This document shows, piece after piece, positions 1 to 64,000 of a DNA stretch of 64,000 nt. Positions within the stretch are counted from its first letter, which is position 1; every line of letters starts with the position of its first letter. Position numbers and translations under genes: made by a program. The stretch is from Opitutaceae bacterium TAV5 (GTDB taxonomy: Bacteria > Verrucomicrobiota > Verrucomicrobiia > Opitutales > Opitutaceae): positions 3,581,001-3,645,000 of the forward strand of contig CP007053.1 in NCBI GenBank assembly GCA_000242935.3, in the 5' to 3' direction. A model generated the notes under the pieces. The model was not told the DNA's origin. It did not search any database and saw nothing but the letters and a program-made list of their open reading frames with translations.

Positions 1-54
1 GCGGCATACGCCGATGCGGTGAATTCGCCTTCGCTTGGCCCGGATGGACGCCGA

Positions 55-354
55 TCAAAGCCGGGGAAGCTCCAGGCCGAGTTGCGCGTTCAGCGCCTCG
101 ATGGTCGTGCCTTCGACCGATTTCACCTTGTAGCCGTGCTCGAGGAGCTTGCGGATGTAGATTTTGTTGTACACGAAGGCGAATACGAGGAGGGGGATGA
201 CCATCCAGGACAGCAGGCATTGGATGATGAACCATTTGAAGTCTCCACGAAAGAGGGCGGGGAGAGGTCCGAAAAACAGCGTGGTGAAGGAGAAGCCTGC
301 GGGGGCTTTCCGAATGATGCCCGAGTGCGGGTGTTGCAGGATGAGTTTGGCCAT
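55..354 (-). CDS. HrgC-like small inner-membrane protein
   Basis: This 99-residue protein opens MAKLILQHPHSG and has a hydrophobic block at about residues 22-65, where aromatic-rich segments (TTLFFGPLPALFRGD) are followed by a clear membrane stretch. The tail is short, soluble and basic, with a KIYIRKLLEHGYKVK motif. That layout matches small HrgC/HrgA C-terminal-like membrane proteins found in many bacteria, whose function is unknown. I chose the ATG at 354 because residues read upstream of it are low-complexity and unlike a protein. It lies 43 bp downstream of the exonuclease gene on the same strand and is probably co-transcribed with it. The family assignment comes from motif memory; the membrane nature is seen directly. 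Confidence 0.7.
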   Translation of the reverse strand: MAKLILQHPHSGIIRKAPAGFSFTTLFFGPLPALFRGDFKWFIIQCLLSWMVIPLLVFAFVYNKIYIRKLLEHGYKVKSVEGTTIEALNAQLGLELPRL

Positions 355-397
355 ATGATTTTGATGATTGAGTGCGTTGGCGAAAAGAAGAGGGGGG

Positions 398-997
398 TCA
401 GGCGTCCATGAAGTCCCGGAGGCAAGGCTCGATGAGGGGCGATCCGGTAGCTTCCTCCGGGCGAAGTCTCCGGAGCATGTGGCGGACTGCGTTCGCCAGC
501 AGGTGGACGTCGGCGCGGGCGTCGTGGCGGCGATGGCCGGTTTCACCCGGGTCGATGCCGAGGCGTTCGACGATCACGTCGAGATTGTGCAGGGACTCGG
601 CGGGCCAGCATTTTTTCGACAACCAGATGCTGTCGATAAAACGGACGGGACACGTGGGGAGTCCGTGTTGCGCGCAGCTTTCCGCGATGAAACGCATGTC
701 GAACCGGTGGCCGTTGTGCGCGAGGAGCGTGGTGTTTTCACGGCCGTTTTCCCCGGCTACAAAGCGGGCGAAGGCCCGCAGGGCGTCGGGTGTCCCGGGA
801 GCATCGGCGACGTCGGCGTCGGTGATGCCGGTCAGATCGGTGATGGATTCGGGGACCGGACAACGCGGGCGGACGTAGGTCGAGAACGTTTCACCCGGAG
901 TGCGCCCGTCGCGCAGTCGCACGGCGGCGATCTGGATGATGTCGTGCCAGCGGGGCGAAAAGCCGGTGGTTTCGAGGTCGAAGATGACGAGGTCCAT
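398..997 (-). CDS. DEDDh-family 3'-5' exonuclease (DNA polymerase III epsilon-like)
   Basis: This 199-residue nuclease has the three Exo motifs in order: Exo I DLETTG (residues 7-12, metal-binding D and E), Exo II HNGHRFDMRF near residue 115, and Exo III HRRHDARAD near residue 172, with the His and Asp of the DEDDh class. Such enzymes remove nucleotides from 3' ends of DNA or RNA, acting as proofreaders or in oligonucleotide turnover. It stands alone, without a GIY-YIG or helicase domain, so it is an epsilon-like exonuclease rather than a proven dnaQ. The ATG at 997 sets the start, since MDLVIFDLETTG is the usual N-terminus. Its upstream leader matches the one preceding fabI. Confidence 0.88.
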   Translation of the reverse strand: MDLVIFDLETTGFSPRWHDIIQIAAVRLRDGRTPGETFSTYVRPRCPVPESITDLTGITDADVADAPGTPDALRAFARFVAGENGRENTTLLAHNGHRFDMRFIAESCAQHGLPTCPVRFIDSIWLSKKCWPAESLHNLDVIVERLGIDPGETGHRRHDARADVHLLANAVRHMLRRLRPEEATGSPLIEPCLRDFMDA

Positions 998-1048
998 TTT
1001 TGCAGAGTTTTTAACCGCGAACAGGGATGGATTGGCTGCGCCAAAACC
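998..1048 (-). promoter_or_regulatory. Leader homologous to that of fabI, ending at the exonuclease start codon
   Basis: Read on the minus strand, GGTTTTGGCGCAGCCAATCC (1048-1029) is followed by a CGCGGTTAAAAACTCTGCA-like stretch ending at the ATG. The same 20-mer lies at 9058-9077, with a similar following stretch that ends at the fabI ATG. In both places the 20-mer points towards the gene and ends about 30 bp before the start codon. It may carry a promoter or translation signal, or it may be a repeat boundary that stops at start codons. Confidence 0.6.
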
Positions 1049-1058
1049 GAAGCAGACG

Positions 1059-1147
1059 AACCAACCGCGAATGAACGCGAATAAAACCAAATGAATCCGC
1101 AGTCTCTGTCTTCATTCGCGTCCATTCGCGTTCATTCGCGGTTGGTT
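1059..1147. repeat. Long inverted repeat, 24-bp perfect arms
   Basis: The left arm (1059-1082, starting AACCAACCGCGAATGAACGC) is exactly complementary to the right arm (1124-1147), with 41 bp between them. The arms contain short iterations of CATTCGCGT type. It sits in the divergent gap between the exonuclease and the WYL regulator, so it is unlikely to be a simple terminator. It could fold as a cruciform or as a long RNA hairpin. Confidence 0.85.
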
Positions 1148-1254
1148 TGGTGAGGTGGGAAATATTGTTGGAGTAACCATGACGTTTATACGGGAAGCAC
1201 TTTAACGAGCCGGGTGGACATCCCGTGTCCAGGCTGATGGTTTATCCTGAAAAA

Positions 1255-2463
1255 ATGAAAAAAAGATCGAAACCCGTCTTCACCGGCACCGGTACAGCCC
1301 GAGCGTCCCGTTTGTCTGCCGTCCGCGGTCCGCGTCCTGCCCGCGCAACCCGGAAGGTGAAGCCGGAGGCCGGTGGCGCGGGAAAACCGAAGGCGGGTAC
1401 GCGCGAGGTGTTGCGCACGGGGGCGCAACTGGAGCGTTTCCAGTGTATCCATGCGCTGTTCGCGAGCGGCAAGACCCTGAATGTGCCCGGACTGGCCAAG
1501 GAACTGCGGGCAAAGGGTCTGGAAGTGAATGCGAAGACGATCCGGCGCGATCTGGATTTCATACGCGACCGCGTCCCCATGCCGCTCTCCGGCTACGATC
1601 CGCAACGGGGTGGGTTTTATTATACAGAAGCAGTGCGGGATTTCCCGCTCGTGCATGTCACGGAAGGGGAGTTGCTGGCGTTGATGGTGGCTCGGCAAGC
1701 CGTGGAGGCGTATCGGGGAACACCCTACGCGCGTCTGCTGGAGCAGGCGTTCGCCAAACTCACGACTGGCTTGCGCGACGTGGTGAGTTTTCCCGGCGGC
1801 GGATTATCCGAATCCATCTCGTTTCGCAGCACGGGAACAGGGCCGGTTGACGAGGCGCTTTTCACGGCCGCGAGCAAGGCTGTCCTGGCGCGCCAGGAAG
1901 TCTGTTTCATGTACAGGAAGGCCGGATACGGCGATCCGGAGCGCCGCCGGGTGTGGCCTTACCACCTGGCGTCGATCGGCGGCATGTGGTACCTGGCGGG
2001 GCACGATCTGGACCGGCAGGCGATGCGGACGTTCGCGTTGCCGCGCATGAGCGAATTTGCGGCGACGAGGCACCGGTTTGCACGCGATCCGGATTTTTCT
2101 CCGGAGAAGTATTTTGGCGACAGTTTCGGAATGCTGCGCGCCGAGGGCACGGTGACGGTGCGGATCGAGTTCGACGGCTACGCGGGCGAGCTCGTACGGG
2201 AACGTTTCTGGCACGCGTCACAAAAAATTACCGATAAAGCCCGGTGGCAAAATCGAACTGGAGCTGCGTGTCAGCCATACCGACGAGGTGCGTCGCTGGG
2301 TGCTGGGTTGGGGAGAACGCGCGAAGGTGATCGAACCGCCGGAACTGGTCGAGGAAATGCGCGAGGTCGCCGGGGAGCTGGCAAGGATTTACAGGGGCGC
2401 GTAATCGGCATGACGCGTGGCGGGGATGAGCGAATCAGGCGCCGGACCCGCCGCCGGGTTTGA
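1255..2463 (+). CDS. WYL-domain transcriptional regulator, C-terminus frameshifted
   Basis: A basic, disordered N-terminus is followed by a winged-helix DNA-binding part (about residues 55-110, with KTIRRDLDFIRD as the recognition region) and a WYL ligand-sensing domain (the WPYHLASIGGMWYLAGHD stretch). WYL regulators respond to nucleotides or other small ligands and often control defence or stress genes. After ERFWHASQK the family pattern is lost in this frame and replaced by Arg/Gly-rich sequence. The neighbouring frame continues with PGGKIELELRV and ends at 2404 with a typical C-terminal helix. One surplus A in the six-A run at about 2222-2227 would explain this. It is either a sequence error or a true mutation. 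The start is uncertain: GTG 1225, ATG 1237 and ATG 1255 are all possible. Confidence 0.75.
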   Translation: MKKRSKPVFTGTGTARASRLSAVRGPRPARATRKVKPEAGGAGKPKAGTREVLRTGAQLERFQCIHALFASGKTLNVPGLAKELRAKGLEVNAKTIRRDLDFIRDRVPMPLSGYDPQRGGFYYTEAVRDFPLVHVTEGELLALMVARQAVEAYRGTPYARLLEQAFAKLTTGLRDVVSFPGGGLSESISFRSTGTGPVDEALFTAASKAVLARQEVCFMYRKAGYGDPERRRVWPYHLASIGGMWYLAGHDLDRQAMRTFALPRMSEFAATRHRFARDPDFSPEKYFGDSFGMLRAEGTVTVRIEFDGYAGELVRERFWHASQKITDKARWQNRTGAACQPYRRGASLGAGLGRTREGDRTAGTGRGNARGRRGAGKDLQGRVIGMTRGGDERIRRRTRRRV

Positions 2464-2494
2464 TGGGCGATGAGGCTGGGGGGGGGACGGCGGA

Positions 2495-2791
2495 TCAGTT
2501 GAGGCGATGGAGCCAGTAGGCAGGTTCGCGACGCAGATGCATGATCGCCCAGATGAGGATGCCTTCGGGGGTGTTGCTGTAGATGACGGCGTAGGGGAAA
2601 ATGGATGATAAACGCCAGCGGATGGAAGGCTGGATTTCGCGTCCGAGCAGTGGGTCGGTGCGAATGGCTGCGATCAGGCGTTCGATTTCGTCGTAAAAGC
2701 GTCCGCCCAGGCCGGAGCGGACGGAAGCGTAGTATTCCGCCGCGGCGGCGTATTCGGCATCGGCTTCGGGATGTAGTCGACAGGGGTTCAC
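2495..2791 (-). CDS. RelE/ParE-family toxin
   Basis: This 98-residue protein has the ParE/RelE fold pattern: an N-terminal HPEADAEYAAAAEYYA helix, a central GRFYDEIERLIAAI helix, and C-terminal strands with PYAVIYS and RREPAYWLHR. Toxins of this superfamily either cleave ribosome-bound mRNA (RelE) or poison gyrase (ParE); the sequence alone does not say which. The gene starts inside the last codons of the upstream antitoxin gene (4-bp overlap), so the two are translationally coupled in the usual antitoxin-first order. No frameshift or missing region is visible, so the toxin looks intact. Confidence 0.85.
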   Translation of the reverse strand: MNPCRLHPEADAEYAAAAEYYASVRSGLGGRFYDEIERLIAAIRTDPLLGREIQPSIRWRLSSIFPYAVIYSNTPEGILIWAIMHLRREPAYWLHRLN

Positions 2792-3018
2792 CGGCCAACG
2801 ATGCGGCGGATTTTGGCCGCGGTCTCTTCATGGGGAATCGTCTGCACGGCGCCGCTACGGACTTCCTCAACCCGGCGTTGAAGGGTAGTCGTCCAGGCTT
2901 GGGCGTGCTGCGGGCTTTGGCCTCCGTGAAGGTTGAGCAGGATGCGGTCCACCAGCTCCAGCACGGTGTCGTGCGGGAGCGAACGGGTTTCTTCAACGAT
3001 CTGGTCAATGGTTGTCAT
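2788..3018 (-). CDS. Antitoxin of the ParE-type pair (addiction-module component family)
   Basis: This 76-residue, mostly helical, charged protein opens MTTIDQIVEETRSLPHDTVLELVDRI. That pattern fits the short addiction-module antitoxins (Unstab_antitox, PF09720) that pair with ParE/RelE toxins. It would bind the toxin through its C-terminal helix and be degraded more quickly. It is the first gene of the pair, and its stop overlaps the toxin start by 4 bp. A palindromic repeat element lies directly upstream (3100-3229), so the promoter is probably within about 80 bp of the ATG. Confidence 0.8.
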   Translation of the reverse strand: MTTIDQIVEETRSLPHDTVLELVDRILLNLHGGQSPQHAQAWTTTLQRRVEEVRSGAVQTIPHEETAAKIRRIVGR

Positions 3019-3099
3019 GTCGGGTTACATTGCTCATGAGGCGTCCGGCTGGCAATGCGGAAGCCAGGCCGGAATTTTCCGATCCTGAATATCAATTGT

Positions 3100-3229
3100 T
3101 AACCGACGTTACGCGGATGGTTTTGTCGGGGCTCCGCTTGCGAGGCCCGCGAATGTTATTGGTGCTTTGACCTGCCTGCGCGGGCGTCGCAAGCGACGCT
3201 CCTGCCTCGCCTTTGCGTAACGTCAGTTA
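3100..3229. repeat. Nested palindromic intergenic element
   Basis: The outer arms TAACCGACGTTACGC (3100-3114) and GCGTAACGTCAGTTA (3215-3229) are complementary with one mismatch. Inner arms at 3128-3151 and 3179-3202 are partly complementary, and each is itself palindromic around CGCTTGCG / CGCAAGCG. The inner unit recurs at 17357-17439. The gap of about 210 bp between the antitoxin start and the next gene holds essentially only this element. Confidence 0.75.
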
Positions 3230-3649
3230 TCAAGGCTTGTCTTCTTCCGGATTGCCTCCGAGCAGCACGGTGCGGGTGTCGCCGGCGGCATCCACGGTCT
3301 CGAGGCGCGTCACCCGCAACTGCTCGCCCTGGCTGGCGAGGAGGGTGCGGAGGGCGTCGGCATTGTCGTGGGTTTCCTGATACGTCTGCCCGGCTTGGGT
3401 CCAGGTCACGCGCCAGGCAGTCTCGCCGGGCTCCAGCTTGCGCAGGGGATCGTCAACGGCGGTGCGGGCGCTTTTTTTCTTCGGACGGATTTTTGCCCTG
3501 ACGTCCGATGGCAGGAGCGGACGCGTGAAGGGATAATCTTCGCCGAGGATTTTCGCCGCCGCCCGCTCCAGATCGTGCACGCGCACAAACAGCGCCTCGC
3601 GTTCGAGGAGCAGCGTGTTGATGCGGATCTGTTGATCGCCGGATGGCAT
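3230..3649 (-). CDS. Conserved hypothetical protein, last gene of a three-gene unit
   Basis: I do not recognise this 139-residue protein. The N-terminal part (PSGDQQIRINTLLLEREALFVRV) looks like an amphipathic or coiled-coil helix, the centre is basic (RPKKKSARTA), and the C-terminal half has a strand pattern (AWRVTWTQAGQTYQETHDN). There is no signal peptide or membrane segment. It follows the coiled-coil gene at 3757 by about 107 bp on the same strand, and both begin with a helix of similar character (QIDQLIEERQRAYERI there), so they may act together. I chose the ATG at 3649; a GTG at 3688 in the same frame is possible. Confidence 0.55.
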   Translation of the reverse strand: MPSGDQQIRINTLLLEREALFVRVHDLERAAAKILGEDYPFTRPLLPSDVRAKIRPKKKSARTAVDDPLRKLEPGETAWRVTWTQAGQTYQETHDNADALRTLLASQGEQLRVTRLETVDAAGDTRTVLLGGNPEEDKP

Positions 3650-3756
3650 GCGGGTTGGCCCGGGGAGTATCCGCCGGATCGCGGTCACGGACGCCGGTCA
3701 GGAGAGACGGGCGCGGTGCCGGCGCGAGAGGCGGACGGTTAACCGGTGGGAACGGA

Positions 3757-4257
3757 TCAGGCCTTGCCGCCGGAGCGAGGCTTGCGGCCGGGAGCAGGCG
3801 TCGGCGCGGGCGGGGGCGCTTCGGGCTCGTCGTCGGCGTCGCTGGCGTCGGTGCCTGCCGGTTCGGCGGCTTCGGCGGTCTCGTCGGTCTCGGCCGGCGA
3901 GGCGTCGGTCGCGAGGCCGGCGTTGCCGTCGGTGTCGTCATTGCTGCTGTCATCGGCGCGGGCGGCCTTGCGCGCGGGCGCGGCGGCGGCTCCGCGGAGC
4001 ACGACGGTGGCCTTGGGGTCAAGGCCGGCGACCGGGAGCGGCGGCGCGGGGAAGGGGAACGTGCCGGTTTCGCCGAGCACGTCCTCGACCTGCGTTTCGA
4101 GTTGCGCGATGCGTTCGTAGGCGCGCTGGCGTTCCTCGATGAGCTGGTCGATCTGCACGCGGGCCTCGAGCGCCTGACGGATTACGTCGGCCTCGGCCCC
4201 GAGCACGATGTCGCGGAAGGTGAGCGAGAGATGCTGGAGGGTTTTGGATTTTGCCAT
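3757..4257 (-). CDS. Hypothetical protein: N-terminal coiled coil, acidic Ala/Pro-rich tail
   Basis: Residues 1-65 of this 166-residue protein form a helical, coiled-coil-like region (VIRQALEARVQIDQLIEERQ and onward). From about residue 80 the chain is low-complexity, rich in Ala, Asp, Glu, Thr and Pro, and ends in a basic RKPRSGGKA tail. No catalytic motif is visible. The gene begins 5 bp after the HEAT-like gene stops, so the two are almost certainly one transcript. The disordered acidic tail suggests a scaffold or binding role, but that is inference only. Confidence 0.65.
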   Translation of the reverse strand: MAKSKTLQHLSLTFRDIVLGAEADVIRQALEARVQIDQLIEERQRAYERIAQLETQVEDVLGETGTFPFPAPPLPVAGLDPKATVVLRGAAAAPARKAARADDSSNDDTDGNAGLATDASPAETDETAEAAEPAGTDASDADDEPEAPPPAPTPAPGRKPRSGGKA

Positions 4258-4262
4258 GATGT

Positions 4263-6083
4263 TTACTGCCAGAAAAAGCGTTTGAGTTTGCTGAAAAGAT
4301 CGGGCGCGGCAGCGGGCCGCGCGGTGACGGGAGTTGCGGATTGCGGATTTGAGATTGCGGAATCGCCGATGGCGGAGGGCGCGACCGGAGTGGAATCGGT
4401 CAGATTCGGGCGTGGGGCGGCGGCGTCAAGGCCGGCTTTGCCGGCGGGTTCAGGGTTCGGGGCGGAGGTTCGGGGGGTGACGCCATGCGTGGCGCGCACG
4501 GAGAGGACGGGGCGGGTGCGCGCGCGGGCGCGGGTTTCGGCGGCTTCGCGGGCGGCGGCGGCCACGAGCGGGTCGGGGTCGGCCTGCCAGTCGGACAGCA
4601 GCTCGTCGGCGGCGTTGGGGTGACGGATGGCGGCGATGCGCACGGCCGGCGCCGGATCGCGGGCGATGTCGTAGAGATCGGCGCGGCGCCAGGCGGGGCA
4701 GGCGGCGACGGCGAGAACGCGCACCGTGGGCAGGGAGTCGGCGAGGAGTATTCTGGCGGTGTCGAGGTCGAGTTCGGGAAGCGGCGGCGGCGCGTTACCG
4801 GTGGCGCCGTCGGTGGCGTCGTCGTTGTGGGCGGAGACGGAGAGCAGGGCGCGATGGCGACGGAAGTCGGGGCTGTGGCCGAGCAGGAAGGTGGCGAGAC
4901 GGGGATCGAGGTTTTCGCGATACGCGAGGGCGGCGAGTACGGCGGGCGAACGGGTGGCGGCGAGTTCCTCGACGAGGTCGGCGGACACGGCCGGATTGCG
5001 GGCGAGGGCGGCGTTGACGGGTTCGTCGTTCCGGGTGGTGAAGTAGCGGGCCACGGCTTCGTCGAGCGCCGGGTTGGCGGCGAGGGCGGCACGGACGGCA
5101 GGGTCGGCATCCTGCGCGAGGAGGCTTTGCAGGGGGCGGGCGAGGACGGGGGCGGAGGCCACCCAGGCGCGTTCTTCGGGCGTGCCCCGGGTGGCGAGGA
5201 AGAGGAGATCGATGTCGTCGAGCTGGGTGGCAGCATGAGCGCCGTCGGCCTCGTTGGCAGAGATGGCGGCGACAGTGGCGCGGCGGACGGACGGGTGGGG
5301 CGAATGGAGGAGGACGCGGCTGACTTCGGCCGGGAGTTCGCGGCGCTGGAGGAGGGCGAGTTGCACGTCTTCCTCGTCGCAGGCGGCCCAGCCGAGGAGG
5401 AGGTCTTCCTCGACCTTGAGAGTGGCGACGGCGTGGGTGCGGACGACGGCGCTGTCATCCGCGCCGAGGGCAAGCGCGAGCTGGGCCTGGGGGGCGGCCG
5501 TGGCGGTGAGGTGGACGCGGACGGACGGGTCGGTGTCGGCGAGGAGGGCGGCCTGGTGGGGCAGGCGGAGCGAGGGATTGGCGGCGAGGGTGCGGCGGAC
5601 GCCGGCGTCGGGATCGGCGGTGAGGGCGAAGAGCTCGCGCGAGGGGAGCTGGGGGTGGGCGGCGGCCTGGGCGCGGACGACCGGGTCGGCGTGCGCGGCG
5701 AAGCGGGTGAGCAGGTGCGGCGGCGTGCGCGGGTTGGTGGCGAGGTGGGCGAGAACGGCGGAAATTGCGGAGTGCGGGATGTTGTGAATTGCGGATTGCG
5801 GAGTACGGAGTGCGGAATGACCGGATGCAGCTGGTTCCGCCGGATCGCTGTCGAGGGCGGTGTTGGCGATTTCCTCGAGCAGGTGGCTGGGGGCCAGCGG
5901 GTAGGCGGCGACAAACTGGAGCGCGAGCGCGGCGGTGTCGGTGTCGTCGGCGGGGAGCGTGGCGAGTTCCTGGAGAAGGCGCGAGGGGACGGGAGGTTTG
6001 CGCAGGGCGAGCGCGGCGCGCCGCACGCCATCGCGGCGGATGCGTGCGAGAATGTCTTCGGCGGTGAGCGTGTCAGTGGACAT
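4263..6083 (-). CDS. HEAT-like (variant leucine-rich) repeat protein with repeat-derived linkers
   Basis: This 606-residue protein is built of about a dozen helical repeats of roughly 24-35 residues, each with a core like ADPDAGVRRTLAANPSL or DADPAVRAALAANPALDE. This is the pattern of HEAT / leucine-rich-variant scaffolds that bind other proteins. There is no signal peptide. Two stretches do not fit the repeat: residues near 93-107 (HSALRTPQSAIHNIPHSAI) and near 570-582 (SAIGDSAISNPQSAT). They are encoded by iterations of TCCGCAATC type and look like intergenic repeats captured in frame. The protein ends in a hydrophobic, basic LFSKLKRFFWQ, possibly a membrane-touching tail. It leads the three-gene unit with the genes at 3757 and 3230. 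Confidence 0.7.
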   Translation of the reverse strand: MSTDTLTAEDILARIRRDGVRRAALALRKPPVPSRLLQELATLPADDTDTAALALQFVAAYPLAPSHLLEEIANTALDSDPAEPAASGHSALRTPQSAIHNIPHSAISAVLAHLATNPRTPPHLLTRFAAHADPVVRAQAAAHPQLPSRELFALTADPDAGVRRTLAANPSLRLPHQAALLADTDPSVRVHLTATAAPQAQLALALGADDSAVVRTHAVATLKVEEDLLLGWAACDEEDVQLALLQRRELPAEVSRVLLHSPHPSVRRATVAAISANEADGAHAATQLDDIDLLFLATRGTPEERAWVASAPVLARPLQSLLAQDADPAVRAALAANPALDEAVARYFTTRNDEPVNAALARNPAVSADLVEELAATRSPAVLAALAYRENLDPRLATFLLGHSPDFRRHRALLSVSAHNDDATDGATGNAPPPLPELDLDTARILLADSLPTVRVLAVAACPAWRRADLYDIARDPAPAVRIAAIRHPNAADELLSDWQADPDPLVAAAAREAAETRARARTRPVLSVRATHGVTPRTSAPNPEPAGKAGLDAAAPRPNLTDSTPVAPSAIGDSAISNPQSATPVTARPAAAPDLFSKLKRFFWQ

Positions 6084-6210
6084 GGAAGGTCAGGAGAAGG
6101 GGACGACTGGATACGGACGAGAGATCACTACGGAAAGGATCCGCTGTCCTGTCCCGGGAAAATGCACAGAAGCGGGGCAACGAAAGGGAGAAACCTGTGA
6201 TAGTCATCTT

Positions 6211-6367
6211 GAACAGAAGATAACGAAGATGCTCCTGGAAGATGCCCTGTGATGTGCGCATGGGATGTTTTTCTGAAAAACCGGAAAAGGTCCGAATACA
6301 GGAAAGAGAGGCGTTGGCCGGAAGCATCTTCGTTCCCTTTGTTAGCTTCTGTTCAATTATCTTCTGT
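6211..6367. repeat. Imperfect inverted repeat of the GAACAGAAG / AACGAAGATG family
   Basis: GAACAGAAG and AACGAAGATGC near 6211-6232 are answered on the right by GCATCTTCGTT near 6324-6334 and by CTTCTGTTC and CTTCTGT near 6346-6367. Together they occupy most of the 306-bp gap between the FtsK-like gene and the repeat-protein gene. The same word family recurs at 8902-9047 and 48331-48475. No open frame of note lies in this gap. Confidence 0.65.
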
Positions 6368-6389
6368 GCGATGGTTCTGATGATCAGGT

Positions 6390-8210
6390 TCAGTCGAGGT
6401 TGATGTCGCCGGGCTGGACGAAGATTTCGCGGGGGTTGTTGCCCACCTGCGGGCCGATGTAGCGGCGCTGCTCCATCTCCTCCATGAGCGAGGCGGCGCG
6501 GTTGTATCCGATTTTCAACTTCCGTTGCAGGTAGCTGGTGCTGGCGCGGCCGTGCGCGGCGATGACGGCGAGGGCTTCCTTTATCATGGGATCGTTGCCG
6601 GTGAGGTTGCCGCCGAGGGGATCGTCGTCGCCGTTGCCGGCGCCGCCGGGGGCGTCTTCGGGGCGAAGCTCGACGCGGTAGCGCGGCTGCACCTGGGTTT
6701 TGAGGAAACTGACGACGCGCTCGATCTCGGCATCGTCCACGAAGGGCGCCTGCAGGCGCTGGAGGCGACCGAGGCCGGGCGGGCTGAAAAGCATGTCGCC
6801 GCGGCCTTGCAGGGCTTCGGCGCCCTTGCCGTCGAGGATCGTGCGGCTGTCCACCTGCGAGGACACCTGGAAGGCGATGCGCGTGGGGTAGTTGGCCTTG
6901 ATGATGCCGGTGATGACGTTCACCGAGGGGCGCTGGGTGGCGAGGACGGTGTGGATGCCGACGGCGCGCGACATCTGCGCGAGGCGGGCGATGGGCGTCT
7001 CGACGTCGTTGGCGGCGGTCATCATGAGGTCGGCGAGTTCGTCGATGACGAGGACGATGTAGGGGAGTTTCGGAAACCCTTCGGCGGCAGCCTTGGCGTT
7101 GTAGCCAGCGAGGTTACGGACGTTTTTCTCCGCGAGGATTTCGTAGCGGCGCTCCATCTCGCGGACGAGCCACTTGAGGGCCTGCACGGCCTGTTTGGGA
7201 TCGGTGACAACGGGATGGATGAGGTGGGGGAGGTTTTTGTAGATGGCGAACTCGACGATCTTCGGGTCGATGAGCACCATTTCCAGTTCGTCCGGGCGGA
7301 AGCGGTAAACGAGCGAGAGGAGGAGGTTGCTGATGCAGACGGATTTGCCGCTGCCGGTGGCGCCGGCGATGAGGGCGTGGGGCGCGCGGGCGAGGTCGCA
7401 GAGCACGTGGCGGCCGGCGATGTCCACGCCGAGGATCAGCGGGATGTCCATCGCGGTGTTTTGCCAGGCGGCGTTCTGGAACGTGCTGCGGAGGGCGAGA
7501 GGAGCGGAGGCGCGGTTGGGGATTTCGATGCCGACAAAACTTTCGCCGGGGATGGGCGCCTGGATGCGCACGGCGTTGGCCGACATGGCGAGGGCGATGT
7601 TTTTTTCGAGGGCGGCGATGGCCTCGACGCGCACGCCGAAGCCGGGGCGAACGCGGAACTGGGTGACGCGCGGGCCGACGATGGCATCGTAGACGAACGC
7701 GTCCACGGCGAAGGCATCGAGGGCGTCCTGGAGGAGGCGTTTGCCGTCGGCGATTTCCTGCGGGGTGACGAACTGTTTTTCGTCGGCGTCGGGCGTGCGG
7801 AGGAGATCGAGCGAGGGGAACCGGTAGCATGCCATCTCCTCCGAGGTGAACGGATCGGGCGGTGTGAAGACGGGCCGGGCGGGAGCGGCGAGCCTGGCGG
7901 CGTCGGCAGGGGAGGGGGGGGCGTCGGCGCCGGCGCCGTCCGCAGAGTCGGGGCCGGCGGCCATTTCGGCGGCGCGGTCGCTGGCGGACTGACGCAGCAT
8001 CTGCATGTGGTCGAGGGCATCGTCGAGCCGGTCGCGGTGGCGCGCCTGGAAGGTGCGGCGTTCCTCGTGGCGGGCCTCGATTTCCTCGCGCCAGAAGGCG
8101 AGCAGGCTCTCGTCCTCGACAAGCCACGCGGCGGCGGACGGAGCGGGCGGAGGCGGCGTGCGGGTTGCCGGAGGTTCGGGTGAGGGAGCGGCGGGAGATG
8201 CGGCGGACAT
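6390..8210 (-). CDS. ftsK: FtsK/SpoIIIE-type DNA translocase lacking membrane segments
   Basis: This 606-residue ATPase carries an FtsK alpha/beta motor: Walker A GATGSGKS near residue 285, Walker B LVIDELADLM near 390, and the conserved LATQRPSVNVITGIIKANYP stretch. A C-terminal winged-helix gamma domain follows (DPMIKEALAVIAAHGRASTS, then RKLKIGYNRAASLMEEME). Such motors pump DNA during chromosome segregation, with gamma reading polarity sequences. Unlike classical FtsK there are no N-terminal transmembrane helices; the first 130 residues are Ala/Pro-rich and charged, with a coiled-coil-like part. Either membrane anchoring is supplied by another protein, or this is a soluble SftA-like form. 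I chose the ATG at 8210 because residues read upstream do not look protein-like. Confidence 0.88.
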   Translation of the reverse strand: MSAASPAAPSPEPPATRTPPPPAPSAAAWLVEDESLLAFWREEIEARHEERRTFQARHRDRLDDALDHMQMLRQSASDRAAEMAAGPDSADGAGADAPPSPADAARLAAPARPVFTPPDPFTSEEMACYRFPSLDLLRTPDADEKQFVTPQEIADGKRLLQDALDAFAVDAFVYDAIVGPRVTQFRVRPGFGVRVEAIAALEKNIALAMSANAVRIQAPIPGESFVGIEIPNRASAPLALRSTFQNAAWQNTAMDIPLILGVDIAGRHVLCDLARAPHALIAGATGSGKSVCISNLLLSLVYRFRPDELEMVLIDPKIVEFAIYKNLPHLIHPVVTDPKQAVQALKWLVREMERRYEILAEKNVRNLAGYNAKAAAEGFPKLPYIVLVIDELADLMMTAANDVETPIARLAQMSRAVGIHTVLATQRPSVNVITGIIKANYPTRIAFQVSSQVDSRTILDGKGAEALQGRGDMLFSPPGLGRLQRLQAPFVDDAEIERVVSFLKTQVQPRYRVELRPEDAPGGAGNGDDDPLGGNLTGNDPMIKEALAVIAAHGRASTSYLQRKLKIGYNRAASLMEEMEQRRYIGPQVGNNPREIFVQPGDINLD

Positions 8211-8400
8211 GTGGCGTGGCGGCGACGGTGTGCGATGAAAGGGAACGATGGACGGGAAAAAAGAGACGAGATTGAGCCTCGGGACGGCAGGGTGCAAGAA
8301 CCTGTGCGAGGAGGGTTCCATTTCCGGCCTTGCCGCGGGGCGTCGGGGGCGGTGTCGTGGCGGTTTTCAACCAGCCAATACAGCCAACCCGCCCGCGCCC

Positions 8401-8856
8401 ATGTCCACCACCGTCACCGATCTCATCCCGCACCGGCCGCCGTTTCTCTTTGTTGACGAAATCGTGTCGGAAACCGCCGACAGCCTCGTGGCGCGCCGCA
8501 CGTGGCGGGCCGACGAGTTTTTCTACGAGGGACATTATCCCGGCGCGCCGATCACACCCGGCGTACTGCTGTGCGAAGCCACCTTCCAGGCGGGCGCGCT
8601 TTACATGGCGCGGCAGGCGCTGGCCGCGGGCGTGAAACCCGGCGAGGGTGGGGGCGGTTCGCCGCTCATCGCCAGGATCGGTGAGGCGCGCTTCCGCAAT
8701 CCCGTCTATCCCGGCGATGAAGTGCTCATCGAAGTGAAGAAAAAAGAGGCGCTCGGCGGGTTCACCATGATGAGCGGCTCCATCAAAAAGGCCGACGGCA
8801 CGCGGGTGATGAATGTCGAGTTTTCCGTGGCCTGGAAGGAGCCGGCCAAGGGCTGA
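8401..8856 (+). CDS. 3-hydroxyacyl-ACP dehydratase (FabZ-like hotdog enzyme)
   Basis: This 151-residue single hotdog domain has the FabZ landmarks HRPPFLFVDEI, the catalytic His in EGHYPGAPITPGV, and the catalytic Glu in LLCEATFQ. It would dehydrate 3-hydroxyacyl-ACP to trans-2-enoyl-ACP in the cytosol, giving the substrate of the enoyl reductase (FabI) encoded next. The length is normal for FabZ. The ATG at 8401 is chosen because the dehydratase motif begins nine residues later. Most genomes also hold a housekeeping fabZ; whether this is that copy or a specialised one for the neighbouring ole genes cannot be told here. Confidence 0.88.
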   Translation: MSTTVTDLIPHRPPFLFVDEIVSETADSLVARRTWRADEFFYEGHYPGAPITPGVLLCEATFQAGALYMARQALAAGVKPGEGGGGSPLIARIGEARFRNPVYPGDEVLIEVKKKEALGGFTMMSGSIKKADGTRVMNVEFSVAWKEPAKG

Positions 8857-8901
8857 TCCGGATGGCTGCTATCACAAAAGAACATGCCTCTCATGAAACG
8901 C

Positions 8902-9047
8902 ACAGAAGGAAACGAAGATCACGAAGATGTTTCCGGTTCCCGTTATCCGTCCCGGATGCGGACCTTTTTTGGTTTCCGGAAACAGTTGTTTTCAGGAGAG
9001 GGACGGCGAGCAGGGGCAACATCGTCGTTCTCTTCGTTTCCTTCTGT
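8902..9047. repeat. Inverted repeat, 17-bp perfect arms, ACAGAAGGAAACGAAGA family
   Basis: ACAGAAGGAAACGAAGA at 8902-8918 is exactly complementary to TCTTCGTTTCCTTCTGT at 9031-9047, and flanking bases extend the match imperfectly. It fills most of the gap between the dehydratase gene and fabI, just before the leader shared with the exonuclease gene. It shares words with the elements at 6211-6367 and 48331-48475. Confidence 0.8.
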
Positions 9048-9057
9048 TCAATGATCT

Positions 9058-9106
9058 GGTTTTGGCGCAGCCAATCCGTGATCTCCGTGGTTCAAAAATC
9101 TTCTGT
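9058..9106 (+). promoter_or_regulatory. fabI leader, homologous to the exonuclease-gene leader
   Basis: GGTTTTGGCGCAGCCAATCC (9058-9077) followed by CGTGGTTCAAAAATCTTCT ends directly at the fabI ATG. The copy at 1048-998 is in the same orientation relative to its gene, and the 20-mer is identical. The spacing from 20-mer to ATG (29 and 31 bp) is also nearly the same. It may supply a promoter or ribosome-access region. Confidence 0.6.
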
Positions 9107-9949
9107 ATGAGCAGCGACTTTCTCCAGCTTGCCGGCAAAACCGTCCTCGTCCTCGGCGTGGCCAACCGCAAGAGCGTGGCCTGGCTCACCGCGAAGACGC
9201 TCGAGGAACAGGGGGCGCGCGTCCTCTACAGCGTGCGCAGCGAGGTCCGCAAAAAATCCCTCGAAACCCTTCTCGGCGACCGCCCGGTTTTTGTCTGCGA
9301 CGTGGAGCACGAGGGCGCGGCGGAACGCCTCGCCGCCGAAGTCGCCGCCGCGCAGGCCGCCGCCGGACTCGGTCCGATCCACGGCATCGTCCACTCAATC
9401 GCGTTCGCCAACTACAGCGACGGCTTCAAGGCGTTTTACGAGACGAAGCGCGCCGACTTTTTGCAGGCCACGGCCATCTCGGCCTTCTCGCTCGTCGAAC
9501 TCGCCCGCGCGTTCAAACCGCACCTCGCGTCCGACGCATCGGTGGTGACGATCGGCATCTCCTCGCTCCTCGTCACCCCCGACAACTACGGCTACATGGG
9601 TCCGGTCAAGGCCGCGCTCGAATCCGCCGCGCGTTTCCTCGCCAAGTCGTTTTCGACGGAAACGGCGACCCGCGATGTGCGTTTCAACGTCGTCGGCGCC
9701 GGCCCGCTCAAGACCAGCGCCTCGGCCGGCATTCCCGGTTATCTCGAAAGCTATCTGTACGCCGAAAAGCTCACCTTCCGCAAAAAAAACCTCTCCACGC
9801 AGGAAGTCGCCAACGCCGCCCTTTTCCTGCTCAGTCCGCGCAGCAGCGGCATCAACGGCACCACACTGACCATCGACGCCGGCCTCGGCTCCAACTATTT
9901 CGACGCCGAAATCATCCGCCTGGCGATGCGTCCGGAGCACAGGTCATGA
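9107..9949 (+). CDS. fabI: Enoyl-ACP reductase (NADH), FabI
   Basis: This 280-residue short-chain dehydrogenase-type protein reduces trans-2-enoyl-ACP, the last step of each fatty-acid elongation cycle. The nucleotide site has the FabI variant [12 protein letters not shown] rather than the classical TGxxxGIG. The active-site Tyr and Lys are in [13 protein letters not shown], with the FabI spacing Y-x6-K, and HSIAFA follows the usual pattern. The C-terminal [14 protein letters not shown] motif is also typical. The length is slightly above the usual 260 or so residues. It follows the FabZ-like gene by 250 bp containing an inverted repeat, and precedes oleA on the same strand, so fatty-acid and olefin functions are physically linked. 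Confidence 0.92.
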
Positions 9950-9951
9950 AC

Positions 9952-10060
9952 AGCCACAAAAAACACAAAATTTCTTCCTGCCCGTCGAAAGGCTTCCGTG
10001 CGCCTATCGGCGCGATGGCGGATTTCATGCGCGGCGTGTTTTCTTGTGTTTTTTGTGGCT
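9952..10060. repeat. Inverted repeat AGCCACAAAAAACACAA, 17-bp arms
   Basis: AGCCACAAAAAACACAA at 9952-9968 is exactly complementary to 10044-10060. The repeat begins 3 bp after the fabI stop codon and ends 28 bp before the oleA ATG. It could act as a terminator or attenuating hairpin between fabI and oleA, or be a mobile palindrome. The sequence family differs from the other repeats in the window. Confidence 0.8.
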
Positions 10061-10088
10061 ATTAATCGGGGAAATTCGAACGACTTCC

Positions 10089-11138
10089 ATGCATTTCAGC
10101 CACACCTGTATCGAAACTCTCGCTACCGCGCTTCCCGACGAGATCCTCACCACCGATGCGATCGAGGAGCGCCTGCGCCCGCTCTACGAGCGCCTGCGTC
10201 TCCCCTTCGGCCGGCTCGAACTCATGACCGGCATCCGCGAGCGCCGCGTGTGGCCCGCCGGCACGCGCCCCTCCGACGCCAGCGCCGCTGCCGGTCGCGC
10301 CGCGCTCGCCCGCTCCGCTGTCAGCGCCGACCAGATCGAGCTCTTCGTCCACGCCGCCGTCTCGCGCGACATGCTGGAGCCTGCCACCGCCTCCTTCGCC
10401 CACCGCAAGATCGGCCTGCCCGCCACCGCGCAGATTTTTGATGTCTCCAACGCCTGCCTCGGTTTCCTCAACGCGCTTACCCTCGCCGCCGGCATGATCG
10501 AATCCGGCCAGATCCGCTGCGCCCTCGTCGTCTCCGGCGAGAACAGCCGTCCTCTCGTCGAGCAAACGCTGGAAACCCTTCTCACCGCTCCGCTCGACCG
10601 CAACGGCATCAAACCTTATTTCGCCAACCTTACCATCGGTTCCGGGGCCGTCGCGGCCGTTGTCTGCCACGAGGAAATGTTGCCGCCCGGCGCGCATCCG
10701 CACCGCCTCCTCGGCGGCATCGCGCGCGCCGCCACGCAGCACAGCGAACTCTGCCAGGGCGACACTCACGGCGCCGACGCCCTCGCCATGCAGACCGACA
10801 GCGAAGCGCTCCTCAACGCGGGCCTCACCCTCGCCCGCGAGACGTGGGATGTCTTCAGCGCCACTACGGCCGTCGCCGAGTGGGACGCCGCCAACGCCGA
10901 CCGCTTCATCTGCCACCAGGTCGGCCGCACCCATCGCCGCAAACTCTACGAAACGCTCGGTCTCGATCTGGCGAAGGATTTTTCCACTTTCGAGACCCTC
11001 GGCAACACCGGTTCTGTCGCGCTTCCCGTCACGCTGGCCGCCGCCGTCGAGGCGGGCGCGGTGCACGAGGGCAGCAAGGTCGCCCTCCTCGGCATCGGCA
11101 GCGGCCTCAATGCGCTCATGCTCGCGCTCGAATGGTAG
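10089..11138 (+). CDS. oleA: OleA-type thiolase (head-to-head acyl condensation)
   Basis: This 349-residue thiolase-fold enzyme resembles FabH, but its motifs fit OleA, which condenses two acyl-CoAs to a beta-keto acid in long-chain olefin synthesis. The nucleophilic Cys is in FDVSNACLGFLNAL, the His in ICHQVGRTHRRKLYETLGL, and the Asn in LGNTGSVALPV. LEPATASFAHRKIGLP and SGENSRPLVEQTLETL are typical of OleA rather than FabH. The next gene is an OleB-like hydrolase, which strengthens the call. The ATG at 10089 is used because conserved sequence (HTCIETLATALPDE) begins there. Ole genes are known from Verrucomicrobiota. oleC and oleD are not in this window. Confidence 0.85.
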   Translation: MHFSHTCIETLATALPDEILTTDAIEERLRPLYERLRLPFGRLELMTGIRERRVWPAGTRPSDASAAAGRAALARSAVSADQIELFVHAAVSRDMLEPATASFAHRKIGLPATAQIFDVSNACLGFLNALTLAAGMIESGQIRCALVVSGENSRPLVEQTLETLLTAPLDRNGIKPYFANLTIGSGAVAAVVCHEEMLPPGAHPHRLLGGIARAATQHSELCQGDTHGADALAMQTDSEALLNAGLTLARETWDVFSATTAVAEWDAANADRFICHQVGRTHRRKLYETLGLDLAKDFSTFETLGNTGSVALPVTLAAAVEAGAVHEGSKVALLGIGSGLNALMLALEW

Positions 11139-11193
11139 TCAAAAAACATGACGGAATCCGCATGACACCCTGCCGCAGGACGTAACCCGCACG

Positions 11194-12240
11194 ATGGACA
11201 ACGCAGACCAGCAAACCGCTCTCCAGCCTCCCCCGACGCCGCTTCCCGACTGGCTGCGCGCGCTCTATCCGTTCACGCCGCGCTCCTTCGTCACGCCCCG
11301 CGGCGCCCGCATGAGCTACGTGGACGAAGCGCCCGCAACCGCCGCTCCGGACATTCCGCATTCCGCGCTCCGCACTCCGCATTCGTCCGAGGCCGTCCTC
11401 CTGCTTCACGGCAACCCGACCTGGTCTTTCTACTACCGCGAACTCATCCCGGCGCTCGTCGCCCGCGGCCACCGCTGTATCGCGCCCGACCACATCGGCA
11501 TGGGGCTTTCCGAAAAACCGGAAGATTACCCCTACACGCTCGCCGCTCGTATCGACGACATCGCCGCCCTCGTGCGTTCGCTCGGCCTTGCGCGCGTCCA
11601 TCTCGTGGTCCACGACTGGGGCGGCGCGATCGGTTGCGGACTCGTCACGCTGCATCCCGATCTCGCCGGCCGTTTCGTGATTCTGAACACGGCGGCGTTT
11701 CACCTGCCGCGCATTCCGCGCCGTATCGCGCTTTGCAAGACGGCATTTCCCGGCACGCTTCTCGTGCGTGGCTTCAACGCCTTTGCCTGGCCCGCCACCT
11801 GGATGTCGATGCACCGGCGCAAGCTCACACCCGACGAGAAACGCGGCTTCCTGTTTCCCTACGATTCGTGGGCGCACCGCGTGGCGGTCAACGCCTTCGT
11901 CAAGGACATCCCGCTCACCTCCGCGCATCCCACCTGGCGCACGCTCGAAACCACGGGCGCGGGCATCGGACGGTTCACCCCGCGCGAGCCTGCGTCGACG
12001 TCGTTTGCTTCCGGCGCTCCCGCGGATCCCGGGCTCGATAGCCCTCCTGCCCCGCCTCCGCACCCCGCGCTCATTCTCTGGGGCGGGCGCGATTTCTGTT
12101 TCAACGACGATTTTTACGACGAATGGAAACAGCGCTGGCCGCACGCCGAAGCGCATTACCTCGCCGATGCCGGGCACTACGTCCTCGCCGACGCCGCCGA
12201 CGAGGTCATCCCGCGCATCGCGGATTTCCTGTCGAAGTGA
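11194..12240 (+). CDS. oleB: OleB-type alpha/beta hydrolase (haloalkane dehalogenase family)
   Basis: This 348-residue alpha/beta-hydrolase has the oxyanion motif LLHGNPTWSFYYREL, the nucleophile elbow VVHDWGGAIGCG (Asp nucleophile, as in haloalkane dehalogenases), and the catalytic His in DAGHYVLADA. OleB decarboxylates the beta-lactone made by OleC to give the final alkene. It sits 55 bp after oleA on the same strand. Residues near 54-63 (IPHSALRTPHS) interrupt the loop before LLLHGNP. They are encoded by the same TCCGCA-type repeat as in the HEAT-like gene, so this is a captured repeat in a surface loop. A plain dehalogenase is the alternative, but the gene context favours OleB. Confidence 0.82.
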   Translation: MDNADQQTALQPPPTPLPDWLRALYPFTPRSFVTPRGARMSYVDEAPATAAPDIPHSALRTPHSSEAVLLLHGNPTWSFYYRELIPALVARGHRCIAPDHIGMGLSEKPEDYPYTLAARIDDIAALVRSLGLARVHLVVHDWGGAIGCGLVTLHPDLAGRFVILNTAAFHLPRIPRRIALCKTAFPGTLLVRGFNAFAWPATWMSMHRRKLTPDEKRGFLFPYDSWAHRVAVNAFVKDIPLTSAHPTWRTLETTGAGIGRFTPREPASTSFASGAPADPGLDSPPAPPPHPALILWGGRDFCFNDDFYDEWKQRWPHAEAHYLADAGHYVLADAADEVIPRIADFLSK

Positions 12241-12386
12241 CGGAGCGGCGGCATGGCAAGCTGTCGGCCTTCGGCCTCGGTACCTGCCGCTGCCTTCGCG
12301 GAAGCAGGTCTCGAAATATACGAGCGGTCGTAAGGTGTGTGATGATACCGGCGCATTCACGGCAGCGGCAGGAATGCCGCCGCTCC
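12241..12386. repeat. GGAGCGGCGGCAT palindromic element between convergent genes
   Basis: GGAGCGGCGGCAT near 12242-12254 pairs with ATGCCGCCGCTCC at 12374-12386. The right end is itself palindromic (AGCGGC...GCCGCT). It lies between the oleB stop and the stop of the convergent LacI gene and may terminate both. It is the same family as the elements at 39354-39613 and 43198-43235. Confidence 0.75.
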
Positions 12387-12392
12387 CGCTGA

Positions 12393-13475
12393 CTACGCCA
12401 GCCGCTCGATCAGCTCCGCGGCGGGCGGCCCGATCCGGCGGGTCGTTTCGTGCTCGATCCAGCGCCCCTCGACCAGCATCCGCATCGGCGTGGCCGGCGC
12501 GCCGCGTTCGCCGCTCTGGAAAAGGCTGATCAACAACTCCACTGTGCGCGCCCCGATCAGTTTTTCCTGCTGGTCGATGCCCGACCAGTCCGGATCCTGG
12601 CTGCGCGAAAGCGTCGCCAGCGACACGTCCTCCGGCACGCGCACTCCGGCCGCGTCCAGCCACCCGCGCACTTCGGACACGTGCGCGATGATCGCCGTCG
12701 GCCGGTAGCGCCGGAACCACGCGAGAAACCCCTCGCGCGCCTTGTTGATGTTGGCCGGTTCGTTCAGCCCGGGGATCGTGAACATCGGCACCACGGCGGT
12801 TTCCGGCTGCAGGCTCTGGTAAAAATAATAGGGCGATTCGAAATTGTGTTCGCAGCGCCGCAGCGTTTCCAGGGCGCTCACCATGCCGATCCGTTCGTGC
12901 CCGAGCTTGCAGAGCTGCCGCAACGTCAGCAGCGCCGAGCTGTGCTGGTGGTTGCACACCACGTGCATCCGCGGCGTCGCCAGCGAGTACCCGATCGCCA
13001 CGCACGTGAACGGCTCGATGTCCAGCGCCAGGGTGGCGCCCGCCACCGGCTGCGGCGCGAAAATCAGCCCGCGGATGCCGCGCGTGAGCAGCACCTCGCG
13101 CGCCCGCTTGGCCGACATGCCGGGCTCCTTCAGCCAGAACTCCTCCAGCCGGAATCCCATCGACGCGGCGAACTCCACCGCTCCCGCATGAAACGTCCGG
13201 ATGTTCTCCTGCTCCAGGCAGGCCCGACGCTCGGGAAACGAGTTGACCCACGCGAACGTGGACTGGTAGGCGGGCGGATTCTGCCGCCGCCGGTAGTGGC
13301 TGAGCGCCGTCAGCATCGGGTCCGGCGTGTAGCCCATTTCCTTGGCCACCGAGCGGATTTTTGCCCGCTTGGCGGCGTCGACATAGGTGTCGTTTTTCAA
13401 AGCCCGCCACGCCGTGGAAACATGCACACCGGCCTTGGCGGCGACCTGCTTGAGGGTAACGCGGGGATGGATCAT
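12393..13475 (-). CDS. LacI/GalR-family transcriptional regulator
   Basis: This 360-residue protein has an N-terminal LacI helix-turn-helix (VTLKQVAAKAGVHVSTAWRAL, hinge near residues 45-60) and a periplasmic-binding-protein-like sensor domain. The sensor is divergent: the usual SVVGFDD-like stretch reads DVSLATLSRSQDPDWSG, and the last part matches the family's dimer region (GAPATPMRMLVEGRWIEHETT). It is divergent from the Gfo/Idh - isomerase - uxaC genes across a 181-bp gap, so it most likely controls that hexuronate locus. AAAGGCAACCTTT near 13559 is a possible operator, but the support is weak. The final Ala-rich residues are normal for the family. Confidence 0.85.
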   Translation of the reverse strand: MIHPRVTLKQVAAKAGVHVSTAWRALKNDTYVDAAKRAKIRSVAKEMGYTPDPMLTALSHYRRRQNPPAYQSTFAWVNSFPERRACLEQENIRTFHAGAVEFAASMGFRLEEFWLKEPGMSAKRAREVLLTRGIRGLIFAPQPVAGATLALDIEPFTCVAIGYSLATPRMHVVCNHQHSSALLTLRQLCKLGHERIGMVSALETLRRCEHNFESPYYFYQSLQPETAVVPMFTIPGLNEPANINKAREGFLAWFRRYRPTAIIAHVSEVRGWLDAAGVRVPEDVSLATLSRSQDPDWSGIDQQEKLIGARTVELLISLFQSGERGAPATPMRMLVEGRWIEHETTRRIGPPAAELIERLA

Positions 13476-13656
13476 GGCGGAATCTGGAGGTTCGGGAGGA
13501 AAAATCCGGAAATGGTCGTTTGTCTGAGAAAGTTTGCAGTTACAGGCCGTCGCGGCTCCAAAGGCAACCTTTTCGATGCGTTACTGAGTTTTTCCCGCGA
13601 CACGCGACCCTGTTTTTTCGCAGCATCTCATCCTCAACATCTCTACCAACCGTCAT

Positions 13657-14829
13657 ATGAACAAAGTGCGCATCGGCATCGTCGGACTCGGCAATATGGG
13701 TTCCGGCCACTCCGCCAACATCCTCGCCGGCAAGATCAGCCGCCTCGAACTCACGGCTGTCGCCGATACCGACCCGGCCAAGCTCAAGCGTGTGCCCCAG
13801 GTCAAGGGCTTCACCTCGGCCGACGAGATGATCGCCTCCGGCCTCATCGACGCGATCCTCATCGCCACGCCCCACTACGACCACACCACCATCGGCATCA
13901 AGGCCCTCAAGGCCGGCCTGCACGTGCTCGTCGAAAAACCCATTTCCGTGCACCGCGCCGATTGCGAGCGCCTCATCGCCGCCTACAAGGGGCGCGAGGG
14001 CAAGCAGGTGTTCGCCGCGATGTTCAACCAGCGCACCGACCACTACTACATCAAGATCCGCAACCTCATCCGCAGCGGCGAACTCGGCGAGATCCGCCGC
14101 GTCAACTGGATCATCACCGACTGGTTCCGCACCCACGCCTACTATGCCTCCGGCGGCTGGCGCGCCACCTGGGCCGGCGAGGGCGGCGGCGTGCTCCTCA
14201 ACCAGTGCCCGCACAACCTCGACCTTTTCCAGTGGATGTTCGGCATGCCGACCAAACTCCGTTCCAAATGCGGTTTTGGCAAATACCACGACATCGAGGT
14301 CGAGGACGACGTCACCGCGCTCATGGAGTTTTCCAACGGAGCCACCGGCGTCTTCATCACCTCCACCGGCGAGGCCCCCGGCACCAACCGCCTCGAGATC
14401 ACCGCCGAGCGCGGCAAGCTCGTTTACGAGGCCGACAAGATCACCTACACGCGCAACGAAATCCCGATGCGCAAATACTCCGAGACGACCACCCTGGCCT
14501 TCGGTCGTCCGGACAAGTGGGACGTCTCCGTCCCCGCCGCCGGCCACGGCGGGCAGCACAACGAGATCCTGCAAAACTTCACCAACGCCATCCTCGACGG
14601 CACCGAGCTCTACGCTCCGGCCCCCGAAGGTATCCACTCGGTCGAGCTGGCCAACGCCATGCTCCTCTCTGCCTGGACGGACAAGGAAGTGTCGCTTCCG
14701 ATCGACGGCAAAAAATACGAGCGCCTGCTGAAGCAGAAAATCGCCGAATCCGCCCGCAAGCCGAAGAAGAAAAAAGTCACCAAGGCCTCCGTCGCCGGCG
14801 ACGATTTTGCCAAATCCTTCCGCGGCTAA
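13657..14829 (+). CDS. Gfo/Idh/MocA-family NAD(P)-dependent sugar oxidoreductase
   Basis: This 390-residue enzyme has an N-terminal Rossmann fold, VRIGIVGLGNMGSGH (residues 4-18), and the family hallmark HVLVEKPISV with its catalytic Lys near residue 95. A C-terminal alpha/beta domain follows, with NQCPHNLDLFQWMFG and its catalytic His. Members oxidise or reduce hydroxyls of sugars and inositols. The tail (KPKKKKVTKAS) is basic and probably disordered. It is the first gene of a likely operon with the isomerase-like gene and uxaC, divergent from a LacI regulator, so a role in uronate or sugar-acid catabolism is plausible. The exact substrate cannot be read from the sequence. Confidence 0.9.
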   Translation: MNKVRIGIVGLGNMGSGHSANILAGKISRLELTAVADTDPAKLKRVPQVKGFTSADEMIASGLIDAILIATPHYDHTTIGIKALKAGLHVLVEKPISVHRADCERLIAAYKGREGKQVFAAMFNQRTDHYYIKIRNLIRSGELGEIRRVNWIITDWFRTHAYYASGGWRATWAGEGGGVLLNQCPHNLDLFQWMFGMPTKLRSKCGFGKYHDIEVEDDVTALMEFSNGATGVFITSTGEAPGTNRLEITAERGKLVYEADKITYTRNEIPMRKYSETTTLAFGRPDKWDVSVPAAGHGGQHNEILQNFTNAILDGTELYAPAPEGIHSVELANAMLLSAWTDKEVSLPIDGKKYERLLKQKIAESARKPKKKKVTKASVAGDDFAKSFRG

Positions 14830-14882
14830 GCGGGGCTCCCATTGTAACGACCCGATATACCAACCACCAACTGCCAACTCCC

Positions 14883-15662
14883 ATGAAAATCTCCCAGGTT
14901 GCCATCCAGCTCTACACGCTCCGCGAGCACTGCAAGACCGCCGCCGATCTCGCCGAGACCTGCAAAAAAGTCCGCGCCATCGGCTACGAAGCCGTCCAGG
15001 CCAGCGGCGTCGGCCCGATTCCCGAAGAAGAGATCGCCAGCATCATCAAGGACGCCGGCCTCATCCTCTGCGCCACGCACGAGAACGGCCAGAAAATCCT
15101 CGATGAAACCGACGCCATTATCGAGCGCATGAACAAGCTCGGCTGCAAACTCACCGCCTACCCGTATCCGGCGGGCGTGGATTTCACCAGCCGCGAGTCC
15201 ATCGACACCACCATCAAAAAGCTCGATGCCGCCGGAGCCAAGATGCGCGCCGCCGGCATCACCCTCGGCTACCACAACCACGGCATCGAGTTCGCCAAGG
15301 TTCCCGGCACCGGCCAGACCTTTTTCGAGTACGTCTTCGCCAACACCAAGCCCGAAAACGTCGTCGCCGAACCCGACACCTACTGGGTGCAATACGGCGG
15401 CGCCGACCCCGTCGTCTGGGCGAAGAAACTCGCCGGCCGCCTCCCCTTCATCCACCTGAAGGATTACACCTTCAACGCGAAAGAGAACAAACCCATGTTC
15501 TGCGAAATCGGCGCCGGCAACCTCGACTTCAAGGCCATTATCGCCGCCGCCGAGGCCGGTGGTTGCCAGTGGTTCATCGTCGAGCAGGACACCACGCCCG
15601 GCGACCCCTTCGTTTCCGTCAAGCAGAGCTTCGACTACATCAAGGCCAACCTCGTCAGCTGA
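14883..15662 (+). CDS. Sugar phosphate isomerase/epimerase (AP endonuclease 2-like TIM barrel)
   Basis: This 259-residue TIM-barrel protein has the family metal-binding landmarks: LGYHNHGIEF (His), EPDTYWVQYGGADPVVWAKKLAGR (Asp), FIHLKDY (His, Asp) and WFIVEQDTTPGDPF (Glu). Such enzymes isomerise or epimerise keto-sugars using a divalent metal. There is no signal peptide, so it is cytosolic. It starts 53 bp after the oxidoreductase gene, and the two families often work together in sequence on oxidised sugars. uxaC follows after 109 bp, consistent with a uronate pathway. Confidence 0.88.
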   Translation: MKISQVAIQLYTLREHCKTAADLAETCKKVRAIGYEAVQASGVGPIPEEEIASIIKDAGLILCATHENGQKILDETDAIIERMNKLGCKLTAYPYPAGVDFTSRESIDTTIKKLDAAGAKMRAAGITLGYHNHGIEFAKVPGTGQTFFEYVFANTKPENVVAEPDTYWVQYGGADPVVWAKKLAGRLPFIHLKDYTFNAKENKPMFCEIGAGNLDFKAIIAAAEAGGCQWFIVEQDTTPGDPFVSVKQSFDYIKANLVS

Positions 15663-15771
15663 CGTCATCGTGGCGCGGGCGTCTCGCCCGCACCGTCTTT
15701 CCCATGGGCCCCATGCGCCAATCAGGCTCACGGGGCCCATTTCATATCCGTATCACACTCCCGCACACATC

Positions 15772-17220
<1,449 letters not shown>

Positions 17221-17285
17221 TGCCGTCTTTTCTGCCAATCCGCCATCCGGGTAACATCAGTTAACAAGTGCAGCTGCGAACGTAG

Positions 17286-17462
17286 TGGCACGGGCATCCT
17301 GCCCGTGGACGGCGCGGAGCGCCGCCACTCTGCCTCTCCGGAAGCCCGTGCCCCATGTAGGGGCTTCGCTTGCGAAGCCCGCGTATGCAGGACGCGGCAT
17401 CAAATAGGCGTGCGCGGGCGTCGCAAGCGACGCCCCTACCGGCGCGGGACGCCCGCGCCGCT
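17286..17462. repeat. Cluster of GC-rich palindromes (GGGCTTCGCTTGCGAAGCCC type)
   Basis: GGGCTTCGCTTGCGAAGCCC (17361-17380) and GGGCGTCGCAAGCGACGCCC (17416-17435) are perfect palindromes. They also pair with each other as the arms of a larger inverted repeat (17357-17383 with 17413-17439, two mismatches). Upstream, GGCACGGGCATCCTGCCCGTG-like sequence begins near 17287. The 259-bp gap between the convergent uxaC and alpha-toroid genes holds only these hairpins and GTAACATCAGTTAAC (17251-17265). Confidence 0.8.
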
Positions 17463-17479
17463 TGACTTTCGACTGATGG

Positions 17480-19312
17480 CTACCCGCGAAATGCCGGGTA
17501 CGGACCGGGCTTGAGTGACGAGACAATTTCGAGCGCGGACGTTTCCCGGTCGGCCCTGATCGCGGAGAGATGAAGCGTATCTCCGTTTCCCGGACGGGTT
17601 GCCGTCACGGCGAGTCTGGACGGAACCTCATCACGCGGCACCAGTTCCAGACAGAAGCCGATCCCGACCGCATCCAGCGCTGCCGGGATGAGCCGGAAGC
17701 GCTCGCCGCGATTGACGAGCGCACGGACGGTGACGGTGACATCCCCGCTGGCAGCGGATGCGGATGCTCCCGTTTCCCAGATGACAGGAAGATCGCCAAA
17801 CACGCCAAACGCCGGCCGGAGCCGGACGCATGTCTTGCCAGCAGCGAGAACAAAGCCGCCCGGGCTGGCAGCATCGTCCGTGACCGTCGCGTCAGGGGCC
17901 GTGAGTTCGATGGAAAGCGCCAGTTGCGAGACGTCGAACACACCGTCGGCAGGACGGTCGAGATGGTCATGGAAATCGCCCTTGTCGGTGACGAGCGTGG
18001 CCAGCGCGAGCAGCGTGTTGTCGTGCTGCCGCGCCTGAAGCATGCCCGAGGCGAAATCGCGGCCGTCGTGAGTGAAACGGACGCGCAGCACGGCCACGGC
18101 GTCGCCGGCATCCCCTGCGCGCCAGTAGCCGAGGACGGGGCGCTGCTGCACCCAGAATGTTCCGGTATTCATTGATCCGATACAAGTGGCCGGCGAATGC
18201 CAGACGGTCGAGACGCGATTTTCCGCTTCGCGCGGGGAACGCACGAAGAACTGCCGGCGCAGGACCGGTTCACGTGCGGCCTGTTCGATGGTATCGCGCA
18301 CGTCGGCCGGAGCCGGATGCCGCGGGATCAGCAGTTCGGCAACGGGGTCGCCCGCGGCGAAGTCACGTCTTTCCGCGGCGGGGTGGTTGGCCGGACGAAA
18401 AACAGTGATGCCGACTTCTGCCTCGAGGATCCTGGCGAAAGCGTCGGGCAACAAATCCTGGTAGGCGCGGCTTTGGGGGCCGCAGAGTTGTCCGGTGCCG
18501 GGGTGGAAGGTGGTGGCGAATTGCCGCCAGGTGAAGGCATGGAGTTCCTGCAAATGAGCACGCACTTCGGGGTCGCGGATGAGGAGGAGGCCGCGTTCGA
18601 GTTCAGTCAGAACGAGGTGGCCGTAATTGGGGCTGTTGTACTCGTTAAAACCCTCGTGGTGCCGCGAGTACGCGATGATGCGTGCGAGCCGGGTGCGGCC
18701 GTAGTGGAGGAGGAACGGATCGCCCAGCAACTCGCCGGCGGCGGCGCAGACGACCGCGCCCTTGACGGCGATGTTGGTGTAGCCGGGGCCGACATTGCGA
18801 CGGAAGATCGAGCGGGCGGCGTGGCCGAGCGCAGCCTCGATAGCGGCGACCAGCGCCGGGCCGCTGGCGGCCTGCGCGGTCAGCGGTGCATGGTAACACG
18901 CAAGGATGTGGGCGAGGCGCACGCCGCAGAAGTCGGCCCAGTTCCAGTCGGGCGGACGCATGTCGGAGAGCGGTTCTTCCTGCAACCACGGCCAGATGCC
19001 GTAGGTGGGCGCGCACGGGTCGGTTTCCTGCAAGGGAAGGGTGGCCGCGATGACGTCCGCCGCACGCGCGACGGAGGCGGCGGAGCCTTCCGCCAGGAGC
19101 AGGAGCGCGTAGCTGAGGGCGTGGCGGGTTTCGTGGACGAGCGTGCCATTGGGCACGCGCGAGTGGTAGCCGGGGCCGGCCCACACGCTGCGCACCATGC
19201 GGAGGGAGGGCGTGTAGTTGTCTTCTTCGGCGGCGAGCCAGGCGCGGAGTTGTTCGAGCGTGGCGGGAGAAAGAGAGGGCGGCTGAATGAAGGAGGTAGC
19301 GGGTGAAGTCAT
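17480..19312 (-). CDS. Cytosolic alpha-toroid protein, heparinase/polysaccharide-lyase-like
   Basis: This 610-residue protein has a helical N-terminal two thirds (PSLSPATLEQLRAWLAAEED, WNWADFCGVRLAHILACYH, GPGYTNIAVKGAVVCAAAGE, HHEGFNEYNSPNYGHLVLTE). These stretches suggest an alpha/alpha-toroid like those of heparinase or alginate-lyase-type enzymes. A beta-rich C-terminal domain follows. The conserved Asn, Tyr and His residues in NEYNSPNYGHL look like an active site, but I cannot name a family securely. There is no signal peptide with the ATG at 19312. If it is an enzyme it would act on imported oligosaccharides. It lies downstream of a secreted glycoside hydrolase on the same strand, with decayed vapBC genes between. 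Confidence 0.6.
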   Translation of the reverse strand: MTSPATSFIQPPSLSPATLEQLRAWLAAEEDNYTPSLRMVRSVWAGPGYHSRVPNGTLVHETRHALSYALLLLAEGSAASVARAADVIAATLPLQETDPCAPTYGIWPWLQEEPLSDMRPPDWNWADFCGVRLAHILACYHAPLTAQAASGPALVAAIEAALGHAARSIFRRNVGPGYTNIAVKGAVVCAAAGELLGDPFLLHYGRTRLARIIAYSRHHEGFNEYNSPNYGHLVLTELERGLLLIRDPEVRAHLQELHAFTWRQFATTFHPGTGQLCGPQSRAYQDLLPDAFARILEAEVGITVFRPANHPAAERRDFAAGDPVAELLIPRHPAPADVRDTIEQAAREPVLRRQFFVRSPREAENRVSTVWHSPATCIGSMNTGTFWVQQRPVLGYWRAGDAGDAVAVLRVRFTHDGRDFASGMLQARQHDNTLLALATLVTDKGDFHDHLDRPADGVFDVSQLALSIELTAPDATVTDDAASPGGFVLAAGKTCVRLRPAFGVFGDLPVIWETGASASAASGDVTVTVRALVNRGERFRLIPAALDAVGIGFCLELVPRDEVPSRLAVTATRPGNGDTLHLSAIRADRETSALEIVSSLKPGPYPAFRG

Positions 19313-19337
19313 GAACGGTGTGCGGGAAGGCAGGATT

Positions 19338-19388
19338 GTTGCATTATTTCGGAGACGATTACCAGCCATGCCACGCGGGATGTGTAAC
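19338..19388. repeat. Diverged copy of the 3' end of the glycoside hydrolase gene
   Basis: Sequence from GTTGCATTATT (19338) through CGATTACCAGCCA repeats the 3' end of the hydrolase gene beginning at 20142, with roughly 80-85% identity over about 45 bp. Read on the minus strand it encodes TSRVAWLVIVSE against TSRAAWLVIAPE in the gene. The two copies bracket the vapBC genes as direct repeats. Confidence 0.65.
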
Positions 19389-19454
19389 CGCCAATAGAGA
19401 CAAAACTTGCCCGTGGACGGGGCTCCGCGCCGCCTGCCGGACGCGTAACATCAG

Positions 19455-19828
19455 TCAATCAAAAAGATTCCGGAGGGCGGCGAGATGGGCATCCCGGTGT
19501 TCCATCTCGACACGGTGCGTCCAGGCACAGGCGGCAATAATGAGATCGGTGGACGGGACGGTCAGCCCTTTGGCCCGGCTGCGTCGGGCCAGCTCACGCG
19601 CCTTGGCCCAGACCACATCCGTGGCGGGCAGGAGGAACACATCGGCCTCCAGTTGTTCCATCATCTTGCGTTCCGCGGCACCTCGCACCCCGTGCCACAA
19701 TTCCACCCGCACATGTCGCACCAGGCGGCTTCCCCTGATTGGAGCAAGGCTTCGACCCGGCTGCGGATTCCGGCATCGCCATCGCGTCTCAACGCCTCGA
19801 TCCGGCTTGATGTGTCGATGAGCTGCAC
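19455..19828 (-). pseudogene. vapC: VapC-type PIN-domain toxin, frameshifted
   Basis: From a GTG at 19828 the frame reads VQLIDTSSRIEALRRDGDAG, with the first PIN-domain Asp, and continues to AAWCDM. The pattern then moves to the neighbouring frame: VRVELWHGVRG (the second acidic residue in VELW), then VPSTDLIIAACA (the third acidic residue) to the stop at 19455. Restoring one G at about 19717-19722 (ATGTGCGG to ATGGTGCGG) rejoins the frames into an intact PIN ribonuclease of about 124 residues. PIN toxins cleave tRNA or rRNA and are held by the upstream antitoxin, which is present. The toxin is either inactivated or affected by a sequence error. Confidence 0.75.
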
Positions 19829-19839
19829 AGGTCGGCGAG

Positions 19840-20043
19840 TCAGCGGGAAGCCCGGATGGCTTGAAGCTCTTCAGGTGTGATCAGGTCCTGGAAGGTGCCC
19901 AGCTTTCCCGCCAGCCTGGCCAGACGCTGCCGGCGGTTGTAATCCGCCACCACAAAAGAGACTGCCTCTGTCCTGGTCCGGGCCTTGGTGAACTTCATGA
20001 CTTCCGCCAAGTCTTTTTCAGGAATGTCCACCGTCGTTTTCAT
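19840..20043 (-). CDS. vapB: VapB-type ribbon-helix-helix antitoxin
   Basis: This 67-residue protein begins MKTTVDIPEKDLAEVMKFTK, a ribbon-helix-helix DNA-binding start in which the first strand (TTVDIP) would pair in a dimer. It continues with ARTRTEAVSFVVADYNRRQR, typical of VapB-family antitoxins that repress their own operon and mask a PIN toxin through the C-terminus (LQAIRASR here). The gap to the vapC GTG is 11 bp, the usual tight order. I chose the ATG at 20043 because upstream codons lie in repeat-like sequence. Confidence 0.82.
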   Translation of the reverse strand: MKTTVDIPEKDLAEVMKFTKARTRTEAVSFVVADYNRRQRLARLAGKLGTFQDLITPEELQAIRASR

Positions 20044-20147
20044 GCTTCCAATATCGTACATTATGGATTCCGGAACAAGCCGCATTTGCTTCCCGAACAA
20101 CCCTGCATGAATGCGAATAAAACACGAATCCGGACAGAACCGTTGCA

Positions 20148-22241
20148 TTATTCGGGAGCGATTACCAGCCAGGCCGCCCGCGATGTGACATGGAGCGGAA
20201 TTTTCAGGATGGGCCGGCCAGTGACGCCGTTTTCGTTTTCAGTCAGGGTGAAGCCGGTGCTGCGGGGGCGGTCTTCGTGGAGATCGTGGAGGGTGACGGT
20301 GAGCTTGCCGGTGTGAAAACCGGAGGGCAGCGCCAGCGTGAGTTCGCTGTCGAAGTCGGTGTCTTTCTTCATGAGCTGGTTCATCCGCCAGAAAGGGACG
20401 ACCAGAGAGCCGTCGCTGACGCGTTGCCAGACGTAGCTCTTGATGAGATCGGGGCCGTTGCTGAAGACAAGCGGGCGAGAGGCTCCGGAAGCGGCCAGGG
20501 GACGGAGATCGGCGTCGTTATCGAAGAACTGCGCGACGCGGCGGGCGGCGAGCCAGGCGGGACGCGGACGGGAGGCATCGGGAGTGACGAGACCGAAGTT
20601 GGACTCGTAGTGGTTGTCGGGGCGTTCGTCCTGTTTGAGATCATACCAGAACACGCCTTCGAGCGGGATACCGTCGAGTTTCACGCCGAGGAGGACGAGC
20701 ATGAGGCGGCTGAGGTAGTCGGCCTGGCGGGCTTCGTCAGGGACGTTGGTGTAGCCTTGGGCGGAGACGGAGTAACCGATCTCGCTGATGTAAAAGGGAA
20801 GGCGTTTACCGCCGGGCGTGTGCCTGGCGGCGAGGTCGAGCCAGGTGCGGATTTCCTTGGCGAAGCCGTCGGGATCGGTGGGAGATTCGAGGACTTCGCC
20901 CCCTTCGGGGGCGGAGTGGCCGCGATAGGGATGGGCGCTGACGGCATCGGCAAATTCGAGGAGGCCGAGCCTGAAAACTTCCTCGGCGTAGCGGGTGGCG
21001 ATTTCGCGGGGACCGGGGAGCAGCTCTTTCAGGTCGTCGTGCTGCCAGGCGCCGCCCCAGCCGGCAAAGGAGCCGGCCACGATGCGTGCTTGCGGGGATG
21101 TTTTTTTGACGGTTGCCGCGAAGAGGCGGGCGGCCTCGACGAACTCTTGCGGGGTGCCTTTCCAGAATCCGCGAAGGTTGGGTTCGTTGTGCAGTTCGAC
21201 CGCCTGCACACAGGGGAAGCGGCGGACGAGATCGCCGATCCAGGTGGCGAATGGCTCAAAACCTTCGGAGGATTGCGCGCCGCCAAACATGGGGCAGAGG
21301 AGCACGCGGAGGCCGCGGGCCTGATAGAGAGCAAGGTAGTCTTCGACCTGCCGGCGGTTTTCGGAGGGCAGGCGTCCGTTGCCGCGCCGGGTGTTTTCGG
21401 GGCCGACGAAGAGGTTGCGGTAGAGCGCTTCACGGACCCACGAAAAGTTGGCTTCGACAAGCCAGGGCAGGGTACGTTCGGGGCGCCAGTTGGCGTTAAA
21501 ACCCCGGTCCCGGGAGCCGGGTTTGGCATTCGGGTTGCCGGGCATGAAATAATCGGTGTGCAGGAAATGTCCGCAGGCGCCGAAGATCGAGTTGCCGGTG
21601 ACGCGGGCGTCGGGAGCAAGCGGAGGCGGGAGCCAGGAGACCGGTGCGAATTGTTCGGGTTGCGAGGCGGTGCGGGCGGCCTGTGCGGCGGCGGCCTCGG
21701 CTTCGGTGGCCGGTCCGGTCTCGAAGCTGACTTCGCTCAGGACGACCTGGTGGCGGGCGGCTTCAAAGAGCGTGCGAAGCCGGGTGGTGACAATGCCGTC
21801 GCCGGGAAGCGCGATGCGGGCCTCCTGGAGAGGAATGGCTTCGAAGGGGATTTTGCGGATGAAGTCGGGTTCGGGAAAGAAGGCGCCATCGGGACCGCCA
21901 TCGGCATGGAGGCGGATGCCGCCGGTGTGCGAGTCGGGAGAATCGGCGCGAGGGTGGACGATGACAACGCGCAGGGCCTTGACCCGGACGGGAGAAGGGA
22001 AGGTCCAGTCGATGAGCATTTCCCTCGTATCCCATTTTCCCCATACGGCCATCGGGCCGGAAGCGCCGGTGCGCCCGTCGGTGAGGAGGGTGCGATCGGG
22101 GTCGGTCTTGAGGATGTGCTCGAGGCCGGGTTGGGATGGATATTCGTAGGCGGGGGCGGCGGGGAGAAACGAGGGAAGCAGGGCGAAGAGTGAACGTGTG
22201 GCTGCGTGACGGAAGCAGGCCGTAAGGGTGGAGCGATGCAT
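20148..22241 (-). CDS. Secreted clan GH-A glycoside hydrolase with N-terminal carbohydrate-binding-like domain
   Basis: This is a 697-residue protein. After a signal peptide (hydrophobic LFALLPSFLPAAPA) come a beta-rich domain of about 160 residues (WGKWDTREMLIDWTFPSPVRVKA) and a TIM-barrel domain. The barrel has the acid/base Glu in VELHNEPNLRGFW and the probable nucleophile Glu in FYISEIGYSVSAQG, spaced as in clan GH-A enzymes (GH5, GH39 and similar). The C-terminal domain (VIAPE end) is beta-rich. The substrate is unknown. It would act outside the cytoplasm on plant or algal glycans. Its 3' end is repeated at 19338. A pseudopilin gene lies directly upstream on the same strand, linking it to the first surface module. 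Confidence 0.78.
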   Translation of the reverse strand: MHRSTLTACFRHAATRSLFALLPSFLPAAPAYEYPSQPGLEHILKTDPDRTLLTDGRTGASGPMAVWGKWDTREMLIDWTFPSPVRVKALRVVIVHPRADSPDSHTGGIRLHADGGPDGAFFPEPDFIRKIPFEAIPLQEARIALPGDGIVTTRLRTLFEAARHQVVLSEVSFETGPATEAEAAAAQAARTASQPEQFAPVSWLPPPLAPDARVTGNSIFGACGHFLHTDYFMPGNPNAKPGSRDRGFNANWRPERTLPWLVEANFSWVREALYRNLFVGPENTRRGNGRLPSENRRQVEDYLALYQARGLRVLLCPMFGGAQSSEGFEPFATWIGDLVRRFPCVQAVELHNEPNLRGFWKGTPQEFVEAARLFAATVKKTSPQARIVAGSFAGWGGAWQHDDLKELLPGPREIATRYAEEVFRLGLLEFADAVSAHPYRGHSAPEGGEVLESPTDPDGFAKEIRTWLDLAARHTPGGKRLPFYISEIGYSVSAQGYTNVPDEARQADYLSRLMLVLLGVKLDGIPLEGVFWYDLKQDERPDNHYESNFGLVTPDASRPRPAWLAARRVAQFFDNDADLRPLAASGASRPLVFSNGPDLIKSYVWQRVSDGSLVVPFWRMNQLMKKDTDFDSELTLALPSGFHTGKLTVTLHDLHEDRPRSTGFTLTENENGVTGRPILKIPLHVTSRAAWLVIAPE

Positions 22242-22344
22242 GGATGTTGGCGTGATTTGAAAAGGAGGGTGGTGCCCGCCGGAGCCGGGCAATTTGGCGC
22301 GACGAAAATGTCAGTCCTGACGACGGCAACATGCGTCGCCGGAC

Positions 22345-23052
22345 TCACCACTGGCTGCCGCTCCAGCGTGACCAGCCCCAGGTATAGCCGGGAGGATTGG
22401 TCGGATTCCGGGCGGCTTCGATCTGCTGTTGGGTAAAGGCGACAACGTGACCATCGGCCATGACGAGATTGCAGGCATTTTTATGCCAGTAGGTGCCGTA
22501 ACCGAGCTCCTTGCTGCGCGCGGTGTTTTCAAAGGCGAGGATGGTGCGCGAAGGTTGTTCCAGCTGGGAAAAAACACCGGGAATGTTGGTGGCCCTGAGG
22601 AGTCCGCGCTGGCCGGAATTGGCCATGCAGTAGCTGTTGCCCGATATGTCGAAAAACGTCGGGCGGGTGTCGTTCGCATAACGCCCGGTGTCGGAGGGGC
22701 AGCGGTAGACGGAAGTGTCGGTAATATAGGGATACAGAGGCCTGTTTTCTTTCTGGGGCCCGCCCCAGCTGGTGTATTTTCCTCCCCAGTTATACATGCC
22801 ATAAGTTGCAAAGTCGGGATACACGCCGCGGTTGTCATTGAGGTAGAGTTGAAAACCGGTGCCGATCTGGCGCAGGTTGCTGAGGCATTGGGCTTGCCTG
22901 GCTTTACCGCGAACGGAGCCGACCACGGGAATCATGATGCCGGCAAGGATGCCGATGATCGCAATGACGGTGAGAAGTTCGATGAGGGTGAAGGCTCGGA
23001 CCGGACCGGGCAGGCGGGTGCCGGCAAAGGGTTGGAAATGGCGGGAGTGCAT
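22345..23052 (-). CDS. Pseudopilin-like protein with N-terminal prepilin motif and H-X9-DG motif
   Basis: In this 235-residue protein a short basic leader is followed by AFTLIELLTVIAIIGILAGI, the type IV prepilin cleavage and methylation segment, with Ala at -1 instead of the usual Gly and the conserved Glu at +5. The body has NLRQIGTGFQLYLNDNRGVYP, CPSD and, near the C-terminus, HKNACNLVMADG. The last is an exact H-X9-DG motif, defining a large family common in Planctomycetes and Verrucomicrobiota and thought to be processed like pseudopilins. It likely sits at the cell surface or in a fibre. It forms a unit with the PEP-CTERM gene (33 bp away) and the LacI gene upstream. Confidence 0.85.
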   Translation of the reverse strand: MHSRHFQPFAGTRLPGPVRAFTLIELLTVIAIIGILAGIMIPVVGSVRGKARQAQCLSNLRQIGTGFQLYLNDNRGVYPDFATYGMYNWGGKYTSWGGPQKENRPLYPYITDTSVYRCPSDTGRYANDTRPTFFDISGNSYCMANSGQRGLLRATNIPGVFSQLEQPSRTILAFENTARSKELGYGTYWHKNACNLVMADGHVVAFTQQQIEAARNPTNPPGYTWGWSRWSGSQW

Positions 23053-23085
23053 GGGATGGGGGCGAGCAAGTCGGACTGGTGGTTT

Positions 23086-23781
23086 TCAGGAGCGGCGACG
23101 CAGGAACGCAAAACCGAGAAGCGCAGCGCCTGCGACGAGAGCGCAGGTGGAGGGTTCGGGGACGGGGGCGGCGCTTCCGTAGATGGCGATTTCACCGAGA
23201 TTGATCGAGGAGGAGCTCCCGCCCGGGCGAGTGACGAAGATTTCCACATAGCGGCCGAGAACACTGCCCGTGATCGAGGCGCGGGAGTCACGGTAATTAT
23301 TTCCGTCGGGCGCATATTGGCCGATGTAACCATCCGTCTGGCTCCAGGTCCCCAGGTTGGTCCAGTTGAGGTTATCTTCGCTGACCCGGACGGTGTAGGT
23401 GCCGAGGCCGCGGCTGGAACCATTATCGTGGACGGAAACAATGACATTCTCGATGGTGTAGCTGGCTTTCAGATCGAAGAGGACCTTGATGCCGGCTCCG
23501 TCACCGGTGCCGACTCCGGTGTTTCCATCGTAGTAATAATTGCCTTCCGTAAGTTTGGTGAAGCCGGCGTCGTTGGTGATGGTGGTCGTGAGGTAGGTAT
23601 AGGACGCCCCCGTCTTTCCTGTCGGGAGCAGGTCGGAGGGCAGGCGGTCGGGATTATTGCTTCGGAAAAGATTTCCGGAAGTGGTGTTGTCGGAAAGCAG
23701 GAACGCGGCATGCGCCGGCAGGGTGGTGGTCGCCGAGGCAACGGCAACGGCGAGGGCGAACAGGAGGGTTTCGGTTTTCAT
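23086..23781 (-). CDS. PEP-CTERM surface protein with discoidin-like beta domain
   Basis: This 231-residue protein has a signal peptide (LLFALAVAVASATTTLPAHA) and a beta-rich body with IENVIVSVHDNGSSRGLG and YVEIFVTR, like an F5/8 type C (discoidin) fold, which often binds sugars. It ends in a PEP-CTERM sorting tail: VPEPSTCALVAGAALLGFAF, then RRRS. The tail predicts processing by an exosortase, which is not in this window. It lies between a pseudopilin-like gene and a LacI regulator, all on the minus strand, so it is probably co-regulated with them in glycan handling. Confidence 0.88.
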   Translation of the reverse strand: MKTETLLFALAVAVASATTTLPAHAAFLLSDNTTSGNLFRSNNPDRLPSDLLPTGKTGASYTYLTTTITNDAGFTKLTEGNYYYDGNTGVGTGDGAGIKVLFDLKASYTIENVIVSVHDNGSSRGLGTYTVRVSEDNLNWTNLGTWSQTDGYIGQYAPDGNNYRDSRASITGSVLGRYVEIFVTRPGGSSSSINLGEIAIYGSAAPVPEPSTCALVAGAALLGFAFLRRRS

Positions 23782-23851
23782 GCGTTTTTTGTATCTGGTT
23801 TTTGATGACAGAAAGACAGGGTGACCTCCTGCAACGGTCCGTGAGGGACGA

Positions 23852-24862
23852 TCACCCGCGCGGGAGCGCGCAGGAGCGGCGGACGATGAGGTCGCCGTGG
23901 ATCACTTTTTGCGGGAGGACGGAAAGTTTGTTTTTGAGTTTCAGGTCCACCCACTGCGCGGCTTCCTCGCCCATGTCGCGGAGTGGCTGGCGCGTCGTGG
24001 TGAGCGGAGGGTTGTAGAACTTGCTCGTGGGGTTGTCGTCGTAGCCGACCACCGAAATATCCTCGGGCACGCGCAGGCCGAGTTCGACGCAGGCGCTGAT
24101 CGCGCCGTAAGCCATCGAGTCGTTGGTCGCGAAAATGGCCGTGATCTCGGGGTGTTTTTCGAGAAGCTGGCGTGTCTGGTCGTAGCCGGCCTGTTCGGTG
24201 ATAGCCGTCGGATGATGGGCGACAATCCAGCCGGGACGCGGGACGATGCCGGCCGAGTCCATCGCCTGCTTCCAGGCGGCGAGGCGTTCCTGGTGGTCGA
24301 CGACGCCGTCGAGATGGCCGCAGAGAAAACCGATGTGACGATGGCCGAGGCGGAGGAGGTATTCGGTCTGCTCGAGCGCGCCGCGGTGACAGTCGCAGTC
24401 GATGTAACCGATGCCGGCGAGGTCGGTGCGGTTGGCGACAAGGACCGTGGGAATGCGCGCGGCAAGGAGCGCGCGGCCTTCGGCGGGATCGAGGGGGGTG
24501 AGGATAATGGCGCCGTTACAGCGTTTTTTTCGTAACAATTCCGTGAGCGATTGCGGTTCGCCGTCGCGTTCGCCGGAGGTGTGGTAGAGCAGCGTGGTCT
24601 CGACGCCGTGCTCGAGGGCATAGGTCGAGACACCGGTGAAAATCTGCGCGAAGAAGTTTTCGAACGAGGGTGCGTCGGCCTGCACGACCATGGCGATACG
24701 GGTGCCGCGGCGGATGTTTTCGCGGGGGCGGTAGCCCTTGCCCTCGATGACTGCCAGCGTCTTGCGTCGCAGCTCCTCGCTCACGCCGCTCTCGTTGTTG
24801 AGGACGCGGGAGACGGTGGCGACGGAAACGCCGGAGGCTTTGGCTATGGATGAGATGTTCAT
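23852..24862 (-). CDS. LacI/GalR-family transcriptional regulator
   Basis: This 336-residue regulator is of textbook length: helix-turn-helix ISSIAKASGVSVATVSRVLN at residues 3-22, hinge region to about residue 60, and a sensor domain with GYIDCDCHRGALEQTEYLLRLGH, FATNDSMAYGAISA and DISVVGYDDNP. It probably senses a sugar. Downstream on the same strand are the PEP-CTERM and pseudopilin genes; divergent across 177 bp is a cytosolic clan-A glycoside hydrolase. The gap holds an operator-like palindrome at 24942-24955, so it is a likely local regulator of both arms. Confidence 0.92.
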   Translation of the reverse strand: MNISSIAKASGVSVATVSRVLNNESGVSEELRRKTLAVIEGKGYRPRENIRRGTRIAMVVQADAPSFENFFAQIFTGVSTYALEHGVETTLLYHTSGERDGEPQSLTELLRKKRCNGAIILTPLDPAEGRALLAARIPTVLVANRTDLAGIGYIDCDCHRGALEQTEYLLRLGHRHIGFLCGHLDGVVDHQERLAAWKQAMDSAGIVPRPGWIVAHHPTAITEQAGYDQTRQLLEKHPEITAIFATNDSMAYGAISACVELGLRVPEDISVVGYDDNPTSKFYNPPLTTTRQPLRDMGEEAAQWVDLKLKNKLSVLPQKVIHGDLIVRRSCALPRG

Positions 24863-24941
24863 CGCGGCAGTGAAAGGAGAGGGGAGGGCGCGGGCTATTT
24901 CAGAATCGTCGGGTGGCGGGGAGATTGGCGGGTTTTCTTAA

Positions 24942-24955
24942 AAGTTACGAAACTT
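24942..24955. promoter_or_regulatory. Candidate LacI-type operator AAGTTACGAAACTT
   Basis: This 14-bp palindrome with one mismatch and a central CG, the usual layout for LacI-family sites, lies in the AT-rich divergent gap between the LacI gene (ATG 24862) and the hydrolase gene (ATG 25040). It is placed to control both. The match is by shape only; no second copy was found. Confidence 0.45.
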
Positions 24956-25039
24956 AGATTGATAAATTTTGAAATCATGCAATAAAAATCTCCTGAATTT
25001 GTTTTGAATTTATCCAACCAGCGATTCCACAAGGCACAT

Positions 25040-26680
25040 ATGCATCACAAAAACCACGTCTCTCTCAAACTCGCCGCTGCTCCGGTTCACCGGATGCAGA
25101 GCGGCGTCGGCGCCTCCTGGCACTCCATCCTCAATGCGCCCGTCGGCCACGGCGGGAGCGCGTTTGGCGGACAGCCGCCGGTGCTGCCGGTCCACGAGCC
25201 GCTCTGGAGATCGATCGAGGCGCAGGCCGATTGGCTGAAGCTGCGCTTCATCCGGCTGGAGTTCGAGTGGCGGCAATTTGAGCCGCGGCGGGGCGAGTTC
25301 ACCTGGGACTCTCCCGGGATGCGGATTCTCGACCGCATCTGCGCATGGGCGGAGCGGGCGGGAGCCGACGTGATGTTGCAGCAACAGTGGGGCGGGGTCG
25401 CCTGGAATTCCTTCCCGGAGTTTCGCGGCGATCCGGCGATGGAGACGTATTCGGCGCCGGCCGATCTGCACGCGTTTGCCGATGGGTGGATGCGCTTGCT
25501 GGAGGAGTTGTCTGTGCGGCGCGGATACCGCTGTATCCGATGGATCAATCCGATCAACGAGCCGGGTTACTGGTGGTGGCACTTGCCGGAGTCGTACCGG
25601 CTGCTGCGCGTCGAGGGAAACCGGGAGGCATCGCGCCGGCTGCAGCTAAGCTATCTGGCCGAGGCGTGCGCGATCTTGCGGCGGCGGTTGCGTGCGGAGC
25701 ACCCGGCGGTGCGGCTGATGGGGCCGGACGAGACGGACTTGCCGGTTTATGAACGGCTGGCGGCGGAGCCGTGGTTTGCGGCAGTGGATGACGTGGATTT
25801 TCATAGTTACAACTCCGTGTTCGACCACGAGCCGTTGCCCGCGGCGTGGAATTACCACATCGGCGACCGGATCGACTCGCTGGTGCGGCGGTACTGCGAC
25901 GAGGCGCATGCCGCCGGGAAGGGGCTTTTTCTGACGGAGGTGGGAAGCATGGCCTACGGTTACGGAGCGGACAACCCGGCTCCGGGTTGTCATCTGTCGT
26001 CGCTCAAGGACGTGGAGGTCCTGATCCGTTCGCTGGCGGCAGGCGTGGACGGTTTCAGCCACTGGAGTTTTACGAATCGCGGCGACATCGACGGGCAGTG
26101 GCAGCTCGTCGACACGTGGAGCATCGAGCACAAAAACTGGCTCCCGGAAGCGCGCCCGCACCGGCCGGCGTTTGACGTGCTGGGGCGGGCGATGCGCCAT
26201 GTGCCGAAGTGCGCCCGGATTTTTCCGGTCGAGGTGGACGGCGGCCGCATCGGCCAGCCGCCGCACCGGCGGGTGTGGGCCGTGGCCGCGCAGGACCCGT
26301 CCACCGGCGTCACCCGGCTCCTCGTGGTGAACAATGCAGAAGAGCCTTTCGAGTTCACCCTGTCGTTACCCGAAACCCGACGTGGAGACGGGACTGCTTC
26401 CGATGCCGGCGCCGGCGCGTGGTCGGTGCTCGATCCGTGTTCGGACAAGGCCACCCCGCTCGACAGGAGCCTGCGCGATTCCCGTTGCCGCAGCGGGGTG
26501 CTGCCGCCCCGGCAGCTCGTCATTTTGTCCAACGGCGCCGCCACTCCGGAGGAGCGGTCGCTTCCGGCCCGGTATCTGCCTCAACACGACATTGCCAAAC
26601 GCCCCGCAAATGCGTCTGACTCTCGCCTGGCTCCCAGCCATCTGCATCCTTCCTCCGTAATCCAGTCAGCGATACCATGA
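25040..26680 (+). CDS. Cytosolic clan GH-A glycoside hydrolase
   Basis: This 546-residue protein has a TIM-barrel with the acid/base Glu in INPINEPGYWWWHLPESYR and the nucleophile Glu in GLFLTEVGSMAYGYGAD, the two-Glu arrangement of clan GH-A. A beta-sandwich follows from about residue 400 (RLLVVNNAEEPFEFTLSLPE). There is no signal peptide, so it would act on imported oligosaccharides, unlike the secreted hydrolase at 20148. The ATG at 25040, preceded by AAGG, is preferred over an upstream TTG. Its last 4 bp overlap the start of the next gene (ATGA), so the two are translationally coupled. The substrate is unknown; family GH39 or a GH5-like group is possible. Confidence 0.78.
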   Translation: MHHKNHVSLKLAAAPVHRMQSGVGASWHSILNAPVGHGGSAFGGQPPVLPVHEPLWRSIEAQADWLKLRFIRLEFEWRQFEPRRGEFTWDSPGMRILDRICAWAERAGADVMLQQQWGGVAWNSFPEFRGDPAMETYSAPADLHAFADGWMRLLEELSVRRGYRCIRWINPINEPGYWWWHLPESYRLLRVEGNREASRRLQLSYLAEACAILRRRLRAEHPAVRLMGPDETDLPVYERLAAEPWFAAVDDVDFHSYNSVFDHEPLPAAWNYHIGDRIDSLVRRYCDEAHAAGKGLFLTEVGSMAYGYGADNPAPGCHLSSLKDVEVLIRSLAAGVDGFSHWSFTNRGDIDGQWQLVDTWSIEHKNWLPEARPHRPAFDVLGRAMRHVPKCARIFPVEVDGGRIGQPPHRRVWAVAAQDPSTGVTRLLVVNNAEEPFEFTLSLPETRRGDGTASDAGAGAWSVLDPCSDKATPLDRSLRDSRCRSGVLPPRQLVILSNGAATPEERSLPARYLPQHDIAKRPANASDSRLAPSHLHPSSVIQSAIP

Positions 26681-27441
26681 GTGAACAAAACCCGTCTCCG
26701 GCTCCCGCCGCCGCGCACAACGAAGCCTCCGTCCGGCCCGCAGAAACAACCGCGGCCGCAGCCGTCCCCGAGCACACCGCGCAGATTCTCGCCCATATCG
26801 AAAAGCACGTCGGCAAACCCGCCCGCGTGTTGCGCGCCGTCGCACCGGAGGACGGGGCCTCCGTCGACCTTCATGTGGTGGAGCCCACCGACGCGCGGCC
26901 TTTTTATACGTTCGTCACCGCGGGGATGAGCGATTTCGCCATGGTCCCGCCCAAACAGTATGCGGACTGGAGCCACGCGGAACTTTACCTGTGTCTGCCG
27001 CCGGACTGGAAAATCGATTTCGAAAACTGGCCGAAGGACGAAAACGCCTGGCCGCTCCGCGTCCTCGCCAACATCGCCCGCCTGCCGCACCGCCACGCAG
27101 CCTGGATCTGGTACGGGCAGACGCTGCCCAACGGAAACCCGCCGGAGCCGTTCGCGCCATCGGTGGGTTTCACCGCTGTGGTGCTGCAAACGCCGGCCCT
27201 GTTGCCGGAGGATTTTCTGGAGCTTCCGGTCGACGGGAAGACCGACGCCGACAAAAAGACCCTCCGTTTTTTCGCCCTGATCCCGATTTTTCCCGACGAG
27301 CTGAAGCTGAAAACGCAAAAAGGCATCGAGGCGCTGGAGGAAGCGCTCCAGGCGGGCGGCTGTTCCGAACTGCTCCGTGCCGACCGCGAAAGCGTGGCTC
27401 CGGCCCCGAAAAAAGGGCTCTGGGGCAGGCTGTTCGGATAA
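26677..27441 (+). CDS. Suppressor-of-fused (Sufu-like) domain protein
   Basis: In this 254-residue protein, after a Pro/Ala-rich start of about 30 residues, the chain shows a Sufu-domain pattern: HTAQILAHIEKHVGKPARVL, YTFVTAGMSDFAMVPP, ELYLCLPPDWKI, NWPLRVL-like sequence and FFALIPIFPDELKLK. It ends in KKGLWGRLFG. Bacterial Sufu-domain proteins are small cytosolic proteins, often linked to polymorphic-toxin immunity, and their role is poorly known. It starts within the stop codon of the glycoside hydrolase gene, so it is co-translated. No toxin gene is adjacent, which leaves its role here open. Confidence 0.82.
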   Translation: MSEQNPSPAPAAAHNEASVRPAETTAAAAVPEHTAQILAHIEKHVGKPARVLRAVAPEDGASVDLHVVEPTDARPFYTFVTAGMSDFAMVPPKQYADWSHAELYLCLPPDWKIDFENWPKDENAWPLRVLANIARLPHRHAAWIWYGQTLPNGNPPEPFAPSVGFTAVVLQTPALLPEDFLELPVDGKTDADKKTLRFFALIPIFPDELKLKTQKGIEALEEALQAGGCSELLRADRESVAPAPKKGLWGRLFG

Positions 27442-27520
27442 GGAGCCAAGGCAGGGCTGCCCGTCGCTCCCCCGCCGCCCACCGCCCGTCGCGCCGGCAG
27501 CGGCTCCGTTTTTCGTCTCC

Positions 27521-27536
27521 TCACACACGCGTGAGA
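27521..27536. promoter_or_regulatory. Candidate operator TCACACACGCGTGAGA upstream of the LacI gene
   Basis: This imperfect palindrome with a central CG lies 56 bp before the LacI ATG at 27592. The same 16-bp pattern (TCACACACG, G, TG, GA) occurs as TCACACACGAGTGTGA at 28675-28690 before the beta-helix gene. Two matching sites at the promoters of the regulator and its neighbour make this the best supported operator in the window. Confidence 0.65.
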
Positions 27537-27591
27537 GCTTGAGCCCCCGCCAACTTCGCCGCTTTCTTCTCCCGACCGCCCACTTCGCATC

Positions 27592-28620
27592 ATGGCCAAA
27601 AAAAGTCCCGTTGTCCGCTCCACCGCCGAACTCGCCGACCACCTCGGCCTCTCGCGCTGGACCGTCTCCCACGGACTCAATGACCGCCCCTGGGTCAAGG
27701 AGGAGACGCGCCGCCGCATCCAGGACGCCGCCAGGGAACTCGGTTTCACTCCCAACCCTCTCGCGCGCGGCCTGCAAAACGGCCGCACCGGCATGATCGG
27801 CGTCTGCTTCAACGAACTCGAAAACCCCATCATCGTAAAAAAAATCTCGATCCTCCAGCGCCTCCTGCAGGAGCGTGGCTACCAGGGTCTCATCGAACTC
27901 ACCCTCGGCAAACCCGACGTCGAGCAACGCGTGGTCCAGCATTTCCTCGCCATGCGCGTCGAAGGCATCGTCACCGTCAACTCGCGCTTCGATCCCTCCA
28001 GGCTCCTGGCCAGGTCCGGAATCCCGCTCGTCCACATCGATCCCTACGACGAAACGTTGCTTCCGCACGTGCGCATGGATCGCGCCGCAGCCATGGAGGC
28101 GCTTGTCCTCCACGCCACCTCGCTCGGCCATCGCCGCTTCGTCCTCCTCGGCATGCCCGAAAACGAATTCGGCGAACGCTGGCGCGGTCTCCGCGCCGGT
28201 TTCAGCCGGGCCGGCATCGATGAAACGCGCGACGTTCGCGGCATCGACCGCGGCGACCCCGATCCGCCCGATTACGACCACGGCCGCACGCTCGCCGGCG
28301 ACCTGCTCGACAGCGGCTTCGTCCCGACGGTCATCCTCGCCGTTAACGACCGTGTTGCCATCGGCGCCATGAACCGCCTTTCCGAGGCCGGCTGGCAGAT
28401 CCCCCGAAAATGCTCCGTCACCGGCTTCGACAATCTCGACATCGGCAACCACTGGAACCCCCGCATCACCACCATCGACCACCAGGCCGAGGAGCTCCTC
28501 GTCAGCGGCCTCGAGCTCCTCTTCCGCCGCATTCTCCGCCCCCGCTCCGGATCGACCTACACCGAAACGATCGCCCCCCGCCTCATCCCCCGCCAATCCA
28601 CCCTCCCGCCCTCCGCCTGA
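27592..28620 (+). CDS. LacI/GalR-family transcriptional regulator
   Basis: This 342-residue regulator has the helix-turn-helix STAELADHLGLSRWTVSHGLN, in which the second helix ends SRWTVSHGL, and a PNPLARGLQNGRTG hinge. The sensor domain includes GIPLVHIDPYDE and ILAVNDRVAIGAMNRL, and its conserved VTGFDNLDIG is the last landmark. It lies immediately upstream, in the same direction, of the beta-helix, autotransporter-repeat, pseudopilin, acetylesterase and oxidoreductase genes, with operator-like sites before itself (27521-27536) and before the beta-helix gene (28675-28690). It is therefore the probable repressor of that set, and the ligand may be a pectin-derived sugar. Confidence 0.92.
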   Translation: MAKKSPVVRSTAELADHLGLSRWTVSHGLNDRPWVKEETRRRIQDAARELGFTPNPLARGLQNGRTGMIGVCFNELENPIIVKKISILQRLLQERGYQGLIELTLGKPDVEQRVVQHFLAMRVEGIVTVNSRFDPSRLLARSGIPLVHIDPYDETLLPHVRMDRAAAMEALVLHATSLGHRRFVLLGMPENEFGERWRGLRAGFSRAGIDETRDVRGIDRGDPDPPDYDHGRTLAGDLLDSGFVPTVILAVNDRVAIGAMNRLSEAGWQIPRKCSVTGFDNLDIGNHWNPRITTIDHQAEELLVSGLELLFRRILRPRSGSTYTETIAPRLIPRQSTLPPSA

Positions 28621-28674
28621 CGCTCCGGTGAAACCCCGATCCGCCAAGATCGAAAGATGCCTTGTCCCCATAAA

Positions 28675-28690
28675 TCACACACGAGTGTGA
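28675..28690. promoter_or_regulatory. Candidate LacI operator TCACACACGAGTGTGA before the beta-helix gene
   Basis: AATCACAC and GTGTGATT are perfect 8-bp arms around ACGA. The site lies 79 bp upstream of the beta-helix ATG and shares its core with 27521-27536. A repressor bound here would control the five downstream genes. Confidence 0.7.
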
Positions 28691-28768
28691 TTTATTCTTG
28701 CCATCAGCCAAAACCTCCTCCTCGCTTGCCGTCACTCCACCACGTTTTCCCGCACCCAGGCGCCCCGC

Positions 28769-30598
28769 ATGAATCCCTTGTCACACCACCCGCTGCTGCC
28801 CTGCCTCCTCGTTCTCGTCACGAGTCTCGCCGCCCCGGCCCGTGCGGCCACCCTTGTTGTTGATCCCGCCGCCGCCGCGGTGGAGCCGGCCGGGTCCGCC
28901 GGAAACACTTTCCGCACCCTCCAGACCGCCCTCGATCGCGCGCAACCCGGCGACACCATCGACATCCGCCCCGGTATTTACCGCGAACACCTTCGCCTCA
29001 CGCGCGGCGGCCGGCCCGGCGCTCCCGTCACCCTTGCCGGCCGCCCGGGCGCCATCCTCGACGGCAGCATCGCCGGCCGGCTCGACTGGCAACCCGCCCC
29101 CGACATCGCTCCCGGCGTCTGGCGCGCCCCGCTCGATTTCCACGCGTTCACCATTGCCGCCAATGGCAAGCTCGTCACCACCCTCGACGAAAAACGCACC
29201 GACCCCTCCCGCGAAAAACAACTCCGCCCCCGCGACAATATCCGCTGGCCCGCCGCCTTTCGCGACGGCATCGGCCCCTCCGGCTGGGAGGGTGTCAAGG
29301 CCCTCGCCCTCTACCGCCACGAGGCCCGCGAACTCCTTCTCCGTTTCCAACAAAACCTCGATCCCCGCACCCTCGACCTCGCCATCGCGCCGAAAACGCC
29401 CCTCATCACCATCGACGGCGCCAGCCATGTCGTCGTCCGCGGCCTCGCCCTCCGCAACGCCGCCTACGGCGTCCACGTCACCCGCGCCGCCGATGTGATC
29501 GTCGAACACTGTGCCATCGGCCCCATCGACTTCGGCCTCCACCTCGGCGAAGGCAGCGAACGCGTCACTCTCCGCCACAACGAAATCTGGATGGCTCCTT
29601 ACGCTGGCGCCGACCCTCGCCAGCCCGGCCAGTGGGATGCCTGGCAAGCCTGCAAAAGTGGTGGCTACTACGACCGCTACGCCGTCCGCATCGCCAGCAG
29701 CCGCGGCCACCACGAAATCCACGACAACCTCATTCGCGATCACTGGGATGGCATCCAGTCCGGCTTTCCCGGCACCCCGGAGGAAAACGCCGCCGTCCAC
29801 GTCCACCACAACCGCCTCGTCAACATCTTCGACGACGGCTTCGAAACCTCCGGAGGCCAGACCGGCAGCCGCTGGCACGACAACCTCATCGAAAACGCCC
29901 GCGTGGCTGTCCGCATCAAAGACCCCGCCGCCGGCCCTCTCTACATCTACCGCAACCTCTTTCTCCGAAACCTCCAGGACTTCCGCAACTGGGCCGGCAA
30001 GGACGGCCCCGTTCCCGGTGTCCAGGTCCGGATTTACCACAACACCTCCACCTCCGGCGCCGCCTACAACATGAGCTACGCCGCCGGCTCCACCATCACC
30101 ACGCCCGGTTTTCATTTTCACAACAACCTCTTCTGGACCCGCACCTGGCTCCGTCGGGACAACGCTGCCAGAGTCACCTACCCGCCGCCCGACTGGCAGG
30201 GCGACTACAACCTCTATGCCCGCTCCACGCCCGCGCATCCGCGTCCCGGCGAAGCGCCCTTCACCCCGCAAAACCTGGCCGATCTCGACCGGAACTGGGC
30301 CGATGCCCGCGCCCTGGCGCAGCAAGCCGGCCGGGACATCCACGCCCTCTGGCTCACCGACCGCGCCCCCGGCCTGACCGATGCCGCCGCCGCCGACCTC
30401 ACGCTTGCCGCCGACAGCCCCGCCCGCGCCGCCGGCCTCGATCTCTCCGCGCTGGCGGAAAAACTCCCCGGCTGCCCGCCCGGTTATTTCCGCGGCGAGC
30501 GCCCCGACATCGGCGCTCTCCAGTTTGGCGAACCGATGCCGCGCCTCCCCCGCCCGCCACCCGCAATCACCACCGCCAGCCAGAATCCAAAACCGTAA
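28769..30598 (+). CDS. Secreted right-handed parallel beta-helix protein (pectate-lyase-like fold)
   Basis: In this 609-residue protein, after a signal peptide (LLPCLLVLVTSLAAPARA) comes the NTFRTLQTALDRAQPGDTID motif, with GIYREHLRL and DGS close by. This is the standard N-cap of right-handed beta-helix proteins, and short rungs such as VIVEHCAIGPIDFGLHLGEG, HHNRLVNIFDDGFETSGG and YIYRNLFLRNLQ follow. Such folds include pectate lyases, polygalacturonases and other polysaccharide lyases. I cannot assign the reaction, but an uronate-rich substrate is plausible given the acetylesterase downstream. The start is 79 bp after a LacI-type operator. The C-terminal part (GYFRGERPDIGALQFG) is typical of beta-helix proteins that end with a fused strand. 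Confidence 0.85.
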   Translation: MNPLSHHPLLPCLLVLVTSLAAPARAATLVVDPAAAAVEPAGSAGNTFRTLQTALDRAQPGDTIDIRPGIYREHLRLTRGGRPGAPVTLAGRPGAILDGSIAGRLDWQPAPDIAPGVWRAPLDFHAFTIAANGKLVTTLDEKRTDPSREKQLRPRDNIRWPAAFRDGIGPSGWEGVKALALYRHEARELLLRFQQNLDPRTLDLAIAPKTPLITIDGASHVVVRGLALRNAAYGVHVTRAADVIVEHCAIGPIDFGLHLGEGSERVTLRHNEIWMAPYAGADPRQPGQWDAWQACKSGGYYDRYAVRIASSRGHHEIHDNLIRDHWDGIQSGFPGTPEENAAVHVHHNRLVNIFDDGFETSGGQTGSRWHDNLIENARVAVRIKDPAAGPLYIYRNLFLRNLQDFRNWAGKDGPVPGVQVRIYHNTSTSGAAYNMSYAAGSTITTPGFHFHNNLFWTRTWLRRDNAARVTYPPPDWQGDYNLYARSTPAHPRPGEAPFTPQNLADLDRNWADARALAQQAGRDIHALWLTDRAPGLTDAAAADLTLAADSPARAAGLDLSALAEKLPGCPPGYFRGERPDIGALQFGEPMPRLPRPPPAITTASQNPKP

Positions 30599-30627
30599 AT
30601 CCGCACGTCTTCACTCCTCACCCGCCC

Positions 30628-32553
30628 ATGAAAAAACCGATCATCTCCTCCATCCTGCCCGCCTTCACGCTCCTCCTCGCCTCTCCGCTGTCCGCCCGGA
30701 CTGCCACCTGGCAGGGCACCGCCGGAGACGGCAAATGGACTACCACGGCCAACTGGGCAGACGACACGCCCCCCACCGAATTGCTCGACGCCATCTTCGA
30801 TACAACCGTCGCGCTCACGGTCGATCTCGATGGCGCCGATGTCATCGCGCGCAGCCTCGACGTCACCACCGCGTCCACCTCCGGTCGCACCCTGACCATT
30901 TCGGGTGACGGCTCGCTCACCCTCGCTTCCGGCAACCTCACCAAGAGCGGCACCGCCGGCCTCACTCTCGCCTCCGGTCTCGTGCTCGGAGCCAGCGGTG
31001 AGTGGAACACCGCCACCGCGGTCACAGTCACCGGAGCGATTTCCGATGGCGGCGAAGGCCACGGCATCACGAAAACCGGTGTCGGCGCCCTCTCTCTCTA
31101 CGGCGCATCCACTTGGTCCGGCGGCTTCGAGATGGCTGGCGGCAGCGTCCAGATCTATCACAACGCCGCCCTCGGAACGGGGACACTCAAGCTCACCTCC
31201 GGCACGACCCTGGGATTTAATTTTAATGGCAGCGCCCTCGCCAATGCCATCGAGCTTAACGGCACCACCACCGACTGGCGCATGGGAACCGCCGCCGGAC
31301 TGGGGCGCGAAGTGACGCTCTCCGGAGCGATCACCGGCACCGGCAATCTTCGCACCCGCGGCGGGGCCGGGACCTGGCGTTTCACCAACACCATCAACCT
31401 CACCGGCAGCCTCCAGTTCACCGCTTCCGATACCGCCACCACCGGAGCCTACACCAGCATCCTCTCCGCCGCTCCCACGCTTACCAACAACATCCGCCTC
31501 GGCCTCGATGACGCCGCCGCCAGCTTCAACCTCCTCTTCGACCAGGCCGGCGCCTACGGCGGCTTCACCAACATCACCGTCCTCGCCAACAACGCCCGCA
31601 ACACCATCGCCGGCACCCACGACACCGGCTCCGTCACGCTCGCTCCCACCGCCACCAACGGCATCGTCCTCAACAACACCGCAAACAATCCCGACGGCGC
31701 GGCCAACTTCGCCACCCTTCACCAAGCGGCCACCACGCGTATCGACAAGCGCATTACAGACAGCGGCGGCGCCACGCCGGTCCCCGTTTTCATCAACGCC
31801 ACCTGGCAGCAAGTCGATGCCGCCGCCACCGCCGCGGCCAATACCGCGGGCGCGGCCGCCTATACCACCTGGACTCCCACCGGCGTCGTCGAGTTCGCCG
31901 CCACTACCGGCAACACCTACGCCGGCGGCACCACCGTCGAAGCCGGCACCCTCCGCGTCACCAACACCAGCGGCTCCGCCACCGGCGCCGGCGCGGTCCT
32001 CGTGAAAACCGGAGCCCGTCTCGACGGCACCGGTATCATCGCCCCGACGGGCGCCGCCGGCATCCGCATCGCCGACGGAGCCACCCTCGCCGCCGGCGAC
32101 GCCGATTCTCCCGGCACCCTCCGCTTCGACGGCGGCGGCACCACTGCCCCGCTCCTCACCCTCGATGCCGGCGCCACCCTCGAATTTCGCCTCGGTTCCC
32201 CCGGCGTCGGCGACCGGATCGACCTCTGGAGCTACACCGCCGGAGACCTCGTTTTCTCCAACAACACCGTCAACATCCTCGACGTCGGCGGACTCGCCGA
32301 GGGCACCTGGACCCTGTTTGCCTTCTATGCCGATTCCGGCTCCGACGTTTCTGTCGTCAGCGGCATCCTCAGCGGCCTCACTCTCGGCGCCGGGCTCGAA
32401 GCCTTTTCGGCGAGCCACTTCGTCTATGCGGACAACCGCATCGACCTCGTCGTCGCCTCCTCCATTCCCGAAGCCTCCACCTGGCTCTGGGTCGTTCTCC
32501 CCGGCCTCCTCGGCATCGCCCTCCATCAACGCCGCCGCCACCCCCGCCTCTGA
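30628..32553 (+). CDS. Autotransporter-type beta-strand repeat protein with PEP-CTERM-like tail
   Basis: This 641-residue protein has a signal peptide (SSILPAFTLLLASPLSA), then repeats rich in Thr, Gly, Ala and Ser with patterns like WQGTAGDGKWTTTANW, TLTISGDGSLTLASGNLTKS and TGNTYAGGTTVEAGTLRVTN. These are the TGNTY..GTTV autotransporter-associated strand repeats that build an extended passenger. The end reads IPEASTWLWVVLPGLLGIA followed by a basic HQRRRHPRL, a PEP-CTERM-like sorting tail with PEA instead of PEP. It is likely a surface-anchored fibrous or adhesive protein. The long open frame that extends upstream of 30628 is not part of it. Confidence 0.85.
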   Translation: MKKPIISSILPAFTLLLASPLSARTATWQGTAGDGKWTTTANWADDTPPTELLDAIFDTTVALTVDLDGADVIARSLDVTTASTSGRTLTISGDGSLTLASGNLTKSGTAGLTLASGLVLGASGEWNTATAVTVTGAISDGGEGHGITKTGVGALSLYGASTWSGGFEMAGGSVQIYHNAALGTGTLKLTSGTTLGFNFNGSALANAIELNGTTTDWRMGTAAGLGREVTLSGAITGTGNLRTRGGAGTWRFTNTINLTGSLQFTASDTATTGAYTSILSAAPTLTNNIRLGLDDAAASFNLLFDQAGAYGGFTNITVLANNARNTIAGTHDTGSVTLAPTATNGIVLNNTANNPDGAANFATLHQAATTRIDKRITDSGGATPVPVFINATWQQVDAAATAAANTAGAAAYTTWTPTGVVEFAATTGNTYAGGTTVEAGTLRVTNTSGSATGAGAVLVKTGARLDGTGIIAPTGAAGIRIADGATLAAGDADSPGTLRFDGGGTTAPLLTLDAGATLEFRLGSPGVGDRIDLWSYTAGDLVFSNNTVNILDVGGLAEGTWTLFAFYADSGSDVSVVSGILSGLTLGAGLEAFSASHFVYADNRIDLVVASSIPEASTWLWVVLPGLLGIALHQRRRHPRL

Positions 32554-32579
32554 TTCACCTGCCCCTCTTTCGCCCCGCC

Positions 32580-33284
32580 ATGAAACACACGCCACGCACC
32601 CGCTGCGTCATCGCTCCCCACGCCGCCCTCCTCGCGTTCACGCTGGTCGAACTGCTCACCGTCATCGCCATCATCGGCATCCTCGCAGCGATCATCATCC
32701 CCGTCGCCGGCAACGTCCGCAACAAGGCCCGTGGCATGCAATGCCTCTCCAACCTCCGCCAGATACAGGTCGCCAACATCCTCTACGCCGCGGACAACAA
32801 AGACACCTACGTCCCCATTCGCGACGACACTCACGAGGCCGAATACGGCAGCCGGTGGTGGCGCAGCAACCCCCACTTCCTCGCCATCCTCAGCCCCCGC
32901 CCCACCATGGTCGAACAACTCAAATGCCCTCTCGGCAAGGCCCTCTACGACAGCACCTCCAACAAACACTCCACCGCCTACGGTTACAACTCCACCAGTC
33001 TCAGCCCCGGCGGCATCACCGGACTCTGGCAGGTGAAAGTGAGCGATGTCCAGCGTCCCTCCCGGACCATTGCCTTTGTCGACGCTCTCGACCAACACGT
33101 GAAATACGCGAACTCCAATGACTACACGGGCGAGGAAGTCGCCACAAACCAGACCACCTCCTACCGACACGGCGCCGCCGCCAATGTCGTTTACTGGGAC
33201 GGCCACGCCGCCCTCGTCAAACGCGACCAGCTCGCCAAGGACGCCGCCGACCTGAACAAACCGCAATGGATGACCGTCGAATAA
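32580..33284 (+). CDS. Pseudopilin-like protein with prepilin segment and H-X9-DG motif
   Basis: This 234-residue protein has the prepilin segment AFTLVELLTVIAIIGILAAI after a 19-residue leader, with Ala at -1 and Glu at +5. NLRQIQVANILYAADNKDTYVP and CPLGKA follow, and near the C-terminus is HGAAANVVYWDG, an exact H-X9-DG motif. It is the counterpart of the gene at 22345, in a module with the same partners. It starts 27 bp after the PEP-CTERM-like gene stops, so they are probably co-transcribed, and it precedes the acetylesterase by 5 bp. Confidence 0.85.
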   Translation: MKHTPRTRCVIAPHAALLAFTLVELLTVIAIIGILAAIIIPVAGNVRNKARGMQCLSNLRQIQVANILYAADNKDTYVPIRDDTHEAEYGSRWWRSNPHFLAILSPRPTMVEQLKCPLGKALYDSTSNKHSTAYGYNSTSLSPGGITGLWQVKVSDVQRPSRTIAFVDALDQHVKYANSNDYTGEEVATNQTTSYRHGAAANVVYWDGHAALVKRDQLAKDAADLNKPQWMTVE

Positions 33285-33288
33285 TCTC

Positions 33289-34089
33289 ATGCCCTCCTTC
33301 CTCATCTGTATCCATAAAGCCGTGACTACGGCCTGCCTGTCGCTTCTCCTCGCCGGCGCCCTCCACGCCGCGCCGGCCGCCGCCAGCGGTGTCACACCCT
33401 CCGCGCCGCCCCCGCTCACCCTCGCCCTCGTCGGCGACTCCACCGTGGCCAACTATCCGCCCGGGCATCCCCGTCGCGGCTGGGGCCAGCTCCTCCCCGA
33501 GTTCCTCGCGCCCAATGTAAACGTCCTCAACGAAGCCCGCGGCGGACGCAGCACCAAAAGCTTCGAGGCGAAATACTGGACCCGGGTTCTGAGCGCCAAG
33601 CCCGACTTCATTTTCATCCAGTTCGGTCACAACGATTCGCACGCGAAGGACAAACCCGAGGCTACCGACGCCGCCACCGACTATCGCGACAACCTCCGCC
33701 GTTACGTCACCGAAGCCCGTGCCGCCGGCGCCACTCCCGTGCTCGTCACTCCCGTCAGCCGCCGCACTTTTCGCAAAGGCCAGCTCACCGACCGCCTTGC
33801 ACCGTACGCTGATGCCATGCGCATCGTCGCCACCGAAACGAAGACCCCGCTCGTCGACCTCCACAAAAGCAGCGCCGATCTCTTTACCCGGCTTGGCGAA
33901 GCCGCTACCGACGACTGGACGCTCAACAATGCTGGCCAGCCCGATCAGACCGGCCCGGGCGACCGCACTCATTTCACCGAAACCGGCGCGCGCGAGATCG
34001 CCCGCCTCGTGGCTGAAGCGCTCCCCGCCATCGATCCGCGACTGGTCGGGGCGACTGTCATACCGTCGGGCTCCGCGGTGTCTCCATGA
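33289..34089 (+). CDS. Rhamnogalacturonan acetylesterase-like SGNH hydrolase (CE12 type)
   Basis: This 266-residue protein has a signal peptide (LSLLLAGALHAAPA) and an SGNH hydrolase body. Block I is VGDSTVANYP (nucleophile Ser), block II has NEARGGRSTKSF (oxyanion Gly), block III IQFGHNDSH (Asn), and block V DRTHFTETGARE carries the catalytic Asp and His. This pattern is that of CE12-family rhamnogalacturonan acetylesterases, which remove acetyl groups from pectin backbones and so expose them to lyases. It overlaps the next gene by 4 bp (ATGA). Another polysaccharide deacetylating role is possible, but the order of blocks fits CE12 well. Confidence 0.88.
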   Translation: MPSFLICIHKAVTTACLSLLLAGALHAAPAAASGVTPSAPPPLTLALVGDSTVANYPPGHPRRGWGQLLPEFLAPNVNVLNEARGGRSTKSFEAKYWTRVLSAKPDFIFIQFGHNDSHAKDKPEATDAATDYRDNLRRYVTEARAAGATPVLVTPVSRRTFRKGQLTDRLAPYADAMRIVATETKTPLVDLHKSSADLFTRLGEAATDDWTLNNAGQPDQTGPGDRTHFTETGAREIARLVAEALPAIDPRLVGATVIPSGSAVSP

Positions 34090-35195
34090 ACGCTTCCGGT
34101 GCGCTTCCTCATCTTCAGCCGTCCCGTTCGCGTGGCATCGCCGCCATCGGCGCCGGTCATATGGGTATCGACCACATCGCTACGCTGGCCAATCCCGCAG
34201 CCGCGCCCCGCTGGCACCTTCTCCATGTCTGCGACCTCTCGACCGGTCGCCTTCGACTTGCCCGTGAGATGGCTCCCCACGCTGCCTTGCATACCGGGGA
34301 TATCGACGTTCTTCTCGCCGATCCGGCCGTCGAGGCCATCACCGTCAACACGCCTTCCGCTGTCCGTCCCGGCATCGTCCTTCGTGCGCTTGCCGCCGGC
34401 AAACACGTCCTTTGCGAAAAACCCCTTGCGCCTGCTCCCGCCGCCGCCCGGCAACTCGCCGAAGACATCGGATGCCTTCTGGAAAAACGCTCTGCCGCCG
34501 GCCAATCCCCGCTGCTCCTCACCTGCAATCTTTTTAGTCGAAATATCCCCTGGCTGCGCCGCGCGCACGACCTCATTCGTGAAGGAGCGATCGGACAACT
34601 CGCTATTATCCGGACCGCCCATTGCACGCCCAAGTGGAAAGACCCCTCGCGTCTCACGCGCCCGCGTCCCGAAGGTCACACGCTGCACAATTGCGGCATG
34701 CACTATGTGGACCTCATCCGCTGGCTCTCGGGAAGTGAATTTACGGATGACGCCACCTGTCGCGCCACGCGCTTCTGGGGCGGCGAGTATGAACTCCATT
34801 TCATGGCCCAAGGCCGCATGGCAAATGGCTGCGCCTGGGATCTGCACAACAGTTTTTGCTACACGTCACTCGCTCGCGATCCGCGCAACTGGTCGGTTGT
34901 CGAGTGCATCGGCACGCGAGGTGTTATCAGCGCCCGGCACGATTTCCATGACGCCCGCTTCGAAGTCCGCGGCCCCGCTCTCACGCTCGACGAAACGTTC
35001 TCCTACGAAAGCAAACAGCTCTCCCGCTATTACGATGACTTCGCCTGCGCGCTCGACACGGCCGACCTCGGCCGCCTGCCTCGCATCATGGATGCAGTTA
35101 TCGCATCCGAATTCAGCCAACGCCTCGTTGATCAGGCACTTGCCGGTCCCGTTCCGAACTTCGGGGATGCCAGCACCTTCTCTCTATCGTCCTGA
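34086..35195 (+). CDS. Gfo/Idh/MocA-family oxidoreductase
   Basis: This 369-residue enzyme has a Rossmann part, RGIAAIGAGHMGIDHIATL, the hallmark HVLCEKPLAPAP with catalytic Lys, and a C-terminal domain with LHNCGMHYVDLIRWLSGSEF, which has the usual His. The first residues before RGIAAIG (about 15) are an extension. Its ATG overlaps the acetylesterase stop, so the two are co-translated; it is probably the cytosolic partner that oxidises a sugar released by the module. The substrate is unknown. It is similar in plan to the enzyme at 13657 but clearly different in sequence. Confidence 0.88.
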   Translation: MNASGALPHLQPSRSRGIAAIGAGHMGIDHIATLANPAAAPRWHLLHVCDLSTGRLRLAREMAPHAALHTGDIDVLLADPAVEAITVNTPSAVRPGIVLRALAAGKHVLCEKPLAPAPAAARQLAEDIGCLLEKRSAAGQSPLLLTCNLFSRNIPWLRRAHDLIREGAIGQLAIIRTAHCTPKWKDPSRLTRPRPEGHTLHNCGMHYVDLIRWLSGSEFTDDATCRATRFWGGEYELHFMAQGRMANGCAWDLHNSFCYTSLARDPRNWSVVECIGTRGVISARHDFHDARFEVRGPALTLDETFSYESKQLSRYYDDFACALDTADLGRLPRIMDAVIASEFSQRLVDQALAGPVPNFGDASTFSLSS

Positions 35196-35249
35196 TAATC
35201 GGTAAACCGGCGGCTGTTTCTCCCCTTCCGTCTGTCAGATTCCGACTCG

Positions 35250-35846
35250 TCATGTCGGCTCCGCAGTTGCTCCGGTTGCGGCGTCCTCCGCGGCCTTCGT
35301 CTGGTCCGCCAGTTCCTTCACCGCCCGCTCCAGTCCGGCGCGCACGCGCCTGGTCATCCGGTCGATAAACAACGTGCCCGCCAGATGATCCGCCTCGTGC
35401 TGGATGCAGCGCGCGAGGATGCCGTTGCACTGCAGCACATGCGGCACGCCGTCGGCATCCTGGAATTTCACGATGATCTCTTCCGGACGCGACACGTCAC
35501 CGCGGATTTCCGGGAACGACAGGCAACCCTCTTCGTAAACCACCTTTTCGCAGCCCGGAGCCGCTTTCACTTCCGGGTTCGCCATCACGAGCGGCATGAA
35601 CAACTCCACCGGAGGTTTCGCCCCGTCCAGCTCCCAGTCGTAGTCGCGGTCCGCCGTCCTCACATCGACGACGCAGAACCGGATGGCCCGCCCGATCTGC
35701 TGCGCCGCCAGGCCGATGCCTTTTGCCGCATGCATGGTCTCGATCATGTCGTGGCCCAGTTTGGCCAGTGCGGCGTCAAAAACGGTTACGTTCTCGCCTT
35801 TTTTTCTCAGGACGGGGTTGTTGTAGTGAACAATTGGCAGCACCAT
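35250..35846 (-). CDS. def: Peptide deformylase
   Basis: This 198-residue protein removes the formyl group from new N-termini. The three motifs are in order: GIGLAAQQIG (residues 43-52), EGCLSFP with the metal-binding Cys (near 107), and QHEADHL with the metal-binding His residues and catalytic Glu (near 149). The C-terminal extension of about 25 residues (KAAEDAATGATAEPT) is low-complexity. It stands alone on the minus strand between plus-strand genes, without the usual fmt neighbour. The length is slightly above the 170-180 residues typical of def. Confidence 0.94.
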   Translation of the reverse strand: MVLPIVHYNNPVLRKKGENVTVFDAALAKLGHDMIETMHAAKGIGLAAQQIGRAIRFCVVDVRTADRDYDWELDGAKPPVELFMPLVMANPEVKAAPGCEKVVYEEGCLSFPEIRGDVSRPEEIIVKFQDADGVPHVLQCNGILARCIQHEADHLAGTLFIDRMTRRVRAGLERAVKELADQTKAAEDAATGATAEPT

Positions 35847-35927
35847 GAGTCGAAACGTGTAATTTTCGCCGCAGCCTGCGAGTTTCTCTTTTCATCGCAA
35901 CCATCAAGAAGACGTCCGCCCACACCC

Positions 35928-37835
35928 GTGCCTCACGACGGCCATAACACTCTCCCGTCCGGTCCATCCGGTCCGCCCGCCGGCGACACCCCGCCGCCTG
36001 CCGCTTCCCGCTGGCCGGCCGTCGTGCTCTGGGCGTTGCCCGGCATCGTCTTCGCTCTCGTCGCCTGGGCGCTGCCGGTTCACATCAAATCCGTGACTCC
36101 CGCGCTCCTCCGCCAGGCCGGCGAAGGCACGCTCGCCGCCTCCGCGCTCGGGCAGCGCCTTCTCGACGGCAACCGGCCGGGTCCGGCCGCCATCGTTCTC
36201 GACGCGGCGCGTGCGCTGGGCGATCCGCATGCCGGGGCGCTCGAGGAAGATCTCGCCGCCTTCGCCCGCCGCCAGCCCGCCCTGATTCCGTGGGGCGGAC
36301 GCGATCCGTTCCTCGATCCTCTCATGAAGCAACCCGGCGTCGCCACCCGCGCCGCCGCGAGTACCCCGGTCCTGACTTTTTTCGTGCCCGAACGCGCCCG
36401 GGCCGCGCTTCGCGATTTTCTCGCCAACTCCCGTTCGCCCGGAGTCCTCGCGCTCCTGAGCACCCGCGGGATCACCGCCACCGAAAACTTCGTCCCCGCC
36501 ACCCGCGCCGGCGGCCAGACGCTCGATGCCACCCTCCTCCTCGCCGCGCTCCTCTACCAAGGCGAGCACCTCACGCCTGCGCTCCAGCGCGAACTCGCCA
36601 CCCTCGCCGCCGATGCCAACGCCTCCGGCCGCATGGGCCCGCTCGAGGATGTTTACCTCAACCTCCTCTCGCTCGGGCGCCGGCTCGACTGGATGCAACT
36701 CGCCTCCCTGCTGCGCATCACAGGTTCCGTCGAGACGCTCGCCCAGTTTGCCGGCCTCTCCCGCGCCGTGCCCGATGCCTTTCCGCTTCTCTACACCGCC
36801 GCGCTTCTCGACGGCTCGGCCGATCCTGTGGCCGGCTATTTCACCCGGCACGGCGCCGAGGCGGCCCTGCCCGACCTCCGGCTCGCTCTCGGTTTCGGCG
36901 AGGGCGCGGTTCGCCAGCTCCTCCTGCGGCAGGTCCCCGTCAGCCGCCAGGCCGCGCCTCCGGCCGCTCTCGGTGTCGGCCAACTCGCCGAAGTCGCCCT
37001 CCTGTATCCGCGCGCCGTGCTCGCGGCCAAATACGTGGCCTGGTTCCTCGCCGCCTTTTGCCTGCTCCGCGCGCTCGACCGGGCCATTGTCGGCCGCGCC
37101 ACCCGCCCGCGTTCAGGGTTCAGAGTTCAGGGTTCAGAGTTGTCGGCAACCGGCAGTTCAACCCACTCCGCTTCGCTTGCCGACAACCCCAAGCTCCAGA
37201 CCCTGAACTCCAAACTGACACGCGACAGCGTGGCCCGCCCGCATCTCGTCAGCGCCGTCCTCGCCATTCTTCTGGGCGGGCTCGTCATCGCCGCCACGGA
37301 ACCATTCCTGCTGCGCGTCACACCGGCGGCCACCGATTTCCGGCTCAGTTTTGCCGTTCCCGTCATTTCCGACGTCACCGATTCATCCACACTCACACAT
37401 CAACCACCCTCCTTCGCCATGGACACCAACTCGCTCCTCTCCATCGGACTCTTCGCTGCGCTCCAGATCGGCATGTACCTCATCTGCCTGCTCAAGATCC
37501 AGAGCATCGACCGCCTGCCGCTCGGCCCTCTCGTGAAACTCAGGCTCATGGAAAACGAGGAGAACCTCTTCGACGGCGGCCTCTATCTCGGCATCGCCGG
37601 CACCGCGGCCGCCCTCGTCCTGCAAGTGCTCGGCGTTCTTGATCCCAACCTCCTCGCGGCCTACTCCTCCAACCTTTTCGGCATCACCTGCGTCGCGCTC
37701 GTCAAGATCCGCCACGTGCGCCCCTACAAAAACAAACTCATTCTCGAAGGCCAGGCCGCCATCGCCGCCGCCGCGGCCGGCCAGCTCTCCGGCGCCGCCA
37801 CGGCAGCCGCTGCCGGCAGCCGCGCTCCGCTCTAG
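35928..37835 (+). CDS. Multi-spanning membrane protein with a repeat-derived linker
   Basis: In this 635-residue protein, after a Pro-rich start, a membrane helix (WPAVVLWALPGIVFALVAWA) anchors an extracytoplasmic region of about 320 residues. Further hydrophobic segments follow near residues 360-380 (AAKYVAWFLAAFCLLRALD), 440-460 (LVSAVLAILLGGLVIAATEP) and in the C-terminal third (LLSIGLFAALQIGMYLICLL, YLGIAGTAAALVLQVLGVLD). A stretch near residues 396-430 (SGFRVQGSELSATG to LQTLNSKL) is encoded by a palindromic repeat and interrupts the sequence between membrane segments. The function is unknown. The start is uncertain; a GTG at 35928 gives the first protein-like sequence. It precedes the coiled-coil gene by 69 bp and is probably co-transcribed with it. 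Confidence 0.65.
   Translation: MPHDGHNTLPSGPSGPPAGDTPPPAASRWPAVVLWALPGIVFALVAWALPVHIKSVTPALLRQAGEGTLAASALGQRLLDGNRPGPAAIVLDAARALGDPHAGALEEDLAAFARRQPALIPWGGRDPFLDPLMKQPGVATRAAASTPVLTFFVPERARAALRDFLANSRSPGVLALLSTRGITATENFVPATRAGGQTLDATLLLAALLYQGEHLTPALQRELATLAADANASGRMGPLEDVYLNLLSLGRRLDWMQLASLLRITGSVETLAQFAGLSRAVPDAFPLLYTAALLDGSADPVAGYFTRHGAEAALPDLRLALGFGEGAVRQLLLRQVPVSRQAAPPAALGVGQLAEVALLYPRAVLAAKYVAWFLAAFCLLRALDRAIVGRATRPRSGFRVQGSELSATGSSTHSASLADNPKLQTLNSKLTRDSVARPHLVSAVLAILLGGLVIAATEPFLLRVTPAATDFRLSFAVPVISDVTDSSTLTHQPPSFAMDTNSLLSIGLFAALQIGMYLICLLKIQSIDRLPLGPLVKLRLMENEENLFDGGLYLGIAGTAAALVLQVLGVLDPNLLAAYSSNLFGITCVALVKIRHVRPYKNKLILEGQAAIAAAAAGQLSGAATAAAAGSRAPL
37112..37215. repeat. Palindromic repeat inserted in frame within a membrane-protein gene
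   Basis: GAGTTCAGGGT (37123-37133) pairs with ACCCTGAACTC (37200-37210), and TTGTCGGCAA (37140-37149) with TTGCCGACAA (37177-37186). It is preceded by iterations of GGTTCAGA type. The coding frame runs through without a stop and is translated as an extra linker between two membrane regions. Confidence 0.75.
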
Positions 37836-37904
37836 CCCGCCGCCGCTTCCTCACGCCGGTCCCGTGCGTTCCCTATTTCCCATCCAACCGAGCCACCACG
37901 GACG

Positions 37905-39347
37905 ATGAACAAGACTCTTCTCCTCATTCTCTGCGACTTTCTCCTGCTCAACCTCCTTGCCCTCACCCGCTGGGACAAGGCCGAGCCGAGGCCGCAACCC
38001 CCGCCCGCCGCCGCGGACAAAACCACGCAGGACACCGCACCCGCCGCCACCGCCAAGGACGACATCGTTGCCGTCATGCGCCTCTCGCTCGAGGACGAGC
38101 GCAAGCAGCGTGACACCCTCGCGCAGCAACTCGAGAGCACCCAAAGCACCGCCGACCAGCTGGCCGCCGAACGCGCCCGCCTCGAAGCCGAACGCCAGCG
38201 CCTCGAGCGCGAACGCGCCGCCCTCGACCAGAACCTCACGCAGACCCGCGAACGCGCCGAAAAGACCGCCGCCGAACTCACCGCGCAACTCACCACCACC
38301 AAAACGCAGGCCACGACCGCCGCCGAGCGTGCCGCCGCCCTCGAGCGCGATCTCGCCGCCCGCGCCGCCGAAGTCGAGAAACGCGAAAAGGAACTCGCCG
38401 ACCTCGCCGCCCGCCAGGCCGAGGCGCAGAAGCAGATCGAGAACCTCAACGTCACCGTCCGCGTGGCCGAACAGGAAAAAAACCTCCTCCGTGAAACCGC
38501 GCAAAACCTCCGCCTCCAGGTCGATGCCGAGCGCAAGGAACGCGAAAAAGTCCAGGAAACCACCACGCAGCTCGCCACCGGCGTCAGCCAGCTCGCCGAG
38601 CACTCCGCCGACCTCACCAAGGAAATCCGCGAGAGTCGTCCCATCAACGCCAATACTCTTTTCAACGACTTCCTCGCCAACCGCGTCCGCGTGGACGTGA
38701 CCGCCCGCCGCTCCAGTTTCCTCGGCCAGATCAACCGCGTCCGCGAGGCCCGCACGATTTTTGTCAACGACGGCGCCACGACCTACGCGCTCCTGCACAT
38801 CGACGACACCCCGTTCAGCGTGCGCGAAAGCGGCGCCGACTGGGAGCAGATCACCGCGACCTACACCCCGCCGAAAGGCGGCGCGCGCCAGACGATCCCG
38901 GCGCTGCATTTCCTGAAACTCGACCCGCGTCTCATCGCGGTGCCCGTGACGCCGGAGCAGCTTTCCAGCTTCGGAGTGAAGACCTACAAGACCGCGCTCG
39001 ATCCCTACCGTTTTCCGGAGGCCGTTCTCATCAGCAACGGCGGCGCCGGGTACGGCGAACTCCCCTTCAAGCTCGATCCTGCGACGCCCGGTTACGTGAA
39101 AGTGGAAAACCGGTTTTTCCGTCGCGTCTTCGGGGATTTTTCACCCAACCGCGGCGATCTCGTGCTCAGCAAGACGGGCGAACTTCTCGGCGTGATGGTC
39201 AACAACGACTACTGTGTGGTGATTGGCGCCTTCGCGCCTTCCGCGACCATCAACACCGGTTACGACCTCAAGGAACGCCAGCCGACCTCCGCCCTCCTCG
39301 ACACCCAGGCCGGCCGCTACCGCGCCCTGCCGCTGCGCCTGCAATGA
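37905..39347 (+). CDS. Membrane-anchored long coiled-coil protein with C-terminal globular domain
   Basis: This 480-residue protein opens with a hydrophobic stretch (TLLLILCDFLLLNLLALTRW) that anchors it. After a Pro/Ala-rich spacer, residues 55-245 form a continuous coiled coil rich in Arg, Glu, Ala and Gln (AERARLEAERQRLERERAAL). The C-terminal 220 residues are beta-rich, with repeated V, T and G patterns (GYGELPFKLDPATPGYVKVE), and have no recognised motif. The architecture resembles envelope-spanning scaffold proteins, but I cannot assign a family. It forms a pair with the membrane protein upstream. The stop is followed within 10 bp by a 260-bp palindromic element. Confidence 0.65.
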   Translation: MNKTLLLILCDFLLLNLLALTRWDKAEPRPQPPPAAADKTTQDTAPAATAKDDIVAVMRLSLEDERKQRDTLAQQLESTQSTADQLAAERARLEAERQRLERERAALDQNLTQTRERAEKTAAELTAQLTTTKTQATTAAERAAALERDLAARAAEVEKREKELADLAARQAEAQKQIENLNVTVRVAEQEKNLLRETAQNLRLQVDAERKEREKVQETTTQLATGVSQLAEHSADLTKEIRESRPINANTLFNDFLANRVRVDVTARRSSFLGQINRVREARTIFVNDGATTYALLHIDDTPFSVRESGADWEQITATYTPPKGGARQTIPALHFLKLDPRLIAVPVTPEQLSSFGVKTYKTALDPYRFPEAVLISNGGAGYGELPFKLDPATPGYVKVENRFFRRVFGDFSPNRGDLVLSKTGELLGVMVNNDYCVVIGAFAPSATINTGYDLKERQPTSALLDTQAGRYRALPLRLQ

Positions 39348-39353
39348 TCCGGA

Positions 39354-39613
39354 CGGAGCGGCGGCATTCCTGCCGCTGCGACGACGCGAAGCGTCGCCGG
39401 TCCAAACCGTATCCATGCAGGAAATACTGAATCAATTGATGACGTGCTGCATGGGAGACGGATTTCTACTGAGTTGCAGCAGGGTTTGCGGCCACTGACT
39501 CGCCGCCGTTTTCGCCCGTGAAAACGTCCGACTGCATGGATACGGTTGAGCGGCGAAGCATTGGGCGAGGTGCTGGCGCACCTCGTCGCAGCGGCAGGAA
39601 TGCCGCCGCTCCG
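39354..39613. repeat. 260-bp nested palindromic element with 31-bp perfect terminal inverted repeats
   Basis: The outer arms (39354-39384, CGGAGCGGCGGCATTCCTGC onward, and 39583-39613) are exactly complementary over 31 bp. Inside them, AACCGTATCCATGCAG (39405-39420) is exactly complementary to 39532-39547. Between lies a 111-bp core with no convincing gene. The outer arm family is the one found at 12241-12386 and 43198-43235. It starts 6 bp after a stop codon and occupies most of the 454-bp gap before cysC; the remainder is an AT-rich upstream region. Confidence 0.85.
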
Positions 39614-39729
39614 TCGATCCCCACCGCTCCTGTCGAACCCACTTGCGTCCGACATCCAGGGCTGTCCTGTTTTATGTGCATCGGGATCTGGAATTTTTAT
39701 CCATTTCATAATCAAAAACTAATCTAATT

Positions 39730-39799
39730 CCCCTTTTTCAGGGGGTATTTTGAGCTTGCGGGAATAATTAAGTTCTGAATGTTTATGAACTCACTAAAC
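39730..39799 (+). promoter_or_regulatory. AT-rich cysC upstream region with two small hairpins
   Basis: CCCC-TTTTTCA-GGGG (39730-39744) is a short hairpin, and AGTTC / GAACT (39771-39775, 39787-39791) is a second, overlapped by GTTTA / TAAAC (39781-39785, 39795-39799). The two could be alternative folds 11 bp before the cysC start, as in an attenuator, or a simple promoter with an operator. No known cysteine or SAM riboswitch core was recognised. Confidence 0.3.
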
Positions 39800-39801
39800 A
39801 A

Positions 39802-40533
39802 ATGGGTTCTTCCGTCAACAGTGCCGACTCCGCAGTCGCTGCCGCCGCCAATCTTCATCCGGTGTTCGATCGCGTCCTGCCGCGTGCGGAAAAGGAAGCC
39901 CGGTTTCGGCAGCATGGACGGGTGATCTGGCTCTACGGGCTCTCCGGCTCGGGCAAGAGCACGCTCGCCATCGCGCTGGAGCGCAGCCTCTTCGCCGCCG
40001 GTTTCGTCACCCACCTGCTCGATGGCGACAACGTCCGCACCGGCCTCAACCGCGGGCTCGGCTTCAGCGATGCCGACCGGGCGGAGAATCTCCGGCGCGT
40101 CGCCGAAGTGGCGAAACTCTTTGTACAGGCCGGCATCATCACGATCTGCTCGTTCATCACGCCGCTCAGGGAAAATCGCTCCCGTGTTCGCGAAATCATC
40201 GGGTCTGACGATCTTCTCGACGTTTACGTGAAGGCTTCATTCGAAACCTGCGCCCGTCGCGATCCGAAGGGCCTCTATGCCAAGGCCGCCGCCGGCGGAG
40301 TCGGGCAATTTACCGGGCGCGACTCGACATTCGAGCCGCCGGAGCCTGCGTCCATCGCGCCCGGCGCCGACGTCCCCGCGCTCGTCATCGACACCGAGGC
40401 CGCTCCGCCCGAGGCCTGCCTGCAAACGCTTCTCGATACCCTGCTCCCGCGTATCCGGTTTCCCGGCACGTCCGCGCCCGCGCTTTTTTCACCGTCTCCC
40501 TCGGCTGTTTCCTCTTCCACTTCACGACATTGA
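39802..40533 (+). CDS. cysC: Adenylylsulfate kinase (APS kinase)
   Basis: This 243-residue protein phosphorylates APS to PAPS. The P-loop is LYGLSGSGKST (residues 44-54), followed by LDGDNVRTGLNRGLGFSDADRAEN (APS-binding). Further on, CSFITPLRENRSRVR and YVKASFETCARRDPKGLYAKA are typical. An N-terminal extension of about 30 residues precedes the kinase core, and the last 20 residues are Ser-rich and unstructured. It is encoded alone rather than fused to cysN, as in several other phyla. cysD follows by 10 bp and cysN after it, so the three genes form a sulfate-activation operon. Confidence 0.93.
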   Translation: MGSSVNSADSAVAAAANLHPVFDRVLPRAEKEARFRQHGRVIWLYGLSGSGKSTLAIALERSLFAAGFVTHLLDGDNVRTGLNRGLGFSDADRAENLRRVAEVAKLFVQAGIITICSFITPLRENRSRVREIIGSDDLLDVYVKASFETCARRDPKGLYAKAAAGGVGQFTGRDSTFEPPEPASIAPGADVPALVIDTEAAPPEACLQTLLDTLLPRIRFPGTSAPALFSPSPSAVSSSTSRH

Positions 40534-40543
40534 TCAAGACCAC

Positions 40544-41686
40544 ATGACCGCTATCGCTTCGGCACCCGTATCCGCCAAATCCCTGTCTTCTTCCGCCCGC
40601 TCAGGCACACCCACCGCCAACCCGCCGGCCGCCACGCCGGCGACCGCCCCCGCCGCACCGGCGACCGCCCCCGCCGCACCGGCGTCCGCGACTCCGGACG
40701 CCGATGCGGACGCCGCCGGGCCAGCCACGTCCGTCGCCGCGTCCTCCGCGCCTGTCCGCGCCGCCGCTCACGCCTCCGGATTTTCGTCCTACAACCTCAC
40801 CCACCTCGCCCAGCTCGAGCACGAGGCGATTTTCGTGATGCGTGAAGTCGCCGCCCAGTTCGAGCGGCCCGCACTCCTCTTTTCCGGCGGCAAGGACTCC
40901 ATCGTCATGGTGCGCCTCGCGCAAAAGGCCTTCGCCCCCGCGCGTTTCCCGTTCCCGCTCGTCCACATCGACACCGGCCACAATTTCGTCGAGACGATCG
41001 AATTCCGCGACTGGCTGGCGAAGGACACCGGCGGCCGCCTCGTCGTCCGTTACGTGGAAGATTCGATCAAGTCCGGCTCCGCGGTTGAGGAAAAAGGGCC
41101 CAACCCCTCGCGCAACGGACTCCAGACCGTCACGCTGCTCGAAACCATCGAGGAGTTCAAATTCGATGCCTGCCTCGGCGGCGCGCGCCGCGACGAGGAG
41201 AAGGCCCGCGCCAAGGAGCGCTTTTTCTCCCATCGCAACGAATTCGGCGAGTGGGACCCGAAGAACCAGCGTCCCGAGCTCTGGAATCTTTTCAACGGCC
41301 GCAAGCAGGTCGGCGAGCACTTCCGCGTCTTCCCGCTCTCCAACTGGACGGAGATGGATGTCTGGCAATACATCGCCCGTGAAAACCTCCGCATTCCGTC
41401 GATCTACTTCGCGCACCGGCGCCGCGTTGTGAACCGCGGCGGCACGCTCCTCGCCGACACGCCCTTCATCAACCTGTTGCCCGGCGAGAGCTTCACCGAG
41501 CGCACCGTGCGCTTCCGCACCGTGGGTGACGCCACCTGCACCGGCGCTGTGGAATCCACCGCGGCCGACCTCGCCGAGATCATCCAGGAAGTCGCCTCCG
41601 CCCGCGTCACCGAACGCGGCACCCGCGCCGACGACAAGCGCTCCGAAAGCGCCATGGAAGACCGCAAGAAAGCGGGCTATTTCTGA
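40544..41686 (+). CDS. cysD: Sulfate adenylyltransferase small subunit CysD with an Ala/Pro-rich extension
   Basis: In this 380-residue protein, the core from about residue 88 has LEHEAIFVMREVAAQFERP, the PP-loop SGGKDSIVMVRLAQKAF and HIDTGHNFVETIEFRD. ARRDEEKARAKERFFSHR, LFNGRKQVGEHFRVFPLSNW and the C-terminal YFAHRRRVVNRGG are also as expected. It makes APS from ATP and sulfate together with CysN, whose GTP hydrolysis drives the reaction. Unusually, about 85 residues of Ala/Pro/Thr-rich sequence precede the core, including a 21-bp tandem repeat (PATAPAA twice) at 40637-40678. The length is about 380 residues against roughly 300 in most CysD. Confidence 0.92.
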   Translation: MTAIASAPVSAKSLSSSARSGTPTANPPAATPATAPAAPATAPAAPASATPDADADAAGPATSVAASSAPVRAAAHASGFSSYNLTHLAQLEHEAIFVMREVAAQFERPALLFSGGKDSIVMVRLAQKAFAPARFPFPLVHIDTGHNFVETIEFRDWLAKDTGGRLVVRYVEDSIKSGSAVEEKGPNPSRNGLQTVTLLETIEEFKFDACLGGARRDEEKARAKERFFSHRNEFGEWDPKNQRPELWNLFNGRKQVGEHFRVFPLSNWTEMDVWQYIARENLRIPSIYFAHRRRVVNRGGTLLADTPFINLLPGESFTERTVRFRTVGDATCTGAVESTAADLAEIIQEVASARVTERGTRADDKRSESAMEDRKKAGYF

Positions 41687-41691
41687 AATTT

Positions 41692-41815
41692 TTTTAACCA
41701 CTCATGCACACTAATAGACACTGATAACAAACACGGGAAACCGGTCTCTGATGAACAGGTCCATTCTGTGCAGCTTTATTCATTAGTGTCCATCCGTGTC
41801 CATTAGTGGTTAAAA
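41692..41815. repeat. Inverted repeat between cysD and cysN (TTTTAACCACT arms)
   Basis: TTTTAACCACT (41692-41702) and AGTGGTTAAAA (41805-41815) are exactly complementary, and the arms continue imperfectly with TAGTGTCCAT-type iterations inwards. It fills the 164-bp space between cysD and cysN, genes usually nearly adjacent. It could reduce read-through or stabilise part of the transcript. Confidence 0.75.
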
Positions 41816-41850
41816 CCGTTTTCCAATTCTTAACTCCTGATTCGTTCCGC

Positions 41851-43200
41851 ATGTCGTCCGCACCCGCTTCTCCCGCCCATTCCGACCAGCACTACCTTTC
41901 CATGGATCTGCTCCGCTTTACCACGGCGGGCAGCGTGGATGACGGCAAATCGACCCTGATCGGCCGCCTCCTCTATGATTCCAAATCCATCTTCGAGGAC
42001 ACCCTGGAAAACCTCGAACGCGTCACCGAGCAGCGCGGCGAGGAGCACCTCAACCTCTCGCTCCTCACCGACGGCCTCCGCGCCGAGCGCGAGCAGGGCA
42101 TCACCATCGATGTGGCCTACCGCTACTTCGCCACGCCCAGGCGCAAGTTCATCATCGCCGATACGCCCGGCCACATCCAGTACACGCGCAACATGGTGAC
42201 CGGTGCCTCCACCGCCAATCTCGCCATCATCCTCATCGACGCGCGCAAGGGCGTCATCGAGCAAACCTGCCGCCACTCCTTCATCGCCTCGCTCCTCGGC
42301 ATCCCGCACGTCATCGTCGCTGTCAACAAGATGGATCTCGTCGACTGGAGCGAAGCCCGCTTCGACGAGATCGTCGCCGCCTACAAGGAGTTTTCGTCAC
42401 GCCTGGCGATCCCCGACATCCAGTTTATCCCGATCTCCGCGCTGCACGGCGACAACGTCGTGGAGCGCTCCGCCAACATGCCCTGGCATGCCGGCGCGCC
42501 GCTCCTGCACACGCTCGAAAACGTCTACATCGGCAGCGACCTCAACCACGTCGATCCGCGCTTCCCGATCCAGACGGTGATCCGTCCGCACACCGACGCG
42601 TACCACGATTTCCGCGGCTTTGCCGGGCGCGTGGCCGGCGGCGTGTTTCGCCCCGGCGACGAGATTGTCGCACTCCCGTCCGGGCTCCCCGCGAAGATCA
42701 AATCCGTCCACGGACCCGACGGCGAAATCCCCGAGGCCTTCGCGCCGATGTCGGTCACGATCACGCTCGACCGCGAAATCGATTCCTCGCGCGGCGACCT
42801 TTTTGCGAAGCCGGCCAACCAGCCGCACGTGACGCAGGATGTCGAGGCGATGATCTGCTGGTTTTCGCCTTCGAAACTCCAGCCCGGCGGCAAGTACATC
42901 GTGCGGCACACGACGCGCGAGGCGAAGGCGGTGGTCAAGGCGGTGCTCTACAAGGTGAACATCAACACGCTGCACAAGGTGGAGGATGACCTGACGATCG
43001 GCATGAACGACATCGGCCGCATCCGCCTGCGCGTGGCCCAGCCGCTGATGGTCGATTCATACCGTCGCAACCGCACCACGGGCAGCTTCGTGCTCGTGGA
43101 CGAGTTCACCAACGCGACGATTGCCGCCGGCATGATCCTCTGGCCCGAACCCAACGTCACCCCCGAGCCCAGCCCGTGGGTGGATATGGGCGGACTGTGA
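41851..43200 (+). CDS. cysN: Sulfate adenylyltransferase large subunit CysN (GTPase)
   Basis: This 449-residue protein has an EF-Tu-like GTPase core: G1 GSVDDGKSTLIGRLLYDS, G3 DTPGHIQYTRNM, G4 NKMDLVDW and the family-specific REQGITIDVAYRYFAT. A beta-barrel part follows (RPHTDAYHDFRGFAGRVAGG and KYIVRHTTREAKAVV), and the C-terminus lacks an APS kinase domain. It hydrolyses GTP to drive APS formation with CysD. The ATG at 41851 is used, since upstream codons arise from the inverted repeat before it. Its stop codon forms part of a terminator stem shared with the convergent beta-glucosidase gene. Confidence 0.94.
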   Translation: MSSAPASPAHSDQHYLSMDLLRFTTAGSVDDGKSTLIGRLLYDSKSIFEDTLENLERVTEQRGEEHLNLSLLTDGLRAEREQGITIDVAYRYFATPRRKFIIADTPGHIQYTRNMVTGASTANLAIILIDARKGVIEQTCRHSFIASLLGIPHVIVAVNKMDLVDWSEARFDEIVAAYKEFSSRLAIPDIQFIPISALHGDNVVERSANMPWHAGAPLLHTLENVYIGSDLNHVDPRFPIQTVIRPHTDAYHDFRGFAGRVAGGVFRPGDEIVALPSGLPAKIKSVHGPDGEIPEAFAPMSVTITLDREIDSSRGDLFAKPANQPHVTQDVEAMICWFSPSKLQPGGKYIVRHTTREAKAVVKAVLYKVNINTLHKVEDDLTIGMNDIGRIRLRVAQPLMVDSYRRNRTTGSFVLVDEFTNATIAAGMILWPEPNVTPEPSPWVDMGGL

Positions 43201-43235
43201 CCGGAGCGGCGGCGGGGACGCCGCCGCTCCGGTCA
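43198..43235. terminator. Bidirectional hairpin, 17-bp perfect arms, formed by two stop codons and a palindromic repeat
   Basis: Arms 43198-43214 and 43219-43235 are exactly complementary around GGGA. The first base pairs of the stem are the TGA of cysN (43198-43200) and the TGA of the minus-strand beta-glucosidase (43235-43233). The stem core GGAGCGGCGGC is the same family as at 12241 and 39354. There is no T-run after it on either strand, so factor-independent termination is not certain. Confidence 0.75.
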
Positions 43236-44630
43236 TGCGACGCTGTTCGCGCTCATCACGCCGGCATACCAGCGGGCGCTGAGTTTGGGCGTGCGGCGCT
43301 GGGTCGCGTAGTCCACATGCACGAGGCCGAAACGCGGGGCATACCCGGCGGTCCATTCGTAGTTGTCCATGAATGACCAGTGGAAATAACCGCGCACAGG
43401 CACGCCGTCGCCGATGGCGCGGTGGAGTTCGAGGAGGTTTTCGCGCAGCAGGACTTTTCGATGCAGGTCGAGCACTTCGCGGGTGCCCGTGCCGTCCGCA
43501 CCGCCGCCGCTTTCGATGCCGGTGACAGGCTCGTTGATGTAGCCGCAGCCGTTTTCCGCGATATGGATCGGGTGCGGGCCATAAACCTCCGTGTAGAACC
43601 GCGGTCCCCAGTAAAGCGATTGCGGGGTGATGTGATGCCAGTCGCAGTCGGTTTTGGCAAAGGGCGCGGAGAAGGGCACGCGTTCGGGATGACCGTCGCG
43701 CCCGGCGCGGACGAAGTAGCCGCTGTAGGCGTTGAACCCGAAAAAATCCGTGCGCTGCGTGATGAGTGCAAAATCGTCCGGTGCGACGTGTGGCTGGTCG
43801 GCTTCGCCGATGATCCGCAGGTAGGTGTCGGTGTAGGTGCCGCGATGGAGCGGTTCGAGGACACGAATGTTGTCCACCACAAACACCTCGCGGGCGGCGG
43901 CGATGTCGGCGGCGTTTGTAGCGAAAAGCGGGATGGGGATGCGTGGATTGTCCGCCATGCCGACGATGGCGCCGGGCGCGCCGTGTTCGCGCACGGCCCG
44001 GACGGCATGGCCGTGGGCGACGAGGGCATGGTGGTAGGTCTGGTTGACGACCTGCTCGGGTTCGCGGAGGCCGGGTGCGTTGCGTCCGGTGCCGTAGCCG
44101 TTGCGGGTGAAGGAAAAGATTTCGTTGATCGTGAACCAGTGACGCACGCGGTCGCCGAGTTCACGGACGAGCGTATCGGCATAACGGGCGAAGGCATCGA
44201 CGGTCTTCCGCGAGCGCCAGCCGCCGAAGCGGTCTTCGAGCGATTGCGGCAGGTCCCAGTGATAGAATGTCACCCACGGCGTGATGCCGTTTCCGGCGAG
44301 GCAATCGAGGAGACGTTTGTAAAAATCGAGGCCGCGCGGATTGGGCGCGCCGTCGCCATCGGGAAAAATGCGGGGCCAGGAGACGGAGAGGCGGTAGTGG
44401 CGAAGCCCCAGATCGCGCATCAGGGAAAAATCCTCCGGATAGCGGTGGTAATGATCGCAGGCGACGGCGGGCGTATCGCCGTCGCGGATCTTTCCGGGAA
44501 TCGTGGCGTAGTGATCCCAGATGGACGGACCCTTGCCGTCGGCCGCGGCGGCCCCTTCGATCTGGGTCGCGGCGGTGGCAGCGCCCCAGATGAAATTATC
44601 CGGAAATTTGCAGGTAGTGACAGGTGACAT
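43233..44630 (-). CDS. GH1 beta-glucosidase-type enzyme
   Basis: This 465-residue protein has GH1 features in order: FPDNFIWGAATAATQIEGAA (residues 9-28), LGLRHYRLSVSWPRIFPDGD, the acid/base Glu in HWFTINEIFSF, the nucleophile Glu in IHIAENGCGY, and the C-terminal YFHWSFMDNYEWTAGY with its substrate-binding Trp and Glu. It would cleave terminal beta-linked glucose or similar sugars from oligosaccharides. There is no signal peptide, so it is cytosolic. It is the last gene of the 12.7-kb minus-strand glycan cluster, 56 bp after the solute-binding protein gene. The ATG at 44630 is chosen because the conserved sequence begins eight residues later. Confidence 0.93.
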   Translation of the reverse strand: MSPVTTCKFPDNFIWGAATAATQIEGAAAADGKGPSIWDHYATIPGKIRDGDTPAVACDHYHRYPEDFSLMRDLGLRHYRLSVSWPRIFPDGDGAPNPRGLDFYKRLLDCLAGNGITPWVTFYHWDLPQSLEDRFGGWRSRKTVDAFARYADTLVRELGDRVRHWFTINEIFSFTRNGYGTGRNAPGLREPEQVVNQTYHHALVAHGHAVRAVREHGAPGAIVGMADNPRIPIPLFATNAADIAAAREVFVVDNIRVLEPLHRGTYTDTYLRIIGEADQPHVAPDDFALITQRTDFFGFNAYSGYFVRAGRDGHPERVPFSAPFAKTDCDWHHITPQSLYWGPRFYTEVYGPHPIHIAENGCGYINEPVTGIESGGGADGTGTREVLDLHRKVLLRENLLELHRAIGDGVPVRGYFHWSFMDNYEWTAGYAPRFGLVHVDYATQRRTPKLSARWYAGVMSANSVA

Positions 44631-44686
44631 ACAAAAGGAATCGGTTCTGAACGCGGAGGGAGAAAAAGGCGAAAAGACCGGAGGAC

Positions 44687-46300
44687 TCAGCGGGCCGGAT
44701 TGCGGGCGAGTTCGCTTTCGATCCATGCCCGGGTGGCCTCCTGCTGGTTTTGCGTTTCGAGAATCGCGCTGAGCCGGTCTTCGACACGCGGCCGGTCGGC
44801 ATCGGAGGCGTGGCGGACGAGCAGGAGACCGGCGGCGGCAGGCAGGTCCTGCCGGGCGATATTCAGGCGCGCAACCGCGGACTGGCGGGCCAGATCCTCG
44901 CGGACGGCTTTCCCGTAGTCCGGAGCGATGATTGCCTTGAAGGCTTCGACCGACCCTGCTGGACGCACGAGGGCGTTGTTCGCGTTTTCGACGATGCGTG
45001 CGGTATTGGTACCGGGATTGCTGATCTGGAAGCCGTCCACATAGCCGTCCACGCGCGGGACAAAGGGTTCGACTTCGGGCGTGAGCCGCGCGCCGACCAC
45101 GGCGGGGAGCCAGCCGCTGAGCCGGGTAAAGCGTTCGTTTTGGGAGCGCGAAGTCAGAAACCTCAGAAAATCGACGGCGCGGTCGCGGTTGGCGGTCTGG
45201 AGCGGGATGCCGAAGCTGAGGCTCGTGGTGGTGGCGGCTTCGGACGCGGGGCCGAGAACGTTTTTCCCATAGCGTGGGTGATCTCCCGAGGGTATCGGTA
45301 TATTGAATACTCCGGTAGGGAAGTGCGCCTGCTGGCGAAAGCTGGGCGCGTCGTAGCTGCCGGTGGCGATGAAGAGGGCGCGGCCTTGCACAAAGTAGAA
45401 CGTGGCGTCTTCTCGCGGGACTTGCAGGTAGCCGGGCTGGAGGCGCAGGCCGATGTCGCGCGTGATGGCGAGACCGTCGACGACGGCAGGCGTGTCGAGC
45501 GACCAGTCGCCGCGCAGATAGCTGACGCCGAGTTCCACGGGATCGCGCTGCATCGCGTAATTGCGCAAGGCGACAAGACCGAGCTTTTGCGTCTGGCTGT
45601 TGGCGAACTTGTAGATGATGAGGGGGCCGTTGAGTTTTGATCCGGCGATGGGAATCAGGGCGGCGTGCTGCTCGCGGGCCCAGCTTTCGACGCGGTCGCA
45701 GATGGCGATGAACTCGTCGAACGTGCGCGGCTCGGGAGTTTGACCGAGAATACGTTTCCAGAGCGAGGCATTGTAATAGACGCGGACGGTGTGCATCGAC
45801 ATGGGCACGCCGTAATATTCGAGGAGATTGGGCCGGTAGCTGAAACCGCCGACGAGGCCGTCGATGAACGTGTTGCGCCAGGCAACGGATTCGAGGTCGG
45901 TGCCGCGGTTCCAGGGATTGGGTTGTTCGACGTAATCGGTGAGAGGGAGAAAAAAGCGGGAGAGCATTTCGTCCTCGGCGTTGCGGGGCATCTTGCCGAG
46001 TTCGATGAGGTCGGTGGCGGTGCCGCCGATGAGCTGGGTTTGCAGCCACTGCGTGTAGGTGCGCTCCGGGATGGCGAGCTGTTCGACGCGGACGCCGGGG
46101 TGGAGTTTTTCGTAATCGCGGGTGAGGGCATCGAAAGCGGTGCGCAGGCCGGCTTCGAGTTGCCAGTGGGCGAAGCGGATCACCTCGCGATCGTCGGTGC
46201 GGTCGGAGCGCGCCCGGCCGAGAATTTTGACGAGAGAAAACGTGAAACAGCCGGCAAGGAGGGCGAGGCCGACAAGCGTGGTGAATTTGTCGCGGGTCAT
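44687..46300 (-). CDS. Extracellular solute-binding protein (ABC transporter, family 1), possibly a lipoprotein
   Basis: In this 537-residue protein the N-terminus has a lipobox-like LLAGC at residues 14-18 within a hydrophobic stretch, so it may be a lipoprotein or a membrane-anchored binding protein. The body fits sugar-binding ABC proteins: VIRFAHWQLEAGLRTAFDAL, VEQLAIPERTYTQWLQTQL, ATDLIELGK and, later, FFVQG-like and ATGSYDAPSF sequence. It would capture an oligosaccharide. No permease or ATPase gene is next to it, which is unusual. The C-terminus (ILETQNQQEATRAWIESELARN) is an added helical tail beyond the usual family length. Confidence 0.82.
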   Translation of the reverse strand: MTRDKFTTLVGLALLAGCFTFSLVKILGRARSDRTDDREVIRFAHWQLEAGLRTAFDALTRDYEKLHPGVRVEQLAIPERTYTQWLQTQLIGGTATDLIELGKMPRNAEDEMLSRFFLPLTDYVEQPNPWNRGTDLESVAWRNTFIDGLVGGFSYRPNLLEYYGVPMSMHTVRVYYNASLWKRILGQTPEPRTFDEFIAICDRVESWAREQHAALIPIAGSKLNGPLIIYKFANSQTQKLGLVALRNYAMQRDPVELGVSYLRGDWSLDTPAVVDGLAITRDIGLRLQPGYLQVPREDATFYFVQGRALFIATGSYDAPSFRQQAHFPTGVFNIPIPSGDHPRYGKNVLGPASEAATTTSLSFGIPLQTANRDRAVDFLRFLTSRSQNERFTRLSGWLPAVVGARLTPEVEPFVPRVDGYVDGFQISNPGTNTARIVENANNALVRPAGSVEAFKAIIAPDYGKAVREDLARQSAVARLNIARQDLPAAAGLLLVRHASDADRPRVEDRLSAILETQNQQEATRAWIESELARNPAR

Positions 46301-46366
46301 GACGAGGGAAAAAAGCCGGTGGAGAGAGCGTTCCGGCCGCGAAGCGGTTGCCGGCAGGAGCAGGAG

Positions 46367-48304
46367 TCAGTGGGGGGTGTCGAGCTGGACCCGTGTGCGC
46401 AACGTGAGCGTACGGGCGGGAGAAACCGTACGAACGACAACGCAGGCGTGGTGATTCATTTTTCCGGAGAGCAGGGTGCCGTCGGGCATGGGTTCGACGG
46501 TGATCTGCAGGGGCGCGGTCGCTTCGCTCCGGATCACGATGTCGCCGACCTGAACCCGGTTGTCGGCGAGGGTGCGGGGCGCATCGGCGGGTTGCCCGAG
46601 ATGCCAGCGGAAGAGGATGATATCGGGTTCGCGCAGCTCGACTTCGTCGGTGATGTCCGCGCCGGCACGGTCCCAGACCACGCGGCGGACCCAGCGGTTG
46701 ACGCTGGCATAGCAGCCGGAGGCATCCACGGTGATGTCGCCGCCGGTGGCGTCGAGGCGAGCGACGGTGAGGGGAGCGGAGCGGTGGGCGCGGTCGAGAA
46801 TCTGCCCGGCTCCGGCTTTGAGGATTTCGGGTGTGAGGGCGGCGGGTGCATGGTCGCCGACTTGCAGGACGTTGTGTCCGGCGATGCTGCGGAAGTGGGT
46901 GGGATGTTCGGGAAGTCCGTAGGAAACGAGGCCGGCTTCGATAAGCACGGGCTTGCCGTCGAGGATGAGGTTGACGTGCCCGCGGTCCTGGTGGTCGTGG
47001 GCGTCGGTGGCGTGGCCGCCGCGAATCCATAATCCGGATACTTTTCCTCCGGGTGAATTTTCCCACGATTCGATCCAGTTGACCCGGGTGGCGATGCGGT
47101 AGGAGGCGAAGGCGGGGGGCGGAAGCGGGGCGAGGTTTTTGTTCCCGGCAAGGGTGGCGCGGGCGAGGAAAACGGGGAGCGAGGTGGCGAAGGTGGCGGA
47201 ACGCGCTTCCGGAACGCGGCGGTTGAAACCCCAGATGGCAACGGGATGGCCGGTATCGGTGACGAGTTGGGCAAGGAGGCCGGGATCGATGCCGGCCCAG
47301 CTGTCAAAAGCATTGATGGTAAAGCGGCCCGGTTGCTGATGGTGCATGAGCCAGACGGGGAATTTTTTGAGGAAGGGGTGGTCAAGCAGACGGGTATCGC
47401 CGGCCTGGAGCGCCGTGGCGCGGGCAACGGAGAGAACGCTGGAAAGGGTGATGGAGCCGTAACCCATGCCTTCGACGAACTCGCCGTCGGGGCCCTGGGC
47501 ATCGAGGGAGCGGAGGATGTTCCTGACGCCGAATTCGTAGTCGTCGCGGTGGCGGTCGAGTCCGTTGAAGAGGCTGGCGAGGACGATGGCCTCGTTGGGG
47601 AGCACCCACTGGTTGCTGTAGGCGGCTTCGCGTTTGATGAACCAGCTCCGCTGCGTGCGCCAGTCGTCGCGGATGCGGGCGATCTCGGCTTCGAAGCGGG
47701 TGTCGAGAGCTTGGCGAAGCTCGGGTGAAACGGAGCCGTCCGGGAGGAGTTTTATGGATTCGGTGATGGCGCGGACGGCCCAGCCGGTGCCGAGCCACGC
47801 GCCGCCGGAGGTGGCCGAGCCGCCGGACCAGCCGGGACGTTCGAGGGGAGCCCACGTGGCCAGCTCGGCGAGTTGTGCGCAAACATAACCGGCGAGCGCA
47901 CGATCACCGGTCAGGCGGGCGGCAGCGGCGATGCGGGGGAGGCGGCGGCTGAGTTCGCTGGCCGCGGAGGAGTCGCCGAGGCCGAGGGCAAGGCGTTCGA
48001 AACCGGCATCATCGAGATGAGGCATGTGCGCGGGTTTTGTTTTATACTTCATGTTGATGCCGGAGGCGCGCAGCTCGGCGAGGTCACGGGGGCGACGGAT
48101 GAGCGGTTTTTGCGCGGCTTCCTCGCGGGCGGCGGCAACCAGTGCATCGCGGGAGGCGGCAAGGTCGGGACTGGACGTGCGGGCAAGCTCATCGAGCGTG
48201 GCGCAGGGATCGGCGGATACCGCGCGGACCGGGGCGGCAAAGGCGGAGAGCAGAAGCGCGAGCAGCAGGGGGGCGAATGCGAGCGGGAGGCCGGAGGTGG
48301 TCAT
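46367..48304 (-). CDS. Secreted heparinase II/III-family polysaccharide lyase
   Basis: This 645-residue protein has a signal peptide (AFAPLLLALLLSAFAAPVRA), an alpha-toroid domain (GLGDSSAASELSRRLPRIA, NQWVLPNEAIVLASLFNGLD, DGEFVEGMGYGSITLSSVLS) and a beta-sandwich. The sandwich has the heparinase C-terminal pattern HDHQDRGHVNLILDGKPVLI, with His and Asp likely to bind a metal or substrate. Members cleave uronic-acid polysaccharides (heparin, alginate, ulvan-like) by beta-elimination. The substrate is not set by the sequence. It lies between the solute-binding protein gene and two further lyase-like genes, so it is likely part of one uronate-glycan degradation set. Confidence 0.85.
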   Translation of the reverse strand: MTTSGLPLAFAPLLLALLLSAFAAPVRAVSADPCATLDELARTSSPDLAASRDALVAAAREEAAQKPLIRRPRDLAELRASGINMKYKTKPAHMPHLDDAGFERLALGLGDSSAASELSRRLPRIAAAARLTGDRALAGYVCAQLAELATWAPLERPGWSGGSATSGGAWLGTGWAVRAITESIKLLPDGSVSPELRQALDTRFEAEIARIRDDWRTQRSWFIKREAAYSNQWVLPNEAIVLASLFNGLDRHRDDYEFGVRNILRSLDAQGPDGEFVEGMGYGSITLSSVLSVARATALQAGDTRLLDHPFLKKFPVWLMHHQQPGRFTINAFDSWAGIDPGLLAQLVTDTGHPVAIWGFNRRVPEARSATFATSLPVFLARATLAGNKNLAPLPPPAFASYRIATRVNWIESWENSPGGKVSGLWIRGGHATDAHDHQDRGHVNLILDGKPVLIEAGLVSYGLPEHPTHFRSIAGHNVLQVGDHAPAALTPEILKAGAGQILDRAHRSAPLTVARLDATGGDITVDASGCYASVNRWVRRVVWDRAGADITDEVELREPDIILFRWHLGQPADAPRTLADNRVQVGDIVIRSEATAPLQITVEPMPDGTLLSGKMNHHACVVVRTVSPARTLTLRTRVQLDTPH

Positions 48305-48318
48305 CGGAATTAAAAATT

Positions 48319-48500
48319 AAGGGAACTTCCAGGAATTGAACAGAAGGCAACGAAGAGAACGAAGAACAACCAAGGACGCTTACGGTTCACTCCTGTTTAA
48401 TTTTATTAGAATAAATGACTTATTGTTCAGGGTCTTCTTTGTTTTACCCTCGTTGCCTTTGTTTCCTTCTGTTCAAAAATGAATTTCAAGAACTTCCCTT
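48319..48500. repeat. Imperfect inverted repeat, GAACAGAAGG / AAGGGAACTTCC family
   Basis: AAGGGAA(C/G)TTC at the left (48319-48329) and the complementary GAACTTCCCTT at the right (48490-48500) flank TTGAACAGAAGGCAACGAAG on the left and CTTCTGTTC-type sequence on the right. The match is imperfect overall. It fills the 239-bp gap between two heparinase-like genes, where no gene is visible. It is the same family as at 6211 and 8902. Confidence 0.65.
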
Positions 48501-48543
48501 AAAGATCAGGGAACGGGAGCGGGGGGGGCGATTTACGTCATGG

Positions 48544-50730
48544 CTACCACACGACAAAGGTTTCCGTGACTCCGCCGATTGTGATGGCGAGGTGGTTGTC
48601 ATTGAGCGAAAACACGTCGTGGCCGACATGGAGTTTTCCATCGGAAAACGAAATGGACAAGGGCGCGGGGAGGGGAGCGCCGGCCGCCGCCACGGGACGC
48701 AATACGGATACAAAGCCGAGATTCGCGGCCGGCTCGCGGTTGCGAACCGTCAACTCGATCGCGCTGCCGGGTTTTCCCTCGTTCGCCCCGCCGGGACTGT
48801 AATCGCGACCCTGGCCGTGCATGTGCCCTTCGCCCACCGACGCGTCCAGCGGTGCATCCGCCGCGACAAACATTTCGAGCGCGGCTTTCGGGCGTTTCAG
48901 CAAAAACGAACGCGAATCGGCTCCGCCTCTTCCTTCCGTGGTCGAAAGCACGGCGCGTCCGTCACGATTGTTGAAATGCAGGCGCCAGGCGTAGGAGTGG
49001 GTTTCACCTGTGCTTTCGAGGCGGTCGAACATCACGAAATAGCCCGGTTCCCGGGCATAAACCACGACGCGTCCGATTCGCTTGTGGGGTTGCGCATAGG
49101 CGCCGGTGGCATCGCTGGCGAGGACGTCGGCGGCTTTGCCCGCGGCCAGCAAGGTGGTTTTCGCGACGGGCCGGCCTTGGATCATCGCCGTTGTCCGGGG
49201 CTTGATCGGCAGCAACTGGTTCTTGTCGTCGATTTCAACCGTGTTTTGCGCGCGCGTGCTCATATCGTATTCGAAATGCAACGGGCTGCGATAGGAGGCG
49301 GAGCCGGGCGAGACGACGAGGTATTCCCCAAAGGCCGCCAGCACGAAGGAGTTTCGGCAGGCGTGATGGTGGCTGTAATTTGTTTTGGTCGCGCCTGCAT
49401 TGTTGAGCGCGAACACCACGCCGTTGTCATCCCAGCCGGAGCGGATAAAATTCTCGCCGCTGGCGAAGGAGGCGAGGGTGGGCAGGCCGAGTTCGGCGGG
49501 GGACCGGGCCGGCGGCAGTTTTACTGCCAATCCCGATCCCGCTCCCTGTTTTTGCAGAAACAGAAAGATTCGCCAGTGCCGCACGTCCCCTCGTTCTTCC
49601 TCCGTTTCGCTTTTGACGGAACTGTTTGGCGGGAAAAATGCGTCGCCCAGCCAGCGCGCGAGGCCGTCATGATAGAGGGAGGAGAAGAGAGCGGTGGTGG
49701 CGGCAGGAGGACGGCCCCAATACGAGTTGTCGTGAAAATGGGCGCGCATCGGTTGATAGCCGGCGGCGTCTTTGTCGCGGCCGCGGAACAGGAAATAATG
49801 ATACGCGAGCCAGCGCGAGGAGTGGGCCAGGGGCGCGCCGGAGAACACGGTTTTCAGTTGCTCGGGCGACATGGCGAGCGCCGCGGAAAAGAGCGTGTCG
49901 ATCGGATAATAGAAATAGCCTGTCCCCTCGCCATAACTGCCGTCGGCCTCGACCGTGGAATCGAGGTACCAGCGCAGGCGGCGGACGGCGGTTCGTTGCG
50001 CGTCGCCGTCGTCCAGATAGCGCGCCATGACGAGCGTGCCAGTGGCGATGACGGCGGTCCAGTTGTTGGCTTTGTCGGTCTTGAGCCATGTGAGGCAGGG
50101 AACGAGCGCCTTGGCACGCAGCGCGGCGTCCATCGAGGCGATTTCGTCTGCGGAAAACAAGTCGGGTGAGGCGGCGAGGGCGTTGGCGAAGGAGAGGCCG
50201 GTCTGGGCGGTTTCGAGACCGGCGTTGTTGCCGCGCAATTCGGAGTGGAGCCAGAAGGCGGGCGGCAGGGCGGCGATGTGCGTCAGATGCGTTTTGAGAA
50301 ATTGCCCGAGCAGATCGTGTCCGGTGAACAGGTGAACGAGCGAAAGGCGCGTGAGGTCGCGCAGGCTGTAAATGTAGCGGCTGGCGCCGAAGCCGGTTTT
50401 GGGGAGATGCCACTGGTTGACGGTTTGCGCGGCGAAGGCGGCTTCGGCCTCCCAGGCGGCGCGTCCGTCGGCGGTGTCGGCGAACCACTCGCCCAGTTTG
50501 CGAAATTCCTCCGGCGAGGCCCAGGGATGGCGGCTGGCGCCGATGCGCGCAGGGCGCGACGGGTCGGGTTGGGCAAACTCCCCGGCCGTGACTTCGCGTC
50601 CGTTTTCGGGTTTGGGAAAATCGGGGTGTTCGAAGACCGGAGGCTGGTCAGCGGCAACGGCGGAGAGCAGAAGCGCGAGCAGCAGGGATGCGAATACGAA
50701 GGGGGAGGGGAGACGGCGGGAGGTGGGCAT
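48544..50730 (-). CDS. Secreted heparinase II/III-like polysaccharide lyase
   Basis: This 728-residue protein has a signal peptide (FVFASLLLALLLSAVAADQP) with the ATG at 50730. An alpha-toroid of about 350 residues follows, with LHSELRGNNAGLETAQTGLS, TWLKTDKANNWTAVIATGTL and YGEGTGYFYYPIDTLFSAAL, which resemble lyase active-site stretches. A beta-rich region with NYSHHHACRNSFVLAAFGEY comes next and matches the heparinase C-terminal region. It is probably an endo- or exolytic uronate lyase of the periplasm or cell surface. It is clearly related in plan to the gene at 46367 but much divergent. It lies 157 bp after the lyase gene at 50887 on the same strand. Confidence 0.8.
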   Translation of the reverse strand: MPTSRRLPSPFVFASLLLALLLSAVAADQPPVFEHPDFPKPENGREVTAGEFAQPDPSRPARIGASRHPWASPEEFRKLGEWFADTADGRAAWEAEAAFAAQTVNQWHLPKTGFGASRYIYSLRDLTRLSLVHLFTGHDLLGQFLKTHLTHIAALPPAFWLHSELRGNNAGLETAQTGLSFANALAASPDLFSADEIASMDAALRAKALVPCLTWLKTDKANNWTAVIATGTLVMARYLDDGDAQRTAVRRLRWYLDSTVEADGSYGEGTGYFYYPIDTLFSAALAMSPEQLKTVFSGAPLAHSSRWLAYHYFLFRGRDKDAAGYQPMRAHFHDNSYWGRPPAATTALFSSLYHDGLARWLGDAFFPPNSSVKSETEEERGDVRHWRIFLFLQKQGAGSGLAVKLPPARSPAELGLPTLASFASGENFIRSGWDDNGVVFALNNAGATKTNYSHHHACRNSFVLAAFGEYLVVSPGSASYRSPLHFEYDMSTRAQNTVEIDDKNQLLPIKPRTTAMIQGRPVAKTTLLAAGKAADVLASDATGAYAQPHKRIGRVVVYAREPGYFVMFDRLESTGETHSYAWRLHFNNRDGRAVLSTTEGRGGADSRSFLLKRPKAALEMFVAADAPLDASVGEGHMHGQGRDYSPGGANEGKPGSAIELTVRNREPAANLGFVSVLRPVAAAGAPLPAPLSISFSDGKLHVGHDVFSLNDNHLAITIGGVTETFVVW

Positions 50731-50886
50731 GAGGCGAATGATAGGCCGGAGCATCGACCCTGGCGAACCGGAGAAGTGTGGCGAATTGCAGATTTGCTGA
50801 GGCGAATGCGGAGAGTTGGCTACCATGCAGGAGCGGGATTGGAACATGCAGCCCGGCAGGAACCGGGCCGCCCCGGCTGGATTGCC

Positions 50887-53403
50887 CTAGGGCGCGGCCG
50901 GGGCCAGTTCGGTGACGAAGGAGGCCTCGCGGGCGGGCTCCGTTTTTTCGATGTAAAAACCGGCGCGGCGGTCAGGTGGAGCGTCGGGCGATGAACCTTG
51001 CCAGAGAGTGAACGCTCCAGGCGTGGCGAAGCGCACGCGCAGGATTTTGCCCTCGGGGAAAACGACGTCGATCACCGCTTCGTTTTCGAAGCGGGCCGAG
51101 CGTACCTCCTCCCAGTAGCCGAACTCCGCCGGACGACCGGTGGCGAAGCCGGAGACAGGCTTGAAGATGTCGGGCAGTTTGGGCGTACCGTGCAGGTGGA
51201 GGGAGAGGCTGAGGGTCGCGCCTGCGGTTTCCGTTCCCGTATAGGTGACGGTGGTTTCATCGATGAGGCGGTCGCCATCGATGCGCAGGGTGCGGCTTGC
51301 CGAAGCGTCGGGACGCCAGGAGGGCTGCCGGGCTGTCATGACGCCTCTGGCATCGTCGAAAAGTGTCATTTCACCGGGATCCCACGGCACCTGGCCTTCG
51401 CCGTTGACGAGGGGGATGTTGTGATTGAGGCCCCTCTGGTAGTAGCCGCGGTGCATGGGCGAACCGTAACCGACCGTGCCCGGATCATGGGTGACATCCA
51501 CGCCCTCGAACGAAGCTGACCAGTTGAGCGCTTCGGATTGGGAATGGGAACGATGGATCTGTCCGTAGTGGAAAAACACTTGCCACGGGCCTTTTTTCAT
51601 CAGGGCGAAGCGGATGGACTCCATGTGCCGGGAAACGACCGGAGGCAGTTCCGGCGTCTCCTGAGGCGAAAGGGGAGGAGGATCGACGAGGGTGTCCCAT
51701 GAGCGGATATCCGCCGCGGCGGCCAGTCCCAGCGTCGTCGGCAGGATGCGATAAATGCCGGCGAGCCCATTCGCCGAGGCGCGGGCGGGGCGGTGCGAGT
51801 CGGCGGGATTGGGAATGGTGCCGTCGGGGAAGCGGATCGCGAGCGGAGCGATCACAAGATTCTGGGCGATGGCAGCCTCGTCGCGCAGCCGGTGGCCTTC
51901 TCCGATCAGGCCCGCAAAGGTGAAGAGGGGACGGGTGGCCACGATGATGTAGGCGTTGTAACCCATGGCCTGTTCATACCAGAAATAATCGCTGGTGACG
52001 CCGCGGTGCAGTTGCTCCCGCAGGCCATAGGGTTTGCCGTCCACAGTACGGTTCCAGAGGTCATTGTCCTTGTAGAGCAGGGCGACCTGGGCGGCGGAAG
52101 AACGATACCAAGTGGGGATATTGTGGATATCCTGACCGATGCCGGTAAGCAGTTCGGCCTGGGGTTTGAGGAGTTTGGCAAACCACGCCTGTCTCCTCGT
52201 TTCTCCTGCATAATCGAAAAGCAGGCGCGCGGCATCCACCTTCAGGGTCAGCCAGGTGGCGTCTTCGAGCGCCTGCCAGCCGATGTGCGAACCTTTTCTT
52301 TGCCGGGGATTCTTGCCCCAACGGTCGTAGTTGTTCGCGTAAAAATCGAGCTGGCCGGCGGCCCACTCGGCGTAGCGGGTTTCTCCTGTCAGCCGATACA
52401 GGCGGGCGGCTTCGACCGTCTGCTCGAAGTTGCGCTTGCGGAAACCGAATACCCAGCCCCCGAAGATATCGGGGGTGATTTCGACGCGGTGCCCGCTGCG
52501 GCTCATGAGATGATCGGTTTCCTCGCCGGGGATGTCGTCGGTCCACTCAAGGAAGGAGCCGTCTTTCGGGCTGACGAAGTGGTGCCAGTAACCTGTTTGC
52601 CACTCGACCCGGTCGCGGTGGCGGGTGATCCAGGCGTCGGTGGTTTCGCGACGTTCCTTCAGCCAGGCGGCCCAGGCAGGGTCGGTGGCGACACGCTGGC
52701 GCGCGCCTTGCCAGTCTTCGACCGGCTTGCGCAAGACTCCTCCGTCAGGTTGAAGCACTTTGTATTCGGCGAAGGTTTTTTCGGGATGGGGTTTGGGGAA
52801 GTCGGGAAGAGGATTGGCGGAAAGGACGCGGCCGGAATTGCCCGCGCGGGCGGCGATGGCGGCCGAGGCGTCGCTGGCAGAGATTTCCCGCAGTGAAAAA
52901 TCGTCGAAGAGGGCGGTGACTGTGACCTGGTTGTAGGAGTGAATCCAGACGGCGGCGGTGGCCGCTTTTTCGGGGGCGATGGCGGGCAGGGTGTGGCGCG
53001 TCCATGTGGCGGCGGCGGTGCGGAGCGACATCACAAAACGGTCTCCGGGAGGGATGAGTTTTCCCGCTGTATCGAAAAACTGGAGATAAACGTCAATGCC
53101 GCCGCCCTCCACGATCCGGCCGGAAAACGACAGTTCGTAACCGCGTCCGGGCCGTACCGGTATCCGCGTCGAGTAAAGACTGCTGCCGGACGATCCGCTC
53201 CGGTCGTTGACCTTGAGGCCGAGTTTGCCCGTGCGCGCAGACTCGGCGGAGGTGGTGCTCATGCCTTTGTCGGCGGCGGGAGCGGTCCAGCGGGCGAAGC
53301 CGTCGGTGCCTTCTTCGAAGCCGGGATTGGGAAAGTCGAGAGGCTGGGCAGCCAGAGGACAGGCAAGGAGCAAGGGAAAGGCGAGGAGGGTGAGGGCTTT
53401 CAT
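50887..53403 (-). CDS. Secreted multidomain polysaccharide lyase (CBM-like + alginate-lyase-like + heparinase-like)
   Basis: This 838-residue protein has a signal peptide (LLAFPLLLACPLAAQ) and a carbohydrate-binding-like sandwich at about residues 24-175 (FPNPGFEEGTDGFARWTAPA). An alpha-toroid follows with YRLTGETRYAEWAAGQLDFY and the possible catalytic HNIPTWYRSSAAQVALLY. A beta-sandwich comes last, with MHRGYYQRGLNHNIPLVNGE, typical of heparinase/alginate-lyase families. It probably degrades an acidic polysaccharide outside the cytoplasm; the family could be PL17-like or a relative. Its start codon overlaps the PL14-like gene by 4 bp, so the two are co-translated. Confidence 0.82.
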   Translation of the reverse strand: MKALTLLAFPLLLACPLAAQPLDFPNPGFEEGTDGFARWTAPAADKGMSTTSAESARTGKLGLKVNDRSGSSGSSLYSTRIPVRPGRGYELSFSGRIVEGGGIDVYLQFFDTAGKLIPPGDRFVMSLRTAAATWTRHTLPAIAPEKAATAAVWIHSYNQVTVTALFDDFSLREISASDASAAIAARAGNSGRVLSANPLPDFPKPHPEKTFAEYKVLQPDGGVLRKPVEDWQGARQRVATDPAWAAWLKERRETTDAWITRHRDRVEWQTGYWHHFVSPKDGSFLEWTDDIPGEETDHLMSRSGHRVEITPDIFGGWVFGFRKRNFEQTVEAARLYRLTGETRYAEWAAGQLDFYANNYDRWGKNPRQRKGSHIGWQALEDATWLTLKVDAARLLFDYAGETRRQAWFAKLLKPQAELLTGIGQDIHNIPTWYRSSAAQVALLYKDNDLWNRTVDGKPYGLREQLHRGVTSDYFWYEQAMGYNAYIIVATRPLFTFAGLIGEGHRLRDEAAIAQNLVIAPLAIRFPDGTIPNPADSHRPARASANGLAGIYRILPTTLGLAAAADIRSWDTLVDPPPLSPQETPELPPVVSRHMESIRFALMKKGPWQVFFHYGQIHRSHSQSEALNWSASFEGVDVTHDPGTVGYGSPMHRGYYQRGLNHNIPLVNGEGQVPWDPGEMTLFDDARGVMTARQPSWRPDASASRTLRIDGDRLIDETTVTYTGTETAGATLSLSLHLHGTPKLPDIFKPVSGFATGRPAEFGYWEEVRSARFENEAVIDVVFPEGKILRVRFATPGAFTLWQGSSPDAPPDRRAGFYIEKTEPAREASFVTELAPAAP

Positions 53404-54278
53404 AAGGCGGCCGGTTGTGTCGCGGAAGTAGGGTGGTTGTGTGGTTGGGCGGAAGAGGCGGAGAGGGGAGGAGGATCGACCGTTGTGATGACGAAGTCAT
53501 CGAAGTCGATATGGTTGTCGCGGTCCGGGCGATAGTCATCGCTGGCCCCTCCGTGAAACGTGCTGAAGTAGAAACGGTTGATTTGCCAGGTCTGGTCCGC
53601 GCTGCGCCAGCGCATGTCCGTGCGGTTGAAGGCGAGTTTTCCGTCAATCCAGACTTGGAGCTCGCCGTCGGGCTGGCCGGGGGTGTTGAGCTTGATGCGT
53701 TGCCTGAGGGTATGCCATTCGCCGGGGCGGAGGAGGGCATGGTCGAGGCGGATGCCGTCGCCGTAGCGCCCGCGCTGTTCGGAATGGTAGAGATAGAGGA
53801 TGAGGCGTCCTCCGGGTTTCCACATGTAGCGGGCGGTAAGGCCGTCAGGGTTGGGGCGTCCGCCGGTGGCGCCCGTTCCGCCGGAGAGACCGGGGAGTTT
53901 GCCGCCGGACGTCCAGTGAAAGTCGGGTTCGAAGCGCACTCGGTATTCGGCCGTGGCCTCGTCGGAGGGCGGCAGGGGCGAGCGCCACGAGGCGCCGCTG
54001 GCGCGGGAGCCGATCTGGCCCTGTGGATAACTCACACGGATGAAGCTGTTGCCGTCTTCCTGAAGAACGGAAACGCGGTTTTCCCGCACGCCGTTGTCCG
54101 CGTGCGTCTTCCATCGTTTTTCCAGCCAGGAGAGAGGCAGCGGCCCGGCTTGCAGTTCGCTGAAATCATCCTGCAGGGTGAGGGCGCGGCTGGCAGGCGG
54201 AATACCGAGGAGGAGGAGAATCGGGGCAAACCGCCCGGGAGAGAAAAGACGGCAGAGTCGCGCAATCATGGAGCGCAT
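53400..54278 (-). CDS. PL14-like polysaccharide lyase (beta-jelly-roll)
   Basis: This 292-residue protein has a signal peptide (FAPILLLLGIPPASRA), then a beta-jelly-roll typical of polysaccharide lyase family 14: LSWLEKRWKTHADNG, YRVRFEPDFHWTSGGKLPGL, TARYMWKPGGRLILYLYH and INRFYFSTFHGGAS. Such enzymes degrade alginate or glucuronan by beta-elimination. It is the first enzyme gene of the minus-strand lyase cluster and overlaps the next gene by 4 bp. I chose the ATG at 54278; one at 54269 is possible. The last 20 residues (SASSAQPHNHPTSATQPAAL) are disordered. Confidence 0.78.
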   Translation of the reverse strand: MRSMIARLCRLFSPGRFAPILLLLGIPPASRALTLQDDFSELQAGPLPLSWLEKRWKTHADNGVRENRVSVLQEDGNSFIRVSYPQGQIGSRASGASWRSPLPPSDEATAEYRVRFEPDFHWTSGGKLPGLSGGTGATGGRPNPDGLTARYMWKPGGRLILYLYHSEQRGRYGDGIRLDHALLRPGEWHTLRQRIKLNTPGQPDGELQVWIDGKLAFNRTDMRWRSADQTWQINRFYFSTFHGGASDDYRPDRDNHIDFDDFVITTVDPPPLSASSAQPHNHPTSATQPAAL

Positions 54279-54419
54279 GGGTGTTTTCAGCGAGGAAGGC
54301 CGGAGGAGCGGAAGCGAAAATGGAATCCAGATCGCCCTCACGGTGGTGTCGATGGACAATCGCTGGAGGGCGACAGGGAATCGGAGAGAATGGCGAGGTG
54401 ATGAAGCTCCCCGTCTCGA

Positions 54420-55187
54420 TCAACGTCTGCGGCGCCACCATAAGGCCAGAGCGAGGGCGCCAATACCAGCGACGGCGGCGTAGGTCGAGGGCTCGGGAAT
54501 GGCAGCGGTGTTCACGACCGTGATGTCGTCGAAGTAGGCCCTCGTGTTGGTGCTGGCTGCCGCACCTGCCTGCAGCCTGATCTTGCCGACCTGCCAGTTT
54601 GTGGCGTCGGCATCTCCGGTTGCTACGCTGACGATGCTCGTGCCGTTCAGGGAGACGGAGGCGGTGTTGGTGGTTTCGTCGAAGTAAAGCCGGAAGGTGT
54701 TCCAGTCGGTCACCGTGTAGGCGACCTGGGTGGAGGCGGCTGGGCTATTCAGGGTGACGGTGCCATTGGGCGCCAGTGAAAGGTAAAAATTGGTGGTGTC
54801 GGTCCCGGCATCCGAAAAATAGAGGTAAAAATTACCCCCGCCTGCCTGTTTGATGGAGAACTCGATGTATCCCTGCGTGAGGGTGCTGCCGAGGTCGTAT
54901 CGGGCGGAGGCGGAGTTTCCACTGATGTTGTCGTAGAGATGCAAGCTTTGCGAACCGCTGTGGGCGTCGGTGTCGATGATTCTGCTCAGGAGGGTGGTGC
55001 CATTGTCGTTGCCGATCCATCCGTTGATGGCGGTGCTCCCAAGCTGTGCGCCGGCAGCCCACTTCGGGGCTTCGAAATCTTCGCTGAACACGACTGCCTC
55101 CGCAGCGCGGACGGAGAACGGGCAGAGCAGCGAGACCAGGACGGCGACGAGGCCGGGACGGAGGCGGATTCTTGTATCTGTTTTCAT
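54420..55187 (-). CDS. PEP-CTERM surface protein with LamG-like beta domain
   Basis: This 255-residue protein has a signal peptide (GLVAVLVSLLCPFSVRAA), then a jelly-roll-like domain (SEDFEAPKWAAGAQLGSTAI, GYIEFSIKQAGGGNFYLYFS, TNWQVGKIRLQAG), which could bind glycan. It ends in IPEPSTYAAVAGIGALALAL plus RRRR, a PEP-CTERM sorting tail. It is the partner of the pseudopilin gene upstream and the lyase genes downstream, and repeats the layout of the other two modules. The ATG at 55187 has a nearby GAG; the next ATG upstream (55205) is also open. Confidence 0.88.
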   Translation of the reverse strand: MKTDTRIRLRPGLVAVLVSLLCPFSVRAAEAVVFSEDFEAPKWAAGAQLGSTAINGWIGNDNGTTLLSRIIDTDAHSGSQSLHLYDNISGNSASARYDLGSTLTQGYIEFSIKQAGGGNFYLYFSDAGTDTTNFYLSLAPNGTVTLNSPAASTQVAYTVTDWNTFRLYFDETTNTASVSLNGTSIVSVATGDADATNWQVGKIRLQAGAAASTNTRAYFDDITVVNTAAIPEPSTYAAVAGIGALALALWWRRRR

Positions 55188-55256
55188 ATTACTCGGAGTT
55201 TTCATGTTGCGTGGCGGATAGGTGTTGGTTCACGGAGACGAGAGAGAGGGAGGGGG

Positions 55257-55964
55257 TTACTGAATGGCGGGAGCGAAGTTGAGGGGCACGGAGTGGACGC
55301 TCCAGTCGTAGCGAAGCACGTTGCGGTGGTTGCCGTGAACAGGGGTGTCGGGAGCCTTGCCCTTGAAGCCGGGTTCGAGTTCGGCATCGAGGTCAATGAG
55401 GGCCGGGCGATCGTGGTATTTCGGGGTGTTGATGACCGTGGTGTAGAGTTGCGGATTCCCTGGTGTCTGGCCGTTGGACCAACCCCAGGGGAAGCTGTTT
55501 GCATCGCCGGGGAGGCGCAGGTAATAGACGTTGTCCTCGTCGGGCCTGGCGGTTTTGCGGAGCCACGCGGTGCAGATGAAAGCGTCGGGTAACTTCGTCG
55601 TGTTGCTGTTTTTGAGGCTCACGTAAGGCGCGAGGAAACTCCACAGAGAGCGGTTCCCCTTGGCGTAGTCTTCGGGGAGGATGGTGAGGTTGCGGGCTTG
55701 GCCGACAGTGCACGGGCCAGGGAGGCGGCCCTTGTTGTCGTCAATGTAAAGGGCGATGGCCATGCCCCATTGGCGGAGGGCGGTTTTGCACTGGGCGTCG
55801 GCGGCGGACTGGCGCACCTTGGCGACCGTCGGGATCATGATTCCTGCCAGGATACCGATGATGGCAATGACGGTAAGCAGTTCGATCAGGGTGAAGCCTG
55901 GGCTGGATGGAATCTGAAAGCGGCTGGAGGCAGACGCGGGGGAAGGGTGGTGCAGGGTGTTCAT
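55257..55964 (-). CDS. Pseudopilin-like protein with prepilin segment and degenerate H-X9-D motif
   Basis: This 235-residue protein has GFTLIELLTVIAIIGILAGI, a prepilin segment with Gly at -1 and Glu at +5, preceded by a leader of about 22 residues. The body has ALRQWGMAIALYIDDNKGRL and CTAWL. The C-terminal motif reads HGNHRNVLRYDW: the H-X9-D spacing is kept but the final Gly is Trp, unlike the two sister proteins. It is the first gene of the minus-strand cluster and is probably transcribed from the AT-rich gap with the divergent LacI gene. It likely sits at the cell surface. Confidence 0.82.
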   Translation of the reverse strand: MNTLHHPSPASASSRFQIPSSPGFTLIELLTVIAIIGILAGIMIPTVAKVRQSAADAQCKTALRQWGMAIALYIDDNKGRLPGPCTVGQARNLTILPEDYAKGNRSLWSFLAPYVSLKNSNTTKLPDAFICTAWLRKTARPDEDNVYYLRLPGDANSFPWGWSNGQTPGNPQLYTTVINTPKYHDRPALIDLDAELEPGFKGKAPDTPVHGNHRNVLRYDWSVHSVPLNFAPAIQ

Positions 55965-56017
55965 GTGCGGCAGGGGGAGCAGGAAATCTGCAGGGGGGTG
56001 ATGTGGAGTTGATTTTT

Positions 56018-56041
56018 AGTAAACTTTATTTAGTTTTTACT
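56018..56041. promoter_or_regulatory. AT-rich palindromic region, candidate LacI-family operator
   Basis: AAACT-TTATTT-AGTTT (56021-56036) lies within the wider AGTAAA...TTTACT palindrome (56018-56041), in the divergent gap of about 140 bp between the pseudopilin gene and the LacI gene. It could regulate both directions. The match is by symmetry only. Confidence 0.45.
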
Positions 56042-56104
56042 TAAAAAATGAAAGTTCAAGTAAAAAATCGACGCCCGGAAGATTTCCTGATTGCCAGCCT
56101 TGCG

Positions 56105-57169
56105 ATGAAATCGTCCACCGTCCCATCCGGTCGCATCACGCTCTCGGAAATCGCCGCCCGGGCCGGCACCTCGACGACCACGGTGTCCTTTGTCCTGAAC
56201 GAGACCGGAGCCGTGGGCGCGGAGACGCGCACCCGCGTGCTGGCCGCTGCGAAAGAGCTCGGCTACCGGATGCGCCCCCGGGCAGGTCGCACCCGGCCTT
56301 CCGGAAACGCGTTGGGAACGGTGACGTTTATCTGGGTGAACACGACGGAGGCGTGGCGGCAGACGCATCTCGCCCACCTGTTGCTCCACACGATCGGCAC
56401 GGGCGTGGAGGCGCTCGGCGGACGTCTCCGCACGCTGTTTTACAACGAGCACGAAAATCCTCCCCGGCCCGACTTCGGGGACGACGAGGCCTTGCTGATC
56501 GCGGGCACGCCCGGCCCCGGTTTCCTGCGTCTGCTGCCGGCGCGCCTGCCGCGGCTCAACGTCATCTGCAAACCCTACGTCACCCCGACGTCTTTTCTCG
56601 ATCTCGACTCGGCGCACACTGGCTACGCGCTTACCCGTTACCTGCTCGAACACGGTCACCGGCGCATCGGCTTCGTCAGCAACAGCCGGTTTCACCGCAG
56701 CTTCGGGTTGCGTTATCTCGGCTACCTGAACGCGCTCGACGACCTCGATGTGCCTTCCCGCCCGGAGTGGGTGCTGCGCCTGAAACAGCCGGCGGGAGCG
56801 CCGGTCGAGACGGCCCAGCCCGCCAGCGACATCGAGCCGGGACTGGCCAAAATGCTCGCGCGCAAGGACCGACCGACGGCGATCTTCGCGGCCAACGACT
56901 GGATGGCCGCGGCCGTTTACCAGTACGCGCAACGCCAGGGGCTGAGCATCCCCGGCGATCTGAGCATTGTCGGCTGCGACAACGATCCCGGCATCTGCGA
57001 TCTCCTCAAGCCCGGCCTGACCACGCACACGCTGCCCTACGCCGAGATGGCGCGCGAGGCCGTGCAGTGGACCGCCGCGCTCGTCGCCGGCAAGCCGCCG
57101 CACCGGCAGCAGGGCATCATGCTCTTTCGCGGCAAACTTGTGGAACGCGAATCCGTGCGGACGCTCTGA
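56105..57169 (+). CDS. LacI/GalR-family transcriptional regulator
   Basis: This 354-residue regulator has the helix-turn-helix ITLSEIAARAGTSTTTVSFV and a sensor with LDSAHTGYALTRYLLEHGHR, IFAANDWMAAAVYQYAQ and DLSIVGCDNDPG. The ATG at 56105 is preferred over 56048 because the codons between them (AAA GTT CAA GTA AAA AAT) are unlike the GC-rich genes here and look like leader DNA. It is divergent from the polysaccharide-lyase cluster and followed by GH32, so it is the likely local regulator of both. Confidence 0.9.
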   Translation: MKSSTVPSGRITLSEIAARAGTSTTTVSFVLNETGAVGAETRTRVLAAAKELGYRMRPRAGRTRPSGNALGTVTFIWVNTTEAWRQTHLAHLLLHTIGTGVEALGGRLRTLFYNEHENPPRPDFGDDEALLIAGTPGPGFLRLLPARLPRLNVICKPYVTPTSFLDLDSAHTGYALTRYLLEHGHRRIGFVSNSRFHRSFGLRYLGYLNALDDLDVPSRPEWVLRLKQPAGAPVETAQPASDIEPGLAKMLARKDRPTAIFAANDWMAAAVYQYAQRQGLSIPGDLSIVGCDNDPGICDLLKPGLTTHTLPYAEMAREAVQWTAALVAGKPPHRQQGIMLFRGKLVERESVRTL

Positions 57170-57321
57170 CGGAGAACGGGACGACGGCCGACCCCGTGAA
57201 GGACGGTCCGTGCGCGCTCCTCCCTCAAAACACGTCCTGCCATTGCCTTTCCCGGCATGTGGCCAAAGGTAACGGGAAATCTGGCCGCAGCCTGTCCCCA
57301 TCACCATCACGGATGTAACGC

Positions 57322-59040
57322 ATGGACACGAATCCTCCCGCCTCCTGGCTTCCTTCCCCTGTGACCGAAAACGCCGATGTCGCCAGCCGCGAAATCGCCC
57401 TTACCGAGCCGATGCTGCTTTTTCCGATTCGCAACAACGCGCCCAAGCGCATCGTGTACATCGCGGTCGACGGGCAGATCGACCGGATCGTCGAGGTCGA
57501 ATTCGCCGACGGCCAGCCCGAGTGGTGGGCTCCGCTCGACGTCCGTTCCTGGCGGGGGCAGACGATCACGCTCTCCATGCCCGCCCAGCCCGGCGGCGCC
57601 GAGGCGCTCGGGAAGATCACCCAGGGCACCACCTTTCCCGGCGCCGACACGCTCTACCGCGAGCCGCTTCGCGGCCAGTTCCACTTCTCGCCGATGCACG
57701 GCTGGATGAACGACCCCAACGGCCTTTCGTACTACAACGGCGAATACCACCTCTTTTTCCAGCACAGCCCCTACGGCTGGACATTCGCCCGCCAGCACTG
57801 GGGCCACGCCGTCAGCACCGATCTTGTCCACTGGCAGGAAGGCGGTCCGGCCCTCGTTCCCGACCGCAAGGGGCAGGTCTACAGCGGCAGCGCCGTCGTC
57901 GACCGGCACAATACCAGCGGCCTCGGCACGCCCGAAAAACCGCCGCTCGTCCTCATCTACACGCTGACCGATTCCTGGACACAATGCCTCGCCTGGAGCA
58001 CGGACGGGCGCATTTTCAAAAAAGTAGACGGATGCGCCGTGGAGCGGATCAGCGACGGCAACCGCGATCCGAAGGTCCTGTGGCACGAACCTACCCGACG
58101 CTGGGTGATGGTTCTCTATGTCGAGCAACCCGGCCCGGTTTATACCGTCCATTTCCTCACTTCGCCGAACCTCCGCGACTGGACGCCGGCCAGCGTGATC
58201 ATCGGCGGAGGCAAGGCTCATCGTCGTTATCTCTACGAATGCCCCGATTTTTACGAACTGCCGGTCGAAAACCCCGACGCCGGCCATGCCACCGCTGACC
58301 GCGACCCCGAGCGCAAATGGGTGCTCAGCGGCGCCAACAGCGAATACCAGGTCGGCATTTTCGACGGCACGACCTTTATTCCGGAGACGCGTGTGCTCGC
58401 CGGCCAGTACGGCCGCGCCTATTATGCGGCGCAGACCTTCAGCGACGAACCGCACGGCCGCCGCATCGAGATGGGCTGGTGGAACACGCCGACGCCGGGC
58501 ATGCACTTCAACCAGTCGATGAGCCTCCCGATGGAGTTGCGCCTGGTGCGCACGCCCGATGGCCCGCGGCTGGCCCGCACGCCTGTCCGGGAACTGGAGG
58601 TGCTGCGCGCGAAATCACACCACCTCGGCGCGTTTTTTCTGGAGGAGGATGCGCCCAATCCGCTCGCCGGCGTCACCGCGGGGCTCGTCGAACTGAGCGC
58701 CGAGATCGACCCTGGCACGGCCCGGGAAATCGTGTTCTTCGTGCGCAACGGGGTCATCAGCTACGACGTGGGCAGGCAGCAACTCCGCGTCCAGGACCTG
58801 CGCGCGCCTGCGCCGTTGCTCGCGGGCCGCCTGCGCCTGACGATCTTTGCCGACCGGATCGGCCTGGAGGTGTTTGCCAGCGACGGCCTGACCTTCGTGC
58901 CGCTTCCCCTGATCCTCGATCCCAACGTGCGGACGCTCTCGCTGGAGGCCCGGGGCGGCCGGGCGGAGGTCCGCCGGCTCGACGTTCACCGTTTGCGCAA
59001 CGCCTGGGGCCGCGGCCGGGGACACGACGAGGGGGAGTGA
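57322..59040 (+). CDS. GH32 fructan hydrolase (levanase/invertase type) with N-terminal DUF4980-like domain
   Basis: This 572-residue protein has an N-terminal beta domain (LLFPIRNNAPKRIVYIAVDG, WWAPLDVRSWRGQTITL) that resembles DUF4980. The five-blade propeller follows, with GH32 motifs WMNDPNG (residues 128-134, nucleophile Asp), DRDP-like NRDPKV (near 248) and YECPDFYEL (near 306, acid/base Glu). A C-terminal beta-sandwich has TIFADRIGLEVFASDGL. It would release fructose from levan, inulin or sucrose. No signal peptide is visible, although related enzymes are often secreted, so its location is uncertain. It follows the LacI gene by 152 bp in the same direction and may be one of its targets. 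Confidence 0.92.
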   Translation: MDTNPPASWLPSPVTENADVASREIALTEPMLLFPIRNNAPKRIVYIAVDGQIDRIVEVEFADGQPEWWAPLDVRSWRGQTITLSMPAQPGGAEALGKITQGTTFPGADTLYREPLRGQFHFSPMHGWMNDPNGLSYYNGEYHLFFQHSPYGWTFARQHWGHAVSTDLVHWQEGGPALVPDRKGQVYSGSAVVDRHNTSGLGTPEKPPLVLIYTLTDSWTQCLAWSTDGRIFKKVDGCAVERISDGNRDPKVLWHEPTRRWVMVLYVEQPGPVYTVHFLTSPNLRDWTPASVIIGGGKAHRRYLYECPDFYELPVENPDAGHATADRDPERKWVLSGANSEYQVGIFDGTTFIPETRVLAGQYGRAYYAAQTFSDEPHGRRIEMGWWNTPTPGMHFNQSMSLPMELRLVRTPDGPRLARTPVRELEVLRAKSHHLGAFFLEEDAPNPLAGVTAGLVELSAEIDPGTAREIVFFVRNGVISYDVGRQQLRVQDLRAPAPLLAGRLRLTIFADRIGLEVFASDGLTFVPLPLILDPNVRTLSLEARGGRAEVRRLDVHRLRNAWGRGRGHDEGE

Positions 59041-59059
59041 TTTCCCCGGAGCGGCCGGC

Positions 59060-59134
59060 GTGGCACGGGCTTCCAGCCCGTGATTCCGGAGGGCGACGCT
59101 CCGCGTCGTCCACGGGCAAGGATGCCCGTGCCAC
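59060..59134. repeat. Palindrome GTGGCACGGGC / GCCCGTGCCAC
   Basis: The 11-bp arms at 59060-59070 and 59124-59134 are exactly complementary. Inside, CGGGCTTCCAGCCCG and CGGGCAAGGATGCCCG form smaller hairpins. The same words occur near 17287 and 15669. It lies between GH32 and a convergent small gene. Confidence 0.75.
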
Positions 59135-59170
59135 TTCCAGTCCGTGTTCAGGGGAGCTCCGACGTTCTCC

Positions 59171-59398
59171 TCAGCGTTTTCCGAACCCGTCGGGCACTTC
59201 GCCGCGCCGCCCCTTCACCATGATATTGAGCAGATGCTGCATCGCCTCGATCCGGGTGATGCCGCGCTCCTCGACGAGCTGGCTGCAGCGTTTCTGCAAC
59301 TGCTGCGCCATCCGTTTTGCCTGGTCGCGAGGCGCGCCCATGCTTTGGAACAGCTCGATGAGACGGGGGAGTTCGGGATCGTCGGGTGTCGGGTTCAC
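59171..59398 (-). CDS. Small hypothetical helical protein
   Basis: This 75-residue, charged and entirely helical protein reads ELPRLIELFQSMGAPRDQAK, then RMAQQLQKRCSQLVEERGIT and MQHLLNIMVKGRRGEVPDGF. I do not recognise a family. It starts at a GTG (59398) and stands alone between a repeat and the AsmA-like gene, which runs on the opposite strand. The regular helix periodicity and the protein-like amino-acid use support a real gene, but not strongly. Confidence 0.55.
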   Translation of the reverse strand: MNPTPDDPELPRLIELFQSMGAPRDQAKRMAQQLQKRCSQLVEERGITRIEAMQHLLNIMVKGRRGEVPDGFGKR

Positions 59399-59571
59399 GG
59401 GGAGAAAATGAATGTAACGGGAAAGGCAGGAACGGATGAACGGAAACGCGCTGGTTAACGTTCTCGCCGGTCAGGGCAATGTTCTTCGGTGAATCGCCGG
59501 CCTTCCTTTTTCCGGCCGCCACCCGAACCTGCCGATTGCCAACCTGCAAAAGACCGGCACCTTTTGGGTGC

Positions 59572-62523
59572 ATGTCCCGGTCTCGCATTCCATGGCCTGC
59601 CGCCCGTCCGCGTCGCTCCCTTCGGGGGCATTGCTGGTCGTGTGTCACGGGTCTGGTTTGCTGGGTGGTCTGGCTCGGCCTCGCCACGCTGCTGGCGTTG
59701 CAGGTCGCGCTGCTCGTCGGCCGCCGGATGCCGCTGCCGGAGGCGGCCTGCGCCTGGATCCGGAACGCGGCGGCAGAACAGGGCCTGGCCGTGGATTTCC
59801 GGACCGCCACGCTCGATCCCGGCGGCGTCCTGGTGCTGCAGGATGCGAGCGTCGCCGACGGCAACATGCCGACCGATCCGGTCATCACCGCGCGCGCATT
59901 TCTCGTCCGGATCGATCCCGGCTGGCTCATCACGCGCCGCTCCGATCTCCGGCTGGCGGGCACCGGCGTCAATCTCCTGCTCCCGGCGGTGGTCTCGCCA
60001 TCCGGACGAGCCGAGCCGCTGATCGAAAACGCCCATTTCTCGGTTCGCCTCAGCGGCCGGCACGTCGATGTCCACGGCCTCGGCGCCAACATCGGCGGCA
60101 TTCCGGTCACGGCGCACGGCACCTTGGCGCTGCCCGAGGCGCCGGCCACCCCTTCAGCCGATATTTCCGGAGAAACCCTGCGGCGCTTTGTCCGCGAGGT
60201 GGTGCCGTTCGCCCGCCAGCTCGTGACGATTTCCGGAAAAATCCGCCAGATCGGCGACCCGGTCGTCAGCATCCGGCTGGAACAGCGGCGGTTGACGCTG
60301 ACCGCCATGGCCCCGGCGCTGCATTACGGTGAACCGGTGCCGCATCTGCCCGCGCTCGCCGGCATTACGGCCGACAACATCGTGACCGCCATCACGCTGC
60401 CGCTCGACGGACCCCGGTTCGAGGCCACCCTGTCCATGGAGGCGCTGGAGCTTGCCGGCCTCGGTTCCGGCAAGGGCATGACCGTGCGCGTGACCGGCCC
60501 GTCCGGCCTCGTGTCCGGTGAACCGTTTTCGTTCGATGCCTTGCGGTTCGAGGCCAGCGCCGATCGCATTTCGGCGCACGGCGTCGAGGTGAGCCCGGCG
60601 CGCCTGATGCTCCGCCCCCTCCCGGAAGGCCGGCTCCGCGCCGCGCTGGCCGCCCGCTGGCTGAATGCCCTCTGGACGGCGTCTTACGAGGGCCGCACGG
60701 ATACCCTGGCCGGCCATGCGGAGGGGGAAGGCATGCTCACGCCGGAGGTGCTCGCTGCGGCCGGCAAGCTCGCCGGTCCGCCTTACGACGGCATCCTGCA
60801 ACTGGCGGAGCCCGCCCGGATATCCGCCCGCGCCGAGCTCGCGCCGGGCGGCTTGCCCCGCTCGGTGGAGGGCGATCTCTTCGCGCGCCGCGTCACGGCG
60901 CATCACGTGCCTTTCGACCTCGCCTCCGGCGAGTTCGCCTGGGACCGCGACGCCCATTCGCTGCGGTTCCACCACATCACGCTGCTCGGGGGCGACAGCG
61001 CCGCCAGTGGTACTTATGAAATGGATACGAAGACGCTCGACTTCCGGTTTCTCGTCTCCGGCGTGCTTCGTCCGCTGCTGATCAGCGGATGGTTTGGCGA
61101 CTGGTGGCCCCGTTTCTGGGATGATTTCCGCTTTGGCCCCGAGCCTGCCGCTGCCGACGTGGATGTCAGCGGACGCTGGCTCGACCCGCACAGCGTCGCC
61201 CTTTTTGTCAGCGCCAATGGCAGGGAGGTGAACTTGCGCGGGGTGGATATCGACCGTCTCCACACCCGGCTTTTCATTCGTCCGCAATGGTTCGATATCC
61301 TCGATTTTTATGGCGATCGCGCCGGTCGCATCGCGTACGGAAACTTCAGCCTCCGGCTTCCCGGGATGGGCGAGCCGTGGGAGCGGATGGAATTCGACAT
61401 GCACAGCACGCTGCCGCTCGCCAGCGTCGGCAAGCTGATTGGCGGCGGCATGGTGGAGCAACTCGCTGCGTATGATTTTGCGACGCCGCCCCGGCTCCAC
61501 GCCGTCGGCGCCTCGGCGGGACCCGGCGCGGCCCGGCCGGACGAACACGCACTCATGCTCACGGTGGATGGCGAGGGACCCTTCAGCATGCGTGGCTTCC
61601 CGCTCCGCGATGTAGCGCTCTCCGCCGCGATCAGGAACGAGGAAACCCGGGTCGATCACCTGCGCGTCGGGGTGGCCGGTGGCGTGCTCGAAGGCACCGC
61701 TCTGGTCAGCGGCCCGGAAGAAGATCCTCGCCTGGCATTCGATCAGACCCTGCGCGATGCGGACCTCGCCCTGCTCGTCAACACCATCAACACCTGGGTC
61801 GATACGCAGGCGGCTGCCTCCGGCAAGGCGGCGGCATCGGCCGGCCGCAAGCCTGCGCCCGCTGCCGCCGCACGGCAGAAAAACGACACCGCGGCCGATG
61901 ACGACGATCCGGTCAACGCTCGCCTCAAGGGCGGCCGGATCGACGGCTCGCTGAAGGCTTCGGGCCGGCTCAACGACTGGGCGGGTTTCACCGGTGCGGG
62001 CGAGGCCAGCGTGCGGGATGCGCCGCTCGCGCAGGTGGGCTTGCTTTGGTTGCTTTCCGACTTGCTCAATGCGGCCGGCATGGGGTTCACCTCGCTCTCT
62101 TTCGACACTGCGCATGGCGTGTTCACGCTGGCCTCGCGCCAGGCGAAATTCAGTGAACTGAAGATCCGCGGTGCTTCCGCCGAGGTGAGCGCGACCGGTG
62201 CGGTGGCGCTGGAGAACGGCCAGCTCGATTTCCGGGCCAGGCTGCATCCGTTCGAGCGCACCGGCGGTCTTTTCGGTCCGGTGGCGGATCTGGTCTTTTC
62301 GCCGTTTTCGACGGCGCTCGAATTCCAGCTCAGCGGCACGCTGTCCGAGCCGACGTGGAGCTTCCGTTACGGACCGCGCGGTCTCTTCCGCTCGCTGACC
62401 GGCGCCAACCGGATCGACACGCCGGCGCCGCCGGCCGAGAAGAAACCGGAGCCACCTCCGGAAAATGGAGGCGCCACGGATAAAAACCTGAGGGAACCGC
62501 TAAAGAACGCTGAAGAACGCTAA
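59572..62523 (+). CDS. AsmA-like large envelope protein; C-terminus supplied by a repeat
   Basis: This 983-residue protein has an N-terminal membrane anchor (CVTGLVCWVVWLGLATLLAL), then long beta-rich repeats. A C-terminal AsmA-like segment (GEASVRDAPLAQVGLLWLLS, TSLSFDTAHGVFTLASRQAK and RLHPFERTGGLFGPVADLVF) follows the usual AsmA/DUF3971 plan. Such proteins form lipid-conducting bridges across the envelope, but this function is inferred from the family only. The last residues, REPLKNAEER, are encoded by one arm of a perfect 31-bp inverted repeat, and the stop codon lies in that arm. The start is at ATG 59572, because residues read upstream are not protein-like. rsmI follows on the same strand. 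Confidence 0.78.
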   Translation: MSRSRIPWPAARPRRSLRGHCWSCVTGLVCWVVWLGLATLLALQVALLVGRRMPLPEAACAWIRNAAAEQGLAVDFRTATLDPGGVLVLQDASVADGNMPTDPVITARAFLVRIDPGWLITRRSDLRLAGTGVNLLLPAVVSPSGRAEPLIENAHFSVRLSGRHVDVHGLGANIGGIPVTAHGTLALPEAPATPSADISGETLRRFVREVVPFARQLVTISGKIRQIGDPVVSIRLEQRRLTLTAMAPALHYGEPVPHLPALAGITADNIVTAITLPLDGPRFEATLSMEALELAGLGSGKGMTVRVTGPSGLVSGEPFSFDALRFEASADRISAHGVEVSPARLMLRPLPEGRLRAALAARWLNALWTASYEGRTDTLAGHAEGEGMLTPEVLAAAGKLAGPPYDGILQLAEPARISARAELAPGGLPRSVEGDLFARRVTAHHVPFDLASGEFAWDRDAHSLRFHHITLLGGDSAASGTYEMDTKTLDFRFLVSGVLRPLLISGWFGDWWPRFWDDFRFGPEPAAADVDVSGRWLDPHSVALFVSANGREVNLRGVDIDRLHTRLFIRPQWFDILDFYGDRAGRIAYGNFSLRLPGMGEPWERMEFDMHSTLPLASVGKLIGGGMVEQLAAYDFATPPRLHAVGASAGPGAARPDEHALMLTVDGEGPFSMRGFPLRDVALSAAIRNEETRVDHLRVGVAGGVLEGTALVSGPEEDPRLAFDQTLRDADLALLVNTINTWVDTQAAASGKAAASAGRKPAPAAAARQKNDTAADDDDPVNARLKGGRIDGSLKASGRLNDWAGFTGAGEASVRDAPLAQVGLLWLLSDLLNAAGMGFTSLSFDTAHGVFTLASRQAKFSELKIRGASAEVSATGAVALENGQLDFRARLHPFERTGGLFGPVADLVFSPFSTALEFQLSGTLSEPTWSFRYGPRGLFRSLTGANRIDTPAPPAEKKPEPPPENGGATDKNLREPLKNAEER

Positions 62524-62598
62524 AATTGTCAGACTCTGTCACAAACCAGGAATATGGGCGGTTTTGTTTTTAGCGTTCTTCAGCGTTCTTTAGCGGTT
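62495..62598. repeat. Inverted repeat, 31-bp perfect arms, overlapping the AsmA-like stop codon
   Basis: The left arm (62495-62525, from AACCGCTAAAGAACGCTGAA) and right arm (62568-62598) are exactly complementary, with 42 bp between. The left arm encodes the last eight or nine residues and the TAA stop of the AsmA-like gene. The right arm ends 23 bp before the first possible rsmI start. It is likely a transcript-stabilising hairpin or a mobile palindrome. Confidence 0.85.
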
Positions 62599-62653
62599 TC
62601 TCTCCTCGATTGGAAATTGTGTGCGGTGGTTTTTCGCGCTTTGCTCCGCGCCT

Positions 62654-63406
62654 GTGTCCGACACCACACCCGCCGCTCCATCCGCCGCTTCCGCGACCAA
62701 TGCCTCTCTCACCCCGCTGCCGGGTCATCTCTACGTGGTCGCCACGCCCATCGGCAATCTGGCCGACATCACCGACCGCGCCCGCGCGATTCTTTCCCGG
62801 GTGGACCTGATCGCCTGCGAGGACACCCGCACCACCGGCGCGCTGCTTGCGCGGCTCGGCCTGCCGCACCGCGAACTCGTCGCCTACCATGATCACAACG
62901 AAATGGAAACCGCCGTCCGCCTCGCGGATCAACTCGCCGCCGGCCGCTCCGTGGCGGTGGTCAGCGACGCCGGCACGCCCGGGATCAGCGATCCCGGTTT
63001 CCGGATCGTGCGCGAATGCCGCCGGCGCGTGCTTCCCGTCGTGCCGGTGCCCGGAGCCTGCGCGCTGACGACGGTGCTCGGCGCGAGCGGCTTGCCGACC
63101 AACGGGTTTCTCTTCGCCGGTTTCCTCCCGCCCAAGTCGGCGGCGCGCATCGCGTTTCTCGAAAAGTATCGGGATTTTGATTACACGCTCGCTCTCTACG
63201 AAAGCTGCCACCGGATCGAGAAATTCGCCGCCGAGATTGTCGAAAGGCTCGGCCCCGATCGCGTGGTCTGCATCGCCCGCGAAGTGACCAAGCTCCACGA
63301 GACTTTTTATGTCGGACGCGCCGGGGAGGTCGCCGCCCGTCTCGGCCGGTCCAGCCTGAAAGGCGAGTTTGTGGTTCTCGTCGCTCCGGGCGATTTCGTG
63401 CTGTAA
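62654..63406 (+). CDS. rsmI: 16S rRNA (cytidine-1402-2'-O)-methyltransferase
   Basis: This 250-residue protein has the RsmI motifs GHLYVVATPIGNLADITDRA, ACEDTRTTGALLARLG, VAVVSDAGTPGISDPGFR and VPVPGACALTTVLGASGLPT. GFLPPKSAARIAFLEKY and CIAREVTKLHETFYVG follow. It methylates the 2'-O of C1402 in 16S rRNA, together with RsmH, which is not in the window. The GTG at 62654 is preferred; a GTG at 62621 would add 11 residues. Its stop (TAATG) overlaps the start of the Ppx/GppA-like gene by 1 bp, so the two are translationally linked. Confidence 0.93.
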   Translation: MSDTTPAAPSAASATNASLTPLPGHLYVVATPIGNLADITDRARAILSRVDLIACEDTRTTGALLARLGLPHRELVAYHDHNEMETAVRLADQLAAGRSVAVVSDAGTPGISDPGFRIVRECRRRVLPVVPVPGACALTTVLGASGLPTNGFLFAGFLPPKSAARIAFLEKYRDFDYTLALYESCHRIEKFAAEIVERLGPDRVVCIAREVTKLHETFYVGRAGEVAARLGRSSLKGEFVVLVAPGDFVL

Positions 63407-64000
63407 TGTCTGCGGCTGCCGGTCATCGTCATTCCCCTGTGAGCGCTCCCTACTCAGCCGCGGCCGTCATTGATATCGGTTCCAACTCGATAAAAATCCT
63501 CGTTGCCACCCGCCTGGCGGACGGATCGGTCAGCGCGTTGCGTCATCACACCATCGACTCGCGCATCAGCGCCGGCATCAACCAGGCGGCGCCCAGGCTC
63601 GGCGAGCCCGGGATGGAGGCCGGCCTCGCCGCCATTCAGGAGCTGCTCGCGCTGGCGGCCGGTTACGAGCCGGCGTATATCGCGCTGGTCGCCACGAGCG
63701 CGATCCGCGATGCGGTCAACGGCGCGGAGTTTTGCGAACGTGTCTTCCGCGCCACCGGCCACCGTATCCGCATCCTCAGCGGCGAGGAGGAAGCCAATCT
63801 CATCGGACGCGGGCTGACCAGCGATCATGAGCTGGCCGGGTTGCGCGATTTTCAGGTATTCGATCTCGGGGGCGGCAGCCTCGAATGCCTGCGTTTCCGT
63901 GACCGCCGGATCGAGCGCGCCATCAGCCTGCGGCTCGGTTGCGTGCGGCTGACGGAGCGTTTTATCGCCGACCCGCGGGCGCCGCTTTCGCCGGCCGAAG
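63406..64000 (+). CDS. Ppx/GppA-family exopolyphosphatase/pppGpp phosphatase, truncated by the window end
   Basis: About 198 residues are present, from the ATG at 63406 to the window edge. The N-terminal ATPase-like fold shows AAVIDIGSNSIKILVAT (phosphate-1 loop), SAIRDAVNGAEF, RILSGEEEANLIG and VFDLGGGSLE (phosphate-2 loop). These are Ppx/GppA motifs. Such enzymes hydrolyse polyphosphate or pppGpp and act in the stringent response. It overlaps the rsmI stop by 1 bp and continues beyond position 64000, so domain architecture and exact function (Ppx or GppA) cannot be given. Confidence 0.9.
   Translation, partial: MSAAAGHRHSPVSAPYSAAAVIDIGSNSIKILVATRLADGSVSALRHHTIDSRISAGINQAAPRLGEPGMEAGLAAIQELLALAAGYEPAYIALVATSAIRDAVNGAEFCERVFRATGHRIRILSGEEEANLIGRGLTSDHELAGLRDFQVFDLGGGSLECLRFRDRRIERAISLRLGCVRLTERFIADPRAPLSPAE

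Follow-up and report, generated by a model that had tools for sequence, protein, structure and literature searches.

The window analyzed here, a stretch of 64,000 nucleotides, is part of the genome of Opitutaceae bacterium TAV5, a termite-gut bacterium. It holds three modules that a sequence-only reading had described as sets of a LacI regulator, a PEP-CTERM or PEP-CTERM-like protein, a pseudopilin-like protein (in the following, pilin), and glycan enzymes; all genes named there are present, with small corrections (Table 1). The PEP-CTERM and pilin genes are indeed adjacent in every module, as that reading had also held, with gaps of 33, 26, and 51 bp in modules 1, 2, and 3, respectively, the last becoming 69 bp if the later start of the PEP-CTERM gene (55187) is used. 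Scans of the window, based on gene calls from our own script, detected only three pilin genes, all of them paired, together with four LacI genes (HMM scan) and two PEP-CTERM genes called by HMM.

Table 1. Coordinates and profile evidence for the genes and sites of the three modules (positions in the window)
Module	Feature	Position	Strand	Evidence
1	LacI-family regulator	23852..24862	-	NCBIfam LacI-type models, best E 1.6e-50, under cut-offs of specific regulators
1	PEP-CTERM protein with F5/8 type C (galactose-binding-like) domain	23086..23781	-	TIGR02595 20.3 bits (cut-off 16); PF00754 29.6 bits (cut-off 28.2)
1	Pseudopilin-like protein (pilin 1), H-X9-DG motif	22345..23052	-	TIGR02532 25.5 bits (cut-off 16.3); TIGR04294 17.3 (cut-off 19); PF07596 31 bits (cut-off 23.3); pilin-like model
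1	Hydrolase-like secreted protein after pilin, alternative start 22241	20148..22292	-	Very weak GH44 match only, E 0.065
1	Probable glycoside hydrolase beside module 1, alternative start 25094	25004..26680	+	Weak GH5/GH42 matches, E 0.017 and 0.078, under cut-off
2	Operator-like palindrome upstream of lacI	27521..27536	+	TCACACACGCGTGAGA; 0.00 expected in window
2	LacI-family regulator	27592..28620	+	NCBIfam LacI-type models, best E 1.3e-37, under specific cut-offs
2	Perfect palindrome with 9-bp arms around a 4-bp gap, between lacI and operon	28672..28693	+	Contains second operator-like site 28675-28690
2	Right-handed beta-helix protein, possible polysaccharide lyase/hydrolase	28769..30598	+	PF13229 26.7 bits (cut-off 25.9)
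2	PEP-CTERM-like protein with beta-strand repeats	30628..32553	+	PF12951 PATR 27.2 bits (cut-off 27); tail IPEAS
2	Pseudopilin-like protein (pilin 2), H-X9-DG motif by eye	32580..33284	+	TIGR02532 20.4 bits (cut-off 16.3)
2	GDSL-like esterase	33289..34089	+	PF13472 E 1.9e-22
2	Gfo/Idh/MocA oxidoreductase	34086..35195	+	PF01408 E 1.5e-14
3	LacI-family regulator, alternative start 56105	56048..57169	+	NCBIfam LacI-type models, best E 1.7e-30, under specific cut-offs
3	Pseudopilin-like protein (pilin 3), H-X9-DW variant, divergent from lacI	55257..55964	-	TIGR02532 28.9 bits (cut-off 16.3)
3	PEP-CTERM protein with weak 3keto-disac_hyd / CBM77-like domain, alternative start 55187	54420..55205	-	TIGR02595 18.4 bits (cut-off 16); PF06439 25.7 bits, under cut-off 26.8
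3	Polysaccharide lyase family 14, alternative start 54278	53400..54359	-	PF21294 E 1.3e-38
3	Heparinase II/III-like protein with CBM4_9-like region	50887..53403	-	PF07940 27.6 bits (cut-off 24)
3	Heparinase II/III-like protein, alternative start 50754	48544..50847	-	PF07940 E 4.4e-15
3	Heparinase II/III-like protein	46367..48304	-	PF07940 E 2.6e-12
3	Extracellular solute-binding protein (sugar-binding)	44687..46300	-	PF13416 E 1.8e-15
3	Glycoside hydrolase family 1	43233..44630	-	PF00232 E 3.8e-135

Module 1 follows the order lacI, PEP-CTERM, pilin, hydrolase-like gene. The surface protein of module 2 is designated PEP-CTERM-like only, because its IPEAS tail matches no PEP-CTERM model and the HMM made no call. 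PF00356 is over its cut-off at 3605725-3605856, 3608628-3608756, and 3637138-3637269 of contig C1, and the LacI-type NCBIfam models cover two of the regulators at near full length and the third in two stretches. The lacI gene of module 2 is flanked by two matching operator-like sites. A repeat search revealed no matched operator pair at the lacI genes of modules 1 and 3; it picked up just one inverted repeat, at 56034-56066, for the latter. The pattern of the 27521-27536 site has no exact match in 272 loci. Promoter-like sites number 0 and 5 versus 1.8 and 1.7 expected, with none of the five preceding a pilin, and the terminator scan stayed at chance level. A Pfam scan of 20 genes of the window gave no match to a SusC/SusD-type family or PilM.

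Signal, motif, and fold of the pilins

All three pilins of the window exceed the cut-off of TIGR02532, the prepilin N-terminal cleavage/methylation signal. The H-X9-DG or related motif attributed to them earlier, located toward the C terminus, is literal in pilins 1 and 2 and takes the form H-X9-DW in pilin 3, but none of them passes the threshold of TIGR04294, the NCBI model for H-X9-DG proteins; pilin 1 comes close to it, and pilins 2 and 3 show no match at E ≤ 1. Among 54 aligned pilins, 29 carry H-X9-DG, 6 H-X9-DW, and 7 a motif of other spacing, whereas 12 have neither; H-X9-D[GW] arises in 2% of shuffled sequences.

The predicted model of pilin 1 (pLDDT 73, pTM 0.70) aligns with 6xxd and 4lw9 at Z scores of 5.3 and 4.6 (VIA-align), and a Foldseek search of this model against the PDB gave no match at E ≤ 0.001. 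Profile matches to solved pilins cover mostly the N-terminal part. The resemblance seen in the profile and in the model extends both to GspG/EpsG and to type IV pilins.

Genome-wide linkage of pilin, PEP-CTERM, LacI, and glycan genes

The TAV5 genome is estimated to encode ∼200 pilin-like genes and, by extrapolation, ∼260 PEP-CTERM proteins. We sampled it systematically outside the window (100 stretches of 20 kb, 2.0 Mb in total) and recovered 61 pilin genes, two false detections (L051 and L062) being left out of this count. Of these 61 pilins, 28 possess an adjacent PEP-CTERM gene on the same strand, a number reached in none of 2000 global shuffles (mean 3.8, maximum 11) and in none of 2000 shuffles within stretches (mean 7.4, maximum 16). 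A chromosome-wide rotation test was performed with 149 of the best 150 pilin matches, one plasmid-borne pilin being left out. Of the 149 listed pilins, 17 are preceded by a PEP-CTERM gene at a distance of up to 600 bp (rotation mean 0.8) and 17 more have one within 3 kb downstream (rotation mean 3.3); 0 of 1000 rotations reach either value. The phenomenon is larger than first reported for the window.

A PEP-CTERM neighbor is missing for about half of the pilins, so that the pair is not obligatory. This share of unpaired pilins would fit a scenario in which the same sugars control both surface proteins, to serve adhesion, biofilm formation, or envelope remodeling, and the two touch neither each other nor the glycan. 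The partners, which are mostly unrelated (10 of 351 pairings are homologous), and the occurrence of both gene orders (15 pairs with PEP-CTERM first, 13 with the pilin first) point the same way. However, mere co-location in surface-protein regions does not explain 28 adjacencies against a within-stretch maximum of 16, and we regard mere co-regulation as an unlikely account. In the explanation that we favor, the PEP-CTERM protein would instead hold the glycan. In a Pfam scan that covered 65 of 70 PEP-CTERM proteins (five short ones were left out), most show no domain besides the tail, which counts against this explanation and leaves their glycan binding putative.

The limitation of the amplification to one genus among the 61 genomes searched (see below) would be expected if a single LacI/PEP-CTERM/pilin block had been copied repeatedly, in which case the pairing would say nothing about function. 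In contrast, the PEP-CTERM partners are mostly nonhomologous, the gene order varies, and divergence among the pilins is high (median end branch 1.22). On the pilin tree, which is weakly supported and in which L025|6 and L050|12 are mislabeled as single despite a PEP-like neighbor, the paired label changes 23 times compared with a shuffled mean of 19.2. Since most partners lack any relationship to one another and paired pilins occur in many places on the tree, we reject block duplication as the main cause and consider it highly improbable.

The LacI genes are linked to the pilins by orientation. A divergent LacI match is located within 2.5 kb upstream of 37 of the 149 listed pilins, a value attained in 0 of 1000 rotations (mean 3.8, maximum 12). 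With the window included, 23 of 28 cases have the LacI gene on the upstream side of the pilin. Whereas these orientation and rotation tests are strong, proximity of pilin and LacI genes (25 of 61 sampled pilins) is only weakly above the within-stretch shuffles, 61 of 2000 of which reach it, and this counts against our favored explanation of sugar-switched units. Palindromes are weakly enriched in 26 LacI-divergent gaps (6 of 26 versus 6 of 60 controls at p ≤ 0.05).

The linkage of pilin/PEP-CTERM units to glycan genes is well supported. For 36 of the 61 sampled pilins (the 25 without a qualifying next gene were left out), the next gene downstream belongs to a glycan-related family in 19 cases and to a housekeeping family in none, with no match in 15. 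Another neighbor sample, A1, comprises 100 of 138 neighbors (38 left out) and includes those of the two false pilins, L051 and L062. The enzymes encoded next to the pilins could mean that each pilin belongs, as a minor subunit, to a shared machine of the type II secretion kind and helps to export the neighboring enzyme, with glycan binding left to the enzymes and the PEP-CTERM proteins. The likeness of the pilins to GspG/EpsG agrees with this idea, as does a T2SS-like locus in TAV5 comprising an ATPase, a T2SSF protein, and prepilin-like genes of its own; the genome encodes six T2SSF proteins altogether. Known type II secretion systems, however, manage many enzymes with just one small set of pseudopilins, and in TAV5 the links to LacI and PEP-CTERM genes are stronger than the link to any one enzyme type, so that a role as secretion adaptors appears doubtful.

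Distribution among Opitutaceae

We compared 61 Opitutaceae genomes, two from the genus of TAV5 and 59 from other genera, using for each family and genome no more than the best 150, 115, or 95 candidates by score. Among these best-scored candidates, pilin, PEP-CTERM, and LacI genes are far commoner in both genomes of the genus than in the 59 others, whereas exosortases, of which TAV5 has four (PF09721 matches over cut-off), show no such increase. In the congener G005, a same-strand PEP-CTERM gene lies within 1.5 kb of 14 of 30 pilins, and a LacI gene is found near 7 of 30, upstream and divergent in all seven cases.

Outside the genus, pilin/PEP-CTERM pairs are rare. A GTDB scan located a pair at 1 of 72 pilins. 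The detectors used for it, as for the TAV5 sample and for G005 and G041, had TAV5 stretches as their training set and overlook relatives in other genomes. Genome G041 has pairs near 4 of 30 pilins, and it also accounts for six of the eight matches that the strict H-X9-DG model produced in three of six genomes of other Opitutaceae genera. Across the 59 genomes of other genera, pilin and PEP-CTERM densities correlate weakly (rho 0.31, p 0.018) and pilin and LacI densities negatively (rho -0.34, p 0.008), the latter counting against the explanation that we favor. With such weak or negative correlations and few pairs outside the genus, a family-wide system is not supported. The sequence-only reading is partly supported, in that LacI, PEP-CTERM, pilin, and glycan-enzyme genes are associated repeatedly and far above chance throughout the TAV5 genome; the density correlations and the rarity of pairs outside the genus speak against a general system of Verrucomicrobiota.

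A proposed glycan-handling surface and its relation to known systems

In Sus-type PULs of Bacteroidota, a single unit unites the regulator with the surface proteins and enzymes that serve one glycan, and a genome carries many such units. The TAV5 modules share this grouping of regulator, surface, and enzyme genes and the multiplicity of units, but their recurrent surface genes encode pilin-like and PEP-CTERM proteins. The linkage and orientation of the genes, their glycan surroundings, and an amplification within the genus that includes pilin, PEP-CTERM, and LacI genes but leaves out exosortases were observed directly; they are consistent with PUL-like glycan units that each contribute a swappable, unit-specific pseudopilin and PEP-CTERM surface protein and are served by a few shared machines. 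The two operator-like sites around the lacI gene of module 2, the F5/8 type C domain in module 1, the small number of machines (four exosortases, six T2SSF proteins), and the pilin-like model also speak for this reading; the unpaired half of the pilins, the weak palindrome enrichment, and the missing operator pairs at the other two lacI genes speak against it. We assign it a probability of about one-half.

Each module would accordingly act as a PUL-like unit for glycan degradation under the control of a dedicated LacI regulator. In the presence of the cognate sugar, the LacI repressor would leave its operator and the unit would be induced, yielding the enzymes together with two envelope proteins. 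The first, the pseudopilin-like protein with its prepilin signal, conserved N-terminal helix, and variable C-terminal domain, would be processed by the prepilin peptidase that all units have in common, and one of the few shared pilus or secretion machines would then assemble it. Most likely, it would serve as a substrate-specific, exchangeable subunit of a shared pseudopilus that catches the glycan or presents it at the outer membrane. The second, the PEP-CTERM protein with its unit-specific modules, would reach the surface via one of the four shared exosortases and keep the glycan there. Pilin and PEP-CTERM protein might thereby form one shared physical structure that replaces SusC/SusD, as the sequence-only reading had proposed. 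The fullest version of this proposal, a modular sugar-switched surface in which LacI-controlled pseudopilin heads on shared pilus machines, often with an exosortase-sorted glycan holder, jointly do the job of SusC/SusD, is tentative, and we would not expect all of its parts to hold.

Verru_Chthon cassette proteins C and D are multi-copy. These proteins (TIGR02599 and TIGR02596) likewise occur in Verrucomicrobiota and have a prepilin-like N terminus; the three TAV5 pilins, however, score only 20.7-21.7 bits against the protein D cut-off of 70, and only at the N terminus. Planctomycetes contain similarly large paralogous sets of prepilin-signal proteins (N_methyl/SBP_bac_10) across the genome, often beside signal-peptide genes; Tuwongella immobilis has 100 N_methyl proteins, 91 of which combine N_methyl with SBP_bac_10 (DUF1559), and the accessible parts of these papers describe no link to LacI, PEP-CTERM, or glycan operons (PMC8567305; PMC10632474). 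Pilin 1 is over the cut-off of the corresponding PF07596 model, whereas pilin 2 (15.5 bits) and pilin 3 (no match) are under it. The PEP-CTERM/exosortase system also sorts diverse, unrelated proteins by one tail and shows lineage-specific expansion, with 65 PEP-CTERM proteins in Verrucomicrobium spinosum, but it is tied to exopolysaccharide genes, and the accessible text mentions neither pilin pairing nor a LacI link (PMC1569441).

A related proposal concerns MUL2 of Akkermansia, another member of the Verrucomicrobiota, where a type IV pilin-like protein is proposed to attach to complex glycans and so to serve their uptake; this is a four-gene locus with a PilM protein, and the part of the source available mentions neither LacI nor PEP-CTERM (PMC13174399). 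In contrast, TAV5 possesses many unit-specific pilins with LacI and PEP-CTERM neighbors. An open-access literature search returned, among the matches listed, no paper on LacI/PEP-CTERM/pilin units.

The roles of stand-alone pseudopilin genes and PEP-CTERM proteins are poorly known in the PVC superphylum. With about half of its ∼200 pilin genes wired to surface-protein genes, TAV5 is well suited for working out what both protein families do. Many of the pilins come with a predicted regulator and enzymes that suggest a glycan, and their function is therefore testable by growth on a named sugar. The units offer a candidate route for polysaccharide capture by these bacteria, and their recurrence suggests that a cell surface for handling glycans is built by the same sugar-controlled scheme many times over.

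The three modules of the window

The genome of Opitutaceae bacterium TAV5, a verrucomicrobium of the termite hindgut (PMC4358385), is assembled in two contigs. These contigs of 7,317,842 and 99,831 bp amount to 7,417,673 bp, and the window covers positions 3581001-3645000 of contig C1. The three modules claimed in the sequence-only reading, each combining a LacI gene, a PEP-CTERM(-like) gene, a gene for a pseudopilin-like protein with a prepilin segment (pilin), and glycan enzymes, were all found in their places. Of the three PEP-CTERM(-like) tails, two were recognized and the third was matched by no model. The H-X9-DG motif is literally present in two of the three pilins, but no pilin of the window passes the NCBI cut-off.

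Coordinates of the modules and of individual features (window positions unless noted)
Feature	Position	Strand	Remarks
Module 1	22345-26680		pilin/PEP gap 33 bp; enzymes with very weak family matches only
Module 2	27592-35195		pilin/PEP gap 26 bp; beta-helix protein, esterase, oxidoreductase
Module 3	43233-57169		pilin/PEP gap 51 bp; PL14, three heparinase-like genes, solute-binding protein, GH1
SUFU (suppressor-of-fused) gene	26677-27441		PF05076, E 3.2e-35; between modules 1 and 2; overlaps end of hydrolase-like gene by 4 bp
Fourth LacI-type HTH	13320-13457	-	no pilin within three genes
TCACACACGNGTGNGA site, first	27521-27536		before lacI 2
TCACACACGNGTGNGA site, second	28675-28690		between lacI 2 and operon; inside perfect 22-bp palindrome
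Large inverted repeat, plasmid locus L268 (G000:C2:34001-54000)	38-3546 and 4302-7852		three or four genes twice, opposite orientation, identical protein beginnings

The prepilin segment and helix are common to the pilins, whose C-terminal part is diverse. The predicted structure of the module 1 pilin (pLDDT 73, pTM 0.70) shows a resemblance, at modest scores, to Thermus PilA4 (Z 5.3) and to EpsG (Z 4.6). The PEP-CTERM protein of module 1 carries an F5/8 type C domain, that of module 2 (PEP-CTERM-like) beta-strand repeats, and that of module 3 a weak 3keto-disac_hyd/CBM77-like region.

Pairing of pilin and PEP-CTERM genes against chance

We sampled 100 stretches of 20 kb in even steps across the genome, leaving out the window. 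Gene calling by script yielded 1506 genes, among them 61 pilin (after two false ones were dropped), 70 PEP-CTERM, and 38 LacI genes, so that by extrapolation the genome has some 226 pilin genes and 260 PEP-CTERM genes. Thirty of the 61 pilins adjoin a PEP-CTERM gene, which in 28 cases shares their strand, and three more adjoin a PEP-like gene missed by the HMM. That such pairs exceed random expectation in TAV5 is confirmed: none of 2000 label shuffles reached 28, either over all stretches (mean 3.8, maximum 11) or within stretches (mean 7.4, maximum 16). Ten same-strand pairs have a LacI gene at most three genes away (0.4 on average and at most 4 in global shuffles; 2.5 and at most 8 in shuffles within stretches). 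Pilin–LacI proximity alone at this distance (25/61) was reached in 61 of 2000 within-stretch shuffles. Of 28 cases in the sample and the window together, 23 have LacI upstream of the pilin and 17 have it divergent.

A second test used the coordinates of NCBIfam and Pfam matches on the chromosome, with 149 pilin, 141 PEP-CTERM, and 150 LacI matches among those listed. Among the 149 listed pilins, 17 have a PEP-CTERM gene ≤600 bp upstream (rotation mean 0.8, maximum 5) and 17 others one ≤3 kb downstream (mean 3.3, maximum 12); LacI lies ≤2.5 kb from 46 (mean 14.6, maximum 28) and is upstream and divergent for 37 (mean 3.8, maximum 12). None of 1000 rotations reached any of these four counts. Twelve of the 34 pairs among the listed matches have LacI within 4 kb.

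The sampled pairs are separated by 9 to 263 bp and occur in both orders (PEP-CTERM first in 15, pilin first in 13). Among 27 PEP-CTERM partners, 10 of 351 pairings are homologous, versus 346 of 351 among their pilins. PATR domains occur in nine and LamG domains in four of the PEP-CTERM proteins of the sample (65 of 70 analyzed), the majority being without other Pfam families. On a weakly supported pilin tree (n = 57), the paired label switches 23 times, against a mean of 19.2 in shuffles; 497 of the 500 shuffles gave a number as low.

Glycan context and regulation

For 36 of the 61 sampled pilins, a same-strand gene of >150 amino acids follows within 400 bp, beyond any PEP-CTERM gene. Family searches (mainly at E ≤ 1e-4; one set at E ≤ 0.5, judged at equal level) assigned 19 of these 36 to glycan-related families, some by matches that are weak or under the Pfam cut-off: GH5, GH16, GH39-like, arabinofuranosidase, other GH core, heparinase, SASA/AXE1 esterases, beta-helix, CBMs, BNR propeller, sugar kinase, epimerase, and lectin-like. 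The remainder comprised one DUF2334 protein, one pilin fragment, and 15 without informative match; the Pfam search found no housekeeping family among the 36. The contrast between glycan-related and other families recurred when 100 of 138 pilin neighbors were compared with 100 genes distant from all pilin, PEP-CTERM, and LacI genes (judged on the 25 listed out of 92 and 156 families), the neighbor set also including a tRNA synthetase and further families of a general kind.

The lacI 2 gene stands between two putative operators that match TCACACACGNGTGNGA, the layout expected for a LacI protein controlling itself and the operon. The pattern, derived from these sites themselves and informative only through its rarity elsewhere, has a chance expectation of 0.00 in the window and no exact match in 272 loci examined. 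A repeat search found no comparable site pair at lacI 1 or lacI 3, and palindromes are weakly enriched over 26 LacI-divergent gaps. An alignment sample of pilin neighbors also includes four GntR-type, three AraC-type (HTH_18), and seven Peripla_BP_3 proteins; therefore, further units may be under regulators outside the LacI HMM calls.

Spread among relatives and the nature of the units

Both genomes of the window's genus contain at least 115 pilin matches (at least 150 in a deeper listing), at least 113 and 110 PEP-CTERM matches among the best 115 candidates scored, and at least 95 LacI matches each. The 59 genomes of other Opitutaceae genera contain 3–33, 0–69, and 0–48, respectively. TAV5 itself has at least 150 LacI-type HTH matches (250 first-look candidates), an unusually high number. 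In the 59 other-genus genomes, the correlation of pilin density is positive with PEP-CTERM density (rho 0.31, p 0.018) and negative with the density of LacI matches (rho -0.34, p 0.008). Exosortases number four in TAV5, five in the congener, and 0–7 elsewhere. TAV5 further encodes six T2SSF proteins (12 domains), one of them plasmid-borne; by simple patterns, the exosortase and T2SSF loci contain ATPases, and some have their own prepilin-like genes.

Among the 30 pilins with the highest scores in the congener, 14 have a same-strand PEP-CTERM gene and seven a LacI gene within 1.5 kb; the corresponding numbers in G041, from another genus, are four and eight. All eight LacI genes in G041 are upstream of the pilin, three divergently (L233, L234, L239, L245, L250, L251, L252, and L260), and therefore the LacI–pilin linkage may predate the genus. 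In a GTDB scan of 80 loci, paired pilins made up 4 of the 6 called in Geminisphaera colitermitum TAV2 and 1 of the 72 others.

The arrangement is real, strongly non-random, and amplified in the genus. Its parts and comparable expansions are already known; the open-access literature searched contained no description of the three-way LacI/PEP-CTERM/pilin wiring. A surface structure common to pilin and PEP-CTERM protein is hypothetical. The units are most plausibly interpreted as PUL-like operons whose mark is a pseudopilin, joined in roughly half of the cases by a PEP-CTERM protein, and they very probably (roughly 85%) serve glycan use under LacI control.
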